A DNA stretch of 64,000 bases, from positions 110,958-174,957 of the forward strand of contig NZ_BOLN01000009.1 of NCBI RefSeq assembly GCF_016861655.1, read 5' to 3'. Made by a program: the position numbers and the translations under genes. Positions 1 to 64,000 of this stretch are shown piece by piece; position 1 is the first letter of the stretch, and each line of letters opens with the position of its first letter. Under the pieces are notes generated by a model that was not told the origin of the DNA, did no database searches, and was given only the letters and a program-made list of their open reading frames with translations. Source of the DNA: Levilactobacillus lanxiensis. Lineage in GTDB: Bacteria > Bacillota > Bacilli > Lactobacillales > Lactobacillaceae.

Positions 1-2
1 TT

Positions 3-128
3 CTGGTGGCGGCGGGGGATGCCAAAGTTCCCGCCGTGAAAGCGGCCTTACTGGGCGGCTACCCGAATTGCCTCATTATTGATCAACACGCAGCAGCACA
101 ACTACTTAAGGACACGCCGAAACAGTAA
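3..128 (+). CDS. SorC/DeoR-type transcriptional regulator, C-terminal fragment
   Basis: Only the last 41 codons are in the window; the gene begins upstream of base 1 and stops with TAA at 126-128. The readable end runs LVAAGDAKVPAVKAALLGG and continues to a QHAAAQLL segment. That is the usual end of the sugar-binding effector domain of SorC-family regulators (DeoR and CggR relatives), where the GD and ALLGG stretches line the phosphosugar pocket. The next gene, 37 bp on, is a pyrimidine-nucleoside phosphorylase, so a deoxyribonucleoside regulator (DeoR) is the natural reading. The DNA-binding part is not visible, so the name is inferred from context. Confidence 0.7.
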   Translation: MVAAGDAKVPAVKAALLGGYPNCLIIDQHAAAQLLKDTPKQ

Positions 129-165
129 CGACGTTTATCCCAATTAGAAATGGAGTGGCTGAAAC

Positions 166-1464
166 ATGAGAATGGTAGATATTATTGATAAGAAACGTAA
201 CGGTGGCGAATTAACTAAGGAAGAAATCCAAACCTTCGTTGATGGTGTGGTTTCCGGTGAAATTCCTGATTACCAAACCAGTGCCTTCTTGATGGCAACG
301 TACTTCAACGACATGACCGACGCTGAACGCTCAGAGTTGACCATGGCCATGATGAAGTCTGGGGACCATTTGGACTTATCCAGCATCCCTGGCATTAAAG
401 TCGACAAGCACTCGACCGGTGGTGTGGGTGACAAGACCAGTATTCCATTGGCCCCAATCGTTGCCGCATTAGGCATTCCCGTTCCAATGATCTCTGGCCG
501 TGGCCTGGGTCACACGGGTGGCACTTTGGATAAATTGGAAGCGATTCCAGGATACAAAGTTGAAATCAGTGAAGACGAATTTAAGAAGCAAGTGAAGGAT
601 CAAGGCTTGGCTATCGTTGGGGCTACTGGAAACATTGCCCCCGCTGACAAGAAGATCTACGCACTGCGGGACGTCACCGACACGGTTGACTCCATTCCGC
701 TGATTGCTAGCTCCATCATGAGCAAGAAGATTGCTTCCGGGACCGACGCCTTAGTTATCGATGTTAAGACCGGTGCGGGTGCCTTCATGAAGACCTTGGA
801 CGACTCACGTGAATTGGCCAAAGCCTTAGTGGGTATCGGTAAAGGGGTCGGCATGAACTGCATGGCCATCATTTCCGATATGAACCAACCTTTAGGGAAC
901 GCCATTGGGAACGCCTTGGAAATCAAGGAATCCATCGACCTCTTAAAGGGCCAAGCACCAGCCGACATTACCGACTTAGTCTTGACCTTAGGCTCTCACA
1001 TGGTTGTCATGTCTGGGAAGGCTGACGACTTGAAGACGGCCCGGGCTATGTGTGAAAAGACCATCGAAGACGGTTCCGCATTGAAGAAGTTCGGCGACAT
1101 GATCGAAGCCCAAGGCGGCGACCGGAGTGTCATCGAACACCCAGAAATCATGCCACAAGCCAAGTACAAGATCGACTTGCCAGCCAAGTCTGATGGGGTT
1201 GTCAGCAAGGTTGAAGCCGATGAAATGGGTATCGCCGGGATGTTACTCGGTGGTGGCCGGCAAAAGGCTGATGACAAGCTGGACTACGCGGTTGGACTCA
1301 TGATGAACAAGAAGATTGGTGACGCCGTTAAGACTGGCGACACGCTTTTGACCATCTACAGTAACCGTGAAGATGTTGATGATATCAAGGACATGCTTTA
1401 CAAGAACATTGAAATTAGCGATTCAGCGGAACCAATTACGCTGATTCACGAAACGGTTCGGTAG
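166..1464 (+). CDS. pdp: pyrimidine-nucleoside phosphorylase
   Basis: This 432-residue cytosolic enzyme splits uridine, thymidine or deoxyuridine with phosphate into base and (deoxy)ribose-1-phosphate. The glycosyltransferase family 3 signatures are clear: [12 protein letters not shown] around residues 81-92 (phosphate binding) and [16 protein letters not shown] around 110-125. The length matches the family. ATG 166 follows GGAG (152-155) and gives the typical N-terminus MRMVDII; a second in-frame ATG at 172 is less likely. It follows the SorC-type regulator fragment, which suggests a nucleoside salvage operon. A strong terminator (1489-1524) ends it. The symbol deoA/pdpA is also used. Confidence 0.95.
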
Positions 1465-1488
1465 TCAGAACCGTGCTTCTTCTCCTAC

Positions 1489-1524
1489 GAGCCAGTCGGC
1501 GTTCCTTGCCGGCTGGCTCTTTTT
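1489..1524 (+). terminator. Rho-independent terminator of pdp
   Basis: A 12-bp stem (GAGCCAGTCGGC pairing with GCCGGCTGGCTC, one G-U pair) with a 7-nt loop is followed by TTTTT, 25 bp after the pdp stop. Confidence 0.9.
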
Positions 1525-1534
1525 GGCGTTGGGG

Positions 1535-1735
1535 TCCGCTTCCGGCGGCGGTCTTCGCTACCGCTGCTGTGGGGAACGACTGCGGCCTGAGAAGCGGTCC
1601 TCCGTCTCGCCTGAAAACCTCGCCAAGGGCGCGAGTTTTCCAGGTCGTCCCGTGTTGTAAGGCCGAGAAAGGCGCTCGGTCTAACAACACCGACACAGCT
1701 GCGTCCGCGAAACCGCCTCTGGTCGCTAACAACGG
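1535..1735 (-). repeat. structured intergenic element R1 (type A)
   Basis: A diverged type A copy, read on the minus strand from GCGACCAGAGG to the GGCGG end that faces the pdp 3' end. P2 is GGCGGT plus TCGC pairing with GCGA plus ACCGCC. The outer part of P3 is GTGTTGT/ACAACAC and P4 uses AAAAC/GTTTT, so all helices are kept with new sequences. One A-C mismatch in P3 goes against the strand preference seen in the other copies. Confidence 0.8.
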
Positions 1736-1841
1736 CTGAAAAGAGCCGGCTGACAAGGTTACCGTGTGGCTGGTGCGGGATGGGCGGGTGTCTGACACTG
1801 TTGATGTCCCTGGGCCGGTGTCGATCCTTTACGTGAATAGG

Positions 1842-1920
1842 TGCAGCCTGAGAAGCGGTCCGCCGGCATAGCTGCATCCGCATTGGTTTGCTAACAACAG
1901 TTAAAAGAGCTGGTTAGCGA
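1842..1920 (-). repeat. decayed fragment R2 of the type A element
   Basis: The stretch beginning GCAGCCTGAGAAGCGGTCC and running to CTAACAACAGTTAAAAGAGC matches two separated parts of R1 (about 1585-1605 and 1695-1750), with the middle deleted. It looks like a tandem copy that lost its hairpins. The bases between R1 and R2 (1740-1840) show nothing else recognisable. Confidence 0.6.
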
Positions 1921-1988
1921 AGTTGCGGTGATATGAGTTTCCAAACTAGTATTGCGGAAAACTTTACGTGAATGGTGGCCCAAACGTG

Positions 1989-2216
1989 TTGAAAATAAGC
2001 GGTCAATGTCAGTGACCAGAGGCGGGCCAAAGTCACCAGCTGTGTCGATGGTCTTAACTGAGTGGTTTTCTCAGTTTAGAGCATGGGACAACCTTTGAGA
2101 CCGTTCCCCAGGCTCAAAGTTGAGGTGGAAGCCCGCCCCACAGGCTGGAACCGGCCCCACAGCAGGGGACTTTGAGCCCGCCGCCGGGAACGAAAACCCA
2201 ACCCCGTATTTTCATT
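1989..2216 (+). repeat. structured intergenic element R3 (type A), upstream of gshA
   Basis: Core GTGACCAGAGG to GGGAACG lies at 2012-2192. P2 pairs CAAAGTC with GACTTTG and GGCGGGC with GCCCGCC. P3 is ACTGAG/CTCAGT and P4 is CAACCTTTGAG/CTCAAAGTTG. A short P1, TGAAAATA/TATTTTCA, closes it. The 3' end points at gshA, 128 bp away; 2217-2343 has no convincing promoter. Confidence 0.85.
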
Positions 2217-2343
2217 ATCCCGGTGGATGGGTTACTCACTAAATTTTTTTGAAAAAAGTTAGCCAATATCAGTGACACGGGCCCCTTTTTTGTTTACACT
2301 TTAGGTTAAATCAGTCATCTTAAGGTTAGGGGATGTTACCGCC

Positions 2344-3867
2344 ATGCTGGACAACTTATTAGCGGTTATTCGCGAAGAAAACTTATCAGAACAGCTTTAT
2401 CACAGCCTAGTGGGGCTAGAGATTGAAGAGCAGCGAATCGACCAGCATGGCCGGTTGAGCCGTCGCCCACACCCCAGCCAACTTGGGTCCCGGACTTTCC
2501 ATCCGTATTTTCAAACGGACTTCACCGAAAGTCAGTTGGAGGTCATCACCGACCCCAACCCCAATATCGGGGGCACGTTGGACCAACTCGATACGTTACA
2601 AACGGTGGCGTACCGCTCACTGGAGGGCGACGACCGTATCTGGCCGCTGAGCATGCCACCAGTGGTGGACGACACGGATCTGCAGTTTATCGCGGATCAC
2701 TTTGACCGGCCGGCGATTCGCCCATATCGGGAGTATTTGGTCAAAAAGTACGGCCTGCAGCACGGCTGTTTGACCGGCGTTCACGTCAACTACAGCTTGC
2801 CGGACCCCGTTATTCATCGCTTGTACAGCCATTACACCACCGAATTCAGTTCGCTGGTTGCCTTTAAAAATGCCTTGTACTTCCGGGTGGCCCAAAACTT
2901 TGTGCGCTACCAGTGGTTGTTGACGTACCTATTTGGGGCCAGTCCCATCGCGGAAAAGGGTTTCTTCGAGACCGTTCCGGCAGAGCTACAGGAACCCGTT
3001 CGCAGCATTCGTAACAGCCCTTACGGCTTCGTCAACTTCCCACAAGAACAGGTGACCTACGCCTCGCTGACGGCCCATTTAACGCAATTACAGGACCGGA
3101 TCGACGAGGGGACCTACTTCTCCGCGCATGAATTCTACGGGCCAGTGCGGCTCAAGGGGCGGGCCAACGCGCGTGACTTCCTGACTGGGGGTATCCAATA
3201 CCTGGAGCTCAGAGACTTTGACAACACGCCGTTCACGCCCAACGGGGTCAGTCGCCACGCCATGTACTTCCTGAAGATTTTCATGTTGTACCTGCTGACC
3301 CAACCGGAACCGGAGAATCTGGCAGAAACGCTGACGGCCGCGCGGACCAAGAACCAGACGGTCGCGTTGGAGAACCCCCTGACGGCCACGCAATATCAAC
3401 TGGAAGGGGAGCAGATCTTCCACGAAATGCGGGAGATGGCGCAGTCCTTACAGACACACATCGAGCAGTGGGATATCATCGACGACCTTGAGGAAGTCCT
3501 GACGCATCCCGAGTTAACGCCAGCGGCCAAGTTGTTGGCGCACGTTGAAGACGGCAGCTTGATGAAATTTGGGCAGGCCGTGGCGCGGAAATGGTATCAT
3601 GACCGTATCAACACGCCAGCACTGTTGCCACAGCTTCAGCAGCTGTCTGATCACGCCCAACGATTTGTGATGACCGCCTTACAAGCCGGCATTCGCTTCT
3701 ACCAGGTACGTGACGAGAACGGCGCCGACCTCCTGATGTTTACCTTTGATGGCATCACCCAGGTGTTGGAGGACCGCGATACCCGCGTGCCCGACGCCGA
3801 CGCCCGGTTGCGACAACTCTTCCCCGATTTACCGGCGTTACCAGCGCCCTTACATTACGAAAACTAA
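2344..3867 (+). CDS. gshA: glutamate-cysteine ligase
   Basis: The product joins L-glutamate and L-cysteine using ATP, the first step of glutathione synthesis, in the cytosol. It has 507 residues. The N-terminal part has the conserved GLEIEEQRI strand with metal- and ATP-binding acidic residues (about 24-32), the FTESQLEVIT segment (about 60-70) and IWPLSMPP (about 99-106). These are typical of the ligase module of the Firmicutes bifunctional GshAB (GshF). The protein stops at the length of that module and has no ATP-grasp GshB domain, so it should make gamma-glutamylcysteine only unless another synthetase exists elsewhere. It is a single-gene unit with R3 upstream and a bidirectional terminator downstream. 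Confidence 0.88.
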   Translation: MLDNLLAVIREENLSEQLYHSLVGLEIEEQRIDQHGRLSRRPHPSQLGSRTFHPYFQTDFTESQLEVITDPNPNIGGTLDQLDTLQTVAYRSLEGDDRIWPLSMPPVVDDTDLQFIADHFDRPAIRPYREYLVKKYGLQHGCLTGVHVNYSLPDPVIHRLYSHYTTEFSSLVAFKNALYFRVAQNFVRYQWLLTYLFGASPIAEKGFFETVPAELQEPVRSIRNSPYGFVNFPQEQVTYASLTAHLTQLQDRIDEGTYFSAHEFYGPVRLKGRANARDFLTGGIQYLELRDFDNTPFTPNGVSRHAMYFLKIFMLYLLTQPEPENLAETLTAARTKNQTVALENPLTATQYQLEGEQIFHEMREMAQSLQTHIEQWDIIDDLEEVLTHPELTPAAKLLAHVEDGSLMKFGQAVARKWYHDRINTPALLPQLQQLSDHAQRFVMTALQAGIRFYQVRDENGADLLMFTFDGITQVLEDRDTRVPDADARLRQLFPDLPALPAPLHYEN

Positions 3868-3870
3868 CGA

Positions 3871-3911
3871 AAAATGGCTCACACAAGCGCTAAACTTGTG
3901 TGAGCCATTTT
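3871..3911. terminator. bidirectional terminator between gshA and the permease
   Basis: A perfect 17-bp stem (AAAATGGCTCACACAAG and its complement) with a 7-nt loop is flanked by A and T runs, so it can serve both converging genes. Confidence 0.92.
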
Positions 3912-3913
3912 GA

Positions 3914-5236
3914 TTAATTGGTTGTTTTATGGCGTTGGTGCCAGAAGTAAATCGGCAGGCCAATCAGGGTGAGGATCAGCCCGGTGACGGCGAGGCCCGT
4001 TTCGGTGATCAGCGTGGTTGCCAGGATGAAAATCCCACCTACTAGCGCAATCAACGGAATCACGGGATAACCAGGGACCCGGTAAGGCCGGTTGAGCTCG
4101 GGTTCGGTCCGCCGCAACTTGAAGACGGCGATGAAGATGAGGCAGTTGAAGACCCACATCACGAACACCAGCATATCCGTTAAGAGATCAAAGCTTCCCA
4201 TGAACATCATGATTAAGGCGATGACAAACTGTACGCTTCCCGCAAAATAGGGCACGTAGGTCCGGCGAGACAGCTGGCGGAAGTATTTGGAAAAGGGCAG
4301 GCTGTCCTCTTCGGCCATGGCGAAGGGCACCCGCATCCCCGTCAGCGTGTAGCCGTTGATGGCGCCGTAGACGGAAATCAAGATCCCAATCGTGACCAGT
4401 TTCCCGCCAAATTGACCGAACAGCCGCATGGACGCGTCGGCCGCGGCGTTTTGGTTGCCCGCAATCAGGTCGATGGGTAACGTCTTCAAGAACACCAGGT
4501 TGACCAGCGTGTAAATCAGGGTGATGCCGGCCAGGCCAATGATGATGGCCCGCGGCAGGTCACGCTCGGGATGCTTCATTTCCCCGGCGATATTCCCAAT
4601 GCTGATCCAGCCGTCATAGGCAAACATCGTGGCCAACAGGCTGGAGCTAAAGGCGCTGCCCCAGTTGAGGTGGTCGCCGGTGGTAATCGGCCAGAGGTGA
4701 ATCGGGGCGTTGGCCGGCGCAAACAGGCCAAACCCGACGATGACGATAATGGGAATCAATTTAAAAATTAGGGCAATCGACTGAACGGACCCGCCGACCT
4801 TAGCGCCTAAAAAGTTCAGGCCAGTGATACTCAGGCCACACAGAATGGCGACCGGTAACTGCCAGGCACTGCTTAGATGGAACAGGGCAACCCATTGCGT
4901 CCCGAAAATAATCGAGAGGGCCGCGATGTTGGCGGGGTAATAGACCAGTAACTGGGCCCACCCCATTAAGAAACCGATGGGCTTGCCGTAAGCGTACTCC
5001 AGGTAACGCATGGCACCCCCGGTACGGGGAATCGCGGCGGCGAGCTCAGCACTCGTCAGACCCGCACAGATGGTCAAAATCCCACCCAAAATCCAAGCAG
5101 CCAGCGTCATGTTAGCGGAGTGGTTGGCAGCCACCACGCTAGCGGTCTTGAAGAATACCCCACCACCGATCACGGTTCCCATCACGGTTGCCAGGGCAGT
5201 AAACGTGCCGATTTCTCGGCGTAACTCCTTTGCCAA
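3914..5236 (-). CDS. APC-superfamily amino-acid permease (SteT/LAT-like)
   Basis: This 440-residue membrane protein has about 12 hydrophobic segments. Its first helix carries the unwound GTVIGGGVFF glycine motif (about 20-29) that binds the substrate backbone in the APC fold. The following TAGLTSAELAAAIPRTGGAMRYLEYAYG region is the classic APC signature around helix 3. The overall pattern is closest to serine/threonine exchangers and LAT-type transporters; the substrate cannot be read from sequence. The start is TTG at 5236, preceded by GGAG at 9-nt spacing on the minus strand. It is a single gene ending at a shared terminator. Confidence 0.85.
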   Translation of the reverse strand: MAKELRREIGTFTALATVMGTVIGGGVFFKTASVVAANHSANMTLAAWILGGILTICAGLTSAELAAAIPRTGGAMRYLEYAYGKPIGFLMGWAQLLVYYPANIAALSIIFGTQWVALFHLSSAWQLPVAILCGLSITGLNFLGAKVGGSVQSIALIFKLIPIIVIVGFGLFAPANAPIHLWPITTGDHLNWGSAFSSSLLATMFAYDGWISIGNIAGEMKHPERDLPRAIIIGLAGITLIYTLVNLVFLKTLPIDLIAGNQNAAADASMRLFGQFGGKLVTIGILISVYGAINGYTLTGMRVPFAMAEEDSLPFSKYFRQLSRRTYVPYFAGSVQFVIALIMMFMGSFDLLTDMLVFVMWVFNCLIFIAVFKLRRTEPELNRPYRVPGYPVIPLIALVGGIFILATTLITETGLAVTGLILTLIGLPIYFWHQRHKTTN

Positions 5237-5560
5237 AGTTTTAGACTCCTCTCTTCTCTCAGATGACTGATTTTACCATTATAGCACTTAAATTTAGCGT
5301 TGTGTGCGGTTGAACCAGAGATATGTGAAAGGATGTCATGACGGTGAGAAAGTGATTAGACGAGCAGGGAGGGGGTATTTAAGCAGTTATATTTTTGCGG
5401 GGATATTTAAGGGGTAAGTCGTTGTGGTGAACAACATGATTAGGCGGATATGTTTTGGGGTGGAATTGGATTGTTAGTAGCTATATTGGGAGTAAGTTCG
5501 GGCTTCTCGTACCGGTAAAACTGCATATATTACCCCAACCCCAACACCGTTGGTACGGGC
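5237..5560. other. intergenic region without recognisable genes
   Basis: This leader side of the permease gene has no open frame with a ribosome site and no clear hairpin. I see nothing definite beyond base composition more AT-rich than the flanking genes. Confidence 0.5.
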
Positions 5561-5570
5561 TAAACACGTG

Positions 5571-5823
5571 TCAGCCGCAGGGATGGTGAAAATCCACCAG
5601 TTATGGAAGTGACCAGAGGTGAGCCAAGGTGCCCAGCTGTGTCGGTGGTCTTGGCTGGGGTGCTTTCCCAGCCTAGCCCACGGGACAACCTTTGAGACCG
5701 AACCTCAGGCTCAAAGTTGAGGTGGAAGCCCGTTCTTCGGCTGGAACCGGCCCCATAGCAGGGCATCTTGAGCGCACCGCCGGGAACGAAAGAACCAGTA
5801 TATTTTCACCATCCCGGAGGCGA
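5571..5823 (+). repeat. structured intergenic element R4 (type A), at the gntP 3' side
   Basis: P1 pairs GGGATGGTGAAAAT (5580-5593) perfectly with ATTTTCACCATCCC near 5803-5816. P3 is GGCTGGG/CCCAGCC, P4 CAACCTTTGAG/CTCAAAGTTG, and P2 CAAGGTG/CATCTTG with one G-U pair. The 3' end faces the gntP stop codon, but gntP's own terminator (5840-5873) lies between. Confidence 0.9.
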
Positions 5824-5839
5824 CGTCTTTAGCCCAAAC

Positions 5840-5873
5840 AAAAAGGTCCGCCACCCCAGGGGGGCAGCGGACC
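5840..5873 (-). terminator. terminator of gntP (first copy)
   Basis: Stem GGTCCGC/GCGGACC with an inner CCCC/GGGG pairing; on the minus strand it is followed by TTTTTG. Confidence 0.85.
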
Positions 5874-5905
5874 AAGTGACGCTCGAATTAATTGTCAGAA
5901 AAATT

Positions 5906-7264
5906 CTAGTGGAACGCCATGTTCAGCAACAGAACAATCAGGATACCCACGATGGAAATCACAGTTTCCAGCACGGTCCAAATGCTCAACGTTTGCTTAA
6001 CAGTCAAATCGAAGTATTCACGGAACATCCAGAACCCGGCATCGTTCACGTGAGAAGCAGCTAAGGAACCAGCACCAATGGCCAGAACCATGAGAGCAGG
6101 GTCAACACCGGATTGGGCCATCAATGGGGCAACGATACCAGCAGCGGTCAAAGCAGAAACCGTTGCGGAACCTAAAGCCACACGGAGGACAACGGCGACT
6201 AACCAACCTAAGATCAGTGGGGACATGTTAGAGTCGATGAAGAGTTTGGCAACTTCTTTACCAACACCACCATCGATGAGGACTTGCTTGAAGGCCCCAC
6301 CACCACCGATAACTAACAGCAGCATAGCGATGGACTTAACAGCGTTTTCCAAGGTTGCCATGATGTCTGAGGTCTTACGTTTCCGACCCCAACCCATGGT
6401 GAACATTGCAACCATCAGGGAGATTAACATCGCGATGGCTGGGTCACCGATCAAGGCAACGATTTGGTCCAACATGGAGGCGTTCTTGGTAGGGGTTGCC
6501 CCACCGTCGACCGTCATCTTGTAGATGGTCGTGATGGCCATCAGGATAACTGGGAAGAGGGAAGTCAGAACGGACAGGCCAAAGCTAGGTGCTTCGGAAG
6601 GCTTGAAGGTCTTAACTTCACCCAAGGAAGATAAGTTCCCTTTACGAGCAAAGGCTTCTGGTGCAAATTTCTGAGCTAACTTGGTGAACATTGGCCCGGC
6701 AACGATGGCTGCAGGAATCGCAACAACTAAACCGAACAGGAGGACCTTACCATCATTGGCACCCAAGACTTGCGCAATGGCAACTGGTGCTGGGTGAGGT
6801 GGTAAGAACCCGTGGGTAACGGACAAAGCGGCTGCCATGGAAATCCCTAAGTAAAGGATTGGCACATCAGCTTCAACGGCGATGGCAAAGACGATAGGAA
6901 TTAACAGAACCATCCCAACTTCGAAGAATAGCGCGATACCCAGAATAAATGAAGCAAGCATAATAGCTAATTGGAGGCGTTTCTTACCAAATTTGTCGAT
7001 CAGTGTCGTGGCAATCACGTAAGCACCACCGGCGTCGGCAACTAACCGACCCAGCATGGCCCCGAAACCAAAGACCAAGGAGAGTTCGCCAAGTTGGCTC
7101 CCAATCCCAGATTCAATCGTCGTGGCGATTGTCGTGAGGTTCATGCCTAACAGAATGGCTGTTAAGACAGAAGTTAAAATCAGGGAAACAAAGGTGTTGA
7201 TCTTGAAACGAATAATGAGGACCAATAAGAAGATGACCCCGATAAGCAAAGCTAGTAGTTCCAT
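5906..7264 (-). CDS. gntP: gluconate:H+ symporter, GntP family (copy 1)
   Basis: This 452-residue membrane permease should import gluconate for the kinase and dehydrogenase upstream. It shows the GntP family pattern: alternating hydrophobic helices, VFGFGAMLGRLVADAGGAY (about 64-82), GFLPPHPAPVAIAQVLGA (about 151-168), and the C-terminal SLAASHVNDAGFW motif. ATG 7264 has AAAGGG ten bases upstream. It follows gntK on the same strand but a terminator (7296-7326) separates them, so it is probably transcribed partly from its own promoter. An operator-like AAAGTTTCAA at 7375-7384 resembles the gntZ promoter site. Confidence 0.92.
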   Translation of the reverse strand: MELLALLIGVIFLLVLIIRFKINTFVSLILTSVLTAILLGMNLTTIATTIESGIGSQLGELSLVFGFGAMLGRLVADAGGAYVIATTLIDKFGKKRLQLAIMLASFILGIALFFEVGMVLLIPIVFAIAVEADVPILYLGISMAAALSVTHGFLPPHPAPVAIAQVLGANDGKVLLFGLVVAIPAAIVAGPMFTKLAQKFAPEAFARKGNLSSLGEVKTFKPSEAPSFGLSVLTSLFPVILMAITTIYKMTVDGGATPTKNASMLDQIVALIGDPAIAMLISLMVAMFTMGWGRKRKTSDIMATLENAVKSIAMLLLVIGGGGAFKQVLIDGGVGKEVAKLFIDSNMSPLILGWLVAVVLRVALGSATVSALTAAGIVAPLMAQSGVDPALMVLAIGAGSLAASHVNDAGFWMFREYFDLTVKQTLSIWTVLETVISIVGILIVLLLNMAFH

Positions 7265-7295
7265 AGGAAGTAAGCCCTTTCATTGAATGAATTTT

Positions 7296-7326
7296 GAAAA
7301 GCCAACGCATGACACGTTGGCTTTTC
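7296..7326 (-). terminator. terminator between gntK and gntP
   Basis: A 12-bp perfect stem GAAAAGCCAACG with its complement and a 7-nt loop. It sits inside the gnt gene row and may be partial, lowering permease expression relative to kinase. Confidence 0.8.
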
Positions 7327-7429
7327 AATGTAAGTACACATATTGTACGTTATAAAATCCAATTTGTATACCATAAAGTTTCAAAAATTTTAAATTTCGT
7401 TGGTTAGTTTTCTGAAAAGACTAGACCAA

Positions 7430-8986
7430 TTACTTTTTCTTGGTATCTTGTTGGTGAACGTGAGTCCGTTGGTACTCGGCGATATTCTTGTATTCTGATT
7501 GTAATTGCCGACTAAGGCGAATGTAAATCGGAACCAAGGCCCGGTAAGCGTCATACGTTTCTGGGTTAGGGTGGTGCACGTTAGAAACACCGATGAAGTT
7601 CTTCACAGCGGAGAGGTCATCGATCATCCCTAAGGCATACATCCCAAGCGTTGCGGCACCCAGGGCAGTCCCTTCAGGACTTTCTGGGATGGTAACGTCT
7701 TGTTCAAAAATATCAGCGAGCATTTGCCGCCAGAGAGCTGAACGGGCGAAACCACCGGTAGCTTGAATGCTAGATGGCTTGCCAACAACTTCTTCGAGGG
7801 CCAGCATCACGGTGTACAGGTTGTAGACAATCCCTTCGAGGGCTGCCCGAACCATGTGGGCCCGTGAGTGGGTCCGTGTTAAACCGAAGAAGGAGCCACG
7901 TGCGTTAGCGTCCCAGATAGGGGCCCGTTCGCCACCCAAGAATGGATGGAAAATCAGGCCATCGGAACCAGCAGGGACCTTCGCTGCGATTTCAGTTAAG
8001 AGGTCGTAGGAGTCGACGTGCATTTGTTCAGCGGTCAACTTTTCTGGAGCAAAGAGTTGGTCACGGACCCAACGGAAGACAATCCCCCCGTTGTTGACTG
8101 GTCCACCGACAACCCAGTGATCCTTAGAAAGGTAGTAGCAGAAGACCCGGCCCTTAGGGTCAATCTTCGGCTTATCAGTGACGACCCGAACGGCACCGGA
8201 CGTCCCGATGGTAACAGCCACAACACCAGGCTTGATGGCGTTAACGCCTAAGTTGGCGAGGGGACCATCGGAAGCACCCATGATAAAGGGAGTTTGTGGG
8301 TCCATACCAATAACACCAGCGTAATCAGCTTTCATGCCAGTGATTTGGTCAGTTGTGTCGACCAATTTAGGTAATTGGTCACGGGTAATCCCAGCAACTT
8401 CCAAGGCTTGGTCGTCCCAGTCCATCTTAAAGATGTTAAAGAGACCAGTGGCATTGGCAATAGAGTAGTCTTCTTGGAGCACGCCGAATAACTTGTATAA
8501 GACGTATTCCTTGATGCCGACGAACCAACGGGCTTGGTTGAACAAGTCCGGTTGGTCATTGCGCAACCAAATTAATTTACTGAGCGGTGTCATAGGGTGA
8601 ATTGGCGTCCCGGTCTTTTCGTAAAGTTGCTTACCCACACCGTTTTCGCGTAATTCATCTGCATACTTAACTGCCCGGTTATCAGCCCAGGTAATTGCCC
8701 GAGTCAGCGGCTTGTGGTCTTCATCTAAGAGAATCAGACTGTGCATAGCAGCGGAGAAGGAGACACCTTGTAACTTGCCGTCCTTCAAATCTGCCTTCCG
8801 CATAACAGTGGTTAACCCATCGATCATGGCAGAGAAAATCTCATCTGGATCTTCTTCAGCCATATCGGGCACATCTTGATAGAGGGGATACAGGTTGTTT
8901 GAATAACCTTGCATCTTACCCGCAGTATCATACAATACGGTCTTGACACTGGTCGTACCAATATCGACCCCAATCATGTAGTCCAT
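7430..8986 (-). CDS. gntK: gluconokinase (FGGY family)
   Basis: The 518-residue kinase phosphorylates gluconate to 6-phosphogluconate with ATP. The N-terminal actin-like fold starts with IGVDIGTTSVKTVLYD (residues 5-20, phosphate loop). The C-terminal half carries the FGGY signature region around GGFARSALWRQMLADIF. Length and order match the family. ATG 8986 is preceded by AAGGA on the minus strand. It lies 32 bp after gntZ, so both share the promoter at 9969-9997. Other FGGY kinases (xylulose, glycerol) are excluded mainly by context with gntZ and gntP. Confidence 0.92.
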   Translation of the reverse strand: MDYMIGVDIGTTSVKTVLYDTAGKMQGYSNNLYPLYQDVPDMAEEDPDEIFSAMIDGLTTVMRKADLKDGKLQGVSFSAAMHSLILLDEDHKPLTRAITWADNRAVKYADELRENGVGKQLYEKTGTPIHPMTPLSKLIWLRNDQPDLFNQARWFVGIKEYVLYKLFGVLQEDYSIANATGLFNIFKMDWDDQALEVAGITRDQLPKLVDTTDQITGMKADYAGVIGMDPQTPFIMGASDGPLANLGVNAIKPGVVAVTIGTSGAVRVVTDKPKIDPKGRVFCYYLSKDHWVVGGPVNNGGIVFRWVRDQLFAPEKLTAEQMHVDSYDLLTEIAAKVPAGSDGLIFHPFLGGERAPIWDANARGSFFGLTRTHSRAHMVRAALEGIVYNLYTVMLALEEVVGKPSSIQATGGFARSALWRQMLADIFEQDVTIPESPEGTALGAATLGMYALGMIDDLSAVKNFIGVSNVHHPNPETYDAYRALVPIYIRLSRQLQSEYKNIAEYQRTHVHQQDTKKK

Positions 8987-9018
8987 AGAGCTCTTCCTTT
9001 CGTGTCGCTAATTAAAAA

Positions 9019-9924
9019 TTATTTGCCAGCCTTGTCCATGGCGTGGCCACCAAAACCGTTACGTAAAGCTGAAACAACTTTACCAGTGAAGGTGTCATCT
9101 TGCATAGAACGGTAACGCATCATTAATGACAAAGCGATAACTGGCGTAGGTACATGGCTGTCCAAACCTTCTTGAACAGTCCATTGGCCTTCACCAGAAG
9201 CATGCATGCGGCCGGCGATGTTCTTAAGTTCAGGATCCTTGGCAAATTGTTCTTCAGCCAATTCCATGAGCCAGCCCCGGATAACAGAACCATGGCTCCA
9301 AACCTTAGCAACGGCTTCGTTGTCGTAGTCGAACTTGGAAGCTTCGAGAACTTCGAAACCTTCAGCGATGGCTTGCATTTGGCCGTATTCGATACCATTG
9401 TGGACCATCTTCAAGTAGTGACCTGAAGCAGCTGGGCCGGTGTAAAGGTAACCGTCTTTTTCAGCGATGTCGTCGTATAATGGACGGATCGTTTCGAAAG
9501 CAGCCTTGTTGTCCCCACCGATCATGAAGTTACCGTGTGAACGTGCGCCTTCCATACCACCTGAAGTCCCACAGTCAAAGAAGTCAATGCCTTTGGCCTT
9601 CAAGAGTTCGTTGTGACGAAGAGAATCCTTGTAGTAAGAGTTCCCACCATCAATCAAGATGTCGCCCTTGTTGAGCAACGTGCTTAATGATTCAATCGTG
9701 GAGTCGGTTGGCTTGCCGGCTGGAACCATAACCCAAACAATCTTAGGTGAAGGTAACTTGGAAACCATGTCTTCTAAGCTGTCGGCGCCTTCAGCACCTG
9801 CAGCAACTGCCTTGTCGACAAAATCCTTGTTTAAATCAAAACCAACGATTTCGTGGTTGTGATCCATAGCGTTTTCTGCGAGGCTAAGACCCATTTTACC
9901 TAAACCAATTAATCCGAGTTTCAT
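9019..9924 (-). CDS. gntZ: 6-phosphogluconate dehydrogenase, decarboxylating, short GntZ type
   Basis: It oxidises 6-phosphogluconate to ribulose-5-phosphate and CO2. At 301 residues it is the short form (the long Gnd form is about 470), a class often reported to prefer NAD+. The Rossmann motif GLIGLGKMGLSLAENA is at 4-19, the substrate motif DCGTSGGMEGARSHG around 117-131, and the catalytic lysine/asparagine segment HYLKMVHNGIEYGQM around 169-183. ATG 9924 follows AAAGGAG. It is the first gene of the gntZ-gntK unit, and its promoter carries an operator-like 15-mer. In a heterofermenter this step feeds gluconate straight into the phosphoketolase route. Confidence 0.93.
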   Translation of the reverse strand: MKLGLIGLGKMGLSLAENAMDHNHEIVGFDLNKDFVDKAVAAGAEGADSLEDMVSKLPSPKIVWVMVPAGKPTDSTIESLSTLLNKGDILIDGGNSYYKDSLRHNELLKAKGIDFFDCGTSGGMEGARSHGNFMIGGDNKAAFETIRPLYDDIAEKDGYLYTGPAASGHYLKMVHNGIEYGQMQAIAEGFEVLEASKFDYDNEAVAKVWSHGSVIRGWLMELAEEQFAKDPELKNIAGRMHASGEGQWTVQEGLDSHVPTPVIALSLMMRYRSMQDDTFTGKVVSALRNGFGGHAMDKAGK

Positions 9925-9968
9925 GAAATAATCTCCTTTGCATGATGCGAAATTTTTCTGACAACGCT

Positions 9969-9997
9969 ATTATATGTAAAAAAGTTTCACATTTCAA
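9969..9997 (-). promoter_or_regulatory. gntZK promoter with operator in the spacer
   Basis: On the minus strand TTGAAA (9992-9997) and TATAAT (9969-9974) are 17 bp apart. The 15-mer GTGAAACTTTTTTAC (9976-9990) fills the spacer and is the probable repressor site. Confidence 0.85.
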
Positions 9998-10061
9998 GGC
10001 TTTTGATGTAAAATGTTTACAAAAAGTGAAATAAGTTATCGCCACGCGGCGGATTTTAAAA

Positions 10062-10077
10062 TGGTAATCGCTTTACA
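10062..10077. promoter_or_regulatory. possible degenerate cre-like site
   Basis: TGGTAATCGCTTTACA is nearly palindromic around CG and recalls a CcpA site, but it is two bases longer than the consensus. It lies between the two gnt operator copies. Weak call. Confidence 0.25.
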
Positions 10078-10103
10078 CCGCGGGATTTCGGCGATTCGCG
10101 ACA

Positions 10104-10118
10104 GTGAAACTTTTTTAC
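10104..10118. promoter_or_regulatory. second copy of the gnt operator, inverted
   Basis: GTGAAACTTTTTTAC on the plus strand is the exact reverse complement of 9976-9990. The centres are 128 bp apart, about twelve helical turns, suited to repressor looping. The likely binder is the RpiR regulator encoded just to the right. Confidence 0.7.
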
Positions 10119-10410
10119 CAAAAAAATTTTGTGATTCGCAAAATTGCCTAAAAAGTTCAACGTCGCTGTCAGCATACCGGGATGAGACACGGATTGGCAA
10201 CCGGCAGGGGATGGCGGTTCTTTGTTGGGTGACTGACCTTACTTGTCGGCACAAGTCAACGGGTCAATCGTCTGGGCACTGGATACCTAAGTGGGTAACC
10301 GGCTTATAGATTAGACCGTCTATTAATAGATAAAACAAGTTTTAAAATAAGGGTATCGAAGAAAGGGGTCGGCGATCATCGCGCGCTCAACCATTGGTAA
10401 GATTCGGGGA

Positions 10411-11235
10411 ATGTACGATCAACTATCTCCAACGGAAAAGAAGGTTGCGACACTGGCATTGGACAACGCTAGTGTTGTGAGTGAGATGACCATCAAGGAG
10501 TTGGCCAGTGCCACCGGGGTTTCCACGGCCACCATCTCACGATTTGTGAAACGCATGGACTATGCCAACTACCGGGAGTTCACCATGGCTTTGGCCCATT
10601 TGGCTATTGAAGACACGCCCCAGATTAGTTCCTTTCCAGAACTGGGCGAGGGGGATTCCCTGTCGACCATTGCGAATAAAACCTTCCACTACACGATTCA
10701 CTCATTAGAAGCCACGAACGAGGCACTGAGTGAACACGAGCTGGCCCGGGCGGTGCTCAAATTGATCCATGCCAAGTCGGTCACGTTCTTTGGCCTCGGC
10801 GGGTCCTCAATCGCCGCATTAGATGGTTTTCACAAATTTTTGCGGACCTCACTGAACGTGGCGTACTATCCGGATTACGATATTCAGCTGATGCAGGCCG
10901 CTAAGCTGGGGAAAGATGACGTGGCCATCATCATCTCCCATTCTGGTCGGAATCATGAGACGTTGAAAATTGCTGAAGAGCTAGAGCGTAATGACGTCAC
11001 GATGATTGCCATCACCAGTTATAGTGGGTCACCCTTGGCGCAAGCCGCGGACGTTTCCTTCCTATCATTGACGGATGAAGTGAATTACCGCTCGGAGGGG
11101 ATGTACTCGTTACTTTCCCAGTTGGCCATTCTCGATAGCCTGTTTATGATGACCGTGTTGCGAATCTCTTCACGAACCGATCAAACACTGACCAAGGTCC
11201 GCGATGTCATCGAACAGACCCGGCATGAAGATTAA
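10411..11235 (+). CDS. RpiR/MurR-family transcriptional regulator
   Basis: From ATG 10411 the product has 274 residues: an N-terminal HTH_6 domain (LSPTEKKVATLALDN, then MTIKELASATGVSTATISRFVKRM, about 5-50) and a C-terminal SIS sugar-phosphate domain (FFGLGGSSIAALDGFHKF and IIISHSGRNHETLKIAEEL). It is divergent from gntZK and probably senses 6-phosphogluconate or a related phosphosugar. The start is uncertain. The strong SD AAAGGGG (10362-10368) is 6 nt before in-frame ATC ATC codons at 10375, and the residues between them and ATG 10411 (IIARSTIGKIRG) look like a normal RpiR N-terminus. ATG 10411 is kept as the only canonical start. Confidence 0.88.
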   Translation: MYDQLSPTEKKVATLALDNASVVSEMTIKELASATGVSTATISRFVKRMDYANYREFTMALAHLAIEDTPQISSFPELGEGDSLSTIANKTFHYTIHSLEATNEALSEHELARAVLKLIHAKSVTFFGLGGSSIAALDGFHKFLRTSLNVAYYPDYDIQLMQAAKLGKDDVAIIISHSGRNHETLKIAEELERNDVTMIAITSYSGSPLAQAADVSFLSLTDEVNYRSEGMYSLLSQLAILDSLFMMTVLRISSRTDQTLTKVRDVIEQTRHED

Positions 11236-11247
11236 TTAGCTAAATGC

Positions 11248-11278
11248 AAAGGGGCCGGGAGATTTTCCCGGCCCCTTT
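11248..11278 (+). terminator. terminator of the RpiR gene
   Basis: Stem AAAGGGGCCGGGA with TTCCCGGCCCCTTT around a short loop; strong GC core. Confidence 0.9.
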
Positions 11279-11333
11279 GACGTCCACCAATCAACTAAAA
11301 GTGAAGAAGCCAATTGGTCTTTGTCCGTGCCTT

Positions 11334-11514
11334 ACCGGGCGGCGAAAATAAACCGGAACGCTGTGGGCGGACGCCTGAAGCCGAAGAGCGGTCTTCAGAC
11401 TCGCTTTGAGCCTCGAAATGCGAGTCTCAGAGTCGCCAATTATCTAAACGGTCGGAATCAACCGTTAAGATAATTCCCACGGCTGAGTTTATTTTCGCCG
11501 CCCTCACGGCTGAC
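11334..11514 (-). repeat. structured intergenic element R5 (type B)
   Basis: P1 pairs GGGCGGCGAAAATAAAC (11337-11353) perfectly with its complement near 11487-11503. P3 combines ATTATCT/AGATAAT and AACGGT/ACCGTT, P4 is CTTTGAG-like, and P5 is CTGAAG/CTTCAG. The 3' end (plus-strand left side) faces the 3' end of the RpiR gene. It is head to head with R6. Confidence 0.88.
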
Positions 11515-11592
11515 AATCGGTTGACTTGCTCACAGTCAGTTGACTAGCGACTATTGGGATGGTTACGCGGCGTGACGCTGGGTTAAAAGACA

Positions 11593-11777
11593 GTGTTAGC
11601 CGCAGGGGGCGTGAGAATGGGCTTAGCCGTGGGAATGTTCTTAGCGACGGTCTGTGCCGGTTAGAACATTGATATCTTTGAGACACCTGGGTGGCTCAAA
11701 GTAAGCGCGGAGACCGCTCTTTGGCTCCGGGCGTTCGCCCACAGCGTTCCGGTCCCATTCTCACACCCCCGGAGGCG
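11593..11777 (+). repeat. structured intergenic element R6 (type B)
   Basis: P1 is GGGGGCGTGAGAATGGG with CCCATTCTCACACCCCC, one bulge. P3 is ATGTTCT/AGAACAT, P4 CTTTGAG/CTCAAAG, P5 CGGAG/CTCCG. The 3' end faces the GH25-like gene at 11920. Confidence 0.88.
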
Positions 11778-11919
11778 CCAACAACGACCAAATTAAAACC
11801 AGTGACATCACGCCGCGGGTTAGGTTCTGGCGGCCGGCATGGTATAATAAAAGTTAAATTTAGTGGCTACTAGCGCCAGGCAGATGGTGCGACGGCTAAA
11901 GGAGAAACGGTGACTGACG

Positions 11920-12675
11920 GTGAAACGAACTGAGTACAAACCAATTTATGAAAATACGTACCGCCGTCGGCATCATCGGCGTTGGTGGTGGGGTCTCGGC
12001 CTCCTGCTGGCGGTGGTCATCGCCGTTGTCGGTTGGAGTCAGTGGCAGGCCCACCAGAAGCAGCAGCTGGAGAACTACCCAGTACGGGGGATGACGATTA
12101 ACCAGGACAGTGGCTACCTGGATTTCCAACAGCTTTCCAAGCATACCGACTTCGTTTACCTGCAGGCGACATCCGGTGCGACCTATACCGATGACGATTT
12201 CAGTGATAACTATTCGCGGTCCCAGGGGGCAGACCTCAAGGTGGGGGTTGCGCACACGTTCAGCTTTACCAGCTCGGCCGCTCGCCAGTACCGGCATTTC
12301 CACGAAACGGTCGGTCAGGATACCGGGACCTTACCAATTATGGTGGCGGTCAGTTATTACGGTAAATATAATAGTAGTAATACGGACATGGCGGCTCAGG
12401 GGCAGAAGCTCAAAACGCTGGTCAGTCGCCTGAAATGGTACCATCAAGGGGTCATTATTTTCGCCAATAAACAGGTGTTGACCCAATTTGTTCGTCCGGT
12501 CTTACCCAGTGAGGACTATTGGATTGCCGGGGGCAAGTTAGCGGGGCACGATTCGCAGGTCAAATTGATCGAATATGATGCGGATGGCAGTGTGACCCAG
12601 AACGGTCAGGACCAGCCCGTGGCGCGGTCTGTGTTCAACGGAAATCGACGGGTGTGGGCGAAGTACGCCCCTTAA
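11920..12675 (+). CDS. GH25-like membrane-anchored protein, catalytic residues apparently replaced
   Basis: The 251-residue product has a basic N-terminus, one membrane anchor (about 22-42) and an extracellular domain with the outline of GH25 muramidases: a GMTINQDSGYLDFQQL strand, VYLQATSGATYTDDDF, KVGVAHTFSF, then LPIMVAVSYYG. In active GH25 enzymes that last strand carries an Asp-x-Glu catalytic pair; here it reads VAVSYYG, and the early catalytic Asp is also not evident. A binding or inactive role is therefore possible. The start is GTG 11920, 15 nt after AAAGGAG. A better-spaced GTG at 11910 opens an 8-codon frame that ends inside this start region. Confidence 0.7.
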   Translation: MKRTEYKPIYENTYRRRHHRRWWWGLGLLLAVVIAVVGWSQWQAHQKQQLENYPVRGMTINQDSGYLDFQQLSKHTDFVYLQATSGATYTDDDFSDNYSRSQGADLKVGVAHTFSFTSSAARQYRHFHETVGQDTGTLPIMVAVSYYGKYNSSNTDMAAQGQKLKTLVSRLKWYHQGVIIFANKQVLTQFVRPVLPSEDYWIAGGKLAGHDSQVKLIEYDADGSVTQNGQDQPVARSVFNGNRRVWAKYAP

Positions 12676-12687
12676 ATTTAGAGAAAT

Positions 12688-12725
12688 TAAAAGGACCTGG
12701 GGTCAAGTATCCCAGGTCCTTAGTT
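12688..12725. terminator. bidirectional terminator
   Basis: Stem AAGGACCTGGG/CCCAGGTCCTT with a 9-nt loop between converging genes. Confidence 0.88.
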
Positions 12726-12729
12726 ATGA

Positions 12730-13107
12730 TTAGGCGTCATCTTTGGTTGGCGAAATAGGTTTCATCATGTAGGTACAATCATCTGCTTCATCAAAAAACG
12801 AAATTGGTTGGCGTTCGTTGGCGTGAATGGTTAAGTGATAACCGAATTTATCCTGGAACGTCAATTGCTGTTCATTGAGGTCCTGAACCCGGACTTGAAG
12901 CTGGTGATCATCAATCTGCACGTCAAGATTAGGACTAATTTCGAGCCGGTGGCGACGCTGGTTGTGGGGGTCAATGAACTGCCACGTGCCAACGTAAAAG
13001 AGTGGCGATGTGCTTGGTTGTGGGTCTTTCTTCTTGCGCAACGAAAAGCCGCCAGTCAATCCGGCAACCAGTGAAATTCCAAATAAGGCAATGTCTCGAC
13101 CTTTCAC
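12730..13107 (-). CDS. DUF4828 domain protein
   Basis: This small protein of 125 residues has a hydrophobic N-terminal stretch (about 6-22, possible anchor), a charged linker and a compact beta domain: FYVGTWQFIDP, HRLEISPNLDVQID, LTFQDKFGYHLTIHAN, FDEADDCTYMM. This is the layout of the DUF4828 family of lactobacilli, whose function is unknown. GTG 13107 is 7 nt from GGGAGGG. It is a single gene converging on the GH25-like gene. Confidence 0.7.
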   Translation of the reverse strand: MKGRDIALFGISLVAGLTGGFSLRKKKDPQPSTSPLFYVGTWQFIDPHNQRRHRLEISPNLDVQIDDHQLQVRVQDLNEQQLTFQDKFGYHLTIHANERQPISFFDEADDCTYMMKPISPTKDDA

Positions 13108-13139
13108 CGGTAATCCCTCCCTTGAATTTAAGTTTCTTT

Positions 13140-13510
13140 CTACAATATAACATTTTTGGGCAGGAAACCTGTACTATTTCCCTCAGATTTTAGAAAATTA
13201 ATCCGAAAGCTATCGCCGGACCACCGGGACTGTTAAAATGGGATTAGCGCTTAACTGGGCAGAGCAAATACGAGCGGCATGCTCAGTATTCACCGAGTGC
13301 TGGTCACGGGCTTTCACGCACTGGCATGGTAAACTTGAAGGTAAGCGTGTTTTGTGGTGATTGGACAGGTGTCATCATGACTATTGATTGAGAATCGGCT
13401 GATGTCATTTGAAAGAAAAGTTCAGAATGATGTTTGTTCTCGAATCGTGGCCAGTTACAAACAAAATGAAGAAATACTTGGCACGATACCTGTGTTTCAA
13501 TTACAGAAAT
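13140..13510. other. intergenic region without recognisable genes
   Basis: No frame with a ribosome site was found. Near the right end TGGTATAGT (13511-13519) resembles an extended -10 box that would start a transcript into element R7. Confidence 0.45.
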
Positions 13511-13532
13511 GGTATAGTCAGGCATCAGTGTT

Positions 13533-13717
13533 AGTGACCAGAGGCGGGCCAAACCGGCCAGCTGTGTCGATGGTCTTAGCTGAGTGATTTTCTCAGGTTA
13601 GACCATGGGCCGACCTTTGAGACCGTTCCTCAGGCTCAAAGTCGAGGTGGAAGCCTGCTCCATAGGCTGGAACCGGGTCCCATAGCAGGCCGGTTTGAGC
13701 CCGCCGCCGGGAACGAA
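13533..13717 (+). repeat. structured intergenic element R7 (type A)
   Basis: P2 pairs CAAACCGG with CCGGTTTG and GGCGGGC with GCCCGCC. The outer part of P3 is ATGGTCT/AGACCAT. P4 uses the CGACC/GTCG version. No clear P1. The 3' end is 58 bp before the oxidoreductase start. Confidence 0.85.
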
Positions 13718-13775
13718 AAGCTAATCACAATTTAACAAAAATCAAAATAATTCAAACAATTTTGGAGGGATTCGC

Positions 13776-14780
13776 ATGATTCGTATGGGGACGGTAGGGA
13801 CCAATTGGATTACGCAACAATTCGTAGAGGCGTTGGCGCTGAGCGGCCGGTATGAACTGGCTGGGGTTTATTCCCGGCACCAAGACACCGCCGATGCGTT
13901 CGCAGCCAAGAACCAGGCGCAGACCAGTTACACGGATTACGAGGAAATGCTGACGCAGGCCGATTTGGATGCCGTCTACATTGCCTCACCCAACAGTCTG
14001 CATTTTGATCAGGCCATGGCCGCGATTGCCCATGATATTTCAATCGTCGTGGAAAAGCCAGCCTTCAGTAATCGCCAGGAAATGGTGGCGGTACAAGCGG
14101 CTTTGGCCCAACATCCCGACGTGAAATTCTTTGAGGCGGCCCGGCACGTGCACACGCCTAATTTCCAGGCGTTGTCGAAGGCCTTACTAGGTTTGCCCAC
14201 GATCCAAGGGGCGGCGTTGACCTACATGAAATATTCGTCACGTTACGACCTGGTGTTGGTCGGTGACGTGCCCAACGTGTTCAGCCGGCAATTTTCTGCC
14301 GGTGCGCTGCAGGACTTGGGTGTTTATCCCATTTATCTTGCCGTGGCGCTCTTCGGTCAGCCGGAGCACGTCCAATATTACCCAACGTTGATTGCGACCG
14401 GGGCCGATGGCAAGGGGCTGGCTGTCCTGCGCTATGTCGGCTTTGACATCACCGTTTCGTTTGGGAAGACCAGTAATTCCTACGCGCCATCCGAAATTTA
14501 TGGCTTGAAAGAAACGGTCTCACTGGACAGTGCGGGTGAGCTGACGCACGTGTCCGAGCGCGATGCAGCGGGGAACGTGACGGACCTCAGCCAACCAGCT
14601 TTGGCCAACCCCATGCTGCCAGAAGTGACTGATTTTGCCCGGGTGCTCGATGCCCCAGCTGACCCCCAGAACCAAGCGGATTATCGTCGCTGGTTACAGT
14701 GGAGCACGACCGTGAACCAGGTGCTTTACAGCTTACGGGTCAGCGCCAACCTGCGTTTCCCAGCTGATGAGAACGACTAG
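13776..14780 (+). CDS. Gfo/Idh/MocA-family oxidoreductase
   Basis: This 334-residue NAD(P)-dependent dehydrogenase has an N-terminal Rossmann start (IRMGTVGTNWITQQF, 2-16), the IASPNSLHFDQAMAAI segment (about 69-84) and VVEKPAFSN (about 91-99), where the EKP lysine binds cofactor and substrate. The C-terminal beta domain is typical of the family. The substrate is unknown. ATG 13776 has GGAGGG upstream. The helicase gene starts 12 bp downstream, so the two are probably co-transcribed, although their roles are not obviously linked. Confidence 0.88.
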   Translation: MIRMGTVGTNWITQQFVEALALSGRYELAGVYSRHQDTADAFAAKNQAQTSYTDYEEMLTQADLDAVYIASPNSLHFDQAMAAIAHDISIVVEKPAFSNRQEMVAVQAALAQHPDVKFFEAARHVHTPNFQALSKALLGLPTIQGAALTYMKYSSRYDLVLVGDVPNVFSRQFSAGALQDLGVYPIYLAVALFGQPEHVQYYPTLIATGADGKGLAVLRYVGFDITVSFGKTSNSYAPSEIYGLKETVSLDSAGELTHVSERDAAGNVTDLSQPALANPMLPEVTDFARVLDAPADPQNQADYRRWLQWSTTVNQVLYSLRVSANLRFPADEND

Positions 14781-14792
14781 AAAGGAAACAGC

Positions 14793-16142
14793 ATGTTAAA
14801 ACAATTTGAACAACATTTTAAAGATTTAGGATACGAGGCACCAACCGCGATTCAAACGGCCGTTTATGACAAAATGGTCGGGGACCAAAACGTTTTGGGA
14901 TTAGCACCCACGGGGTCCGGTAAGACGGTCGCCTTCACGTTGCCCGCACTGGCGAACCTGTTGCCAGGGGATGGGATTCAACTGATTGTCCTGGAACCCT
15001 CCCAAGAGTTGGCCATTCAGACCAGCCGGGTCATGCGTGACTGGGCCAAGTTGCTCGACTTAAAGGTCGCCGCCTTAACCGGTGGGGCCAACGTGAAACG
15101 CCAAACGGAGCGCTTGAAGAAGCGACCAGAAATTATCGTCGGCACCCCGGGCCGGGTGTTAAACCTGGTCAATGATCGCAAACTCAAGTTGCATTTGATT
15201 TCCCTGATGATCGTCGATGAAGCCGATGACCTGTTAACGGGGGACACGTTAGACACTGTCCGTGAAATTGCGCAATCAATGCCAGCTGATGTGCAGCTAG
15301 GATTCTTCTCCGCAACCGACACGCCAATTTTGCATGAGCTGGACAAGTGGTTCGGCCAAGAAGTTGAACGGGTGGACGTCCGGGACCAAGACAACACGCA
15401 GGGTGAAGTTCGCCACGGGTTGTTACAGGTCGGCATGAACAAGCGTGACCAAATGTTGAAGCGGCTGCTGGCCATCCCGAATTTCCGGGCACTGGTTTTC
15501 TTCAAGCAGTCCAGTACGCTTCGCAAGACGGCAACGCGTTTCTACCATGACCACGTTTCCGCAGCGGGGTTGACCAGTGACTTACGACAAGTCCAACGGG
15601 AAAAGGCCTTACAAGATTTCCGTCAAGGGCGGATTCGGTTGTTATTGACGACGGACGTTGCGGCCCGGGGATTAGACATTCCTAAGCTACCAGCCGTCAT
15701 CAACTATGATTTACCAGATAAGGTCAACGAATACGTGCACCGGGTCGGTCGAACTGGCCGGATGGGCGAACCGGGTCAGGTGATCAGTTTAGGGGACGAC
15801 CACGATTTACGTGATTTGAAACGCCTGCTGAAGGAAACAGACTACGAGTTGGTTCCCCTCTACTTTAACGGACGGGCCTTAGGGACGGAACGGCCAACAG
15901 CGGCCGCCGTGCAAGCAAATGAAACGGCTAAGGCCGAACGACAGGCTACGGCAAAGCCAACCGCCACAGCCAAAGCTAAAGATGGGTCCAAGGCAACTGC
16001 CAAGGTGAAAACCAGTGGTGGGGCGAAGCCGACGGTCAAGGCAGAGACGCCTAACCCTAGCAAGAAAAAGAAGCACAAGAACCGGCACACCAAGAATAAA
16101 GGGATGCGCAAGAAGTGGCGCGACCACGACGAAGAGAAGTAA
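14793..16142 (+). CDS. DEAD-box ATP-dependent RNA helicase (CshB-like)
   Basis: The 449-residue RNA helicase has the Q motif (GYEAPTAIQTAVY, 13-25), Walker A APTGSGKT (about 38-45), motif Ib TPGR, motif II VDEAD, motif III SAT, and motifs V and VI (TTDVAARGLDIP; HRVGRTGR). A tail from about residue 370 is rich in Lys, Ala and Thr and ends in a very basic KKKKHKNRHTKNKGMRKK run, suited to nonspecific RNA binding. The role is probably RNA remodelling, ribosome assembly or cold adaptation. ATG 14793 follows AAAGGAA. A terminator and tRNA-Arg follow. Confidence 0.92.
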   Translation: MLKQFEQHFKDLGYEAPTAIQTAVYDKMVGDQNVLGLAPTGSGKTVAFTLPALANLLPGDGIQLIVLEPSQELAIQTSRVMRDWAKLLDLKVAALTGGANVKRQTERLKKRPEIIVGTPGRVLNLVNDRKLKLHLISLMIVDEADDLLTGDTLDTVREIAQSMPADVQLGFFSATDTPILHELDKWFGQEVERVDVRDQDNTQGEVRHGLLQVGMNKRDQMLKRLLAIPNFRALVFFKQSSTLRKTATRFYHDHVSAAGLTSDLRQVQREKALQDFRQGRIRLLLTTDVAARGLDIPKLPAVINYDLPDKVNEYVHRVGRTGRMGEPGQVISLGDDHDLRDLKRLLKETDYELVPLYFNGRALGTERPTAAAVQANETAKAERQATAKPTATAKAKDGSKATAKVKTSGGAKPTVKAETPNPSKKKKHKNRHTKNKGMRKKWRDHDEEK

Positions 16143-16156
16143 CGCTTTACAATTAC

Positions 16157-16189
16157 AAAGATCCGTGTGAAAATTAATAACGGATCTTT
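16157..16189 (+). terminator. terminator of the helicase gene
   Basis: Stem AAAGATCCGT/ACGGATCTTT followed by T, seven bases before the tRNA. Confidence 0.85.
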
Positions 16190-16195
16190 TAATAT

Positions 16196-16268
16196 GGCCC
16201 TATAGCACAACTGGATAGGGCACTCGCCTCCTAAGCGAATGATCCCGGTTCGAGTCCGGGTGGGGCCA
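16196..16268 (+). tRNA. trnR: tRNA-Arg (anticodon CCU)
   Basis: The acceptor stem GGCCCTA/TGGGGCC, T arm with GGTTCGAGTCC and anticodon loop CTCCTAA with CCU at 16230-16232 are clear. Discriminator A is at 16268 and CCA is not encoded. The D stem has an A-G mismatch and the first anticodon-stem pair is C-A, which is unusual. It reads rare AGG codons. Confidence 0.92.
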
Positions 16269-16287
16269 TTAAAAATGAATCAATCGA

Positions 16288-16320
16288 GAGCGTTCTGGAA
16301 ACCAATCCGGAGCGCCTTTT
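16288..16320 (+). terminator. terminator after tRNA-Arg
   Basis: Stem GCGTTCTGG with CCGGAGCGC (two G-U pairs) and CTTTT. Confidence 0.75.
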
Positions 16321-16412
16321 GTTTACAGTGAGGGGTATGCTAAACTAAAAGGTAAGCGTGGGACAGGCTATGGGGATGCTGGGTTCTCACGTAAACTTGG
16401 AGGAGGGGTCAC

Positions 16413-16685
16413 ATGTTCAAAAGAGCCATGAAAGAGGCCTGGGGGTTCATTGCACTGGGCGTCGTCTTGGACCTGATCTTCGCGCCACTGAGTTTCTTAC
16501 TGCACCACCATTCAGGCATCAGAATCTGGGAACTGGTCGTAGATTGGTGGCAAACGGGCCATTCGTTCGCGACCCTAGGTATCATGGTCGTCACGGCACT
16601 GATTGCGTGGAGCTTGTTGGTTGCGATTATCTATTTCTTTTTGTGGTTGAATCATTGGCTACGAAAGCGCGACCGGGTTAAGTAA
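16413..16685 (+). CDS. small membrane protein of unknown function
   Basis: This 90-residue product has two hydrophobic segments (about 10-30 and 52-75) and a basic C-terminal end (LNHWLRKRDRVK). ATG 16413 has a very good GGAGGAGG site and a terminator follows, so it is a real single-gene unit. No family was recognised. Its neighbours give no functional hint. Confidence 0.7.
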   Translation: MFKRAMKEAWGFIALGVVLDLIFAPLSFLLHHHSGIRIWELVVDWWQTGHSFATLGIMVVTALIAWSLLVAIIYFFLWLNHWLRKRDRVK

Positions 16686-16708
16686 CAAAAAATAAAAAGC
16701 TAGGTTTG

Positions 16709-16743
16709 GACGGGTACTACTGACTGGTGGTGCCCATTTTTTT
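16709..16743 (+). terminator. terminator of the small membrane protein gene
   Basis: Stem GGGTACTAC/GTGGTGCCC followed by seven T. Confidence 0.85.
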
Positions 16744-16782
16744 ATAGTTATGGATGATATAACGAGGAGGGGGATCATAGCT

Positions 16783-17017
16783 GTTGAAAATGGGTGAACC
16801 CGTGTGAGTGACCAAAGGCGGATCAAGGTGACCGGCTGTGTCGCTGGTGTTGGCCGGGGTTCTTTCCCGGCCTACAGCAGGGGGCGACCTTGGAGACGAG
16901 GGCTTCGGCTTCAAGGCGAACTGGAAGCCCGTCCTTTGGCTGGAAGTGTCCCCCACAGCAGGGCACCTTGAATCCGCCGTCGGGAACGGCAAGCTGAGTC
17001 CACCCATTTTCACCAAC
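16783..17017 (+). repeat. structured intergenic element R8 (type A), upstream of usp
   Basis: Closing stem TGAAAATGGGTG/CACCCATTTTCA. P2 pairs GGCGGAT/ATCCGCC and CAAGGTG/CACCTTG, P3 GGCCGGG/CCCGGCC, and P4 has changed on both sides to CCTTGGAG/CTTCAAGG with one G-U. The -10 box of usp (17049-17054) lies after the element. Confidence 0.9.
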
Positions 17018-17045
17018 CTAAAGGCTCCCCAATGGAACCGTTTTC

Positions 17046-17054
17046 CGCTATAAT
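17046..17054 (+). promoter_or_regulatory. -10 region of usp
   Basis: CGCTATAAT contains TATAAT at 17049-17054, but no good -35 is visible. It places the transcript start near 17061 and so rules out an ATG at 17032 as the usp start. Confidence 0.6.
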
Positions 17055-17088
17055 GGACGTAGCTAAGAAAAGTGAGGAGGAATTTTCA

Positions 17089-17541
17089 ATGGACACTACC
17101 GGATCAATGGACCCAAAGAAGTTTACCCGAATTTTAGTTGGGGTGGATGACTCACCGGACGCGCAACTGGCCTTTCGTTACGCGATGAACCGGGCGAAGT
17201 TTGACGACGCTGAGTTAGTGATTTGTTCCGTACTGGAATCTGACAACATGAATATCTACCAAGCTCTCAGCAAGGACTACGTGCACGGGCAACGCAGTGA
17301 TTTACAAACGCATTTACAGGAATATGAAAAATTGGCGCGCCGGTTTGGCATCACCAAGGTGAAAATTATCATTGGTGAAGGGGACCCGGGGGAAACGATT
17401 GTGAAAAAAATTATCCCAGAAGTTGAACCAGACCTGCTAGTTGTGGGGTCACTTTCACAATCTGGTGTGCGGAAATACTTTGGGAGTCAAGCGGCCTACA
17501 TGGCAAAATATTCTCCAGTTTCCGTAATGATTGTCAGATAG
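17089..17541 (+). CDS. universal stress protein, UspA family
   Basis: This 150-residue cytosolic protein has the alpha/beta Usp fold: FTRILVGVDDSPDAQLAFRYA near the N-terminus, KVKIIIGEGDPGETIVKKI in the middle, and the nucleotide-loop region LLVVGSLSQSGVRKYFGSQAAY near the end, where G-x(n)-G-S residues bind ATP in many members. It finishes with the usual SPVSVMIVR strand. ATG 17089 is chosen because GAGGAGG lies just upstream and the -10 box falls after the alternative ATG 17032. Confidence 0.92.
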   Translation: MDTTGSMDPKKFTRILVGVDDSPDAQLAFRYAMNRAKFDDAELVICSVLESDNMNIYQALSKDYVHGQRSDLQTHLQEYEKLARRFGITKVKIIIGEGDPGETIVKKIIPEVEPDLLVVGSLSQSGVRKYFGSQAAYMAKYSPVSVMIVR

Positions 17542-17594
17542 CGTTTTCACGACTGTTTTCACAAATGAACTGTAAATAATATTCAGTTACCCCC

Positions 17595-17623
17595 TTGCAA
17601 CTTGAAAATATTTTTCATACAAT
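17595..17623 (+). promoter_or_regulatory. promoter of gntP copy 2 with palindrome in the spacer
   Basis: TTGCAA (17595-17600) and TACAAT (17618-17623) are 17 bp apart. The spacer contains TGAAAATATTTTTCA (17603-17617), a near palindrome of the TGAAA-N-TTTCA type used by RpiR regulators. Confidence 0.75.
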
Positions 17624-17701
17624 GGTTCTTATGCGACAAGATAATTCTGGCTGCGGCAGGCTGGTTTTATCAGAATCGAGCATAAGAAAAGAGAGAGAAA
17701 T

Positions 17702-19057
17702 ATGCAGTTCGTGATTTTATTATTGGGTATTTTACTGTTACTCTTTTTAATCATTCGAGTAAAGTTAAACACCTTCGTTTCATTAATCGCTACGTCTATT
17801 TTGGTAGCGCTTGGCTTAGGCATGAACCCCGCAAGTATTGCGGATTCCATCAAAAACGGTATTGGGAGCTCAATGGGCGAACTGATTATCGTTTTTGGGT
17901 TTGGCGCGATGATTGGGCGGTTAGTGTCTGACGCTGGGGGTTCTTACCGAATTGCCCGGACGTTGATCAAAATTTTTGGGAAGAAACGTCTCCAAGTTGC
18001 CATTGTGGTGGCATCCTTCCTGATTGGGATTTCCCTGTTATTTGAAGTTGGGTTAGTGCTGGTAACGCCAATCGTCTTTGCGGTTGCGTTGGAAGCCGAC
18101 GTCCCATTCCTCTATCTGGGGATATCCATGGCGGCCGCACTGTCCGCGACCCAAGGGTTCTTACCACCACAACCATCTCCAACCGCCGTTGCGACGGCTT
18201 TAGGGGCTAACGTGGGGGAAATGTTAATGGTCGGAATCATTGTGGCCATTCCCTGTGTGATCATTGCTGGGCCAGTTTGGACCCGCGTGATCCGTCGGTT
18301 TAATCCAGAATTGTTTGTCGTTAAAAAGTCTTTACCAGCCTTTGGTGAAGTGAAGGAATTTGATTTGGATGAAACGCCAGGCTTCGGTCTGTCCGTCTTC
18401 ACCTCATTATTCCCAGTTGTCTTCATGATTTTGGCAACGATTTATCAAATGGCGGTCAATGGCGGAACGGCACCGAAGAATCCGCATGGTTTGGACGCGG
18501 TCATCACGATGTTGGGGAACCCCGTCATCGCCATGGTCGTCGCCTTACTCTTTGCCATCTGGTCCATGGGTTTCCATCGTGGGCGCTCCATGAAGGAAAT
18601 CAGCGGCACGCTGGAAGACGCCATCAAGTCAATCGCCATGTTACTGATGGTGATTGCTGGGGGTTCAGCCTTCAAGCAAGTTCTGATTGACGGTGGGGTC
18701 GGTAAGGCCGTGCAACAATTGATGATGAACTCCACGTTCTCACCAATCCTGTTGGCTTGGTTGATTACCGTTATCTTACGGATTTCCCTGGGTTCTGCCA
18801 CGGTTTCCGGGATGACAGCTTCCGGGCTGATTATGCCATTGATGCACTCTCTGGGTGCTGATCCAGTCATGATTGCCTTAGCCATCGGGGCCGGTTCCTT
18901 AGCAGCTTCCCACGTGAACGATGCTGGTTTCTGGATGTTCTCCGAGTACTTTGACCTGAGCGTTAAGCAAACGTTCCAAGTCTGGACGACACTGGAAACG
19001 GTTATCTCCGTGGTTGGATTGTTAATGGTGCTCTTAATGAATATGATTATTCACTAA
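17702..19057 (+). CDS. gluconate:H+ symporter, GntP family (copy 2)
   Basis: This 451-residue permease has the same landmarks as the first copy: VFGFGAMIGRLVSDAGGSY, GFLPPQPSPTAVATALGA and SLAASHVNDAGFWMF. It is clearly homologous along the whole length but diverged, so a different affinity or a related sugar acid is likely. The ribosome site is a weak GAGAGAG. It stands alone, 8 kb from the gnt genes, with its own promoter carrying an RpiR-like palindrome, so it may belong to the same regulon. Confidence 0.9.
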   Translation: MQFVILLLGILLLLFLIIRVKLNTFVSLIATSILVALGLGMNPASIADSIKNGIGSSMGELIIVFGFGAMIGRLVSDAGGSYRIARTLIKIFGKKRLQVAIVVASFLIGISLLFEVGLVLVTPIVFAVALEADVPFLYLGISMAAALSATQGFLPPQPSPTAVATALGANVGEMLMVGIIVAIPCVIIAGPVWTRVIRRFNPELFVVKKSLPAFGEVKEFDLDETPGFGLSVFTSLFPVVFMILATIYQMAVNGGTAPKNPHGLDAVITMLGNPVIAMVVALLFAIWSMGFHRGRSMKEISGTLEDAIKSIAMLLMVIAGGSAFKQVLIDGGVGKAVQQLMMNSTFSPILLAWLITVILRISLGSATVSGMTASGLIMPLMHSLGADPVMIALAIGAGSLAASHVNDAGFWMFSEYFDLSVKQTFQVWTTLETVISVVGLLMVLLMNMIIH

Positions 19058-19079
19058 TACAGGTTATTGCTATGATTAA

Positions 19080-19116
19080 AATCCTCGCAGCCATGGTTAA
19101 CGTGGCTACGGGGATT
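19080..19116 (+). terminator. terminator of gntP copy 2
   Basis: Stem AATCCTCGCAGCCA with TGGCTACGGGGATT and six T. Confidence 0.85.
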
Positions 19117-19131
19117 TTTTACGCGCATTTT

Positions 19132-19596
19132 TTAACTTTTACTGGCTTTTTCCATAATGTAATTGATTAGGTGAATGCCGGCCCGTTCCACCTGTTGTTG
19201 TCGGATAACGCGATAACCTTCGTGTTCAAAGAAGGGGCGGGCGGTGATGGATGCGGCAGTGGTGTACCGATCAGCGGAAACCGCATGTTCCAGGGTGGTG
19301 ATTAGGGCGTGGGCAATGCCTTGGTGTTGATACCGGGCATGAACATATAATCGGTCTAAATATCCTGTGGCGGTCATGTCGGCAAAGCCCACCACTTGTC
19401 CCGACTGACAGGCAACACGGGTTGTGTGGGCCGCCAGAGACGTTTGCCAGCGCGCTCGAGTCGGGGCATCGTCGGGACCAATCCAAGCGGCTAGCTGTGA
19501 CGGCGTGTAGTCTTTCGCATTGACCGTTTGAATGGTTTGTTTGAATAACTGGTGAATTTCTGCGAAATCTGTGGCGCGATATGGACGAATCAGCAT
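19132..19596 (-). CDS. GNAT-family N-acetyltransferase
   Basis: From ATG 19596 the product has 154 residues (MLIRPYRATDFAEIHQLF). The acetyl-CoA site is in LDRLYVHARYQHQGIAHALI (a variant of the R/Q-x-x-G-x-G/A loop), followed by FFEHEGYRVIRQQ, the usual GNAT end. The substrate is unknown. The start was chosen because AAAGGTGG sits 10 nt upstream; the longer frame from TTG 19626 lacks a ribosome site. Confidence 0.85.
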   Translation of the reverse strand: MLIRPYRATDFAEIHQLFKQTIQTVNAKDYTPSQLAAWIGPDDAPTRARWQTSLAAHTTRVACQSGQVVGFADMTATGYLDRLYVHARYQHQGIAHALITTLEHAVSADRYTTAASITARPFFEHEGYRVIRQQQVERAGIHLINYIMEKASKS

Positions 19597-19659
19597 GGGG
19601 GAGTGACCACCTTTCTGGGATGACAAAAAGGCCCGACAACGTGTGCCAAGCCTCCAAGT

Positions 19660-20601
19660 TTATTCTTCTTCCCGGACAATGTACTTTGGCCGGTGTTTCG
19701 TTTCAAGGTAAATTTTATTGATGTATTGGCCTAAAATGCCGAGGCAGAACAATTGAATCCCACCAATAAACAGCATGATAGCGACCAGGGATGGCCAGCC
19801 GGCAACGGCACCGCCCACGGTTAACGCGCGAACGATGACGAAGATGATTCCAATGATCGACAGGAAAAAGGAAATACTGCCGACCCAGGTAGCCAGGCGC
19901 AACGGGGCATTGGAGAAGTCAATGATGCCTTCAATGGAGTAGGCAAACAATTGGCGTAAGTTCCAGTGCGTGGTGCCGGCCGCGCGGGGTTGACTCTCGT
20001 AGGTCAGGTAGGTCGTCTTGAACCCGACCCAACTGAAGATGCCCTTGGAGAACCGGTTGAACTCGGGCAATGACGTGACCGTATCCACGAACTGCCGGGT
20101 CATTAACCGGTAATCCCGGGCGTTGGGCTCGATGCGAACGTCCGAAATCTTATTGATTACGCGGTAGAAGCTGCTGGACAGAAAGGCCCGTAACTTGCTT
20201 TGACCGCGGCGTTCCTTTTGAATTGTCCCGACACAGTCGTAGTCGTCATTTTCAATGAGGTCGACCATTTGCGGTAATAATTCGGGTGGGTCTTGTAAGT
20301 CAACGTCCATCACAGCGACCATGTCACCAGTGGTGGCTTGTAGCCCGGCTGCGAGAGCTGACTCCTTCCCAAAGTTCCGCGAGAACGACCGATAATGGAC
20401 CGTTTCGGGATGGTTTTGGTGTAATTCTTTCATTTCCTTAAGGGTGTGGTCACTTGACCCATCATCCACAAAAATGTACTCCGGCTCAACCGTCGGGGTA
20501 GGGGTGTTCATTGAATCGATCACCTTGCTAACGGTTCGGTAAAATAAGGGAATAGACTCCTCCTCGTTATAGCAAGGAACGACCAGACTTAACTTTTTCA
20601 T
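19660..20601 (-). CDS. family 2 glycosyltransferase, GtrB/DPM1-like
   Basis: This 313-residue membrane enzyme probably moves a sugar from a nucleotide donor to undecaprenyl phosphate. The GT-A domain shows VVPCYNEEESIPLFY, FVDDGSSDHT and MDVDLQDPPELLPQM. The C-terminal part has two membrane helices (about 228-260 and 270-295), typical of bactoprenol glycosyltransferases used for cell-wall polymer glycosylation. The start is ATG 20601, with AAAGGA nine bases upstream; the ATG at 20610 touches that site and is rejected. The 3' end has no clear terminator before the GNAT gene. Confidence 0.87.
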   Translation of the reverse strand: MKKLSLVVPCYNEEESIPLFYRTVSKVIDSMNTPTPTVEPEYIFVDDGSSDHTLKEMKELHQNHPETVHYRSFSRNFGKESALAAGLQATTGDMVAVMDVDLQDPPELLPQMVDLIENDDYDCVGTIQKERRGQSKLRAFLSSSFYRVINKISDVRIEPNARDYRLMTRQFVDTVTSLPEFNRFSKGIFSWVGFKTTYLTYESQPRAAGTTHWNLRQLFAYSIEGIIDFSNAPLRLATWVGSISFFLSIIGIIFVIVRALTVGGAVAGWPSLVAIMLFIGGIQLFCLGILGQYINKIYLETKHRPKYIVREEE

Positions 20602-20619
20602 CGTAGACATTCCTTTCAC

Positions 20620-20880
20620 ACAACGTTACTATCTTACCTCAAAAGGCCGGGGCTGACCATGACAATTCGCTTAAAAGTGGGTGACAACGCCGCAACGACA
20701 CACGTGAAAGTTAGGTGAACCGCTTACAGATGTGAAGTGAATTGGGTTTAATGGTCAGTGGGGCAAATTAAGTGGCGTTGAAAACAATTTTTCGGATACG
20801 TAACTTAGTGGGTGATTCGAACTGATTAGCTGAGTTTGAAAATAGAACTGATGGACGCAAGTAGAGTCGGACGTGAGCGG
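20620..20880. other. intergenic region without recognisable genes
   Basis: Lies between the divergent GT2 gene and element R9. No hairpin, frame or convincing promoter was identified. Confidence 0.4.
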
Positions 20881-20883
20881 TGA

Positions 20884-21108
20884 GTGAGAACTGGTTCTAC
20901 AGTCAGCCGTGAGGGCGGGAAAAATGGACTCAGCCGTGGGAGTTCTCTTAGCAGCGGGCTGTGTTGCTTAGAGAACTGGTGTCTTTGAAACTCGCCTTTT
21001 GAGGTTCAAAGCAAGTCCGAAGACCGCTCTTTGGCTTCGGACGGCCGCCCCAGCGTTCCAGTCCATTTTTCCCGCCCGGTAAGGTGAGTGCAAGAACCAG
21101 TTCTCGCT
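20884..21108 (+). repeat. structured intergenic element R9 (type B)
   Basis: An outer arm pair GAGAACTGGTTCT/AGAACCAGTTCTC extends P1 (GGGCGGGAAAAATGGAC and complement). P3 is AGTTCTCT/AGAGAACT, P4 CTTTGAA/TTCAAAG, P5 GTCCGAAG/CTTCGGAC. The 3' end faces wecB; the TGCTATAAT box of wecB lies beyond it. Confidence 0.9.
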
Positions 21109-21162
21109 CAGTGTAGCATTTGGGAGGAAAAACCGGAATTAATAACATGCCCGACACGCTTC

Positions 21163-21171
21163 TGCTATAAT
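21163..21171 (+). promoter_or_regulatory. extended -10 of wecB
   Basis: TGCTATAAT is an extended -10 box about 36 bp before the start codon; no good -35. Confidence 0.6.
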
Positions 21172-21206
21172 TGACCTAATCAACACCACTTTGGAGGGAA
21201 ATGTTT

Positions 21207-22340
21207 GTGACAAAACCGATTAAAGTTATGACGGTGTTTGGTACCCGTCCAGAAGCCATTAAGATGGCCCCAATTATTTTAGCGATGCAGCAGCGGCCGG
21301 CAGAATTTACGCCGATTACCGTGGTCACGGCCCAACACCGAGAAATGCTGGATCAAGTGCTTGAAATTTTTAAAATTAAACCTGACTATGATTTAAATAT
21401 CATGAAGCCCAAGCAAACGCTCAGTGACATTACCACGCGGGTCTTGACCCATTTGGATCACGTCATGACCGAGGCTCATCCAGACATCGTGCTGGTCCAC
21501 GGGGACACGACCACGACCTTTGCGGCCAGTGTGAGTGCCTTTTATCACCAGACGTTACTGGGGCACGTGGAGGCTGGGTTGCGGACCTGGGACAAGTATT
21601 CTCCCTATCCCGAGGAAATGAACCGTCAGTTGACGGATATTTTAAGTGACTTGTACTTTGCGCCCACGGAATTATCTCGACAGAACCTATTGAAGCAGGC
21701 TCATCCAGACGACCACATCTATGTGACCGGGAACACCGCCATCGATGCGCTCAAGCAGACGGTGGATGCCAATTACCAGCATGACGTCTTGACCCAGGTC
21801 GCTCCGGATCATCGGATGATCTTACTGACGATGCACCGGCGGGAAAATCAAGGGGCGCCCATGCATGCCGTCTTCAAGGCCGTTCGGCGGGTCGTCGAAG
21901 CCCACCCGGACGTGGAAGTCGTTTACCCGGTCCACTTGAGTCCGGTCGTTCAGGCGGCGGCTCACGAAGAGTTAGGCGGCATGGATCGCATTCATTTGAT
22001 TGATCCCCTGGACGTCGTGGATTTCCATAACATGGCAGCCCGGAGCTACTTTATCATGACGGACTCCGGTGGCGTGCAGGAAGAAGCCCCCTCGTTGAAC
22101 AAGCCGGTCTTAGTTTTGCGGGACACCACGGAACGGCCGGAAGGGGTCACGAACGGAACGTTGAAGTTGGTCGGCACCGATCCAGCTAAGGTCACGGCAG
22201 CGATGGAAAACTTGCTATCTGACCAGGCGGCGTACGATCAAATGGCGCAGGCCAAGAACCCATACGGCGATGGTCACGCGTCAGAAAGAATTTTGGCCGC
22301 AATTGAAACGACTATCAATGGAGGAAATGCAAATGGCTGA
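21207..22340 (+). CDS. wecB: UDP-N-acetylglucosamine 2-epimerase, non-hydrolysing
   Basis: The enzyme interconverts UDP-GlcNAc and UDP-ManNAc for linkage units or surface polysaccharide. Motifs seen: VMTVFGTRPEAIKMAPII at the N-terminus, VHGDTTTTFAASVSAF, GHVEAGLRTWDKYSPYPEE, TMHRREN and MTDSGGVQEEAP. The length (377) is normal. GTG 21207 has GGAGG at 9 nt; ATG 21201 is possible but only 3 nt from it. The next gene overlaps its last 8 bases. mnaA is the Gram-positive synonym. Confidence 0.93.
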   Translation: MTKPIKVMTVFGTRPEAIKMAPIILAMQQRPAEFTPITVVTAQHREMLDQVLEIFKIKPDYDLNIMKPKQTLSDITTRVLTHLDHVMTEAHPDIVLVHGDTTTTFAASVSAFYHQTLLGHVEAGLRTWDKYSPYPEEMNRQLTDILSDLYFAPTELSRQNLLKQAHPDDHIYVTGNTAIDALKQTVDANYQHDVLTQVAPDHRMILLTMHRRENQGAPMHAVFKAVRRVVEAHPDVEVVYPVHLSPVVQAAAHEELGGMDRIHLIDPLDVVDFHNMAARSYFIMTDSGGVQEEAPSLNKPVLVLRDTTERPEGVTNGTLKLVGTDPAKVTAAMENLLSDQAAYDQMAQAKNPYGDGHASERILAAIETTINGGNANG

Positions 22341-23190
22341 GACGGCTTATGACCGGGCCGAAATAAAGACCACGGAACAGTTGTCAGAAATTATGCGGGA
22401 TATTCATCAGGCCGCGAAGAAGCACAACGAACGTTTTGATTATAAAATCTTGCGCAACGTGCACTTTGCCAACAAGGTCAAGAACCCCGTGACCCAGGAA
22501 ATGAACGAGGGTGATTCCTGGCGGGTCATGCAAATTGACAATTTACTGGTGACCTCGTTTGGTGTCATTAACGTGGAAAGTAAGTATTGGCGGGGGATGA
22601 TTTTTCATGACCTCTCCGAAGAAATTTTTTCGTCGAGTCTGGACGACTTCTCAGCGGTCAATCTCAAGAGCCGCGAGAAGGACCAGGATACCGCGGCGGC
22701 GCTGACCAATCGCTTGGACCGATTCTTCTTACCGAATTTATCGGAAGAAAATGAATCGCTCACGCAGGGCTACACCATGAGCCTGGAACAAGAGGGCCGT
22801 GGCCAGCGGTCAATCACGTTGCATACGGGCATTAGCAACCCGGCAACCCAGGCCGAACTCTCATCGAAATTGTTAGTGCGCTACATTAATAGTGAAATTA
22901 CCATGCATAAGCAATTAGAGAATAAAAACGACCGGATCATCGACTTCGTGAAACCGTTAGTCTATTATAATTACTACGATCGTTATGACCGTACCAATTC
23001 GTTGGTCGTGGGGAATAAGACCAAGCTGAATGCTCACGACGCATATAATTGTACGGCGGTCGCCAATTATGACGACTTAGCCACGTTCATCGAATCCTTC
23101 CGCCAGGCCAAGCGCGTGCGCTTCAGCCGCAAGACACTGGAAAAGATGATTGGGACGCTGAAGTTTGCCGAAGATTACGGTTCATTCTAG
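22333..23190 (+). CDS. NERD-like domain protein, translationally coupled to wecB
   Basis: The ATGGCTGA overlap with wecB and a GGAGG inside the wecB end indicate coupling. The 285-residue cytosolic protein contains MQIDNLLVTSFGVINVESKYWRG (about 76-98), which resembles the nuclease-related NERD core in which Asp, Glu and Lys lie on two strands, preceded by a helical region. The rest was not recognised. A nuclease role is inferred from this motif only. The conserved pairing with the epimerase gene is notable. Confidence 0.6.
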   Translation: MAETAYDRAEIKTTEQLSEIMRDIHQAAKKHNERFDYKILRNVHFANKVKNPVTQEMNEGDSWRVMQIDNLLVTSFGVINVESKYWRGMIFHDLSEEIFSSSLDDFSAVNLKSREKDQDTAAALTNRLDRFFLPNLSEENESLTQGYTMSLEQEGRGQRSITLHTGISNPATQAELSSKLLVRYINSEITMHKQLENKNDRIIDFVKPLVYYNYYDRYDRTNSLVVGNKTKLNAHDAYNCTAVANYDDLATFIESFRQAKRVRFSRKTLEKMIGTLKFAEDYGSF

Positions 23191-23374
23191 TGGCGATGAT
23201 CTTTAGCTAGAGTGGGGACAAAGAGGCTATTGCGAGTTAACCGGGAAATTGATAAACTAATAAGTCGCGGTCACAATTACTAGGACCAGTTATGATTAGC
23301 GATAGTGATTGATTTTGTGAGCGACACAGTTAATGACAACTGGATTGCCAGCAGAAAACAATTCAAGGCACAAA

Positions 23375-23606
23375 TAGAAGATGGCTTGGTGGCCGTGAGT
23401 GACCAGAGGCGGGCCAACCTGACCAGCTGTGTCGGTGGTCTTGACTGGGTGATTTTCCCAGTTTAGAGCACGGGACGACCTTTGAGACCGGTTTTCAGGG
23501 CTCAAAGTCGAGCTGGAAGACCGCTCCTCAGGCTGGAAGCGACCCCACAGCAGGGCAGTTTGAATCCACCGCCGGGAACGAAGGATACCAACTAACCCAT
23601 CTTCTA
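23375..23606 (+). repeat. structured intergenic element R10 (type A)
   Basis: P1 is unlike the other copies: TAGAAGATGG (23375-23384) pairs perfectly with CCATCTTCTA (23597-23606), ending 4 bases before the ribosome site of the next gene. P3 is GACTGGG/CCCAGTT (one G-U), P4 uses the CGACC/GTCG version. The sequence from the previous stop (23190) to 23374 shows no terminator. Confidence 0.88.
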
Positions 23607-23628
23607 GAAAAAAGGAGGTTCGAACACC

Positions 23629-24552
23629 TTGACCATTCAGTGGCGCAAACGGGGCGCGCAACTCAAGCACGTTTACGGAACCATCATGAAGCACTACACG
23701 ATGGCCAACGTGTCCGATTCCGCCGTCGTTTTGGCCTATTATACGTTGCTGTCGCTGTTCCCAGCCTTGCTGGTGCTAGCCAGTATCTTACCTTATTTAA
23801 ATATTCAAACGTCGACGGTGCTGGATAGCATTGAGCCGATGGTGCCCGAAAGCATTTTTGACATGCTGGAGCCTATTATTCACTCGTTCCTGAATAATCG
23901 AAGCGGGGGCGTGCTGTCCATCGGGGTTATCGTGTCCATCTGGTCATCCTCCCGGGCGGTTGCGGCGTTCCAACGAACGGTCAACCGGGCCTATGGCGTC
24001 GCGAAAAATCAAAACGCGTTCGTCAACCGAGTGGTGGCGTTCTTTTGGATGGTCGTGCTGATTGCCTTCCTGTTTGCCCTCATGATCTTCTTTAGTTTTG
24101 GGCAAATCGTGTTGGAAAAGCTGACACCGTTGCTGCACCTGCCACGGGCGATTCTGGCGTACGTTAACGCGTTGAAATGGCCCTTTACGTTTTTCGTGGT
24201 CTTCGTTGTGTTGATGATTCTCTTTTACTTCGTGCCCAACGCCAAGTTAAAATGGCGGTTCGTCTGGCCCGGGGCCTTGGTCGCCACGGTGGGTTGGTTA
24301 CTCCTCTCGCAGGCGTTCTCCATCTATGTAAAATACTTCGTGCACAACATCGATAGCTACAAAACGATTGGGACGTTCATTTTCTTGATGTTCTGGCTGG
24401 ACTTCACCGGATTGATCCTGATGTTTGGCGCCGTGTTGAACGCGGCCATCCAGGAGTTAATCGTGGGGGCCATCGAGGAACAAAAGGCGTTGGCCATCCC
24501 CAACCTGTTAAGGTATCGCAAATATCATTTAAAAAATAAACGTGAGAAATAA
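23629..24552 (+). CDS. YihY/BrkB-family inner membrane protein
   Basis: This 307-residue protein has about six membrane segments. Family marks are the VLAYYTLLSLFPALLVLASI start (residues 26-45), IWSSSRAVAAFQRTVNRAYG (about 104-123) and the C-terminal TIGTFIFLMFWLDFTGLILMFGAVLNA. The TTG start at 23629 follows AAAGGAGG at 10 nt. The function of the family is not settled; the old RNase BN label is wrong. It is a single-gene unit. Confidence 0.88.
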   Translation: MTIQWRKRGAQLKHVYGTIMKHYTMANVSDSAVVLAYYTLLSLFPALLVLASILPYLNIQTSTVLDSIEPMVPESIFDMLEPIIHSFLNNRSGGVLSIGVIVSIWSSSRAVAAFQRTVNRAYGVAKNQNAFVNRVVAFFWMVVLIAFLFALMIFFSFGQIVLEKLTPLLHLPRAILAYVNALKWPFTFFVVFVVLMILFYFVPNAKLKWRFVWPGALVATVGWLLLSQAFSIYVKYFVHNIDSYKTIGTFIFLMFWLDFTGLILMFGAVLNAAIQELIVGAIEEQKALAIPNLLRYRKYHLKNKREK

Positions 24553-24554
24553 AC

Positions 24555-24596
24555 AAAGAGCCTCCTACCAACAAATTTGTCGGTGGGAGGCTTTAT
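24555..24596. terminator. bidirectional terminator between yihY and flavodoxin
   Basis: Stem AGCCTCCTACC/GGTGGGAGGCT extended by weaker pairs, flanked by A and T runs. Confidence 0.88.
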
Positions 24597-24667
24597 TTGT
24601 GCGTTAAATAGTTATGGGTAAGGCGATTATAGAGTGACTATCAAATTCGTGAATAGCCACCTAAGCT

Positions 24668-24891
24668 GCCTAAAATACTGCCAACGTCAGTGACCAGAGG
24701 CGGGCCAAGGTGACCAGCTGTGTCGATGGTCTTAGCTGAGTGTTTTTTCTCAGCTTAGAGCATGGGACAACCTTTGAGACCGCACCCCAGGCTCAAAGTT
24801 GAGGTGGAAGCCCGTCCTTTGGCTGGAAGCGACCCCACAGCAGGGCAGGTTGAGCCCGCCGCCGGGAACGAAAGTGCTAGTCAGTTTTAGG
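24668..24891 (+). repeat. structured intergenic element R11 (type A), reaching into the flavodoxin gene
   Basis: The left arm GCCTAAAATACTG (24668-24680) pairs with CAGTTTTAGGC (24882-24892), which includes the flavodoxin stop codon. P3 is AGCTGAG/CTCAGCT, P4 CAACC/GTTG type. P2 keeps GGCGGGC/GCCCGCC but its inner part has mismatches. The element lies between the flavodoxin stop and the shared terminator. Confidence 0.87.
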
Positions 24892-25345
24892 CGTGTTTAG
24901 CGTGGTAGGTGTCCACGAGCTGTTGGGCCATGGCGTCGAGCTGGTCGATAGCCGCCTGATCCGGTGCCAAGTTAATTTTAACGGGAGCTGCACCGCGAAT
25001 GGCGCCAGTCTTCTGGAAGGTGGCATCAAAGTGATCCACCGTGGTGTTGTAGTATTCGCCATAGAAGGTGTCGCCGGAACCAGCCACGCCGTAAATTTTA
25101 TCGGTCAGGTCGATGGCTTGGAGGTCCTCATAGAAGTCCATGCCCTCGTCGGGGAGGGAGCCCTCGTCGTAGGTGTAGGCACAGACCACACAGATGTCGA
25201 CGTTTTCAAATTCGGCGGCGTCCGTCTGCGAAATTTCAGTTTCGGTGACCTGACATCCCAGGTCTTCCAATTTTTCCGTGACGATGTCCGCAACGTCTTC
25301 GTTATTGCCGGTGATGGTGGCAAAGACCACTTGTGCTGTTACCAA
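24887..25345 (-). CDS. flavodoxin
   Basis: This FMN electron carrier has 152 residues. The phosphate loop TITGNNEDVAD (about 11-21) matches the T-x-T-G-N-T-E class, and the FMN-stacking loops are in VCAYTYDEGSLPDEG and GVAGSGDTFYGEYYN. The acidic composition is typical. Start TTG 25345 is 7 nt from GGAG; the GTG nine bases upstream overlaps the ribosome site. The physiological partner is unknown. The gene end is paired with the left arm of R11. Confidence 0.92.
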   Translation of the reverse strand: MVTAQVVFATITGNNEDVADIVTEKLEDLGCQVTETEISQTDAAEFENVDICVVCAYTYDEGSLPDEGMDFYEDLQAIDLTDKIYGVAGSGDTFYGEYYNTTVDHFDATFQKTGAIRGAAPVKINLAPDQAAIDQLDAMAQQLVDTYHAKHA

Positions 25346-25588
25346 AGCGCTCACTCCTTAGTTTTGATTGGCTGGTCGGTCGATTGGGACCGCCAGCAAG
25401 TTGTCCCAATTATAGCAGGTCACTGCGATGGTGACTAGGAATCGTTGTGGCGGCCAACCGTGATTGCCGCGAAAAGATGATTGACTAACAAATCTGTCGC
25501 TCTGCTTCCCACACCCCCCGGTGAACTGGTAAAATAATGCCAAGAACAGCAAAATGTTTCTGAAATTGAGAGAAGGATGTGAGGGTTA

Positions 25589-26389
25589 ATGGCCGTCATT
25601 ACCATGATTGAGGCCCAAAAGCGTAGCGGCCGGTATAATGTTTACATTGACGGTGCTTACGCATTTCCGGTGAGTGAAAGCGTACTGATCGATTTTCGCC
25701 TGTTCAAGGGCATGGAAGTTGACCAGGAGTTAAAAGCTCAGCTGGTGGATGCCGATAACGTGTCCAAGGCTTACAACCGGGCGCTGGATTATCTGTCGAA
25801 TCAGCTGCGCACGGAAAAAGAAGTGCACGACAAGCTGGTCACCTTGGAGATTCCGGAACCCACGATTGACGCGACGTTTAAAAAATTACGTGAACTGCAT
25901 TTACTAGACGATGCTCATTACGCGGCGAGCTACGTGCGGACCATGATGCACACGGGTGACAAGGGTCCCCGCGTGATTCGCCAACATTTACGACAAAAAG
26001 GGGTCGGCGAAAAGCTGATCGACGATGCCTTACTCTTGTATACACCAGAGGACCGCTTGACCGTGGGGACGGCCGTGGCCCAGAAGCTGGCGAAACGGTA
26101 TCATCGCCAAGCCTTTGGTACCCAGCAACAGAAGATTCGTCAGGGGCTGATGAGCCGCGGCTTTAACAACGATGAGATTGGGCAGATGCTGGAATCGCTG
26201 GACCTAACGCCAGACGTTGACCAGCAACATGAGTTGTTGGTCAAGCAGGGTGAAAAGGTCTGGCACCGTTACCGGACGTTGAGCCCATCGGAACGCAAGT
26301 ATAAAACCAAACAGGTCTTGTATCGCAAAGGCTTTCAGCTCGACGACATTAGTCAGTGGCTGGCTGATTTAGGGGAATCGGCCGAGTAG
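25589..26389 (+). CDS. recX: regulatory protein RecX
   Basis: This RecA modulator of 266 residues is made of helical RecX repeats: ALDYLSNQLRTEKEVHDKLVTLEI (about 66-89), LLDDAHYAASYVRTMMHTGDKGPRVIRQHLRQKGV (about 108-142), and two further repeats towards the end (IRQGLMSRGFNNDEIGQML and KTKQVLYRKGFQLDDISQWL). The long Firmicutes form with an N-terminal beta domain (VITMIEAQKRSGRYNVYIDG) is present. The start ATG 25589 has AAGGATGTGAGGG upstream. The serine hydrolase gene follows 43 bp later and may be co-transcribed. Confidence 0.92.
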   Translation: MAVITMIEAQKRSGRYNVYIDGAYAFPVSESVLIDFRLFKGMEVDQELKAQLVDADNVSKAYNRALDYLSNQLRTEKEVHDKLVTLEIPEPTIDATFKKLRELHLLDDAHYAASYVRTMMHTGDKGPRVIRQHLRQKGVGEKLIDDALLLYTPEDRLTVGTAVAQKLAKRYHRQAFGTQQQKIRQGLMSRGFNNDEIGQMLESLDLTPDVDQQHELLVKQGEKVWHRYRTLSPSERKYKTKQVLYRKGFQLDDISQWLADLGESAE

Positions 26390-26432
26390 ATTTTAGGCAA
26401 CAACTAAGCAAGCGGAGTAAGGGGATGTTGAG

Positions 26433-27614
26433 ATGCACAAGAAGACTTTAGGGGCCTTGGTGGCATTTGGCATGGTTTTGGGAATTGGGGGTGGCCTCGC
26501 GTGGTGGTTCAACGGGCTGGCGGAAACGCATCCGCAGCCCGCAGCCGTTAGCAGTAGTTCTTCGGTGGTTAAGCCGAAGCCCAAGCCACAACCAAAGAAG
26601 CCGGCCAAGAAAAAGACGGCACCCAAGCAGACGGCGGCCACGCGAGAAATCGACGCCATTTTACGGGCGAACCGGTTCGTGGGGACGGCCCTCGTGATGC
26701 ATGGCGACAAGGTCATCTACCAGCAGGGGATGGGTTACGCGGATGCCAGCGAGCAGAAAAAGAACGGCGTCAACAGTGTGTATCAGCTGGCGTCCGTGCA
26801 GAAGTCGTTTACGGCCGGTCTGATCATGAAATTAGCTGCGGCACAGAAACTCTCACTGACGGATCCACTGTCCAAGTATTATCCGCAAATCAAAGGATCC
26901 AAGCGCATCACGTTACGTGACATGCTGGACATGAGGAGTGGGCTGACGCTGGAAGCCTTTCCGGATACCCTGAATTCGGAAAATGGCATGATCAAATTCA
27001 TTTTGTCCAACATCATTAGTCAACCGCGAGATATTGGCAAATGGAACTATTCACCGGTCAACTTTATGCTACTGGCAGGAATCATTCAGCAAGTCACTGG
27101 GGAAAGCTACCGCCAATACTTCACGGAAAACATTATTGAACCGTGGAACCTGACGCACACAGGGTTCGTGTTCAAGATGGCCCACCGCCGCGCCTTTTCC
27201 CAGGGATATCAAAACAATAGCCAGGCGGACGTCGATACCAATTACGACGCCAAGTATCCCGAATCCCGGGCATCCATGTTCTATCAGTTTGGGACGGGCC
27301 AGGTCTACATGTCAGCCCACGACCTCTTCGTCGGTGAGCGGAACATGTTACTGGGTAAGCTGTATCCGGCCAGCGACGTCAACGTCTTGCTGGCGCCGGG
27401 AACGGCCTCGATGTACGGGGGAGGCGCCTACGTTTACCCCGGGTACATTCGCGTTCACGGCTTAGCCTACGGGTACGAGGCCACGGCCCTCGTCAGCAAG
27501 GACGGCGAGGACGGGGTGATTCTCCTAAGTAACTACTACCGGGCGAACCAACTGTCCCAAACGCCAGCTATTCAGATTTGGAACCTCTTAGAGGCGGGGC
27601 AATTGAATCATTAA
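26433..27614 (+). CDS. exported serine hydrolase, beta-lactamase/PBP-like family
   Basis: The 393-residue protein has an N-terminal membrane anchor (about 8-26) and a Pro/Lys-rich linker (47-66) placing a beta-lactamase fold outside the cell. The catalytic SxxK is S121-V-Q-K124, and NYSPVNFMLLAGIIQ carries the tyrosine motif. No third KTG box is obvious. These proteins act as peptidases or esterases on cell-wall material; true beta-lactamase activity is unlikely. The ribosome site is modest. A bidirectional terminator follows. Confidence 0.85.
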   Translation: MHKKTLGALVAFGMVLGIGGGLAWWFNGLAETHPQPAAVSSSSSVVKPKPKPQPKKPAKKKTAPKQTAATREIDAILRANRFVGTALVMHGDKVIYQQGMGYADASEQKKNGVNSVYQLASVQKSFTAGLIMKLAAAQKLSLTDPLSKYYPQIKGSKRITLRDMLDMRSGLTLEAFPDTLNSENGMIKFILSNIISQPRDIGKWNYSPVNFMLLAGIIQQVTGESYRQYFTENIIEPWNLTHTGFVFKMAHRRAFSQGYQNNSQADVDTNYDAKYPESRASMFYQFGTGQVYMSAHDLFVGERNMLLGKLYPASDVNVLLAPGTASMYGGGAYVYPGYIRVHGLAYGYEATALVSKDGEDGVILLSNYYRANQLSQTPAIQIWNLLEAGQLNH

Positions 27615-27626
27615 ATGAATGTAAGC

Positions 27627-27671
27627 AAAAAGGACCTGGCTACCCAAAATGTGGGAAGTTAGGTCCTTTTG
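27627..27671. terminator. bidirectional terminator
   Basis: AAAAGGACCT/AGGTCCTTTT with an inner CCC/GGG, between converging genes. Confidence 0.87.
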
Positions 27672-27689
27672 ACGTAGCGTAAGTAACCA

Positions 27690-27935
27690 TCAGGATTTAG
27701 GACGACTACCGTACGCTCGTTTAGATTTGTAGCCAGCGGCAAGAATCTTGCGCATGTCGGCGAGGTGGCGTTGCTTCGTGTCTTCGGCTTTGGCACCGAA
27801 GATGTAGCGCGCCCACTCGCGCTGATAGCCCACGGTCAACGACTGAAAGAAGTCAGTTAACTGGGCATCATCTGCCAGCAGTTCAGCGACTTGTGGAATC
27901 ATCGGTTCAAAGGTACTTAGGGGAGCTTGAGCCAA
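27690..27935 (-). CDS. YdeI/OmpD-associated family short protein
   Basis: This 81-residue protein matches the C-terminal helical part of the YdeI family: LAQ..ELLADDAQLTDFFQSLTVGYQREWARYI, then GAKAEDTKQRHLADMRKILAAG, a Lys/Arg-rich helix pair. Larger relatives have a second domain that is missing here, so this is the stand-alone short form. TTG 27935 is 8 nt from GAGG; GTG 27944 overlaps that site. The molecular role is unknown. Confidence 0.7.
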   Translation of the reverse strand: MAQAPLSTFEPMIPQVAELLADDAQLTDFFQSLTVGYQREWARYIFGAKAEDTKQRHLADMRKILAAGYKSKRAYGSRPKS

Positions 27936-28144
27936 AGTGTTCACCTCATTCGTGTGAGTTGGGTGGTGCTAGTTTCTGATTGGCATTAGTATAGCGTTGT
28001 TTGGTGAGAGGGAGGGTTGGTGGCGTTAGTCGATATGGCTGGTGAAAAATATAATCAGAGTCTACCTGACACAACTGGCTGTTTTAGTGAGTGATAAAAC
28101 AGAATAAGAACCGACGAGAAAACAATGTGGCTGGGTTGAACTAG

Positions 28145-28402
28145 TGTCAGCCGCAGGGCTGGGGAAACTGGGCCGGTCGTGGAAGTGACCAGAGGCGAGC
28201 CAAGGTGCCTGGCTGTGTCGATGGTCTTGGCTGGAGTTCTTTTCCAGCCTAGTCCATGGGACGACCTTTGAGACCGATCTTTGGCTCAAAGTCGAGGTGG
28301 AAGCCCGTCCCTTAGGCTGGAACCGGCCCCACAGCAGGGCACCTTGAGCTCGCCGCCGGGAACGGACGCGACCAGGCCCAGTTTTCACCAGCCCGGAGGC
28401 GG
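28145..28402 (+). repeat. structured intergenic element R12 (type A)
   Basis: P1 GGGCTGG plus GAAACTGGGCC pairs with GGCCCAGTTTTC plus CCAGCCC. P2 is GGCGAGC/GCTCGCC with CAAGGTG/CACCTTG, all perfect. P3 is GGCTGGA/TCCAGCC, P4 CGACC/GTCG type. The left side (27950-28140) contains nothing recognisable. The 3' end faces ntdP, whose promoter lies beyond. Confidence 0.9.
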
Positions 28403-28512
28403 TGCGGTTAGCCCTAATCCAGTTGATTAAGTTAATTTTACTGGGGATAGGCGCAATTCAACAGGTTTTGTGGCGCATAATCGGTCTGAACCTATTCAAG
28501 GAGCGCCAAATC

Positions 28513-28521
28513 TGGTATAAT
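28513..28521 (+). promoter_or_regulatory. extended -10 of ntdP
   Basis: TGGTATAAT, 52 bp before the start codon; -35 poor. Confidence 0.65.
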
Positions 28522-28573
28522 GTTGAGTGAATTTTTATAGTTACCCGTTACTTTTGGAAAGTAGGGTTTATAC

Positions 28574-29128
28574 ATGACGCGCGAAGCTAGAGGACCTAAG
28601 GAAGGCGACTTCATTACGATCAAAAGCTACAAGCACGACGGAAGTTTGCATCGAACTTGGCGCGACACTATGGTACTCAAAACAAGCGAGAACGCCCTCA
28701 TCGGCGTCAACGACCACACGTTGGTCACTGAAGACGATGGGCGGCGGTGGGTGACACGAGAGCCCGCAATCGTTTATTTTCACAAGCATTACTGGTTCAA
28801 CATTGTTGCGATGATTCGGGACAACGGGGTGTCGTATTACTGTAATTTGGCTTCCCCGTATGTGATGGACAAAGAAGCGCTCAAATACATTGATTATGAT
28901 CTCGACGTGAAGGTCTTTCCAGATGGTGAAAAACGCCTGCTCGACGTTGACGAGTACGAGGATTTCAGCCAACGGTGGCATTACGGCGAAGAGACTGACC
29001 GCATTTTAAAGGCCAACGTGTTGACCTTAGTCGATTGGATTAATCATCATAAGGGCCCCTTTTCCCAAGCCTATGTCGATCTCTGGTATCAACGGTATCA
29101 GGAGCTGCTGCGGCGCTCGAATGATTAG
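28574..29128 (+). CDS. ntdP: nucleoside tri-/diphosphate phosphatase, DUF402 family
   Basis: This 184-residue cytosolic enzyme resembles staphylococcal Ntdp and Bacillus YgaC, which remove phosphate from NTPs and NDPs. The pattern fits: [20 protein letters not shown] at the start, [21 protein letters not shown] in the middle, and the metal-binding acidic region [31 protein letters not shown] with DVDEYEDF. The length is normal. ATG 28574 has a moderate AGGG site. It is a single gene with its own terminator. Confidence 0.88.
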
Positions 29129-29151
29129 TAAGAGTTGTCTTCCGTACCACC

Positions 29152-29186
29152 AGGAGCAAGTCCATTCGTGGCTCGCTCCTTTTTTC
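29152..29186 (+). terminator. terminator of ntdP
   Basis: GGAGC/GCTCC outer stem with inner CCA/TGG pairing and six T. Confidence 0.82.
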
Positions 29187-29220
29187 TAAATTGGGATACG
29201 GGGCGAATTGCGCGTTGATT

Positions 29221-29396
29221 GCGCCTCCGGGTCGGTGAAAATAGGCCGGAACGCTGTGGGCGCCGCCCGGAGCCGAAAGGCGGTCTCCGGACTTACTTTG
29301 AGCCGAAGGTCACGTCTCAAAGATAGCAGTTGCCTAAGCGGGAAACCCGCTTAGGCAACTCCCACGGCTGACGTGGGTTTAGCCCCGTAGCCAAAT
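29221..29396 (-). repeat. structured intergenic element R13 (type B)
   Basis: P3 is a 15-bp perfect stem AGTTGCCTAAGCGGG/CCCGCTTAGGCAACT. P5 is CCGGAG/CTCCGG and P4 CTTTGAG-like. P1 is the weakest of all full copies because the distal arm no longer matches GGTGAAAATAGGCC. It faces the ntdP 3' end. The following 29400-29600 holds nothing recognisable. Confidence 0.82.
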
Positions 29397-29605
29397 GTGT
29401 TCAGGACGTCGTATATCTAGTCCGTAGGTTAAATTTGGTTTAAGTCAATACAAATGTATCAGTGAGCATGGCAAAAGAACGTAACACAGTGTTCTTGTTC
29501 AAGCGCTGGCCATTCGGTTGATCACACATGACTGAAGCTATCGACGCTTAGACATAAACAGTAACAACAAAAAGAAAAACTACATAATCATTGCGGTTTA
29601 AACAA

Positions 29606-29862
29606 GTGTGAGCCGCAGGGCTGGTGAAAATGGGCCAGTCGTGGCAGTGACCAGAGGCGCGCCAAGGTGCCCGGCTGTGTCGATGACCTTGGCTGGCGTT
29701 CTTTGCCAGCCTAGTTCATGGGACAACCTTTGAGACCGCACCTCAGGCTCAAAGTTGAGGTGGAAGCCCGTCCTTTGGCTGGAACCGGCCCCACAGCAGG
29801 GTACCTTGAGCGCGCCGCCGGGAACGAACGCGACGAGGGCCATTTTCACCAGCCCGGAGGCG
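29606..29862 (+). repeat. structured intergenic element R14 (type A)
   Basis: P1 pairs GGGCTGGTGAAAATGG with its perfect complement. P2 is GGCGCGC/GCGCGCC, P3 GGCTGGC/GCCAGCC with outer ATGA/TCAT, and P4 the CAACC/GTTG type. The 3' end is 49 bp before the AI-2E permease start. Confidence 0.9.
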
Positions 29863-29910
29863 CATGGAACACTAGTTTAAAATCGTAATGTTAGGGAAGG
29901 GGCAACCGGG

Positions 29911-31023
29911 ATGAAATGGGTCGCGAATTCAAAAATCATGTTTTGGTCCTTAGAACTGTTGATTGTGGCAGCACTGATTTGGGCCTGCACACAGATTAGC
30001 TTCTTGTTTTCACCAATTGGTATTTTTCTATCAACCATCTTTGCGCCACTACTTTTATCGGGGATTCTCTTTTACCTATTGAACCCTCTGGTCAAAATTC
30101 TGGAAAAGGTCCGGTGGAAGAAATTTCACATTAACCGGACCGGGGCCGTGGCACTGGTATTTCTGCTCCTGGTCCTGATTCTGGTTGCGGGTGGCATGTG
30201 GTTGATTCCACGGCTCGTGACGCAGGTCACCACCCTGGTCAGCAACATTCCTGACTTTGCCAAGTCGACCGAGGGCGTTCTTCGTAAGCTGATTGATCAG
30301 CCGGCGTTTAAGAACATCGATTTCTCAAAATACCTGAGTCAAGTACAGTCGGCCCTCTCCAAATACGCTCAGAGCTTCATGAGCGGCCTTACCAGCGGGA
30401 TTGGCTCCGTTATTGGAACAGTGACCACGGTGACCGTAACGGCCGTTACAGTGCCTGTCATGCTGTTCTACATGCTTAAGGATGGCGACAAACTGATGCC
30501 GGCCATTCGCAAGTGGTTGCCGACCAAGCATGGCGACCAGACGGCGGAGCTTCTGAGCCGGATGAACACGACGATTGCCCGTTACGTGGGCGGTCAGATC
30601 ATTGAATGCGTCTTCGTTGGGAGCTTCACGGCCATTGGGTACTTCTTCGTGGGTGAAAAATATGCGTTGTTGCTGGGATTCTTCGCCGGTTTGTGCAATT
30701 TGATTCCTTACGTGGGCCCGTACATTGGGATTTTACCAGCGTTGATCGTGGCATTTACCAGCAGTACCAGCTTGGTGATCTACGTGATCATCGTGGTGGT
30801 CGTCGTCCAACAGATCGATGGCAACCTGGTTTACCCCAACATTATTGGCAAGAGTTTACAAATTCATCCGTTGACCATCATCATTATTTTGTTGGCTGCG
30901 GGAAATATTGCCGGACTGCTGGGCATGATCTTAGCCATCCCATTCTATGCCGTGGTTAAGACGATTGTTCAGTATCTTTACAGTATTTGGCGCCTGGAGC
31001 ATTCCGAGCGCAAAGCCCTTTAG
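29911..31023 (+). CDS. AI-2E family transporter (UPF0118)
   Basis: This 370-residue membrane protein has eight predicted segments: two pairs at the N-terminus, a soluble helical stretch (about 105-160), then the conserved block with VTVPVMLFYMLKDGDKLMPAIRKWLP, YVGGQIIECVFVG, NLIPYVGPYIGILPALIVAF and the C-terminal PLTIIIILLAAGNIAGLLGMILAIPFYAV. The family includes TqsA and Na+/H+ antiporters, so the substrate is open. AAGGGG lies 8 nt before ATG 29911. It is a separate unit from tagD, whose own promoter follows. Confidence 0.9.
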   Translation: MKWVANSKIMFWSLELLIVAALIWACTQISFLFSPIGIFLSTIFAPLLLSGILFYLLNPLVKILEKVRWKKFHINRTGAVALVFLLLVLILVAGGMWLIPRLVTQVTTLVSNIPDFAKSTEGVLRKLIDQPAFKNIDFSKYLSQVQSALSKYAQSFMSGLTSGIGSVIGTVTTVTVTAVTVPVMLFYMLKDGDKLMPAIRKWLPTKHGDQTAELLSRMNTTIARYVGGQIIECVFVGSFTAIGYFFVGEKYALLLGFFAGLCNLIPYVGPYIGILPALIVAFTSSTSLVIYVIIVVVVVQQIDGNLVYPNIIGKSLQIHPLTIIIILLAAGNIAGLLGMILAIPFYAVVKTIVQYLYSIWRLEHSERKAL

Positions 31024-31068
31024 TGGGGTAAATTTTCTCAAGAAAAGCGTAACGTTTGCGGTTTGAAG

Positions 31069-31096
31069 TTGACGTCACCGCTGAATATGCTACTAT
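31069..31096 (+). promoter_or_regulatory. promoter of the tagD operon
   Basis: TTGACG (31069-31074), 16-bp spacer, TGC TACTAT extended -10 (31091-31096). A small CCCTC/GAGGG hairpin lies in the leader. Confidence 0.8.
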
Positions 31097-31176
31097 TTAG
31101 ATTGTTATTGGAATTTTTTAGCGACCCCCTCAGGGACTATCGAGGGAAATTAACCAGATAAAGTAGGAGAATCTAC

Positions 31177-31593
31177 ATGAAAAAAGTAATTACGTACGGA
31201 ACGTTTGATCTGTTGCACAAGGGTCACATTCGGTTATTAAAGCGGGCTGCGGCCTTAGGCGATGACTTAACGGTTTGCGTGTCCTCCGACGAATTTAACG
31301 CCGAAAAGGGCAAGCGGGCTTACACGTCATACGAAGACCGGAAGTACATCTTGGAAGCCATTAAGTACGTGGACCACGTGATTCCTGAAACCACTTGGGA
31401 CCAAAAGATTCGCGACGTTCAAGAAAATGACATCGATATCTTCGTCATGGGTGACGACTGGAAAGGTAAGTTTGACTTCTTGAAGGACTACTGTGAAGTT
31501 ATTTACTTACCACGGACGGAAGGCATCTCCACGACTAAAATTAAGCACGACTTAGGCCTTTCAGACGAAAAAGACTGGCAGGAAAAAGAGTAG
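31177..31593 (+). CDS. tagD: glycerol-3-phosphate cytidylyltransferase
   Basis: It makes CDP-glycerol from CTP and sn-glycerol-3-phosphate, the activated unit for poly(glycerol phosphate) wall teichoic acid. The 138-residue length is normal. The nucleotidyltransferase motif HKGH is at 14-17 inside YGTFDLLHKGHIRLLKRA, and the second signature RTEGISTTKI is at about 113-122. Its neighbours are an unknown gene and a TagF-type polymerase, together forming a teichoic acid operon with the promoter at 31069. Confidence 0.96.
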   Translation: MKKVITYGTFDLLHKGHIRLLKRAAALGDDLTVCVSSDEFNAEKGKRAYTSYEDRKYILEAIKYVDHVIPETTWDQKIRDVQENDIDIFVMGDDWKGKFDFLKDYCEVIYLPRTEGISTTKIKHDLGLSDEKDWQEKE

Positions 31594-31660
31594 TGTTGGT
31601 GATAATCCTTAGTCGTTGACTAGGGATTTTTTCTTAGAGAGCGTAGACGGAGGCAAACGA

Positions 31661-32545
31661 ATGCAACGGATTATTTTTCTAGTGACGTCCTTAAACGGGA
31701 TGCACAAACCAAACTTCTCACAGCAGTTGCTGCAGGCTGTGCGGAAAGGGGTACCTGTCAGTGTCTTGGTCGCGCTAGTTGATTTTGAAGCGACTTGGCA
31801 GGTCCGAGATTACCTGAACCGCTTGGCGCAAAAGAACCCCGATGTGCAAAACGTGAATTTGATCACGTTAGCCGACCTGTATCAGGATGAACAAGGGTTG
31901 AAACTGACCAGTGGAGAACGCAACGAGCCGGTACTGACGGACTTTGACGAACGACTCTTTGCCGATAATGAAGAACAAGTGAAACGTTACTTAGACGCGG
32001 GTCATTTGGTGGCGGAATTACGCCAATTGAACGACGAAACGCCAATGGTCTTGCGGCAATATCAAGCAGACCAACTGAAACAAATCGATACTTATGGGTT
32101 GGACGGGAACGTTGTGGGCATCGAAAAGATTGCCGATGAGGTTGCCCAGACCAGCTACATTTTAAACGCCAAGGGAGAAGCTGTCCTGCGGTTCGTCCGG
32201 CATGAACGGCCAGTTGATCAGGTCTTTAACCTGAGCAACTCGTCAGCGATGTTAGCCACGGAATTTGCAGATGCCAAGCAAAACGCGGCAACCGCCAACA
32301 TGACCAAGCGACAACGGAGTAAGGCCGAGGCCGCAACGATTGACCACACTTCAATCGTGTCGACCACCGAAACGTATTATGGGGTCCTGGCGTACTCGAA
32401 CTACCGGCGCTTTGATAATTTGTACACCTTCTATCAAGCCGTGTTGAGTCACTTGTTGACGCCGGACACCCAGCTATACGTGGACTTGGCCGTTAACGCC
32501 GAGTTATCCCCACAGATGCCGAACCAGCTGATTTTTAATTACTAA
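31661..32545 (+). CDS. unknown protein of the teichoic acid operon
   Basis: From ATG 31661 (GGAGG at 8 nt) the product has 294 residues with no signal peptide or membrane segment. It begins MQRIIFLVTSLNGMHKPNFSQ, like the first strand of a GT-B glycosyltransferase, and ends with YYGVLAYSNYRRFDNLYTFYQAVL, but the nucleotide-sugar half of such enzymes is missing. A short Thr/Lys region (about 215-235) may be a linker. It sits 67 bp after tagD and 15 bp before tagF, so a role in teichoic acid assembly or glycosylation is an inference from place only. Confidence 0.6.
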   Translation: MQRIIFLVTSLNGMHKPNFSQQLLQAVRKGVPVSVLVALVDFEATWQVRDYLNRLAQKNPDVQNVNLITLADLYQDEQGLKLTSGERNEPVLTDFDERLFADNEEQVKRYLDAGHLVAELRQLNDETPMVLRQYQADQLKQIDTYGLDGNVVGIEKIADEVAQTSYILNAKGEAVLRFVRHERPVDQVFNLSNSSAMLATEFADAKQNAATANMTKRQRSKAEAATIDHTSIVSTTETYYGVLAYSNYRRFDNLYTFYQAVLSHLLTPDTQLYVDLAVNAELSPQMPNQLIFNY

Positions 32546-32559
32546 GGAGTTTTTCCATC

Positions 32560-34584
32560 GTGCGTGCGATTTTATCTGGATTACATCATAAAAAGAATTT
32601 ACAAGAACTGGAACTTGAATTGATCGACGTGCCGGAACCCTTCGATGATCTGGCGGTAACCTTCTTGGAAAAGAACACCCAGGCATCAATCACCGTGCCC
32701 ATCAGCAAGGTGGTCAGCGCCGAGGTCGTGCAGATCCGGGTGGACGCCAATGCGTTGCAATTTGCGGCAGAGGGCCAAAGTGAATTTAGCTGGGAAATGT
32801 ATTTAAACATTCGCCAGCAAAATACGCGGGGCCTGGTCCAGGTTGAAAGTGAATACCTGAGTGACCGGCACCAATTTACCCTGACCAGCTATTACCAAGT
32901 GAATAGTGATGCCGAGGGGATGGCGCTGTTTAACATGCATACCCAACAGGCGGAGACTGAATTCACGATTAGTGCGATTAACTTGCAGGATGATCAGTTG
33001 CAGGTTATCGGGCAAAGCCGAATCAACGGGCAGCCCATCGAGAACCAACGCCTGGTCTTAAAAAATGAGCAACAGGACAGCTCTGCGGAATGGCCAATTG
33101 CCCACATGAGCCTGCACGGACTGTTCACGGCGTCGATTCCGTTGACGGACCTGGCCCAGGATTCCAAGCAACAGCTGTTCATTCGCTCAACGGTGGCCGG
33201 GCAAGACCTGGAACAACGGGTCGTTTTGGCCAAGTCGTTGGCCGGTCAAGTGACTCAGGCTGTGACGCCAGGGCATCGCTTAGTTGTCGTTGAAAAACGC
33301 TTTGACAACGGGATTCGCGTGCGGGAAATGGCCGCGCCAACGTTGCCACAACGCGTGGCGAATGCCTCCAGCAAAGTCGGTGGCGTCACCAAGTTGTTCT
33401 CTATGTTAATGGACAAGGTCAACCTGGCTTACATGCGCCGGTTATTCAAGCGCGGTCACCGGGCATTCGATCAACCAACCATCATCTTCGAAAGCTTTGG
33501 TGGGCGGCAGGTCAGTGACTCCCCATACGCCATTTACCGGTTGTTCGTGCAACTCTATCCAGGCTTCAACTTTGTCTGGTCAATCGACCGGGAACAGAAG
33601 AAGTTCTGTAAGGAAAATGGGATTCCCTTTGTTATTCGGCGGACGTCCAAGTGGGTGCGGACGTTAGAAAAGGCCAGCTTCTGGATCAGTAACGCGCGGT
33701 TCCCGTCATGGGTGCGTAAGCCAAACTACGTGACCTACATCCAAACCTGGCACGGGACGCCGTTGAAGAAGTTGGGCCTGGACATTGAAAATGTCTCGAT
33801 GCCCGGCACGACGACGGCCAAGTATCACGCCAACTTCGTTCGTGAAGCCAACCGCTGGGATGCGTTGGTCTCACCTAACGACTACTCGACGCGGATTTTC
33901 CGGTCAGCCTTTGGGTTTAACAATCAAATCTTAAAGGTCGGTTATCCACGGAACGATGAACTGATCAACAGTACCCCCGAGGACGTAACCGCTTTGAAGG
34001 AACGGCTGGGGATTCCACTGGATAAGAAGGTCGTGCTCTACGCGCCAACTTACCGGGACAACCAGTTTGCTGAGAAGGGGAAGTACACCTTCGAGCTACC
34101 ATTCTCCCTGGATGACTTCCGCAAGCGCTTCGGCCAGGATGCCGTTCTGGTTCTGCGGATGCACTATTTGATTTCAAATGCCCTGGATATCAGTGGTTAC
34201 GAGGGTGTCGTCTTTGACCTCTCCAACCACCCAGACATCTCCGAGCTGTACCTGATCTCAGATATGTTGATCACCGATTACTCGTCAGTCTTCTTTGACT
34301 TCGCTTACCTCAAGCGGCCAATCCTGTTCTACCCGTACGATTACCACATGTACAAGGACGAATTGCGGGGCTTCTACCTCGACTACGAAAAGGACTTGCC
34401 GGGTGAAATTGCCCATAACGAGCATCAGCTGTTGGACTTAGTTTCTGACAAGCTGAAGACGCCGGATATGAGTGGTAACCAGAAGTTTATGGACTTCTAC
34501 CGGCGGTTCTGTGCGATTGATGATGGGCTCAGTTCCCTGAAAATCGTCAACTACGTCGTCCAACAAATCGAAAAGAACGTCTAG
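32560..34584 (+). CDS. tagF: CDP-glycerol glycerophosphotransferase, TagF-like
   Basis: This 674-residue membrane-associated enzyme should polymerise or prime poly(glycerol phosphate) chains. The C-terminal half is the Glyphos_transf domain: IIFESFGGRQVSDSPYAIY (about 308), IQTWHGTPLKKLG (about 397), GYPRNDEL, VLYAPTYRDNQF, LISDMLITDYSSVFFDFAYLKRPILFYPYD. The first 300 residues form an all-beta-looking region not typical of short TagF enzymes, possibly a carbohydrate or membrane docking module. The start is GTG 32560, 9 nt after AAGGAG. TagB-type primase activity cannot be excluded. Confidence 0.88.
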   Translation: MRAILSGLHHKKNLQELELELIDVPEPFDDLAVTFLEKNTQASITVPISKVVSAEVVQIRVDANALQFAAEGQSEFSWEMYLNIRQQNTRGLVQVESEYLSDRHQFTLTSYYQVNSDAEGMALFNMHTQQAETEFTISAINLQDDQLQVIGQSRINGQPIENQRLVLKNEQQDSSAEWPIAHMSLHGLFTASIPLTDLAQDSKQQLFIRSTVAGQDLEQRVVLAKSLAGQVTQAVTPGHRLVVVEKRFDNGIRVREMAAPTLPQRVANASSKVGGVTKLFSMLMDKVNLAYMRRLFKRGHRAFDQPTIIFESFGGRQVSDSPYAIYRLFVQLYPGFNFVWSIDREQKKFCKENGIPFVIRRTSKWVRTLEKASFWISNARFPSWVRKPNYVTYIQTWHGTPLKKLGLDIENVSMPGTTTAKYHANFVREANRWDALVSPNDYSTRIFRSAFGFNNQILKVGYPRNDELINSTPEDVTALKERLGIPLDKKVVLYAPTYRDNQFAEKGKYTFELPFSLDDFRKRFGQDAVLVLRMHYLISNALDISGYEGVVFDLSNHPDISELYLISDMLITDYSSVFFDFAYLKRPILFYPYDYHMYKDELRGFYLDYEKDLPGEIAHNEHQLLDLVSDKLKTPDMSGNQKFMDFYRRFCAIDDGLSSLKIVNYVVQQIEKNV

Positions 34585-34610
34585 CTTTGGCGGGTTAAAC
34601 TGCCGTTGTC

Positions 34611-34883
34611 CGCGCCTCCGGGCTGGTGAAAACTGGGCCTGGTCGCGGTGGTTTTCCGTTCCCGGCGGCGAGCTCAAGACGCCCTGCTGTGGGGCCGGTT
34701 CCAGACTGCGGGGCGGTCTTCCACCTCAACTTTGAGCCTGAGAAGCGGTCTCAAAGGTTGTCCCATGGGCTAAGCCGAGTGAGAAACCTCGGCTAAGGCC
34801 ATCGACACAGCTGGTCATCTTGGCTCGCCTCTGGTCACTAACAACGACCTGGCTGGGCCCAGTTTTCCAGCCCTGCGGCTGAC
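34611..34883 (-). repeat. structured intergenic element R15 (type A), after tagF
   Basis: P1 is GGGCTGGTGAAAACTGGGCC with a near-perfect partner. P2 is GGCGAGC/GCTCGCC with CAAGATG/CGTCTTG (one G-U). P3 is AGCCGAG/CTCGGCT. It lies between the tagF stop and the shared terminator, in opposite sense to tagF. Confidence 0.9.
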
Positions 34884-34975
34884 ACGCGTTTAACCCACCA
34901 GCTGGCGGTTCTTTGATGATAGTTGTGGCTACTGGCTTCTTGTAGTCAGTTGTGAATTTTAAAATGACACAAATA

Positions 34976-35020
34976 AAGCTGAATGCACTCACCAATTATG
35001 GTTGAGGGCATTCAGCTTTT
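34976..35020. terminator. bidirectional terminator, tagF/hydrolase
   Basis: AAAGCTGAATGC with GCATTCAGCTTTT around an inner CTCA/TGAG. Its outer stem is identical to the terminator at 36022-36066. Confidence 0.87.
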
Positions 35021-35068
35021 TAGTTTGGTCGAAATTGGTCTTTGTTGACTTGCTAGCTAAGTCATTGT

Positions 35069-35905
35069 TTAACGTAAGAATTGGTTGGCCTTTTTGACAA
35101 ATTCTTCGTTGAATTGGAAGACACCGGCGTGACCTGCGTCTGGGTAGATGACGAGTTCGCTATTTTTGAAGGCCTTAGCCAGGTTGTAGCTGTTTGGCTT
35201 GGTTGGGACCATGGCATCGTGATCACCGTTGGCAACTAGTACCGGCAAGTCCAGCTGGGAGAAGTCAATGGCTGATTCGGTGCTCCACTTGTTGATGGCC
35301 TTTAGTTGGGTTCGGTAGGCGCTCCAGCCGATTGACCGGTCGCGGCCGGTTTGCCGGGCCTTGATGCGCTTTAGGAACTTGGCAGCTTGTTGCTTGCCGT
35401 TGGTCGTCCGGGTGAAGAAGAGGTAGGTTTTCACATCCTTGAAGGTGAAAATGGCCTTGGCCAGGGAACGGTCAGAAATTTTGGTCACGTCGCCAATGCC
35501 TTGCCCACCTCGAGGGCCAGTTCCCGTCAACAGGGCCCGCCGAATCAAGGTTGGTTCCTGGTTGATGACTTCTTGCGCCACGAAACCACCCATTGAGAAG
35601 CCAAACAGGTCAACTTGTTTGAGACCAAGGGCATGGATAAATTCGCGAATTTCCTGAGCCATGCCTTGAATGGTCAGGGCAGCTTTACCGCCGGAACCGC
35701 CAACGCCTTGATAGTCGGGGAGAATCAGTTGATGTTCCTTGGCCAGGCCATCCACGACGGTCGGATCCCAGTTGTCGAGATTACCTGACAGGTGAATCAA
35801 GCCAATGACCGGGACGGTGGCAGGTGTGCCGATTACGCGGTAAGCAAAGGTTTTATTTTCCGGTGTGACGAGTGTTTTGGTTGGTGTGTCAATGTATGAA
35901 GTCAT
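35069..35905 (-). CDS. alpha/beta hydrolase
   Basis: The 278-residue cytosolic hydrolase has the nucleophile elbow GFSMGG (Ser104), an acid in ANGDHDAMVP (about 225-234) and His259 in PDAGHAGVF, a complete triad. The oxyanion region is HLSGNLDNW near residue 38. The cap region (about 135-200) is rich in basic residues. The substrate is unknown; lactobacilli carry many such esterase or haloperoxidase-like enzymes. The start ATG 35905 is preceded by a purine-rich GGGGGAC stretch. It is a single gene enclosed by two near-identical terminator hairpins. Confidence 0.88.
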   Translation of the reverse strand: MTSYIDTPTKTLVTPENKTFAYRVIGTPATVPVIGLIHLSGNLDNWDPTVVDGLAKEHQLILPDYQGVGGSGGKAALTIQGMAQEIREFIHALGLKQVDLFGFSMGGFVAQEVINQEPTLIRRALLTGTGPRGGQGIGDVTKISDRSLAKAIFTFKDVKTYLFFTRTTNGKQQAAKFLKRIKARQTGRDRSIGWSAYRTQLKAINKWSTESAIDFSQLDLPVLVANGDHDAMVPTKPNSYNLAKAFKNSELVIYPDAGHAGVFQFNEEFVKKANQFLR

Positions 35906-36021
35906 GATGAGCAGGTCCCCCGTTTGGTTTAGTAACAGATTTTCGATTTGTAATTAAGGTGAGTGTACCGCATGTGGTAACAAAAATCAACGATTGTTAC
36001 TTTTGGAATTCTATTTGAAAT

Positions 36022-36066
36022 GAAAAAGCTGAATGCGGTCACGGCTAGGTGAGGGCATTCAGCTTA
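36022..36066 (-). terminator. terminator downstream of the membrane protein gene and R16
   Basis: AAGCTGAATGC/GCATTCAGCTT stem; T run on the minus strand. Order on that strand: gene (36341), element R16, terminator. Confidence 0.8.
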
Positions 36067-36159
36067 GAGTTATGTTGGAAAATAAGTTAGTGAATCCTGA
36101 AGATTAGGGCTGGCGGGCACAAAAGCTACATAGTTACGGGCTAAGACGATAGGAGCCGA

Positions 36160-36325
36160 GAGGGTGGTCAAAAATAGACTCAGCCGTGGGATTTAAGTAG
36201 CGGTTCGCTACTTAAATGGCGACTTTGAAACTCGATTCTCAGAGGTTCAAAGCGAGCGCAGAGACCGTTATTTGGCTCTGGGCGTCCTGACCACCGCGTT
36301 CCGGTCTATTTTTGACCGCCCGGCA
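36160..36325 (+). repeat. structured intergenic element R16 (type B)
   Basis: P1 GGTCAAAAATAGAC pairs with GTCTATTTTTGACC. P3 is ATTTAAGTAGCG/CGCTACTTAAAT with a 3-nt loop, P4 CTTTGAA/TTCAAAG, P5 CAGAG/CTCTG. The 3' end lies 15 bp from the stop of the minus-strand gene at 36341. Confidence 0.9.
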
Positions 36326-36340
36326 GGCACTGCTATCGCC

Positions 36341-36895
36341 TTATTTGCCGTAGCTGGTGGCTTGGTGGTAGGCGTGGGCGGTCAAGCGATTGGCCTGCTC
36401 CGCCGTGATGCCCGTGCTGTCAAAGTAGTGTTGCAAAATAATCCGGTACTGGCGGTGAACCAGCTTTAAATCGGGCCGCTTCGTGTGAACCAACTGTTGT
36501 TGGGCACTTTGAGCCGCTTTTTTCGCAGACTTGGATTGCTTTAAATTTTTAACCAGGTAGGTCACGTTTTTGCTGGCTTTCTTGGATTGCGGACTAACCG
36601 GTTGATTGGCTGTCCGGCTACTGGCCAACGACTGCTTCATGTTAGCGGTCAGGCTGGTGACCTCGTAATATTGATTTTTCTTTAATTGCACGTGGTCGTA
36701 GCTCAGGAACAACAGATTGTTCAAGAGCAGGGCAATCACGGCCAGTCCGGCCCCGCAGAGAATCACGGACATGGTCGGCCGCAATGGCTGGCGTTTGTTA
36801 CGTGCGACTAATAAGCCGACCAAACCTCCCAGAACCACCAGGGCTCCCACGGCAAAGACAATTTTAATAAGCATGGCTTCAGTAGACGCCGACAT
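36341..36895 (-). CDS. membrane protein of unknown function
   Basis: From ATG 36895 it has 184 residues, with two membrane segments (about 10-30 and 42-65, separated by a short basic loop) and a polar, helical, Lys/Gln/Ser-rich extracellular part. It ends with an AEQANRLTAHAYHQATS segment. The 34 extra residues of the longer frame lack a ribosome site; GGGTGA precedes 36895. No family was recognised. It is a single gene divergent from prfC. Confidence 0.6.
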   Translation of the reverse strand: MSASTEAMLIKIVFAVGALVVLGGLVGLLVARNKRQPLRPTMSVILCGAGLAVIALLLNNLLFLSYDHVQLKKNQYYEVTSLTANMKQSLASSRTANQPVSPQSKKASKNVTYLVKNLKQSKSAKKAAQSAQQQLVHTKRPDLKLVHRQYRIILQHYFDSTGITAEQANRLTAHAYHQATSYGK

Positions 36896-37170
36896 AGTTT
36901 CACCCGTTTCTAAATAAGTTCGTTCTAAAATTAGTTGTGGACGGTTAAACAGGCCGTCCATTAAAACATTAAAGGCATATCTTCTATGATACCACACGCT
37001 AAGGGGGAGTTAAGTTAAAGCGCGACTATTTTAGGCGATAAGTTATCGGGTGCGGACGTATTTGTCACGATAGACGTTCCTAATGGCGAGTGGTTAAGTG
37101 AATTGCTTGTATTGTGGATGTTGGTTGGAATCATAGGCTAGGCTGTGATTTGGACAGGGGGAAAGGATGT

Positions 37171-37176
37171 TATGAT
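37171..37176 (+). promoter_or_regulatory. putative promoter driving element R17
   Basis: TGT TATGAT is an extended -10; counting 7 nt downstream places the start at 37183, right at GAGTGACC, the 5' end of R17. The same arrangement, CATAAT then CAGTCTCA then GTGACC, occurs before R21. Confidence 0.45.
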
Positions 37177-37182
37177 CAGTCT

Positions 37183-37366
37183 GAGTGACCAGAGGTGGGC
37201 CAAGATGGCCAGCTGTGTCGATGCTCTTGGCTGAGTGATTTTCTCAGCTTAGAGCATGGGACGACCTTTGAGACCGGTCTTAGGGCTCAAAGGCGAGGTG
37301 GAAGACCGCTCCTCAGGCTGGATCCGGTCCCCATAGCAGGACATCTTGAGCCCACCGCCGGGAACG
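37183..37366 (+). repeat. structured intergenic element R17 (type A), upstream of prfC
   Basis: P2 is GGTGGGC/GCCCACC with CAAGATG/CATCTTG, perfect. The outer P3 is ATGCTCT/AGAGCAT and the inner part GGCTGAG/CTCAGCT with one G-U. P4 is CCTTTGAG/CTCAAAGG. An extended -10 of prfC, TGTTAAAAT at 37404-37412, follows the element. Confidence 0.88.
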
Positions 37367-37481
37367 CAGCCGACTAACAAACCGTGAATTGTCGGCTTAA
37401 ATGTGTTAAAATTACTAGCTGTGACGTTTAATTTAAAAAACGATAACTTAAAATATAAAATAACTTTTGTGAGGAAAACTA

Positions 37482-39059
37482 ATGAGTGAAAAAACTTTAG
37501 CGTCAGCGGTTGATAAGCGCCGGACGTTTGCCATCATCTCTCACCCCGATGCCGGGAAGACGACGATTACTGAACAGTTACTGCTGTTTGGGGGCGTCGT
37601 GCGTGAGGCCGGTACCGTTAAGGCCCGGAAGAGTGGCAACTTTGCCAAGTCCGACTGGATGGAAATTGAACAAAAGCGGGGGATTTCCGTAACGAGTTCC
37701 GTCATGCAATTTGATTACCAAGGCAAGCGGATCAACATTTTGGATACCCCTGGGCATGAGGATTTCTCTGAAGATACCTACCGGACCCTGATGGCCGTCG
37801 ACTCTGCCGTCATGGTGATCGACTCTGCCAAAGGGATCGAACCCCAAACCAAGAAGCTGTTCCAAATTTGTAAAATGCGGGGCATTCCCATTTTTACCTT
37901 TATGAACAAGCTTGACCGGGATGGCCGGGATCCAATGGACCTCATTGCCGAACTGGAAGATGTCTTGGGCATCGAAGGTTACCCGATGAACTGGCCAATT
38001 GGGATGGGGAAGGAACTCAAAGGGTTATACGACCGGTATCACAACCGCGTTGCCCTGTTCCGGCCCGAAGACGAAGCGCACCAATACCTGCCGTTACAGC
38101 CTAATGGTGAGTTGGTTGAACACAATGACTTGGAAGAGGACGGCTGGTACCAGGATGCCCGTGATAACATGGAGCTGATCGGTGAAGCCGGGAACCAATT
38201 TGACGAAGCTAAAATCGCCAGTGGGGACCAAACGCCCGTGTTCTTCGGGTCTGCCTTAGCCGATTTTGGGGTCAAGACGTTCCTGGAAACGTACCTGGAA
38301 TACGCGCCGAAGCCTGCCAGTCACCATACTGAACAGGATACCGACGTGGCCCCAACTGACTCCGAATTTTCTGGTTTTGTCTTTAAAATTCAAGCCAACA
38401 TGAACCCGCATCACCGGGACCGAATCGCCTTCGTGCGAATCTGCTCGGGTGAATTTGACCGGGGCATGGACGTCATTCAGGAACGGACCGGGAAGAAATT
38501 ACGGCTGTCCAACGTGACCGAGTTCATGGCTGATACGCGTGAGAACGTGGAAACAGCCGTGGCTGGGGACATTATCGGGCTGTACGATACCGGGAACTTC
38601 CAAATCGGTGACGCCATTTACACCGGGAAGAACAAGATTAAATTTGAAAAGCTGCCACAATTTACGCCAGAATTGTTCGTCCGGGTATCTGCGAAGAACG
38701 TGATGAAGCAAAAGTCCTTCCATAAGGGAATCAATCAACTGGTGCAAGAAGGGGCCGTTCAACTGTACACGTCTTACTCCACTGGGGATTACATCCTGGG
38801 TGCCGTGGGTCAGCTGCAGTTTGAAGTCTTCCAATTCCGGATGCAAAATGAATATAATTCTGAAGTTATCATGGAACCTATGGGCAAGAAGACTGCTCGT
38901 TGGATCAACCCTGACCAATTAGACGAACGGATGTCTTCATCCCGGAACCTGCTGGTCAAGGACAGCCATGGTGAGCCACTGTTCTTGTTTGAAAACCACT
39001 TCGCTGAACGTTGGTTTAAGGACAAGTACCCTGACGTCGAACTGACTTCTAAGCTCTAA
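37482..39059 (+). CDS. prfC: peptide chain release factor 3
   Basis: This translational GTPase of 525 residues recycles RF1/RF2 from the ribosome after peptide release. G1 is SHPDAGKTT (about 20-28), G3 DTPGHEDF (about 87-94) and G4 NKLD (about 141-144). The central [26 protein letters not shown] block is domain II and the RF3-specific C-terminal domain ends with [10 protein letters not shown]. The length is right. ATG 37482 follows GTGAGGA. It is a single-gene unit flanked by type A elements on both sides (R17 and R18). Confidence 0.96.
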
Positions 39060-39074
39060 ACGGGCTGTTGTCAG

Positions 39075-39330
39075 CGCCTCCGGGCCGGTGAAAACTGGGC
39101 CTGGTCGCGTCCGTTCCCGACGGCGTGCTCAAGGCGCCCTGCTGTGGGGCCGGTTCCAGCCGAAGGGCGGGCTTCCACCTCAACTTTGAGCCGAAGAGCG
39201 GTCTCAAAGGTTGTCCCATGGGCTAGGCTGGGAAAATACCCCAGCCAAGACCATCGACACAGCTGGTCGCCTTGGCTCGCCTCTGGTCACTTCCACGACC
39301 GGCCCCAGTTTTCCCAGCCCTGCGGCTGAC
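39075..39330 (-). repeat. structured intergenic element R18 (type A), after prfC
   Basis: P1 is GGTGAAAACTGGGCC and its complement with small bulges. P2 inner part is CAAGGCG/CGCCTTG, P3 GGCTGGG/CCCAGCC. It begins 16 bp after the prfC stop and precedes the terminator at 39395. Confidence 0.88.
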
Positions 39331-39394
39331 GCGGGTTTAGCCCGTGCGGTAGTGGTTACTGGCGGCTTGCGCCATTTAACATCAAATACTAGCG

Positions 39395-39435
39395 AATCCC
39401 AATCATTTCATATTCTGAGGTGGTTGGGATTTTTG
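39395..39435 (+). terminator. terminator after prfC and R18
   Basis: AATCCCAATCA with TGGTTGGGATT and a T run; long loop. Confidence 0.75.
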
Positions 39436-39438
39436 TAT

Positions 39439-39532
39439 ACCCCAGCCAAGACCACCGACACAGCTGGTCACCTTGGCTCGCCTCTGGTCAGCCACAACTG
39501 GCCCAGTTTTCCCAGCTCTGCGGCTGACACGA
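39439..39532 (-). repeat. partial element R19, duplicate of the distal half of R18
   Basis: The 39436-39586 stretch repeats 39236-39389, including non-element flank up to ATCAAATAC, with many substitutions. Only the 5' half of the element is present. The following 39587-39880 has no recognisable feature apart from the leader of the next gene. Confidence 0.75.
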
Positions 39533-39882
39533 GTTTAGCCCGTTGGGTAGTGGTTGCTAGTGGCTTATGCCATTAAGATCAAATACAAATGAAGCTCAGC
39601 CATTTCGATTGTGAAGTAGGTGAGTTTTTTGTGCATCTTTAACAGTTCGGTTGGTAGCTGGTTACACGGAATGTGGCCGCTAATCGGTCTAGTCTAAAAC
39701 CGCCACGATTCCCAGTAATTCAACATCCCCACAACTATCCCGTCATTTTTCGAAGGTTTCCCTTCGGATTTTGCGTGTAAGCCCCGTCATAAATCCAGTT
39801 CTGTTACACTATAAACGAAATAATAATCTTGAAAATTGATGGTGCCCCATAATCGTTTGGGGGATGGAGAGGAGCGATTGCG

Positions 39883-42012
39883 ATGAAGTTTAGAAGTTGG
39901 TTAGGTTTGTTCTTAGGGCTGAGTTTGCTCGGCGTGGGTGGGGTTAGCGGCTGTGCCGATGCGGATTACGACCAGGCTTTGAAGACGGCACCGCAGGGGA
40001 TTTCGCTTGATAACATTTTTACACCGGGGACGACGAGTAATAACCAGGCATCCGTGGTGAGCGCAACGAATCCGAATGTGTCGGGGACGCAGGCGGCGAA
40101 GATCAATAACGGTAAGAAGCAATTTGGGGCGCTTTGGTCAACGACGGACAACGTCTTTGATTTGACGCGCAATCAGTCCGCATCCATGTGGCTGTACTTT
40201 GGGAACACCGGCAAGAAGGCCGCCGATGGGATGGCCTTTGTGCTCCAGAACGATGACAAGGGCTTAGCGGCTACGCCAACGTTTGGGAAGAATATTTCCG
40301 GCGAAACGTTGGGCGTGTGGGGTGTGGATACCGATAAAAAGCAGACCACGCCAGACAAGCTTGCAGCGACGGCGATTCAAAATAGTTGGGCGCTGGAGTT
40401 CGACACGCATCTAAACACGTCCACGAATTATGGCAACACTGGGGATGCGGATTCCTTTGACGTTGGGATTGCGGGCCCGCACATTGCCAACAACTATCCC
40501 GCAGCGGTGGACAGCTACCAAATGGTGCGGACGTCCACGTTGATTCCCATCTACAGTGTCGGCTACTATGCGACCCAGGACCACGCCGGCGTGTTGAAGG
40601 GGGATTACACCCTGTTGTCCAACGGCTCGTGGCATCATTTAACGTTGGACTGGCAGGCCAAGTCACAGCAGATGACCTACACCTTTAATGACAAAGACCC
40701 GGTTACCGGGAAGGGTCAGAGCGGCGTCAGCGAGTCGGCCAACCTCGACCTGACCGAAATCGACCCCAAGGGGACGGGGCAAGTGCGGTGGGGTTTCACC
40801 GGGGCGACGGGAGATAGCTACGAAAATAACCTGGTCGTGATGGAAGAGGTGCCCGGGCTGGTCGATGCGCAGGCAACGGCGACCCTGACAGACACGACGA
40901 CCGGCAAAGAGATTGGTGACGGCGACGTGATGAAGGGGCAGGATAGCTTTAAGTTGGATTACCAACTGGACTATCTGACCGGTAAGCAGTCCTGGCAAGA
41001 CGTGCAGGCCCATTTACAAGTACCGGAATACCTGGACGTGACGGCCGGGAAAATCACCTACGCCGACGGCACGTCAACGGTGGTGGATGTTAGCCAATTA
41101 ACGGAGAACCAATTAACGGTTAAATTGACCCAGGCCCTGTCGGCCAGCAATCGGACAGCTCACGTGACCTTGATGGGAAAGGCAGCCAATTTAACGGCAC
41201 CGGTCACCGTGGACGCGACGGCGAGTGGCTTCAGTGCCGTCAACGGGGTGGTGTCGGCGGAGACCCCGGTCTTTACGCTGAACCCCACGCTGGAACTGAT
41301 GGCGGCATCCCTGTCCGGCAGTAGCGGTCAAGTGGAACCCGGGGAAGATGCGACCATGAAGGGTTTGGTGGTGGTACCGGAAGGCGTCGACCTGGCGAAC
41401 CGGGACATGACGATTCATTCAACGCTCAACGGCAAGGCCCAAGCCGACTTTAAGATTCCGGACGGCACGGACCCGTCCAGTGGGCGGTTTGATGTGACCG
41501 TGGCGGCCGCGGACCTGCAGAGCGGCAAGAATACGTTGGTGACCACGGTTGAAGATCCCTACGGCAACGTGTCTAACGCCGTGACTTATACGATCACCGT
41601 CAACCGGCAGCTGGTCTTTAACACGGTTGCCGAGAAGAGCTCATTTGAGAACACGACGCTGACCGGGACTCAGCAGAAGGTCAAACGAACCCTGGATTGG
41701 CAAGTTGAAATTTTAGATACGCGAGAAGCCGGTGCGAAGTGGGCCTTACAGGTGACGAGCACGGACTTCACGCGTGAAGACGGTCAGAAGTTGGCGGGCT
41801 CCCTGAGTTACTACGACGGGGATGACCGCACGCCTATCAGTGACACGCCGATTGCGGTAAGTCAGGGAGAGGCAACGGGCAACGATGACCTGACGAACGT
41901 GATCGATGACTGGGACGAGGACAATGGGTTACTGCTTGAAGTGAACTCGGCGGCCCTGCAAGGGAAGTACAGTGGAACGGTTACCTGGTCATTGAATAAC
42001 GTGCCCGAATAG
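39883..42012 (+). CDS. secreted WxL-domain protein with L-type lectin-like domain
   Basis: The 709-residue surface protein starts with a signal peptide (about 1-25) whose end VSGC could be a lipobox. Residues about 45-330 resemble legume-type lectins: SASMWLYFGNTGKKAADGMAFVLQND, LGVWGVD, NSWALEFDTHLN and SWHHLTLDWQ. Ig-like repeats follow (330-590). The last part has the two WxL signatures, KWALQV (near 620) and TVTWSL at the very end, which bind the cell wall non-covalently. The usual WxL cluster partners (DUF916, small WxL proteins) are absent nearby. GAGAGGAG precedes ATG 39883. Confidence 0.85.
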   Translation: MKFRSWLGLFLGLSLLGVGGVSGCADADYDQALKTAPQGISLDNIFTPGTTSNNQASVVSATNPNVSGTQAAKINNGKKQFGALWSTTDNVFDLTRNQSASMWLYFGNTGKKAADGMAFVLQNDDKGLAATPTFGKNISGETLGVWGVDTDKKQTTPDKLAATAIQNSWALEFDTHLNTSTNYGNTGDADSFDVGIAGPHIANNYPAAVDSYQMVRTSTLIPIYSVGYYATQDHAGVLKGDYTLLSNGSWHHLTLDWQAKSQQMTYTFNDKDPVTGKGQSGVSESANLDLTEIDPKGTGQVRWGFTGATGDSYENNLVVMEEVPGLVDAQATATLTDTTTGKEIGDGDVMKGQDSFKLDYQLDYLTGKQSWQDVQAHLQVPEYLDVTAGKITYADGTSTVVDVSQLTENQLTVKLTQALSASNRTAHVTLMGKAANLTAPVTVDATASGFSAVNGVVSAETPVFTLNPTLELMAASLSGSSGQVEPGEDATMKGLVVVPEGVDLANRDMTIHSTLNGKAQADFKIPDGTDPSSGRFDVTVAAADLQSGKNTLVTTVEDPYGNVSNAVTYTITVNRQLVFNTVAEKSSFENTTLTGTQQKVKRTLDWQVEILDTREAGAKWALQVTSTDFTREDGQKLAGSLSYYDGDDRTPISDTPIAVSQGEATGNDDLTNVIDDWDEDNGLLLEVNSAALQGKYSGTVTWSLNNVPE

Positions 42013-42028
42013 TGAAGGACCCACATCT

Positions 42029-42062
42029 AGCGTGACGACAGCAGTCGTGGCGCTTATTTTTA
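42029..42062 (+). terminator. terminator of the WxL protein gene
   Basis: AGCG and ACGAC paired with GTCGT and CGCT, loop AGCA, then TATTTTT. Confidence 0.78.
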
Positions 42063-42188
42063 TGGCGAAAAATCCCTTAACCTAGCAAAATATCCCGGTG
42101 AGAAAATAAAAGGTGGCTAAACCAGCTAGACGTGGTCTATACTGGAAAGGCACCATTAATCTTTACATATAAAAGGGGTAGATGTTAG

Positions 42189-43310
42189 ATGGAAAATACG
42201 CAAACTTTACAGTTTTGCCCGAAGTGCGGTCGGGAAAACGTCGAGCACGGCAAGTTCTGTCCGCAATGTGGGCAGTCACTCACCCAAGCGGCACAATCGG
42301 TTGGTTCCAAGCAGTCGGCCCAACCACAGGCACCCGTGACGCCCACTAGTCAGTCACACACGACGCATGACGACTCGACGACGGGACAACGGCCGGCTCA
42401 CACGGCAACCGCGCATCACAACGGCAACCGGAATTTGATTTTGAACCGGGAGAACCTGGAGCATGTCGGGTTGTGGATTCGCAATAACCTAGTGACGACT
42501 GGAATCGGTGTGTTCCTCCTGTTCCTGCTCTTCACGTTTGCGGCGGCTCACGTTGCTTGGTGGACGATTTTGCTATTATTGGTCTTGATTTACCTGATTG
42601 CCGGCAGTTACGGGACCGACGCCACTAGCTTCGAACGAAAGGTCAACCGGTATTACCGTGACCAGGATTACCGGTCAAACGTGAACCAGAACCTTAAGGC
42701 CAAGCAGAGTGATCTGCAGGCTAAGACGGCTTCGGCCATTAAGCAGGCTATGCCGCAACAATCAGCGTCACCAGATGCCACGCAACAACCCGCCGCTGGC
42801 CCAACGGTTCAATCGGCCACGACCGCACCAATTGCCAAGGGCCACCTGGGCATGGGCGTGACCGAGGTCATGGTGGTCTTAGGCGCCTTGGCCGCTCTGG
42901 GGGCAGTCTACGTGGGTCCTTACCTGCAAGCGTCCGCCTCGTTTATTAACTACTCAGCCGGATTGACCCTGGCCAATTTGCTCAAGCTAGGGAGTTCGGC
43001 TTCGGACTTCTTTGGTCAAGACTCCAGTGCTATGGGATGGCTCGTGGCCTTGACGGCGGCACCAATCGTGGCGCTGATCTTGGGTGTCCTCCCCAGCCGG
43101 ACGACCCGAATCATCAATGTTATCGTGGCCATTGTGGTCGATGTGATTTTTGGAACGGTCTTTGGCTACATCTACAACGGTATCAGTGGCGGCTATTCTG
43201 GGACGTTTGGCGATGCGGGTTTCGGTCTCAGCGCTTGGGTTTCTCTGGGTGGTTGTGCCGTACTGACCATCTTCGCCCTGATTTCTGCGTTTAAGCCGCG
43301 GAAACCTTAA
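42189..43310 (+). CDS. zinc-ribbon membrane protein
   Basis: The 373-residue protein opens with a double zinc knuckle (CPKCGRENVEHGKFCPQCG, residues 10-28), then a Gln/Ser/Thr-rich cytosolic stretch, two adjacent membrane helices (about 100-137), a charged linker and three or four more helices (about 222-368). Such zinc-ribbon proteins of lactobacilli are of unknown function and may sense envelope state. A promoter-like TATACT lies near 42133. Terminator downstream. Confidence 0.75.
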   Translation: MENTQTLQFCPKCGRENVEHGKFCPQCGQSLTQAAQSVGSKQSAQPQAPVTPTSQSHTTHDDSTTGQRPAHTATAHHNGNRNLILNRENLEHVGLWIRNNLVTTGIGVFLLFLLFTFAAAHVAWWTILLLLVLIYLIAGSYGTDATSFERKVNRYYRDQDYRSNVNQNLKAKQSDLQAKTASAIKQAMPQQSASPDATQQPAAGPTVQSATTAPIAKGHLGMGVTEVMVVLGALAALGAVYVGPYLQASASFINYSAGLTLANLLKLGSSASDFFGQDSSAMGWLVALTAAPIVALILGVLPSRTTRIINVIVAIVVDVIFGTVFGYIYNGISGGYSGTFGDAGFGLSAWVSLGGCAVLTIFALISAFKPRKP

Positions 43311-43322
43311 TGATGAGGAAAT

Positions 43323-43363
43323 AAAAAGTTTCGCCAATCGATTAGGATGGCGAAACTTTTTTG
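43323..43363. terminator. bidirectional terminator between zinc-ribbon gene and nox
   Basis: Perfect stem AAAAAGTTTCGCCA/TGGCGAAACTTTTT. Confidence 0.92.
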
Positions 43364-43395
43364 CTTCCACAACTTTTTTAAAGGGGGACGCGGGG

Positions 43396-44751
43396 TTATT
43401 TAGTGGTTTCTAAGCTGGTTACCTGGGTCTGAGCTGCTTGGGCCAGGATGTTCAGGTAGTTGAATGGCCGGTCAAAGTTGGGTTGGAACAGCATGTCGAC
43501 CATGGCCAGGTCATCAATCGTGTTTTCATTTTGGATGCAGACGGACAGGGTGTTCGCCGATTGTGAGACGTCGTACTTGCTCATCAGGGCGCCGCCGAGA
43601 ATCCGCTTGCTGTCTGGGTCGTAAACCAGGGACATCAGCACGGGTTCCGTCGATGGCATGAATTCTGGCCGGTAGTTATCCTTAACGATGACTTGTTCGG
43701 CGTTGATGCCCTGTTGCTTGGCAGCGGCTAAGGTCAACCCGGTAGAAACGATGGTCCGACCGTAAAGAGCTAAGCCAGAGGAAGATTGTGTTCCCATGTA
43801 CTTAACGGTGGGGTTAACCAGGTTCTTGCCGACTAAGATACCTTGACGAACCGCGTTGGTTGCCAGGGGGATGTAGGCGTTTTGGTGCGTGGGGTTATAG
43901 TGAACTGCTGCACTATCACCGGCAGCAAAAATGTCGGGGTTGGATGATCGCATGTAATCATCCGTGATAATCGCGCCGTTTTGAGCCATGTCAACTTGAC
44001 CCTTGAGCAGGGCGGTGTTGGGCCGAAAGCCGATGCAGAGGATAGCTAAATTGGTGTCGTAGCTGCCTTTGTCGGTCTTGATGGTCACACCGTCGCCGGT
44101 ATCCGTAAAGCTTTGGACCGTTTCGCCCAAGGCTAACTGCACGTGGTTGTCGCGGTAGTCCTGTTCGATGACGTCGGTAAATTCTTGGTCAAAGTACTTA
44201 GGCATCACGCGATCCATGGCATCAATCAGGGTAACGTTGTGGCCAGTGGTGGAGTAGGCTTCGGCCAGTTCGGCACCAATGTAGCCGGCACCGATGACCG
44301 TGATGTGCTTGGCGTGCTTCGCCTCTTCGATTAAGGTTTGGGCGTGATTCCAGTTCTTGCAAAGCTTCACATGGTCGCCGTCGATTCCCTCAATCTTAGG
44401 GATGATGGGCCATGAACCAGACGTCATAACCAGCTTGTCGTAGCTTTCAGTGGTTTGGGCATGAGTCGCCAGGTCTTCAACCGTGACCGTCTTTTGGTCG
44501 GCGTCGATGGCTAAAACGTTGTGGCCCATCTGTACGTTAGCGCCTAAGCTCTTTAATTCTTCGGGGCTGGAGTAGAACAGGCCTTGGGGGTCCGCTACCT
44601 TGCCGCCGAGGTACAGGGCGATGCCGCAGGATAAGAAGGAAATATTATCATTCTTTTCGTAAACGGTGACGTCTGCATCGGGGTGTTCCGCTAAAATTTG
44701 CTTAATGGCAAAGGTTCCTGCATGTGTACAACCAACAACTGTGACTTTCAT
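43396..44751 (-). CDS. nox: water-forming NADH oxidase
   Basis: This flavoenzyme of 451 residues reduces O2 to water with NADH, regenerating NAD+, which is valuable for heterofermenters. The FAD motif VVGCTHAGTFA is at 5-15, the redox-active cysteine is Cys42 in FLSCGIALYLGG, the NADH motif is VIGAGYIGAELAEAY, and the second FAD segment is NPDIFAAGDSAAV. CoA-disulfide reductases share the fold, but the sequence and length fit Nox. ATG 44751 has GGGAGG 7 nt upstream; the longer frame to 44805 has no ribosome site. Confidence 0.92.
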   Translation of the reverse strand: MKVTVVGCTHAGTFAIKQILAEHPDADVTVYEKNDNISFLSCGIALYLGGKVADPQGLFYSSPEELKSLGANVQMGHNVLAIDADQKTVTVEDLATHAQTTESYDKLVMTSGSWPIIPKIEGIDGDHVKLCKNWNHAQTLIEEAKHAKHITVIGAGYIGAELAEAYSTTGHNVTLIDAMDRVMPKYFDQEFTDVIEQDYRDNHVQLALGETVQSFTDTGDGVTIKTDKGSYDTNLAILCIGFRPNTALLKGQVDMAQNGAIITDDYMRSSNPDIFAAGDSAAVHYNPTHQNAYIPLATNAVRQGILVGKNLVNPTVKYMGTQSSSGLALYGRTIVSTGLTLAAAKQQGINAEQVIVKDNYRPEFMPSTEPVLMSLVYDPDSKRILGGALMSKYDVSQSANTLSVCIQNENTIDDLAMVDMLFQPNFDRPFNYLNILAQAAQTQVTSLETTK

Positions 44752-44835
44752 GGTGGTGCCTCCCAAAACAAGATTTTTTGAAGGGTATTTCACAAATACG
44801 TCCATGTGAAATCCTTTTCAATTGATTACAACTCT

Positions 44836-44863
44836 ATTTTAGACAATTTATTTCGAATGTCAA
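44836..44863 (-). promoter_or_regulatory. nox promoter
   Basis: Minus strand TTGACA (44858-44863), 16 bp, TAAAAT (44836-44841). Confidence 0.82.
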
Positions 44864-44881
44864 CACTTTTTTGAAAGTGTT
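44862..44881. promoter_or_regulatory. inverted repeat overlapping the nox -35 box
   Basis: AACACTTT and AAAGTGTT, 4 bp apart, touch the first bases of the -35 hexamer. A repressor or redox regulator could bind here; it is not a Rex consensus. Confidence 0.5.
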
Positions 44882-45049
44882 ACCATTTTGTTGACAGCAC
44901 GGATTGAACCCGAAACTAGTCTTGCTTAGCGAAAAGCGGTAAACTAAAGAGCGTAGATTTACCTGTAAGTTCAGTTACTAACACGGGTGGGGAACCACGC
45001 CGCGTCGGCAACTCACGGACAGGACTTATTTGAAGGAGTGACTAATTTA

Positions 45050-46486
45050 ATGTCAAAAGTAGCCAAGCATCTCTCAGCCTGCACCTCCGTTTTGGTCGGT
45101 AAAGCCGCCACGGTCGATGGGTCCACGCTGATTGCTAGAAACGACGATACCTTTTTACCCTTAACCCCGCAACGGTTCTACGTTCATCCCGCAGAGCATG
45201 ATCAACCTAAGCGGACCTGGGTCTCCAACCAGAATGGCTTCACAGCACCAATTCCTAGCGACGGTTACCGCTACATGGCAACGCCTAACGTCGAAGTCGA
45301 CAAGGAAGGGGTCTACGCCGAAAGTGGGTTCAACGAAAAGAACGTGGCGATGAGTGCCACCGAAAGTGTTTACGGCAATCCGGCCGCGTTAGCTTTCGAT
45401 CCACTGGTGGCCAATGGTCTGGCCGAGGATTCCCTACAAACGATGGTGCTCCCTTACATCAACTCCGCGCGCGATGGGGTGCGTTACCTGGGCAACCTGA
45501 TCAAGGAATACGGCTCACCAGAAGGTAACGGCGTGCTCTTCTCCGATCATGATGAGGTTTGGTACATGGAAATCGTCACGGGACACCACTGGGTTGCCCA
45601 ACGGATTCCGGACGATGCCTACGCGGTGACCGCGAACCAAGTGGCCATTCAACAGGTGACCTTCGATGATCCAGACAACTTTATGTACTCCGAAGGGATT
45701 CAAGAATTTGTCACGACCAACCATTTGAACCCAGACCAAGATGGCTGGAATTTCCGGCACATCTTTGGGACGAGCACCGAAAAAGACCGGCATTACAACA
45801 CGCCACGGGTCTGGTTCGGCCAACACGTATTGAATCCTGAAATCGAACAGGATCCCCAATCCAGCGACCTGCCATTCATCTGCCGGACCAGCCACAAGAT
45901 CAGTGTGGAAGACGTGGAATACATTTTGAGTTCCCACTATAACGAAACGCAATACGATCCACTGGGCCCTGGCGACGGTGCGGACAAGCTGAAATTCCGG
46001 CCAATTGCCATGAACCGGACGCAAAATTCCCACGTGCTCCAGTTACGAAACGATGTACCGGCCGACCGCTCAGCCATTTTCTGGTTGAACTTTGGGGTAC
46101 CAGCCTTTAGTCCTTACGTGCCATTCTTTGCCAACGCTACTGATACGGATCCGTCGTACAGCCAGACGCCAGTCCACTTGGATGACGTCAGTGCTTACTG
46201 GATGTACCGCAAGATGTCCATGATTGTGGAATCGCATTACGTTCAGTTCATTGAACAGGATACGGACTACGTGACGGCTGCCAAGCAAGACTTACGGACC
46301 CACGTGGCCACGGCCTTGGCTGGCGCCAAAGACCTCACGGGTGATGCGTTGACCGCCTACCTGACGGACCAAAACCACCAGGTCGTCGCCGACATGCGGC
46401 AGGTCACGACGCAGTTGACCAATGACTTGATTGAAAAGGGGCTGACGCTGTCCCACCTGACCTTCAACATGGACAAGAACCTGTAA
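45050..46486 (+). CDS. pepD: C69-family dipeptidase
   Basis: This cytosolic dipeptidase of 478 residues belongs to the Ntn-hydrolase superfamily. The predicted nucleophile is Cys11 in SACTSVLVGKAATVDGSTLIARNDD, exposed after loss of the first residues or used directly. NEKNVAMSATESVYGNPAAL and the RTSHKISVEDV region agree with the family. The start ATG 45050 was chosen for GAAGGAG about 10 nt upstream and because the family begins just before this Cys. Divergent from nox. Element R20 begins 25 bp after the stop. Confidence 0.92.
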   Translation: MSKVAKHLSACTSVLVGKAATVDGSTLIARNDDTFLPLTPQRFYVHPAEHDQPKRTWVSNQNGFTAPIPSDGYRYMATPNVEVDKEGVYAESGFNEKNVAMSATESVYGNPAALAFDPLVANGLAEDSLQTMVLPYINSARDGVRYLGNLIKEYGSPEGNGVLFSDHDEVWYMEIVTGHHWVAQRIPDDAYAVTANQVAIQQVTFDDPDNFMYSEGIQEFVTTNHLNPDQDGWNFRHIFGTSTEKDRHYNTPRVWFGQHVLNPEIEQDPQSSDLPFICRTSHKISVEDVEYILSSHYNETQYDPLGPGDGADKLKFRPIAMNRTQNSHVLQLRNDVPADRSAIFWLNFGVPAFSPYVPFFANATDTDPSYSQTPVHLDDVSAYWMYRKMSMIVESHYVQFIEQDTDYVTAAKQDLRTHVATALAGAKDLTGDALTAYLTDQNHQVVADMRQVTTQLTNDLIEKGLTLSHLTFNMDKNL

Positions 46487-46510
46487 GACGGTTCAGGGCT
46501 TGCGCTTGTC

Positions 46511-46700
46511 GTTCGTTCCCGGCGGCGGGCTCAAGACGGCCTGCTGTGGGGTCGGTTCCAGCCGAAGGGCGGGCTTCCACCTCAACTTTGAGCCGTAGTG
46601 CGGTCTCAAAGGTTGTCCCATGCTCTAAACTGAGAAAATCGCTCAGTTAAGACCATCGACACAGCTGGCCGTCTTGGCCCGCCTCTGGTCACTGACATAG
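46511..46700 (-). repeat. structured intergenic element R20 (type A), after pepD
   Basis: P2 pairs CAAGACGG with CCGTCTTG and GGCGGGC with GCCCGCC. P3 is AACTGAG/CTCAGTT and P4 the CAACC/GTTG type. It lies between the pepD stop and the terminator at 46783. Confidence 0.88.
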
Positions 46701-46782
46701 CGCGTCTGTCTCGTCACAGGTCCTGTCAGTTGGCCTGATTTTGGTTCACAGGTTTAGCTAGACTGATTAAAAAAGCTATCTA

Positions 46783-46833
46783 TAGAGAGTGTCTTCCTGG
46801 ACAATCCGTCTGGGAAGACACTCTCTATTTATT
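46783..46833 (+). terminator. terminator downstream of pepD and R20
   Basis: 15-bp stem TAGAGAGTGTCTTCC with its complement, followed by TTTATTT. Confidence 0.87.
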
Positions 46834-47015
46834 TGCTCATAAGCTGGAAATCGTTTGATTGACAGTTTCTGAATGTGACCCCGAAACAAGTCTACGGTAT
46901 AAAACGTCAAGACTCTATAAATCTTCACATTTCTCTCAAAGTCTACACAAATCTTTTCGTCATAATAAGATTATAGTAATCGATGCAATGATTCATTTAA
47001 TTAACGGAGGATTTC

Positions 47016-49625
47016 ATGATGAAGAGAAAAGAGATGAAAAAAATCAACTTAACGGCGCAGCAGGGGTTAACGGCGAAACAGGCCCAAGACCAACTGGCTG
47101 CGACCGGGGCGAACGAATTAATCGCCGCAAAGAAACCTGCGCTGTGGCAACAGGTGGCTCGCCACCTGAGCGACGTTTCCTCACTTGTGCTATTATTTGC
47201 CGTCGGCTTAGCCAGTTACATGGCGCTCTTTCAGGGCGGCGGTTGGACGAAGACGATTGTGATTGGGTCCATCCTGGTGATCAACGTGATCATCGGGCTG
47301 TACCAGGAAGCCTCGGCGGAAAAGGCGTTGGCAGCGTTACAATCTATGAGCCTGCCCACGACGACGGTTCGGCGCGATGATATCGCCCAGACGATTCAGG
47401 CCAAAGACGTGGTGCCGGGGGACTTGGTCCTGCTAAAAGCCGGTGACCAGGTGCCAGCCGATGGCATCGTGCTCCAGAGCACCAATTTAGCCGTAGACGA
47501 AGCCGTCTTAACCGGTGAAAGTGTGCCGGTCACGAAGGAAAAACTCGTGGACCCAGATGGCGCAACGGAAGCGCAACAAGTCTTTTCCGGAACCGCCGTC
47601 ACGGCAGGAACGGCCATCGTTCAAGTCGTGACGACGGGGATGGCAACGGAACTGGGCCAAATCGCAGGGCTGTTGAACAAGACCAAGAAGCGGGCAACAC
47701 CACTGCAGGGCCGGCTGAACAAACTGTCCGCGTGGCTGACGACCTTTGCCGTTTTAGGCGGTATGGTCATCTTTGCCCTCAGCATTTGGATGCAAAATCA
47801 GGGGCTGGCTGACAGCCTGATGATTGGGATTTCCCTGGCTGTGGCGGCCGTGCCGGAAACGTTGCCGATCATCGTGACCATTAGTTTGGCACACGGTGTT
47901 AAGCGGATGGCTAAGCGTAACGCCATCATGCGCCGGGTGAATGCGGTGGAAACGATTGGTGGCGTCGACGTGATTGCCTCCGACAAGACGGGGACGCTGA
48001 CGCAAAATCAGATGACGATTACCCGTTACTGGACGCCCAACACGAAGAACGCCATGGCGGCGGACACGTTAACGCCGGCTGGTGAAAAGATGATGCGTTA
48101 CCTGGGCCTGGCAACCAACGCCGAGATTCAAGAGGTCGCGGGTCAGGAACAGACGATGGGTGACCCCACGGAACTGGCGATTGTACGCTGGTTAAAGGGG
48201 CACGACAAGAGCCGGCAACAGTTTGAAAAACAAGCACCGCGGTTGGCGGAAGATCCTTTTGACTCCACGAAAAAGACGATGGCGACGGTCCACCGGTTAG
48301 CGGATGGTCAACAGCTCGTTATCGTGAAGGGCGCCTTCGACCGGTTACCGGTGGCTTGGCAACCACAAGCTCTCGCCCAAGCCAAGGCCGTTCACGACCA
48401 ATTTGGCCAGCAGGCCTTACGGGTCCTGTCGGTGGGCTACAAGGTGATGCCAGCGACGCCAACGCACGACTGGACGGAACTGACGAAGGACTTAACGTTT
48501 GCGGGGCTGGTGGGTATCATTGACCCGCCACGGCCAGAAGTGATTCCGGCGATTCGGGAAGCCAAACGTGCGGGAATCAAGCCGGTGATGATCACTGGGG
48601 ACCACATGGTAACAGCTGAAGCCATTGCTAAGGAAATCGGCTTGCTGACGCCGGGCCAACTGGTGATGTCAGGCGACGAGCTCCGGACGCTGACGGATGA
48701 CGAACTCGCCGCGCAGATTCAAGATATCGCGGTCTATGCGCGGGTATCGCCGACGGATAAGATTCGGATCGTGCAGGCGTGGCAAAATGCCGGCAAGACC
48801 GTGGCCATGACCGGGGATGGGGTCAACGATGCCCCCGCCCTGAAGGCCGCCGATGTCGGCATCGCCATGGGGATTACCGGTACGGAAGTCTCTAAGGGGG
48901 CCGCCGACATGGTCCTGACGGATGACAACTTTGCCACGATTATCTCCGCGGTCCGGGAAGGCCGGACGGTATACCAGAACATTTTAAAGGCCGTCGAATT
49001 TTTGGTGGGTGTCAACTTTGCCCAAATCTTCCTGATGGTGGGCGCCGTCTTGATGGGTTGGGGTGCGCCGCTCTTGGCGGAACAACTCCTGCTGATCAAC
49101 GTGTTAGCCGATGGGATTCCTGGGTTCTACATTTCCCGCGAACCGGGCGAAAAGGAAGCCATGGAACAGCCACCGGTGGCCAACGACGAAAGTCTCTTTG
49201 CGAGAGGCTTAGGCAGTCGATTGGCAACCCGGGCGGTCACGTTTACCTTCCTGACGCTAGGCATCTACGCGATTGGCCGGTTCGGCCTCTCCGCGGGTCA
49301 AGCTACAATGGGGATGACGATGGTCTTCCTGGTGCTGGCGGTTGGTTCGATGGTTGATATTTACGCCATCAAGGACCGGCAACCACTGACGCGGCAAAGC
49401 CTCATGCGTAATCCCGTGTTAAACGGGGCGATGCTCCTGGCCATCGCGTTGGTGATTGCCAGCGCGACGATTCCGGGCCTGCAGAGCATGTTTGGCCTGG
49501 TAAGCTTACCGGCCGTCGCCTGGTTGATTGTGATTCCAGGCATGTTTATCCCAACGATTGTGTTAGAAATTGCCAAGCGTTGGCAACGACGGTCCACGAA
49601 CACGTGGGTCGCAGAAATTGACTAG
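47016..49625 (+). CDS. P-type cation-transporting ATPase (Ca2+-type, P2)
   Basis: This ATP-driven cation pump of 869 residues has the N-terminal domain LTAQQGLTAKQAQDQLAATGANEL, the actuator LTGES, helix 4 with VPETLPIIV, the phosphorylated Asp323 in SDKTGTLTQ, the hinge MTGDGVNDAPALKAADVGIAMG and six C-terminal helices. The helix 6 region reads LADGIPGFYISREPG. Ca2+ or Mn2+ is likely, but the ion cannot be fixed from these residues. GGAGG precedes ATG 47016. The leader repeats AAGTCTAC near 46890 and 46939, possible regulator contacts. Confidence 0.9.
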   Translation: MMKRKEMKKINLTAQQGLTAKQAQDQLAATGANELIAAKKPALWQQVARHLSDVSSLVLLFAVGLASYMALFQGGGWTKTIVIGSILVINVIIGLYQEASAEKALAALQSMSLPTTTVRRDDIAQTIQAKDVVPGDLVLLKAGDQVPADGIVLQSTNLAVDEAVLTGESVPVTKEKLVDPDGATEAQQVFSGTAVTAGTAIVQVVTTGMATELGQIAGLLNKTKKRATPLQGRLNKLSAWLTTFAVLGGMVIFALSIWMQNQGLADSLMIGISLAVAAVPETLPIIVTISLAHGVKRMAKRNAIMRRVNAVETIGGVDVIASDKTGTLTQNQMTITRYWTPNTKNAMAADTLTPAGEKMMRYLGLATNAEIQEVAGQEQTMGDPTELAIVRWLKGHDKSRQQFEKQAPRLAEDPFDSTKKTMATVHRLADGQQLVIVKGAFDRLPVAWQPQALAQAKAVHDQFGQQALRVLSVGYKVMPATPTHDWTELTKDLTFAGLVGIIDPPRPEVIPAIREAKRAGIKPVMITGDHMVTAEAIAKEIGLLTPGQLVMSGDELRTLTDDELAAQIQDIAVYARVSPTDKIRIVQAWQNAGKTVAMTGDGVNDAPALKAADVGIAMGITGTEVSKGAADMVLTDDNFATIISAVREGRTVYQNILKAVEFLVGVNFAQIFLMVGAVLMGWGAPLLAEQLLLINVLADGIPGFYISREPGEKEAMEQPPVANDESLFARGLGSRLATRAVTFTFLTLGIYAIGRFGLSAGQATMGMTMVFLVLAVGSMVDIYAIKDRQPLTRQSLMRNPVLNGAMLLAIALVIASATIPGLQSMFGLVSLPAVAWLIVIPGMFIPTIVLEIAKRWQRRSTNTWVAEID

Positions 49626-49799
49626 GGCAACACCGTAACTGAATGGGTCGCGCCAAGACGCTCACACTACCAATAACTGACGATTGCTTGGAGGAGTAAA
49701 CGAGACGTTTGGAAGCGTGTGGGGGTCATGGTAAGACACATTCGGCAAATAAGCTAAAGCCAAAGCATACGCCGCAACGTATGAATCGGTTAGAGACAA

Positions 49800-49850
49800 A
49801 AATAACGGTCACCTCTTCAAGAAAAATGAAGAGATGACCGTTATTTGTTT
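49800..49850. terminator. bidirectional terminator after the P-type ATPase
   Basis: Near-perfect 20-bp stem (AAATAACGGTCA plus CTCTTCA arms) with a 7-nt loop. The gap 49626-49797 holds nothing recognisable. Confidence 0.92.
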
Positions 49851-49937
49851 GGTTTTATATAATTCAGCGTTTAGTAATTGTGATGGTTATCTATCAAACA
49901 CAGGAACCAGCGCAATCGAACTTGGCATAATCAGTCT

Positions 49938-50122
49938 CAGTGACCAGAGGCGGATCAACTTGACCAGCTGTGTCGATGGACTTAGCTGAGGTTTCCCACT
50001 CAGCTTAGCCCATGGGACGACCTTTGAGACCGATTCTCAGGCTCAAAGTCGAGGTGGAAGCCTGAGAATCAGGCTGGAACCGACCCCACAGCAGGGCAGG
50101 TTGAATCCGCCGCCGGGAACGA
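49938..50122 (+). repeat. structured intergenic element R21 (type A)
   Basis: P2 is GGCGGAT/ATCCGCC with CAACTTG/CAGGTTG (one U-G). P3 is AGCTGAG/CTCAGCT, P4 CGACC/GTCG. Short P1 pairing GAACT/AGTTC reaches the stop codon region at 50143. An extended -10 (TGG CATAAT, 49923-49931) lies just upstream. Confidence 0.88.
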
Positions 50123-50142
50123 AACGAAATCACAACCCAGTT

Positions 50143-51243
50143 CTAAGCGTAAGCGACAAGGGCGAGGCGGACGTAGCGCGCATTAATGTAAGCGTCCGGC
50201 CCAATCTGGTACCAGACCAGCTGCTGATCATCCACGATGCGGCCACGAATATCCAGCGCCTCCCCGTGGTCGAGCTGGCCAGCCGTTTCGCCATAAGGTT
50301 CGTGGTAAATGGATACGGCCTTGCCCGGCACGTAGTCAACCGTGCCAATCCGTTCAAAGGGTTCGGGGTGCCACTGGTCGGGCTCGGGTAAACCGAGGTC
50401 GATGAACTGGTGTTCACGCCGCACGGTTTCCTTGGCCGACAACCACTGCTCACCACCGAGGTTATACCAAACGTCGCCGTTGGTCAGGGTGATAATCATG
50501 AATAAGCGCCACAGCGAATCCGTGGGGAACTGATACCCGTAAGCCTGGCCGTTGGGGCCATCGAAAACCTGATGGTCGGCCTGCAGAAAGACAAACTGGT
50601 GGACCCGCTGGACCATTTGCCAGGAATCTCGCCGGTAGTAGTAAACGACCTGCCCGGGGTGCTGGCTAAAGGTGCCCCGTTGTTGGCCCTGAGCCTGAAA
50701 GATGTGGTAGTTTTCAACGGAAGGTGGGGTCATCGAGAAGGCCGTGCCCAATCTCCCGCGAAGAATTCCGGGGAGTTCCAGCAACCGGCCGGTATCGTAA
50801 TCGACCAGGTAGCTAATGATGGGTTGTCCCCAGTGTCGGACGTAGACCAGGGTGGTCAAGCCGTATTCTGAAATGTAGTCTTGGGTGAACCCGTGTACAT
50901 CACGGAGAGCGTATCCCGCAATTTTAGGAAAGCGGAAGTTGACCGGCTGGTTGAGGACGCCGGTGAGGACCAAGGCAGGTTGCAGCGGCTGATTTTGGTT
51001 ATCCACTAATCGGACCACCAGGGTTGCCGCTACCTGAGAAGCCTTCGCAACCGGTTTGGGTGTCGTTGGTGGTGCCGGTGAGACGGGTGTTGGGGCTAAG
51101 GGCAGGGACGTGGCACGGGGTTCGGGTGCTTCTTGCGGAATCGGCGTGGGCTCAGGTCGCCGTCGCGTTTGGGCGTGGCGTGGTCGCCGTTTGGGTGCCT
51201 GATTCGGTTCAATCACTCGTCGTAACCAGTCAAAAAAAGCCAT
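50143..51243 (-). CDS. MucBP-like and SH3-like domain protein, no signal peptide
   Basis: The 366-residue product begins MAFFDWLRRVIEP, then a basic and Pro-rich linker (about 15-67). Two beta modules follow (about 72-205) resembling MucBP repeats: VVRLVDNQNQPLQPA with FPKIAGYALRDVHGF, and LVYVRHWGQPIISYLVDYDTG. The C-terminal 60 residues (IYHEPYGETAGQLDHGEALDIRGRIV to NARYVRLALVAY) resemble a bacterial SH3 domain. These are usually extracellular, yet no signal peptide is seen. GGAGGTGAAAGG precedes ATG 51243. Confidence 0.7.
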   Translation of the reverse strand: MAFFDWLRRVIEPNQAPKRRPRHAQTRRRPEPTPIPQEAPEPRATSLPLAPTPVSPAPPTTPKPVAKASQVAATLVVRLVDNQNQPLQPALVLTGVLNQPVNFRFPKIAGYALRDVHGFTQDYISEYGLTTLVYVRHWGQPIISYLVDYDTGRLLELPGILRGRLGTAFSMTPPSVENYHIFQAQGQQRGTFSQHPGQVVYYYRRDSWQMVQRVHQFVFLQADHQVFDGPNGQAYGYQFPTDSLWRLFMIITLTNGDVWYNLGGEQWLSAKETVRREHQFIDLGLPEPDQWHPEPFERIGTVDYVPGKAVSIYHEPYGETAGQLDHGEALDIRGRIVDDQQLVWYQIGPDAYINARYVRLALVAYA

Positions 51244-51360
51244 GTCCTTTCACCTCCTGAAGTTTCCATTAAAATATTAGTCTATAGCTTACAGTATACC
51301 GCATTCTGCGGGTGCATTGCAGGTCCTTTTGCAAAACGCTTCCAGAGATTGTTTAGGCAA

Positions 51361-51395
51361 CAAAAAACGACGCCTCGCAAGTCGCGAGGCGCCGT
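51361..51395 (-). terminator. terminator of clpE
   Basis: ACGACGCCTCGC with GCGAGGCGCCGT, T run on the minus strand. Confidence 0.88.
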
Positions 51396-51406
51396 TAAAA
51401 ATGCAG

Positions 51407-53644
51407 TTACTTTTTATCAGTCGTTGGTTCGGCTGCTGCCGGTTGGGCAGTGTCCGTGTCAGCGGCTAAGACAATCTTGCCATCTTCAATCTTGGCCACG
51501 AGGTTCTTAACGTCCGCGTGATCCAGGTAGAAGTCCGCAATCCGGTCTTCGATTTCTTCTTGAATGACTCGCCGTAATGGCCGAGCGCCCATTGCTGGGT
51601 TGTAGCCCTTCGTGACGAGTTGTTCTTCGACGGGTGTCGTGACGTGGATGTGGAGGCCTTGGCCCGCAAGCATCTGGTTGACGTCACCAATCATTAAGTC
51701 AACAATGTGCATCAAGTTTTCCTTGCTGAGCGAGTTGAATTCAATGATGTCATCGAATCGGTTCAAGAATTCTGGCTTGAAGTAAGCGGTCAGATTGCCC
51801 AGAACGGAGTGGGTCTTGCCCTCGGCAGCGGCACCGAAACCAACGTTGGCTTCAGCATCGCCGGTCCCGGCGTTACTGGTCATGATGATCAACGTATCCT
51901 TGAAGGAAACGGTCCGACCTTGAGAATCGGTCAACCGGCCGTCGTCAAGAATTTGTAAGAACATGTTCATGACGTCGGGGTGGGCCTTCTCAATTTCGTC
52001 CAGTAAGATCAAGGTGTACGGGTGCCGACGAACTTGTTCCGTCAGCTGACCGGCTTCTTCATAGCCGACATAGCCAGGTGGGGACCCAATCAATTTCGAA
52101 ATGGAATGTGGTTCCATGTACTCAGACATGTCGAACCGAATCATGGCCTCCTGGGAGCCGAAGAGTTCATTGGCTAATTGCTTAGCTAATTCCGTCTTCC
52201 CAACACCAGTTGGACCGACGAAGAGGAAGGACCCGATTGGCCGGCCCGTGCCGTTCAACCCAATACGGTTCCGGCGGATAGCCCGCGCAACCTTGTCGAC
52301 GGCTTCGTTTTGACCAATGACGTGCTTTTCCAAATCAGGGGAGAGGCTTTGCAGTTGATGTTGTTCCTTGGCTGCTAACTCACCCACGGGGATGGACGTC
52401 TTTTCTTCGACGATGTCCTGCATGTCCTTGACAGTAACCGTGGCCGACTGATTTTGATCAGCGGTCTTGGCGTTTTCCTTGGACTTCTCTAACTTCGTGA
52501 CTTGATCACGGTAGTAGGCGGCCTTTTCGTAGTCTTCCTGCTTCAAAGCAGCCTGCTTCTGTTCCTCGGAGCTCTTGATTTTTTCATCAATTGCCTTAGG
52601 ATCAGCCACGTTGATCGTTAAGTTCTTCCGTGAACCGGCTTCATCCAACAGGTCAATGGCCTTGTCCGGTAAGAACCGGTCTTGGATGTAACGGTCAGAC
52701 AGGCGAACGGCAGCCTCGATGGCGTCGTCCGTGTAGTGTACGTGGTGGTAATCTTCGTACTTCTTTTGGATGCCTTGTAAAATCTTGACAGCTTCATCGG
52801 CACTCGGTTCATCAACCGTGACGGGTTGGAACCGACGGGCGAGGGCTTGGTCCTTTTCAATATCTCTGTATTCATTTAAAGTCGTGGCCCCGATGAGTTG
52901 GAAGTCACCCCGAGCTAAGGCTGGCTTCAACACGTTACCAGCGTCCATGCCACCCTCGGCATTGCCGGCACCCATGATTTCATGGATTTCGTCAATAAAG
53001 AGGATGATGTCCGGATTACTCTGAACTTCCTTCATCAATTGTTGCATCCGTTGTTCAAATTGGCCCCGGATCCCAGTTCCTTGAACCAGGGAAACCACGT
53101 CCAATCGAATAATTTGTTTGTTGGCTAATTTTTGGGGAACGTTGCCTTCAACAATCCGTTCCGCAAGGCCTTCAATGACGGCCGTCTTCCCAACACCGGC
53201 TTCCCCAATTAAAACGGGGTTGTTCTTGGTCCGGCGATTGAGAATTTCGATGACTTGAGCCGTCTCTTTGTCGCGCCCAATAACGGGGTCAACCTTGCCA
53301 TCCTTAGCTAGTTTGGTCAGGTTCAAGCCATACTGACTGAGTAGGCCATTGCCGTTTCCTTGGTTACCAGCAGGTTGGGTTGGTTGACCAGGTTGCTGCG
53401 CACCGGATTGCCGGTAGTCAGCTTGGTCGTTGTTGCCGCCTTGCATTGCCCGGAAAATATCATCCAGGTTACCAAAGCCGAATGGATCTTGTGCCATACG
53501 GCCACCTCCATTTCCAGAATCGTTTTGTTGCTGCTTCAGCAGTTGATAACAATTTTGGCATAGGTCAACTTGTTGCCGCTGCCCATTTACACTCATGTAA
53601 AGGTGAATCGTTGCTTCATTGCGGTGGCAATTTTGACATAGCAT
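51407..53644 (-). CDS. clpE: ATP-dependent Clp protease ATP-binding subunit ClpE
   Basis: This AAA+ unfoldase of 745 residues delivers damaged proteins to ClpP. It starts with the ClpE-specific zinc finger ([15 protein letters not shown] then [11 protein letters not shown]), followed by a Gln/Asn-rich linker, the first AAA domain ([22 protein letters not shown]), a UVR-like coiled segment ([22 protein letters not shown]) and the second AAA domain ([21 protein letters not shown]). ATG 53644 follows GGAG; the longer frame to 53782 runs through the CtsR operator. Control by CtsR and possibly HrcA is visible upstream. Confidence 0.96.
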
Positions 53645-53709
53645 CTTGTCGTCTCCTTTCTTGCCTGGAATTCTCGTGGGAAACCCACGCAGGTCTGTGT
53701 GAGAAAAGT

Positions 53710-53734
53710 TTTGACCTTTCTTGACCATTGACCA
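53710..53734 (-). promoter_or_regulatory. CtsR operator, three GGTCAA repeats
   Basis: On the minus strand GGTCAA, TGGTCAAGAA and AGGTCAAA follow in tandem directly after the -10 box; the last two match the CtsR heptad repeat with 3-bp spacing. Confidence 0.88.
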
Positions 53735-53735
53735 C

Positions 53736-53763
53736 ATTATACCGCGTTCGACCTGCCGTGCAA
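53736..53763 (-). promoter_or_regulatory. clpE promoter
   Basis: Minus strand TTGCAC (53758-53763), 16 bp, TATAAT (53736-53741). Confidence 0.8.
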
Positions 53764-53823
53764 GTAATTTGTTTCGCGACAAAATCAGCGGTAATCATGG
53801 CATTTCCAGCGAACAATTTTATT

Positions 53824-53850
53824 CTAGCACTCTCGGTAGTAGAATGCTAA
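53824..53850. promoter_or_regulatory. CIRCE-like element (HrcA site)
   Basis: CTAGCACTC, nine bases, GAATGCTAA: two mismatches to TTAGCACTC-N9-GAGTGCTAA. A TAGAAT box on the minus strand overlaps it. Confidence 0.65.
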
Positions 53851-53891
53851 AATCGACTCCTGATTTCTCCTATTTTTCCCAAACCGTGGTG

Positions 53892-54109
53892 AAATTTGGT
53901 GCTGGGTTTTCGTTCCCGGCGGCGAATTCAAGATGCCCTGCTATGGGGTCGGTTCCAGCCGAAGGGCGGGCTTCCACCTCAACTTTGAGCCATAGGGCGG
54001 TCTCAAAGGTTGCCCCATGGGCTAGGCTGAGAAAGAACCTCAGCCAAGGCCATCGACACAGCCGGGCACCTTGATTCGCCTCTGGTCACTGACAGGGGGT
54101 ACCAAATTT
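53892..54109 (-). repeat. structured intergenic element R22 (type A), upstream of clpE
   Basis: P1 is locus-specific: AAATTTGGT (53892-53900) with ACCAAATTT (54101-54109). P2 is GGCGAAT/ATTCGCC with CAAGGTG/CATCTTG (one G-U). P3 is GGCTGAG/CTCAGCC. Tandem with R23, both pointing to clpE. Confidence 0.88.
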
Positions 54110-54130
54110 AATGGTCGGTGGGTATATGTA

Positions 54131-54314
54131 CATTCCCGGCGGTGAGCTCAAGCCAGTCTGTTGTGGGGAATATCCAGCCTGAGGGGCGGTCTTCCGCCTC
54201 GCCTATGAGCCTGGAGAGCGGTCTCATAGGTCGTCCCGTGTTCTAGGTAGGGGAGTGCACCCAACCAAGAACACCGACACAGTTGCCTGGCTTGGCTCAC
54301 CTCTGGTCACTGAC
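54131..54314 (-). repeat. structured intergenic element R23 (type A), tandem with R22
   Basis: P2 is GGTGAGC/GCTCACC with CAAGCCAG/CTGGCTTG. The outer P3 is GTGTTCT/AGAACAC and P4 is CCTATGAG/CTCATAGG. The flank ATCAAATTTAACG resembles the R22 flank ACCAAATTTAATG, so the two probably arose by duplication. Confidence 0.87.
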
Positions 54315-54329
54315 ACGGGTGCATCAAAT

Positions 54330-54690
54330 TTAACGATTAGCCGTGGTTGCATTGTATTACGTGTACGTGGTTATAGAGTGAGTTGGTGGGGATCGTGTCA
54401 CGCGTTTCTGATTAGTTGTTGAGATTTGTCGGCTGATAGACTACATAAAATTTTTAGCAGCAACCGTGTGCTCTACTGCATTTGTACTTTAGTGGTTGTG
54501 GAACTATTAATGTGGGAAGGAACGGAACGTTTGATTCTGGATTAGAGATGCGCGATAATTTAAGCACTGCTTGTAAATACAAGAGAAACGCAGAAACAAC
54601 CTGTTGAAATATCCCAAGTATCTGTCACAATGGTTGAAGCAAACTTGTTGTGACGATTACAAAAGATTGATCACGGCTGAGTGACTGTTT
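54330..54690. other. intergenic region without recognisable genes
   Basis: 360 bp of AT-rich sequence between R23 and R24. All frames are short and lack ribosome sites; no clear hairpin. Confidence 0.45.
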
Positions 54691-54694
54691 CAAC

Positions 54695-54886
54695 GTGAGT
54701 GACCAGAGGCGGGTCAAGTTGACCAGCTGTGTCGATGGTCTTAACTGAGTGAACTTCTCAGTTTAGAGCATGGGACGACTTTGAAGACACGTGATTTTCG
54801 TGGCTTTAAAGCGAGGTGGAAGACCGCTCCTCAGGCTGGAACCGTTCCCCACAGCAGGGCAGCTTGAACCCGCCGCCGGGAACGGT
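54695..54886 (+). repeat. structured intergenic element R24 (type A)
   Basis: P2 is GGCGGGT/ACCCGCC with CAAGTTG/CAGCTTG (one U-G). P3 is AACTGAG/CTCAGTT, P4 CTTTGAAG/CTTTAAAG (one G-U), and a short P1 AACGTG/CACGTT. Its 3' end is 46 bp before the next gene. Confidence 0.87.
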
Positions 54887-54932
54887 CAGCACGCTGACAC
54901 GTTAAGCGAACTTGTTAAGGAGGAAAAAACTT

Positions 54933-55133
54933 TTGGCAAAAGATTTTACCGCGCTAATGAACCAACTAAAAGATCAGGAACTAGACGAATTTGAAGTCAC
55001 CCCCGAAGAATTTCCCGCCTTTCAAAAAGCCTTCATGGCCTTTGAAACCCGGAAGCGGGTGATTGGCCAGGCCCACAAGGGTGGCAAATTAATCTACCGT
55101 TACGATGATGGTGGCAAAAAAGACGGCGAATAG
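54933..55133 (+). CDS. small conserved-looking hypothetical protein
   Basis: The 66-residue acidic and lysine-rich protein (MAKDFTALMNQLKDQELDEF at the start, KLIYRYDDGGKKDGE at the end) has no membrane segment. TTG 54933 is 9 nt after AAGGAGG, a very good site. It precedes ptsH by 167 bp. No function is recognised. Confidence 0.65.
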   Translation: MAKDFTALMNQLKDQELDEFEVTPEEFPAFQKAFMAFETRKRVIGQAHKGGKLIYRYDDGGKKDGE

Positions 55134-55300
55134 TGATTATTTGATGTAAGCGGTTCATGAATGCTTGTAATTTGCCTGCTAGATTGATATTCTTAGTAGG
55201 TAGGCGTGACTCACAAAATGGTTGTTTGGCCAATGCGCAAGGTCAGGGTGAGTCGTGTTTGGAAAGAAATCAACCTAAGCTTAAAGGAGATCGATCAATT

Positions 55301-55567
55301 ATGGAAAAACGCGAATTTCGTGTCACTGCAGAAACTGGTATCCACGCACGTCCCGCAACTTTATTAGTTCAGGCTGCTAGCAAGTTCAACTCTGAAGTTA
55401 GCTTGCAGTACCAAGACAAGTCCGTTAACTTGAAGTCTATCATGGGCGTTATGTCCTTAGGTGTTGGCCAAAATGCCAGCATCACCATCACGACTGACGG
55501 TGACGACGAAGCCGATGCCATGAACGCAGTGGCTGAAACGTTGAAAAAAGAGGGTTTATCTGACTAA
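55301..55567 (+). CDS. ptsH: phosphocarrier protein HPr
   Basis: The 88-residue phosphocarrier passes phosphate from Enzyme I to sugar-specific EII proteins. His15 is in TGIHARPAT. Ser46, the HPr-kinase site that links to CcpA repression, is in [14 protein letters not shown] 55301 has AAAGGAG upstream; the longer frame from 55157 is not coding-like. The stop overlaps the ptsI start (TAATG), so the two are translationally coupled. Confidence 0.97.
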
Positions 55568-57297
55568 TGAGAGCGATGCTCAAGGGAATTGCCGCCAGTG
55601 ATGGGGTGGCTTGCGGCCGGGTCTACCGGTTCGTTGAGCCAGATCTCACCGTTAAAAAGCGGACGATCACTAATCTTGATTACGAATTAAATCGATTCCA
55701 TCAGGCCCTTGAAGCAGCCGTCTCAGAAGTCGAGACGATTGAAACGCGTGCAACTAAAAGCCTGGGCGCTGATGGCGCCCAGGTTTTTAGTGCGCATAGG
55801 GCGATGCTCCAAGACCCGGAAGTGATTGCGGCGACTGAAACCAAGATTAAAGTCGAACACCTCAACGCAGAAGTCGCGTTCGCAACCGTGATGAACGACT
55901 TTGCCCAGAGCTTTCTGGCGACGGATAATACGCTGATCAAAGAACGGACGTCTGACGTTCATGATGTGGTCAAACGGGTGACGGCCCATTTACTCGGCGT
56001 GACCTTGCCTAATTTGGCGTTGCTGAAGGAACCAGTCGTCGTAGTCACCCACGATTTGAATCCCAGTGATACGGTCTCGGCGGCGTCCAAGTACATCTTG
56101 GGCTTCGTCACGGATCTGGGCGGCCGGACGTCTCACTCGTCGATTCTGGCGCGCTCACTGAACATCCCCGCGGTTGTGGGAACGCAGACGGGGACCCAGA
56201 CGTTGATGGATGGCGATTCGGTCATCGTCAACGGGTCGACGGGGAGCGTTGTGAGTGATCCCGACCAAGCAGAATTGGACACGGCCAAGCAGGCCATGCT
56301 GGACCGTATCACGAATATGAAGCGGTTGGCCACGTTACGCAATCACACCACGACGAGTCGTGATGGGGTGGGCGTGACGTTGGCCGCCAACATGGGGACC
56401 GCCAGTGACATCCCGAACGTTTTGCAAAATGGCGCGGAGGCCGTGGGACTGATGCGGACCGAATTCTTGTATATGGATTCGGAACAGCTCCCCACGGAAG
56501 ACGAACAGTTTGCCACGTACCGGCAGGTGTTAGAAAAGTTAGCACCACGCCCCGTGGTCATTCGGACCCTGGATATTGGTGGCGACAAGCCGTTGCCTTA
56601 CCTGCATCAGAAGCAGGAAGCCAATCCATTCCTGGGGGCCCGGGCGATTCGCCAGAGCCTGGCTCATCAAGCCATTTTTCGCAGTCAGCTGCGGGCGTTG
56701 CTTCGGGCATCGGCCTACGGTAACCTGCGGATCATGTTCCCGATGATTGCGACGTTGGATGAATTTCGTCAGGCCAAGGCCATTTACGATGACGAGCGGT
56801 CGAAACTCACCACGGCGCGGGTGCCCCTGGGAAAAATCAAAGTGGGCATGATGGTCGAGGTGCCAGCGGCTGCCCTGTTGGCGGACCGCTTTGCCCATGA
56901 AGTGGACTTCATGAGCATTGGGACCAACGATTTGATTGGCTACACGATGGCGGCCGATCGGACCAACCAGGATGTGTCCTACCTGTATCAGCCTTACCAC
57001 CCCGCAATTTTGCGGTTGGTGCAACGAATCATTACGGCCGGCCACACTGCGGGGATTCCCGTGGCCATGTGTGGCGAGATGGCGGGTGACCCGATTGCCG
57101 TTCCCCTGCTATTGGGGATGGGCCTCGATGAGTTCTCTATGGGTGCCGGGTCGATTCTAAAGACACGTCAGCTGATTAGTCAACTCAACGCGAAGGACCT
57201 GCAAGGACTGGTGGAAAGCGCGGTGAATTCGGCCGACACGAGTCAGGACGTGATTACCATGGTGCAGGCCGCAGTTCCGGACCTGACCCAGGCTTAA
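55567..57297 (+). CDS. ptsI: phosphoenolpyruvate-protein phosphotransferase (Enzyme I)
   Basis: Enzyme I takes phosphate from PEP and gives it to HPr. It has 576 residues: an N-terminal HPr-binding helical domain, the swivelling domain with active His190 in GGRTSHSSILAR, and the PEP-binding barrel with RTEFLYMD, RTLDIGGDKPLPYL and the cysteine signature VAMCGEMAGDP. ATG 55567 overlaps the ptsH stop; ATG 55576 is an alternative. A strong terminator follows. HPr and EI in a heterofermenter may be as much regulatory as for transport. Confidence 0.97.
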   Translation: MRAMLKGIAASDGVACGRVYRFVEPDLTVKKRTITNLDYELNRFHQALEAAVSEVETIETRATKSLGADGAQVFSAHRAMLQDPEVIAATETKIKVEHLNAEVAFATVMNDFAQSFLATDNTLIKERTSDVHDVVKRVTAHLLGVTLPNLALLKEPVVVVTHDLNPSDTVSAASKYILGFVTDLGGRTSHSSILARSLNIPAVVGTQTGTQTLMDGDSVIVNGSTGSVVSDPDQAELDTAKQAMLDRITNMKRLATLRNHTTTSRDGVGVTLAANMGTASDIPNVLQNGAEAVGLMRTEFLYMDSEQLPTEDEQFATYRQVLEKLAPRPVVIRTLDIGGDKPLPYLHQKQEANPFLGARAIRQSLAHQAIFRSQLRALLRASAYGNLRIMFPMIATLDEFRQAKAIYDDERSKLTTARVPLGKIKVGMMVEVPAAALLADRFAHEVDFMSIGTNDLIGYTMAADRTNQDVSYLYQPYHPAILRLVQRIITAGHTAGIPVAMCGEMAGDPIAVPLLLGMGLDEFSMGAGSILKTRQLISQLNAKDLQGLVESAVNSADTSQDVITMVQAAVPDLTQA

Positions 57298-57314
57298 ACT
57301 GAACGTAAACAATG

Positions 57315-57357
57315 AGCACTCGTGACCGACAGTCGTCGGTTGACGGGTGCTTTTTTA
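57315..57357 (+). terminator. terminator of ptsHI
   Basis: AGCACTCGTGACCGAC with a nearly complementary GTCGGTTGACGGGTGCT and six T. Confidence 0.9.
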
Positions 57358-57443
57358 ATGTGACCCTTGCGGCAGAAACCGGCTAGTGGTCGCGAGTTGT
57401 TGTGGTGAACGCGCAATAAATTTTCAGCAACCCCCGTTGTTGT

Positions 57444-57472
57444 TTGCAATCACCTAGGCAAACCCATATAAT
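57444..57472 (+). promoter_or_regulatory. promoter of the glycolipid operon
   Basis: TTGCAA (57444-57449), 17 bp, TATAAT (57467-57472). The leader to the first start codon is about 130 nt. Confidence 0.87.
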
Positions 57473-57609
57473 TGTGATGATTGTACAATATGAAGGCTAC
57501 TGGGTGTCGGTCTGGACCGGTCGAATTCGTTCGTGACGAATGGGTTGGGACTGGTGAACGGGACCCGGGGTTATTTAAGACAAAACACAAGACGCAAGGG
57601 GGATTGGCA

Positions 57610-58788
57610 ATGAACATCGGCATATTTACGGATACCTATTTCCCTCAAGTGAGTGGGGTCGCGACGTCCATCAAGACGTTGCGGGATCAGTTGGAAAAAC
57701 AGGGTAACCAGGTCTACATCTTCACGACGACCGACCCGCACGTTGAGAAGAACGTGTATGAACGCAATGTCTTTCGTTTCCAAAGCATTCCGTTCGTCTC
57801 CTTCACTGACCGCCGAATCGCAGTGCGGGGGCTGTTTCAGGCCTACCAAATTGCCAAGGAGTTAAATTTAGACGTGGTCCATACCCAGACGGAATTTTCC
57901 ATGGGCTGGATCGGTAAGTTTGTGGCACGGAACCTAGAGATTCCGTGTCTGCACACCTACCACACGATGTATGAGGATTATTTACACTACGTGGCGAACG
58001 GGAAGATCCTGAAGCCCGTGCACGTCAAACAGGGGACGCTGGCCTTTTGTTATCACTTAACTGGCGTGGTGGCTCCCAGCGACCGGGTGTTGACCACCTT
58101 AACCGATTATGGGGTCAAGACACCGATTCGGGTCATTCCGACCGGGGTCAACCTGCACCAGTATGAACAGCCGGATACCGCTAATTTACGGCGGCATTTG
58201 GGGTACGATCCCGACACCCCAGTGATTCTCTCGCTGAGTCGGTTAGCCTATGAAAAGAACATCAAGGCCAGCATTGCGGCCCTGCCACGGGTTTTAGCGC
58301 AGGTGCCGAATGCCCAGTTGCTGATTGTGGGTGATGGGCCAGCCAAAGAGGATCTCGAGGCCCAGGCCAAGGATGCTGGGTTGGACGATCACGTGACCTT
58401 TACCGGTGAGATCAACAATGATGAAGTGTTCCGTTACTACCATATGGCGAACGTCTTCCTGTCCTCCTCGGATTCTGAATCCCAGGGGCTGACGTATATT
58501 GAAGCGCTGGCGGCGGGCACCAAGATTGTGGTCATGACGAGTCCGTATACCGATGAACTATTGTCGAGTCGGACGCTCGGGGTGACATTTACCACCGAAG
58601 ACGAATTAGTTGAGAACGTGGTTGATTACCTGCTTCATGGGGATGACGAGCAGGACCCAGACTTGCTGGCCCGGAAGTTAGCGGAAATTTCTGCGGATAC
58701 TTTTGGGCAGCACATCCTGGAATTCTATCAGGATGCTCAGGCAAGCTACGAGCAATCTCACGAGGATACCCCGGACTTTAGCGATTAG
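57610..58788 (+). CDS. lafA: GT4 glycosyltransferase, diacylglycerol glucosyltransferase-like (LafA/BgsB type)
   Basis: It probably adds glucose to diacylglycerol, making the glycolipid anchor of LTA. The 393-residue GT-B enzyme starts NIGIFTDTYFPQVSGVATSI, has TYHTMYEDYLHY and VVAPSDRVLTTL in the middle, and the GT4 donor motif SSDSESQGLTYIEALAAG near 300-320, containing the conserved E-x7-E. ATG 57610 follows GGGGGATT; the 43 extra residues of the longer frame overlap the leader. The operon continues with a second GT4 and a flippase-like gene. Confidence 0.88.
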   Translation: MNIGIFTDTYFPQVSGVATSIKTLRDQLEKQGNQVYIFTTTDPHVEKNVYERNVFRFQSIPFVSFTDRRIAVRGLFQAYQIAKELNLDVVHTQTEFSMGWIGKFVARNLEIPCLHTYHTMYEDYLHYVANGKILKPVHVKQGTLAFCYHLTGVVAPSDRVLTTLTDYGVKTPIRVIPTGVNLHQYEQPDTANLRRHLGYDPDTPVILSLSRLAYEKNIKASIAALPRVLAQVPNAQLLIVGDGPAKEDLEAQAKDAGLDDHVTFTGEINNDEVFRYYHMANVFLSSSDSESQGLTYIEALAAGTKIVVMTSPYTDELLSSRTLGVTFTTEDELVENVVDYLLHGDDEQDPDLLARKLAEISADTFGQHILEFYQDAQASYEQSHEDTPDFSD

Positions 58789-58800
58789 AGGAGTTATTGG

Positions 58801-59823
58801 ATGTTAAAAATCAACATGTTTTCTGCGGCTGATTCTGTAAAGGGTCAGGGTGTGGGGAGTGCTTACAACGAACTCATGAATCTGTTGGCGACGCGGCTGG
58901 ACCAGGAGTTTGACGTGTCCGTGAACAGTTATCGGCGGGTCGACCTGACCCATTACCACACGATTAATTTTTCCTATTACTTATCAACGTTCATGCCGCA
59001 TCGTGGCCGGAAGATTGGCTACGTTCATTTTCTGCCGGAAACTCTGGAGGGGAGTTTGAAGATTCCCCAACCATTCCGGTCCATTTTTTATAAATACGTG
59101 ATTGCCTTCTACAAGCGGATGGATCACATCGTGGTGGTGAACCCGACGTTCATCCCCAAGCTAGTGGCAGCGGGGATTCCGGCCGAAAAAGTCACATATA
59201 TTCCCAACTTTGTGAGCCGCAAGGAATTCTACCCGGTCGATGCCGAGAAGAAGCGCGCCTTGCGCCAGCAGTACCACTACGATGAGCAGCGCTTTACAAT
59301 TTTGGGGATTGGCCAGATTCAGGAGCGCAAGGGTCTATTTGACTTTATCAAATTAGCCCGGAACAATCCGGACCTGCAGTTCATCTGGGCCGGGGGCTTT
59401 TCCTTTGGACGGATGACCGATGGCTATGCGGCGCTCAAGAAGGTCGTAGATGATCCACCGGCTAATCTGAGCTTCCCAGGTATCGTTGACCGGGATAAAC
59501 TGGTTGACTACTATAACCTGGCGGACCTTTTCTTACTGCCATCGTTTAACGAACTCTTCCCCATGTCTGTGCTGGAGGCCTTTAGTACCGGGACCCCGGT
59601 CTTATTGCGGGATCTCGACCTGTACCAGGCTATTATCGCGGGGGACTATCAGCCAGCGGCCGATTACGACGCGATGAATGACCAATTACACCAGTTACCT
59701 CAGGACCCAGCAGCGCTGGAACACTGGCATCAACGGAGCTTAGCGGCAGCTGACCGTTACTCCGAGGAACATCTGGCGCAAATTTGGCGGGAGTTCTATA
59801 CGCAGCAAGCAAAAGAGGGGTAA
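58801..59823 (+). CDS. lafB: GT4 glycosyltransferase, second glycolipid enzyme (LafB/BgsA type)
   Basis: This 340-residue enzyme should add the second sugar to monoglucosyl-diacylglycerol. It opens INMFSAADSVKGQGVGSAYNELMNLL, has KIGYVHFLPETLEGSLK and VTYIPNFVSRKEFYP, then the donor site LLPSFNELFPMSVLEAFSTGTPVL. GGAG is just before ATG 58801, 12 bp after lafA. The donor sugar (glucose or galactose) cannot be told from sequence. Confidence 0.85.
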   Translation: MLKINMFSAADSVKGQGVGSAYNELMNLLATRLDQEFDVSVNSYRRVDLTHYHTINFSYYLSTFMPHRGRKIGYVHFLPETLEGSLKIPQPFRSIFYKYVIAFYKRMDHIVVVNPTFIPKLVAAGIPAEKVTYIPNFVSRKEFYPVDAEKKRALRQQYHYDEQRFTILGIGQIQERKGLFDFIKLARNNPDLQFIWAGGFSFGRMTDGYAALKKVVDDPPANLSFPGIVDRDKLVDYYNLADLFLLPSFNELFPMSVLEAFSTGTPVLLRDLDLYQAIIAGDYQPAADYDAMNDQLHQLPQDPAALEHWHQRSLAAADRYSEEHLAQIWREFYTQQAKEG

Positions 59824-59827
59824 CTGA

Positions 59828-60847
59828 ATGTCACGACGAAATAAATGGGTTTTAGCCTTGATGTTACTCCTGGGGATCGCTATTTTTGCTTTTTCTCTCC
59901 GTGACATTAAATTTTCAGTTTTAATCAATGATTTTGTAAATATCAACTTCTGGTGGTTTGGGGTCGCCATCCTATGCATGGTGATCTACCTGGGGCTGGA
60001 AGCCTGGATCGTTAAGGTGTTTATCTCCGATCGCATCGAAGGTTTTACCTTTAAGGATGCGCTCCGGATTCCCATGGTGGAACAGCTGTTTAACGGTATT
60101 ACGCCATTCTCATCCGGTGGTCAACCGGCGCAACTGATTGCCCTGATGCAAACGGGGGTCGATGCCGGGAAGGCCAGCTCGGTCCTCCTGATGAAATTCG
60201 TGGTCTATCAGTCCATGATTGTCATCAACTTTTTGTTTGCCCTGGTCATCGGGTTTCACGACATTCAGGACAAACTTCACGCGCTGGCTTGGCTGGTCGT
60301 GTTTGGCTTTTCCATTCACCTAGCCGTCATCGTGGGGCTCCTCATGGTGATGTTCTGGCACGCGTTCACTAAGAAGGCGGTCGGTGTGATTATGAAGCCC
60401 ATGGGGTGGTTCATGAAGGCCGAACGCTTCGAGCGGATGTCAGCCAACGTGAACGGGAAGATTGATTCCTTTTATGCCGAAAGTGTCCGCATCAGTGGTC
60501 AGTGGAAGCTCATGTTGCGCGTCTTTGTGATTACCTTCTTCCAGCTGATGTTCTACTATTTAATTCCGTACTTCATCATGCTGGCGCTGGGTTACACGAC
60601 GGCGAATATCGTCATGGTCACGAGTCTCCACATTTTAATTGTCATGGTGATCTCCCTATTTCCCATTCCAGGAGGGTCTGGCGGTGCCGAATACAGCTTT
60701 GAAATGATTTTCCGTAGTTACATCTCATCGAATAGTAAATTGGTGCTAGCCATGATTCTATGGCGGCTCCTGACCTACTACTTGGGGATGCTAGCCGGTC
60801 TGGTGGCGATGGTGATTCGCCCAGATAAGGTGCGCGAAGAGAACTGA
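59828..60847 (+). CDS. flippase-like membrane protein (LPG synthase N-terminal domain family, YbhN/UPF0104)
   Basis: The 339-residue membrane protein has about eight helices. It carries the family marks SSGGQPAQLIALMQTGVDAGKASSVLLMKF (about 97-126) and FPIPGGSGGAEYSFEMIF (about 277-294). It corresponds to the membrane half of MprF without the catalytic half. It lies 4 bp after lafB and likely works on the same glycolipid, perhaps moving it across the membrane; this is inference from context. Confidence 0.85.
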   Translation: MSRRNKWVLALMLLLGIAIFAFSLRDIKFSVLINDFVNINFWWFGVAILCMVIYLGLEAWIVKVFISDRIEGFTFKDALRIPMVEQLFNGITPFSSGGQPAQLIALMQTGVDAGKASSVLLMKFVVYQSMIVINFLFALVIGFHDIQDKLHALAWLVVFGFSIHLAVIVGLLMVMFWHAFTKKAVGVIMKPMGWFMKAERFERMSANVNGKIDSFYAESVRISGQWKLMLRVFVITFFQLMFYYLIPYFIMLALGYTTANIVMVTSLHILIVMVISLFPIPGGSGGAEYSFEMIFRSYISSNSKLVLAMILWRLLTYYLGMLAGLVAMVIRPDKVREEN

Positions 60848-60939
60848 TTTGTGAAAACTCTGAGTTTTTCGCGATTAGGGCGTGCCATAGTGGCTTAAGT
60901 TTGGTAAAATCATAGTGAAAGCTAGAAAGGGGACCAACC

Positions 60940-61176
60940 ATGGAAGAATCTCAACTGATTGGCATCATCAATCGTTTAAAAGCGATGCAGGAGGATGCTA
61001 CCGACGAGCCACAACCCCGTCGTTTTGAAAAAGAAGGCGTGGAACAAGCAACGGTCGTATTTAACCAATTGACCCACACGTACACGTTAACCGAACACAA
61101 TCCGGAAACGACTTTTGAATTTGATAACATTGATTTAGTAGCTATCGAATTGTTTGATTTATTGACGGATAATTAA
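60940..61176 (+). CDS. YkuJ family protein (DUF1797)
   Basis: The 78-residue cytosolic protein has the YkuJ pattern: LIGIINRLKAMQEDATDEPQ, then RRFEKEGVEQATVVFNQLTHTYTL and FEFDNIDLVAIELFDLL. The length is normal and AAAGGGG precedes ATG 60940. A TGGTAAAAT extended -10 (60902-60910) indicates its own promoter. Function unknown. Confidence 0.9.
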   Translation: MEESQLIGIINRLKAMQEDATDEPQPRRFEKEGVEQATVVFNQLTHTYTLTEHNPETTFEFDNIDLVAIELFDLLTDN

Positions 61177-61179
61177 TAA

Positions 61180-61212
61180 CAAAACTATGGTGAACATAGT
61201 TTTGTTTTTTTT
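61180..61212 (+). terminator. terminator of ykuJ
   Basis: CAAAACTATG/CATAGTTTTG, loop GTGAA, eight T. Confidence 0.95.
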
Positions 61213-61342
61213 AAATAAAAATATGGTGGCGGTTACACGGCTGACGACCGACTGGTTGGTCCCAGAACGGTGCGCGAACGCCGTCGAGTTGTGACGGAAA
61301 CGTGAGCAAAACTTGAATTTTTTCAAAGGTTCCTTAATCAGA

Positions 61343-61370
61343 TTGAAACCCCGCTAGTATTCGTTATACT
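61343..61370 (+). promoter_or_regulatory. ltaS promoter
   Basis: TTGAAA (61343-61348), 16 bp, TATACT (61365-61370). Confidence 0.8.
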
Positions 61371-61404
61371 GTAGTGATGTTAACTATTTTGTGGAGGCTG
61401 TCTC

Positions 61405-63462
61405 ATGGCGAATTTTTTTAAACGAAAGATGAACTGGATAAACACCCGCATGGGCTTTTTCCTGTTGACCATCGTTCTATTTTGGGTAAAGACTTACATT
61501 GCCTATCAAACCGAGTTCACGCTGGGGGCAAAGGGGAGTGTCCAACAGTTTCTGCTGTTCATTAACCCGGTGCCAGCGGCGCTACTGATTTTCGGCATTG
61601 CCCTGTATTTCCGGGGACGGTTAGCCTATTGGCTAATGATGATCATTAATGTCCTGGAATCGACCTGGATATTTGCGAACGTGCTGTATTACCGAGAATT
61701 CTCAGACTTCCTCTCCTTCGGGATCATGAAGGGGTCGAGCGATGTTGGGAACAACTTGGGGAAGAGTATGGCACAGATTACCCATCTGTATGATTTCTTT
61801 GTGTATATCGATATTATCGTTTTAATCGTGCTGCTGGTGACCCACGTCATTCGGATCGACCCGCGGCCATTCAAGCGGCGGTACGCGTTATCAATCACGG
61901 TACTGTCGTTTGGGCTGATGTTTGCCGAATTTGGCATGGCCAATGCGGATCGTTCTGGCCTGCTGACGCGGACATTTGACAACAACTACATCGTCAAGTA
62001 CCTGGGGCTGAATGAATATGCGGCCTTTAACGGGTACCAGACGCAGAAGGAAAGTGCCACGCGGGCGAGTGCCAATGCCAGTGACATGAAGAGTGTGCTG
62101 AAATACCTGAAGCAAAACCGCGTGAGTCCCAACGTGTCGTATTACGGCAAGGAAAAGGGCAAGAACGTGTTTGTGATTCACTTGGAGAGTTTCCAACAGT
62201 TCCTGCTTGACTATAAGGTCGACGGGAAGGAAGTTACCCCCACGCTGAATAAGTTCTACCATAACCAGAACACCCTGTCATTCGATAACTTCTATAATCA
62301 AGTGGCCCAGGGGAAGACCTCTGATGCTGAAATGATGCTGGAAAACTCGTTGTTTGGGTTACCACAGGGGTCGGCGATGACCACCTATGGGACGCAAAAC
62401 ACGTTCCAGGCGGCACCGGCTATCCTGAGTCAAGAGGCGGGGTACAGTACGGCGGCATTCCATGGGGATGTGCCAAGTTTCTGGAACCGGGACAACACGT
62501 ACAAGTCCTGGGGGTACCAATACTTCTTCAGTTCTAGCTACTATACGGAGAAGCCTGGGTACTCTGTCGGCTATGGGTTAAAGGATAAGATCTTCTTTGA
62601 ACAGTCCGCGAAGTACATCGAACAGTTACCACAACCGTTCTATGCCAAGCTGATCACACTGACTAACCACTACCCATATGAGTTAGATAAGAAGAACACG
62701 GATTTCCCCGCAACCAAAACAGGGGATAAGACCGTGGACCCATATGTTCAGACGGCACACTATTTGGACCAGTCATTTGCTGAGTTCCTGACGTACCTGA
62801 AGAAGGTCGGTCTGTATAAGAATAGTGTCATCGTTGCCTATGGGGATCACTATGGGATTTCCAATAATCACCGGCCAGCGATTGCGCAGTTACTGGGGAA
62901 GAGTAAGGTCACAAACTTTGACTTGACCCAGTTCCAGAAGGTGCCATTCATGATTCACGCCACGGGACTCAAGGGCGGCATCAACCACACGTATGGTGGG
63001 GAAATCGATGTCTTGCCAACCTTACTGGATCTACTCGGGGTGAAGAACACCGATACGATTCAGTTTGGGCAAGATCTGTTAGCGAAGAATCGTAATCAGA
63101 CCGTCGCCTTTAGAAATGGGAACTTCATTTCACCGAAGTATGCCAAGGTAGGGGGGACCGTCTACGATACCAAGACGGGGAAAGTCCTCACGTTGACGGC
63201 AGCACAGAAGAAAGTCGTCGATCAGATGCAGAACCACGTGACGACGGAACTCTCCTTATCCGACCGGGTCATCTATGGCGATCTCTTGCGTTTCTATACA
63301 CCAAAGAACTTTACTAAGGTCAACAAGACCGACTTCACCTATAAGTACAAACCAGCAATGGCCAAACTTGCTGAGGCGGAAAAACAGGAGAAGACGAGTG
63401 CCTTGGCTAAGAACAAGGGTAAGACAACTACGTACAAGACAGACGCACCAGAATTGAAATAA
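61405..63462 (+). CDS. ltaS: lipoteichoic acid synthase family, glycerol phosphate transferase
   Basis: It polymerises glycerol phosphate from phosphatidylglycerol onto the glycolipid anchor outside the membrane. Of 685 residues, five membrane helices (about 15-190) precede an extracellular sulfatase-like domain with VIHLESFQQF (metal-binding Glu), the catalytic Thr305 in GKTSDAEM, FHGDVPSFWNRDNTYKSWGY, and GDHYGISNNH. A Lys/Ala/Thr tail extends beyond the usual end. It stands just after the glycolipid genes, completing the LTA pathway. GGAGG precedes ATG 61405. Confidence 0.94.
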   Translation: MANFFKRKMNWINTRMGFFLLTIVLFWVKTYIAYQTEFTLGAKGSVQQFLLFINPVPAALLIFGIALYFRGRLAYWLMMIINVLESTWIFANVLYYREFSDFLSFGIMKGSSDVGNNLGKSMAQITHLYDFFVYIDIIVLIVLLVTHVIRIDPRPFKRRYALSITVLSFGLMFAEFGMANADRSGLLTRTFDNNYIVKYLGLNEYAAFNGYQTQKESATRASANASDMKSVLKYLKQNRVSPNVSYYGKEKGKNVFVIHLESFQQFLLDYKVDGKEVTPTLNKFYHNQNTLSFDNFYNQVAQGKTSDAEMMLENSLFGLPQGSAMTTYGTQNTFQAAPAILSQEAGYSTAAFHGDVPSFWNRDNTYKSWGYQYFFSSSYYTEKPGYSVGYGLKDKIFFEQSAKYIEQLPQPFYAKLITLTNHYPYELDKKNTDFPATKTGDKTVDPYVQTAHYLDQSFAEFLTYLKKVGLYKNSVIVAYGDHYGISNNHRPAIAQLLGKSKVTNFDLTQFQKVPFMIHATGLKGGINHTYGGEIDVLPTLLDLLGVKNTDTIQFGQDLLAKNRNQTVAFRNGNFISPKYAKVGGTVYDTKTGKVLTLTAAQKKVVDQMQNHVTTELSLSDRVIYGDLLRFYTPKNFTKVNKTDFTYKYKPAMAKLAEAEKQEKTSALAKNKGKTTTYKTDAPELK

Positions 63463-63471
63463 GCTTCAATG

Positions 63472-63516
63472 AAGAGTTTCGACTACTCCTAGTGAATGGT
63501 TGGAACTCTTTTTCTG
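63472..63516 (+). terminator. terminator of ltaS
   Basis: GAGTTTCGAC with GTTGGAACTC, long loop, then TTTTT. Confidence 0.8.
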
Positions 63517-63641
63517 TTTAAGAGGGTTGTAGCTAGACCGATTCAATCAATAGTAGGGCGTCCAGGTCGAGTGTTTTGGCGGAAGCGATGGGGATGCGCA
63601 GCCGGGGATGAAAATAATTTTAGTAAATATTCATTTTGCCC

Positions 63642-63670
63642 TTGACCAATGGCGTGGATATTGGTAAACT
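63642..63670 (+). promoter_or_regulatory. rRNA operon promoter 1
   Basis: TTGACC, 17 bp, TAAACT. Confidence 0.7.
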
Positions 63671-63747
63671 ATTTTTTGTTGTCAGAAACGCAAACAAGCG
63701 TTGCATCGACAAGGATGAAACGAGATTCAAGTAATTGAAAAAAAGGC

Positions 63748-63776
63748 TTGACGGTCTTGGCAATTCTTGATATAGT
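63748..63776 (+). promoter_or_regulatory. rRNA operon promoter 2
   Basis: TTGACG, 17 bp, extended TGA TATAGT. Confidence 0.82.
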
Positions 63777-63855
63777 AGTAATCGTTGTTGAGAATATTTA
63801 TTCAATTAGTTGCAGTAAACATCAATATTTATTCAAAAAGATGTTTAAAAACTTG

Positions 63856-63884
63856 TTGACATGATTTTGACAGCATGATATACT
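63856..63884 (+). promoter_or_regulatory. rRNA operon promoter 3
   Basis: TTGACA, 17 bp, extended TGA TATACT; near consensus. Confidence 0.9.
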
Positions 63885-63890
63885 TTAAAA

Positions 63891-64000
63891 GTTGTCACGG
63901 AGCACTTGCTTCTTATGATAACTTGGTAGACCTTTGAAAACTGAACATTGTTTCGACAAACCAAATATGTGTAGGGCGGTTTGATACTTGGTATCAAACC
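63891..64000 (+). other. rRNA operon leader, 5' part
   Basis: CCTTTGAAAACTGAACA and GACAAACCAAATATGTGTAGG are the typical leader sequence before 16S rRNA genes of lactic acid bacteria. The 16S gene itself lies beyond the window. Confidence 0.82.

Follow-up and report, generated by a model that had tools for sequence, protein, structure and literature searches.

Like the element described here, bcr1 of the Bacillus cereus group, ERIC and REP/BIME lie between genes in many copies and have palindromic or RNA-like folds, but they belong to other hosts. BOX, RUP and SPRITE of Streptococcus pneumoniae resemble it as small interspersed repeats that are foldable if transcribed, high in copy number and slow in present movement (PMC3049150). 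A resemblance of the outer ends prompted us to consider kinship with BOX, and this candidate was set aside: the BOXA1R primer sequence and a degenerate form of it had no exact match in 262 loci, a pattern that covers the primer only, so that kinship is still conceivable. The nearest RNA in Rfam is SSRC8_2, a Northern-positive small RNA of S. pyogenes that is described as one sRNA gene (PMC3675131). The two are alike in having two successive hairpins with a GAGACC...GGCUC motif on the same strand; they differ in that the present element is dispersed and has a variable P3 and closing stem. For L. brevis CD0817, 214 interspersed repeats are given without detail in PMC6534642, and the survey in PMC2267715 covers L. 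johnsonii rather than L. brevis. Literature searches, of which only some were aimed at lactobacilli, turned up no title or abstract opening describing the element, in a collection with a minority of the subscription papers and no bioRxiv preprints, so that an earlier description may exist.

Results

Profile searches of the window, the whole 64,000-nucleotide stretch of Levilactobacillus lanxiensis DNA analysed here, showed that a single structured element, with a core of about 180 bases, is present there in 22 complete or nearly complete copies and as one fragment. Copies occur in both orientations. Type A copies were found both by the nhmmer profile and by a covariance model (R1) on the forward strand at 2013-2192 (R1 137 bits), 5610-5788 (where genome G012 carries first a type A and then a type B copy), 13535-13715, 16809-16988, 23400-23580 (142 bits), 24691-24870 (predicted to fold with a long copy-specific outer stem), 28186-28364, 29648-29826 (in a gap that is devoid of copies in each of the five other species compared), 37186-37366, 49941-50121 and 54700-54884 (144 bits, the window's best), and on the reverse strand at 34657-34837, 39112-39289, 46514-46691, 53911-54088 and 54132-54309, the last of these diverged and with no partner at the equivalent place in G012. 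The reverse-strand copy at 1540-1724 is A/C-like (75 bits with the A profile, 119 with R1) and scores highest with the profile of a third type, C. Type B copies, again found by both searches, lie at 11333-11511 (reverse, R1 70 bits), 11598-11773 (forward, 49.5), 20905-21081 (forward, 60), 29225-29380 (reverse, 55) and 36154-36325 (forward, 41.5), and a type A fragment at 39437-39490 (reverse) belongs to a roughly 200-base tandem duplication missing from G012. A 38-base piece allowed up to three mismatches occurred eight times in the window and never in 100 shuffles.

The roughly 24 copies counted in a first-pass annotation of this DNA were borne out, with 17 A-like and five B-like copies besides the A fragment. 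Its two subfamilies are present as well, with the correction that A and B belong to one family that also includes C. R1, whose source was A- and C-type cores, recovered all five B copies among its 22 complete cores, together with two weak partial matches.

In the predicted fold the core is closed by a stem and contains a long hairpin (P3) besides an inner helix that surrounds two further hairpins. These two, P4 and P5, each have the cap GAC...GGC, in which an A adjoins the stem in 115 of 122 copies (P4) and in 87 of 121 (P5). The outer arms are specific to each copy; for the group as a whole, pairing extends beyond the core by 50-70 nt in type A and 30-50 nt in type B. Both-side changes were seen at 23 of 29 core pairs, and paired cells amounted to 97.7%, compared with 81.9% in shuffled and 33-49% in slid controls. 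Not one of 500 shuffles reached the observed value on any of five covariation measures. When column pairs were ranked by G-test, helix pairs took the top 6 of 7,787 places in a plain MAFFT alignment (A1) and the top 7 of 6,979 in alignment A4, which, like A3, was aligned to the model and is biased toward its pairs. The earlier proposal of selection on one shared structure, for which a covariation test had been suggested, is supported by these results, and the alternative pairings it had listed for P2, P3 and P4 were present in the alignments for the part of that list inspected.

G-U cells outnumbered A-C cells in the cores in three counts (119 to 16, 77 to 8 and 32 to 8), an excess that marks one strand, and RNAalifold gave -77.5 for 53 type A cores against -47.6 on the opposite strand. 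Compensatory changes above background and a one-strand G-U excess are both seen within the genus, but in 26 distinct remote copies the excess is absent (9 G-U and 10 A-C), which counts against an RNA reading. No strand preference was seen in the outer arms.

At curated thresholds Rfam gave no match to the element in the window, and with relaxed filters two copies gave chance-level matches only; in this the Levilactobacillus copies differ from SSRC8_2. The statement that the fold belongs to no named family therefore stands above threshold, but below it remote copies match SSRC8_2 (RF02616). The gathering threshold of 72 bits was not reached in any locus searched, the best score being 61 bits, in remote copies; four of these matched the whole model (positions 1-281) with E-values of 1.4e-14 to 8.3e-13. 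The tandem hairpins of the SSRC8 core occur on the same strand in the remote f4/f5 copies only, at about model positions 145-210.

About 160 copies were counted in 575 kb of the same genome, a fifth of it, where cores of some 180 bases alone make up about 5% of the sequence; extrapolated, the whole genome would hold about 840. The window's 23 copies are a slice of this genome-wide set. The wider search with covariance models that the first-pass annotation had envisaged found the element in 34 of 35 Levilactobacillus genomes (the own genome counted), in other Lactobacillaceae genera and in two additional families, where relatives have the same arrangement, with up to 123 copies per genome across this search. 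Element types vary between species. L. brevis carries it as well, all 97 candidates scored in one genome (G003) having matched.

In 20 orthologous copies compared between sister species, pairs below 88% identity being left out, paired core positions had changed in 1.6% of 1,148 cases and unpaired ones in 9.2% of 1,401 (P = 3e-18, on the counts of 18 and 129 that these rates imply). Divergence was 15.3% at fourfold sites, 12.0% at third codon positions and 7.0% in element-free intergenic DNA, and 7.3% over all core columns with converted copies included. Paired-base divergence below both unpaired and fourfold divergence indicates that the resident copies are constrained as a group. Among 55 paralogous copies, paired and unpaired positions differed nearly alike (0.229 and 0.280). 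A count of one-sided mutations in 18 orthologous pairs with 60 flanking bases counts against our reading, however, with 92 pairings kept and 95 broken, about as in controls; in cores alone, at 90% identity or more (8 pairs), 20 of 31 mutated pairs were kept.

In gaps with a single copy the 3' end of the core lies close to a gene irrespective of gene orientation, and the 3' side was the shorter one in 57 of 63 sole copies. Orientation relative to the neighboring genes showed no bias (22, 16, 13 and 12), unlike that of an ordinary cis-regulator. The 5' side carries some 200 bases whose divergence is close to the fourfold rate. Every 25-base bin from -225 to -26 diverges by at least 11%, a point against our reading in a count that includes a misaligned copy at window position 46514. 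The idea of a hypervariable 5' segment above the neutral rate was dropped, because that one copy had inflated it and without it divergence is about 16%, equal to the fourfold rate. Promoter-like sites were not enriched 5' of copies, and a small excess in one bin vanished against shuffles. Terminator-like sites were present at 21% of the 61 gene ends faced by a core within 90 bases, compared, among element-free ends, with 48% where genes converge (42 ends) and 58% where they lie in tandem (106 ends), and with 53-56% where the core lies further off, a deficit that is biased because the element itself occupies the searched space.

Discussion

We suggest that the element is most likely an RNA, dispersed over the genome and retained because of the way it folds. 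Given the covariation of paired positions, the single strand to which the G-U pairs point and the conservation of paired bases in sister species, each copy is probably transcribed and probably retained for the RNA structure it forms, which likely does its job where the copy sits. That the element acts as a structured RNA we regard as highly probable; for the full explanation, a structured RNA that is transcribed, kept for its folded form and ascribed a boundary role, we would give a probability of roughly 0.5. Transcription would enter from the 5' side, the P4/P5 pair would likely form a putative protein-binding site, and the folded head may end or hold back the transcript before the neighboring gene, each copy working as a local transcript boundary. 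The boundary role itself is a tentative proposal. Most copies would date from copying events before the sister species separated, and hairpins may still be exchanged between copies by gene conversion.

A selfish non-autonomous element of MITE- or REP-like type would need the fold only while being copied, as RNA or single-stranded DNA, by a partner enzyme, and its resident copies would have no function. The very high copy number, the lack of orientation bias and the differences in type between species fit such an element, as do the differing places that copies occupy from one species of the genus to another; a 783-base gap that holds two copies measures 112-177 bases, and is empty, in the five others compared. 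We nonetheless consider it rather unlikely, given the constraint on paired bases of resident copies and the agreement with G012, where 35 of the 40 copies on one contig are matched by a copy at the equivalent place and on the same strand; the aligned blocks of G012 are 92-97% identical. No clean empty site was found among the indels inspected (8 of 14 against G012, 6 of 26 against L. mulengensis and 5 of 9 between G019 and G002), and no target site duplication could be read from them, the junctions not being sharp. These presence and absence events proved to be tandem duplications, deletions leaving a remnant, hairpin swaps or unrelated indels, or were insufficiently sharp. With 40 candidates scored per genome, a G019 copy missing in G002 had no paralogue that exceeded 89%, and its leader matched its own place only among candidates scored in four genomes, so that 5' transduction by retroposition was rejected. 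As regards terminal inverted repeats of the MITE kind, the outer arms are complementary within a copy and largely copy-specific. A search of the own genome covering the Y1 transposase and reverse transcriptase families found two Y1 genes and one RT gene, none with a copy inside and just one with a copy nearby; the 3 kb of one Y1 locus (L200) are free of copies, and at the other (L201) a copy and an IS605-like TnpA/TnpB pair lie about 1 kb apart. Split copies flanking a gene were sought as an autonomous partner and gave two loose pairs, neither convincing. At blastn sensitivity, types A and C had no match in 72,556 plasmid records, and type A had none in 50,697 phage records.

A set of redundant, SSRC8-like small RNAs that act in trans, with a constant head and unconserved leaders, seems improbable. 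The SSRC8 transcript was detected by Northern blot as well as circular RACE, and the relatives that other streptococci have, as given in Table 4 of that report, align over part of its second half only (PMC3675131), the aligning part containing P4 and P5. But constraint on single copies is hard to explain when there are hundreds of them, and a promoter signal is absent. The weakest alternative, a DNA-level palindrome whose arms are kept complementary by template-switch correction and which would act, if at all, as cruciforms, suits the outer arms as copy-specific inverted repeats without strand preference and the equal G-U and A-C counts of the remote copies, but is very unlikely in view of the 119 to 16 excess in cores of the genus, whose copies lie in both orientations, and of the A kept beside P4.

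A more far-reaching reading may be stated, which we regard as a long shot: a chromosomal repertoire in Lactobacillales of up to hundreds of RNAs over three families, each joining a common protein-binding head (P1-P5) to an individual, unconserved leader some 200 bases long, the whole being used as a system of guide-like or addressable RNAs.

A small RNA of S. pyogenes that is a single gene in Rfam is now linked to a dispersed element of lactic acid bacteria. The element offers a natural library, many variants of one fold within one cell and relatives in nearly every genome of the genus, including that of L. brevis, a well-studied food bacterium, and such a library can serve to study the function of a repeated RNA and to look for the protein that recognizes it.

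Results

The core of the element, about 130 bases long, has three hairpins, P3, P4 and P5, the last two of them enclosed by an inner helix. Type A copies also carry an outer stem and a long stem, P2; types B and C have different closing stems. The covariance model R1, built from type A and C cores only, also detects B copies, and the types are therefore treated as one family. A recurrent internal loop (GCC-GCA-GG / CC-GGA-GGC) lies near the outer end of the closing stem in several copies, for example at window positions 28132-28409, and P5 has a 3x3 purine-rich loop similar to that of the closing stems' outer ends.

The extensive covariation claimed in the first-pass annotation was borne out. 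RNAalifold predicted 29 pairs from a MAFFT alignment of 34 cores (A1), 23 of them with changes on both sides. In these pairs 97.7% of cells were paired, against 81.9% in shuffled and 33-49% in slid controls, two-sided cells numbered 161 against 48.8 in controls, and none of five measures was matched by shuffles (0/500). Because shuffles are blind to relatedness, all column pairs were additionally ranked by an APC-corrected G-test, which works without a tree and falls short of a full R-scape test; helix pairs took ranks 1-6 of 7,787 in A1, whose alignment did not use the model, and 1-6 of 7,688 and 1-7 of 6,979 in two sets aligned to the model (A3 and A4). Some column pairs just below the top ranks resemble extensions of the same helices.

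G-U cells outnumbered A-C cells by 119 to 16 in 122 copies of the L. lanxiensis genome, and by 77:8 and 32:8 in two other sets. The replication strand does not account for the excess, since copies occur in both orientations. The preference is absent from the outer arms, and among 26 distinct copies from other families the ratio was 9:10, which counts against the strand claim for those families.

The 3.03-Mb genome carries the element in large numbers. For the 64-kb window the first-pass annotation had given about 24 copies; a profile search gave 23, and R1 gave 22 complete copies and two weak partial matches. An extra type A fragment stems from a stretch of about 200 bases that is duplicated in tandem (window 39304-39574); the sister-species genome lacks this duplication. 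Across 574,957 bases R1 found 122 copies on contigs C1 and C2 and 39 on C9 (E up to 0.001), a total of about 160, as one copy split at a stretch boundary was counted twice; extrapolation gives about 840 copies per genome. The profile search, fragments included, gave 178. Called genes overlap 3 of 147 complete copies, a figure biased by the gene caller, which had discarded ORFs that were more than 30% element.

A DNA search found the element in 15 of 40 genomes, own included, all of the genus; the exact core pattern is present in L. mulengensis, L. wangkuiensis and L. cerevisiae, among the matches listed. R1 extended this to 34 of 35 genus genomes, own included (at most 97 candidates scored per genome), with G021, where it finds no copy, the sole exception. 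Copy places vary from species to species across the genus. With at most 8 candidates scored per genome, R1 matched 26 of 395 genomes of the order: the genus accounts for 7, the own genome among them, the remaining genera of the family for 15, and families f4 and f5 for 4. When up to 150 were scored, three genomes from elsewhere in the family, outside the genus, held 146, 120 and 22 copies, and eleven further genomes 2 to 22. A second model, R2, built from seven f4/f5 copies, matched 73 of the 395 genomes (65 of f4/g4, 4 of f5/g12; at most 9 scored per genome) and counted 52 copies in G164, 123 in G379, 4 in G186 and 7 in G393. In G379, a genome of another family, copies also occur in runs: 1.5 kb of locus L256 holds five, and 0.5 kb of locus L259 holds three. 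At blastn sensitivity, plasmids yielded no type A or C copy and phages no type A copy.

The first-pass annotation had placed the element in no named family, and Rfam likewise gave no convincing match for it within the window, where the sole above-threshold match is a tRNA gene (16196-16268). The f4/f5 loci match RF02616 (SSRC8_2) with E down to 1e-14, yet below its threshold, and on the same strand as R1 or R2. These matches suggest that f4 is Streptococcus. PMC3675131 reports SSRC8 in S. pyogenes, shown by Northern blot and circular RACE, and stretches homologous to part of its second half in other streptococci.

Contig C9 is collinear with the sister-species genome in blocks 92-97% identical, and 35 of its 40 copies have a same-place, same-strand partner; 5 are found here only, and 11 of 46 only in the sister species, three of them outside the aligned part. 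In the 20 orthologous pairs with identity of at least 88%, 1.6% of paired positions (n=1,148) and 9.2% of unpaired positions (n=1,401) differ (Fisher P 3e-18, on counts implied by the rates), as compared with 15.3% at fourfold sites, 1.7% at first codon positions and 10.8% in the outer flanks. Fifty-five paralogous copies vary nearly alike at paired and unpaired positions (0.229 and 0.280), so that the low ortholog figure does not reflect paired positions that are invariant in general. One-sided changes in the 20 pairs comprised 10 pair-keeping and 6 pair-breaking, and the single two-sided change was kept; in the 8 pairs of cores at least 90% identical, 20 of 31 changed pairs were kept.

At several orthologous places blocks have been swapped, probably by gene conversion, for instance a B core for an A core within the same outer stem. 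On C9, hairpin blocks or entire cores have been traded between subfamilies at 23456, 23954 and 29000. In a looser test with 60 flanking bases (18 orthologous pairs), 218 base pairs were mutated and 24 of them showed a two-sided change that kept pairing, compared with 15/1,131 and 7/871 in two control sets, and conversion blocks may account for part of the two-sided changes; one-sided changes were kept in 49%, close to the control level (41% and 45%).

Sixty-three copies stand alone in their gap, with flanking genes in four orientation classes of 22, 16, 13 and 12. The 5' side is the longer in 57 of the 63 (medians 250 and 50). Divergence per 25-base bin on that side is 16-25% from -200 to -26 and 11% at -225 to -201, or about 16% once one misaligned copy, which inflates bins, is subtracted; on the 3' side it is 3-6% in most bins and 10.6% directly after the core. 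Terminator-like sites occur at 21% of 61 gene ends faced by a core within 90 bases, a low share in part because the element fills the space. Ends without an element have such sites in 48% (n=42) and 58% (n=106), and ends with a more distant core in 56% (n=18) and 53% (n=32).

Two other loci lie in the same genome. An IS605-like pair (L201, G000:C2:168653-169018 region) encodes a Y1 transposase (139 aa) and a TnpB-like protein (436 aa), with one element copy about 1 kb off. The other, L202 (G000:C4:76966-77523 region), has a gene for a reverse transcriptase of 354 aa downstream of a 303-aa gene; this may be a diversity-generating retroelement and may belong to a prophage.

Discussion

Judged by the covariation controls, the G-test and G-U counts, and the divergence of paired and unpaired positions between orthologs, the element in Levilactobacillus is a predicted structured RNA that is strand-marked and constrained. 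The nearest kind of element is that of BOX, RUP and SPRITE, as described in PMC3049150. The main rival to a constrained RNA is a purely selfish element.

We infer that the element would be transcribed and bound by protein. The 5'/3' asymmetry, the divergence and the terminator deficit suggest, short of proof, that it may also serve as a local transcript boundary. Exchanges between subfamilies would blur the phylogenies of the copies.
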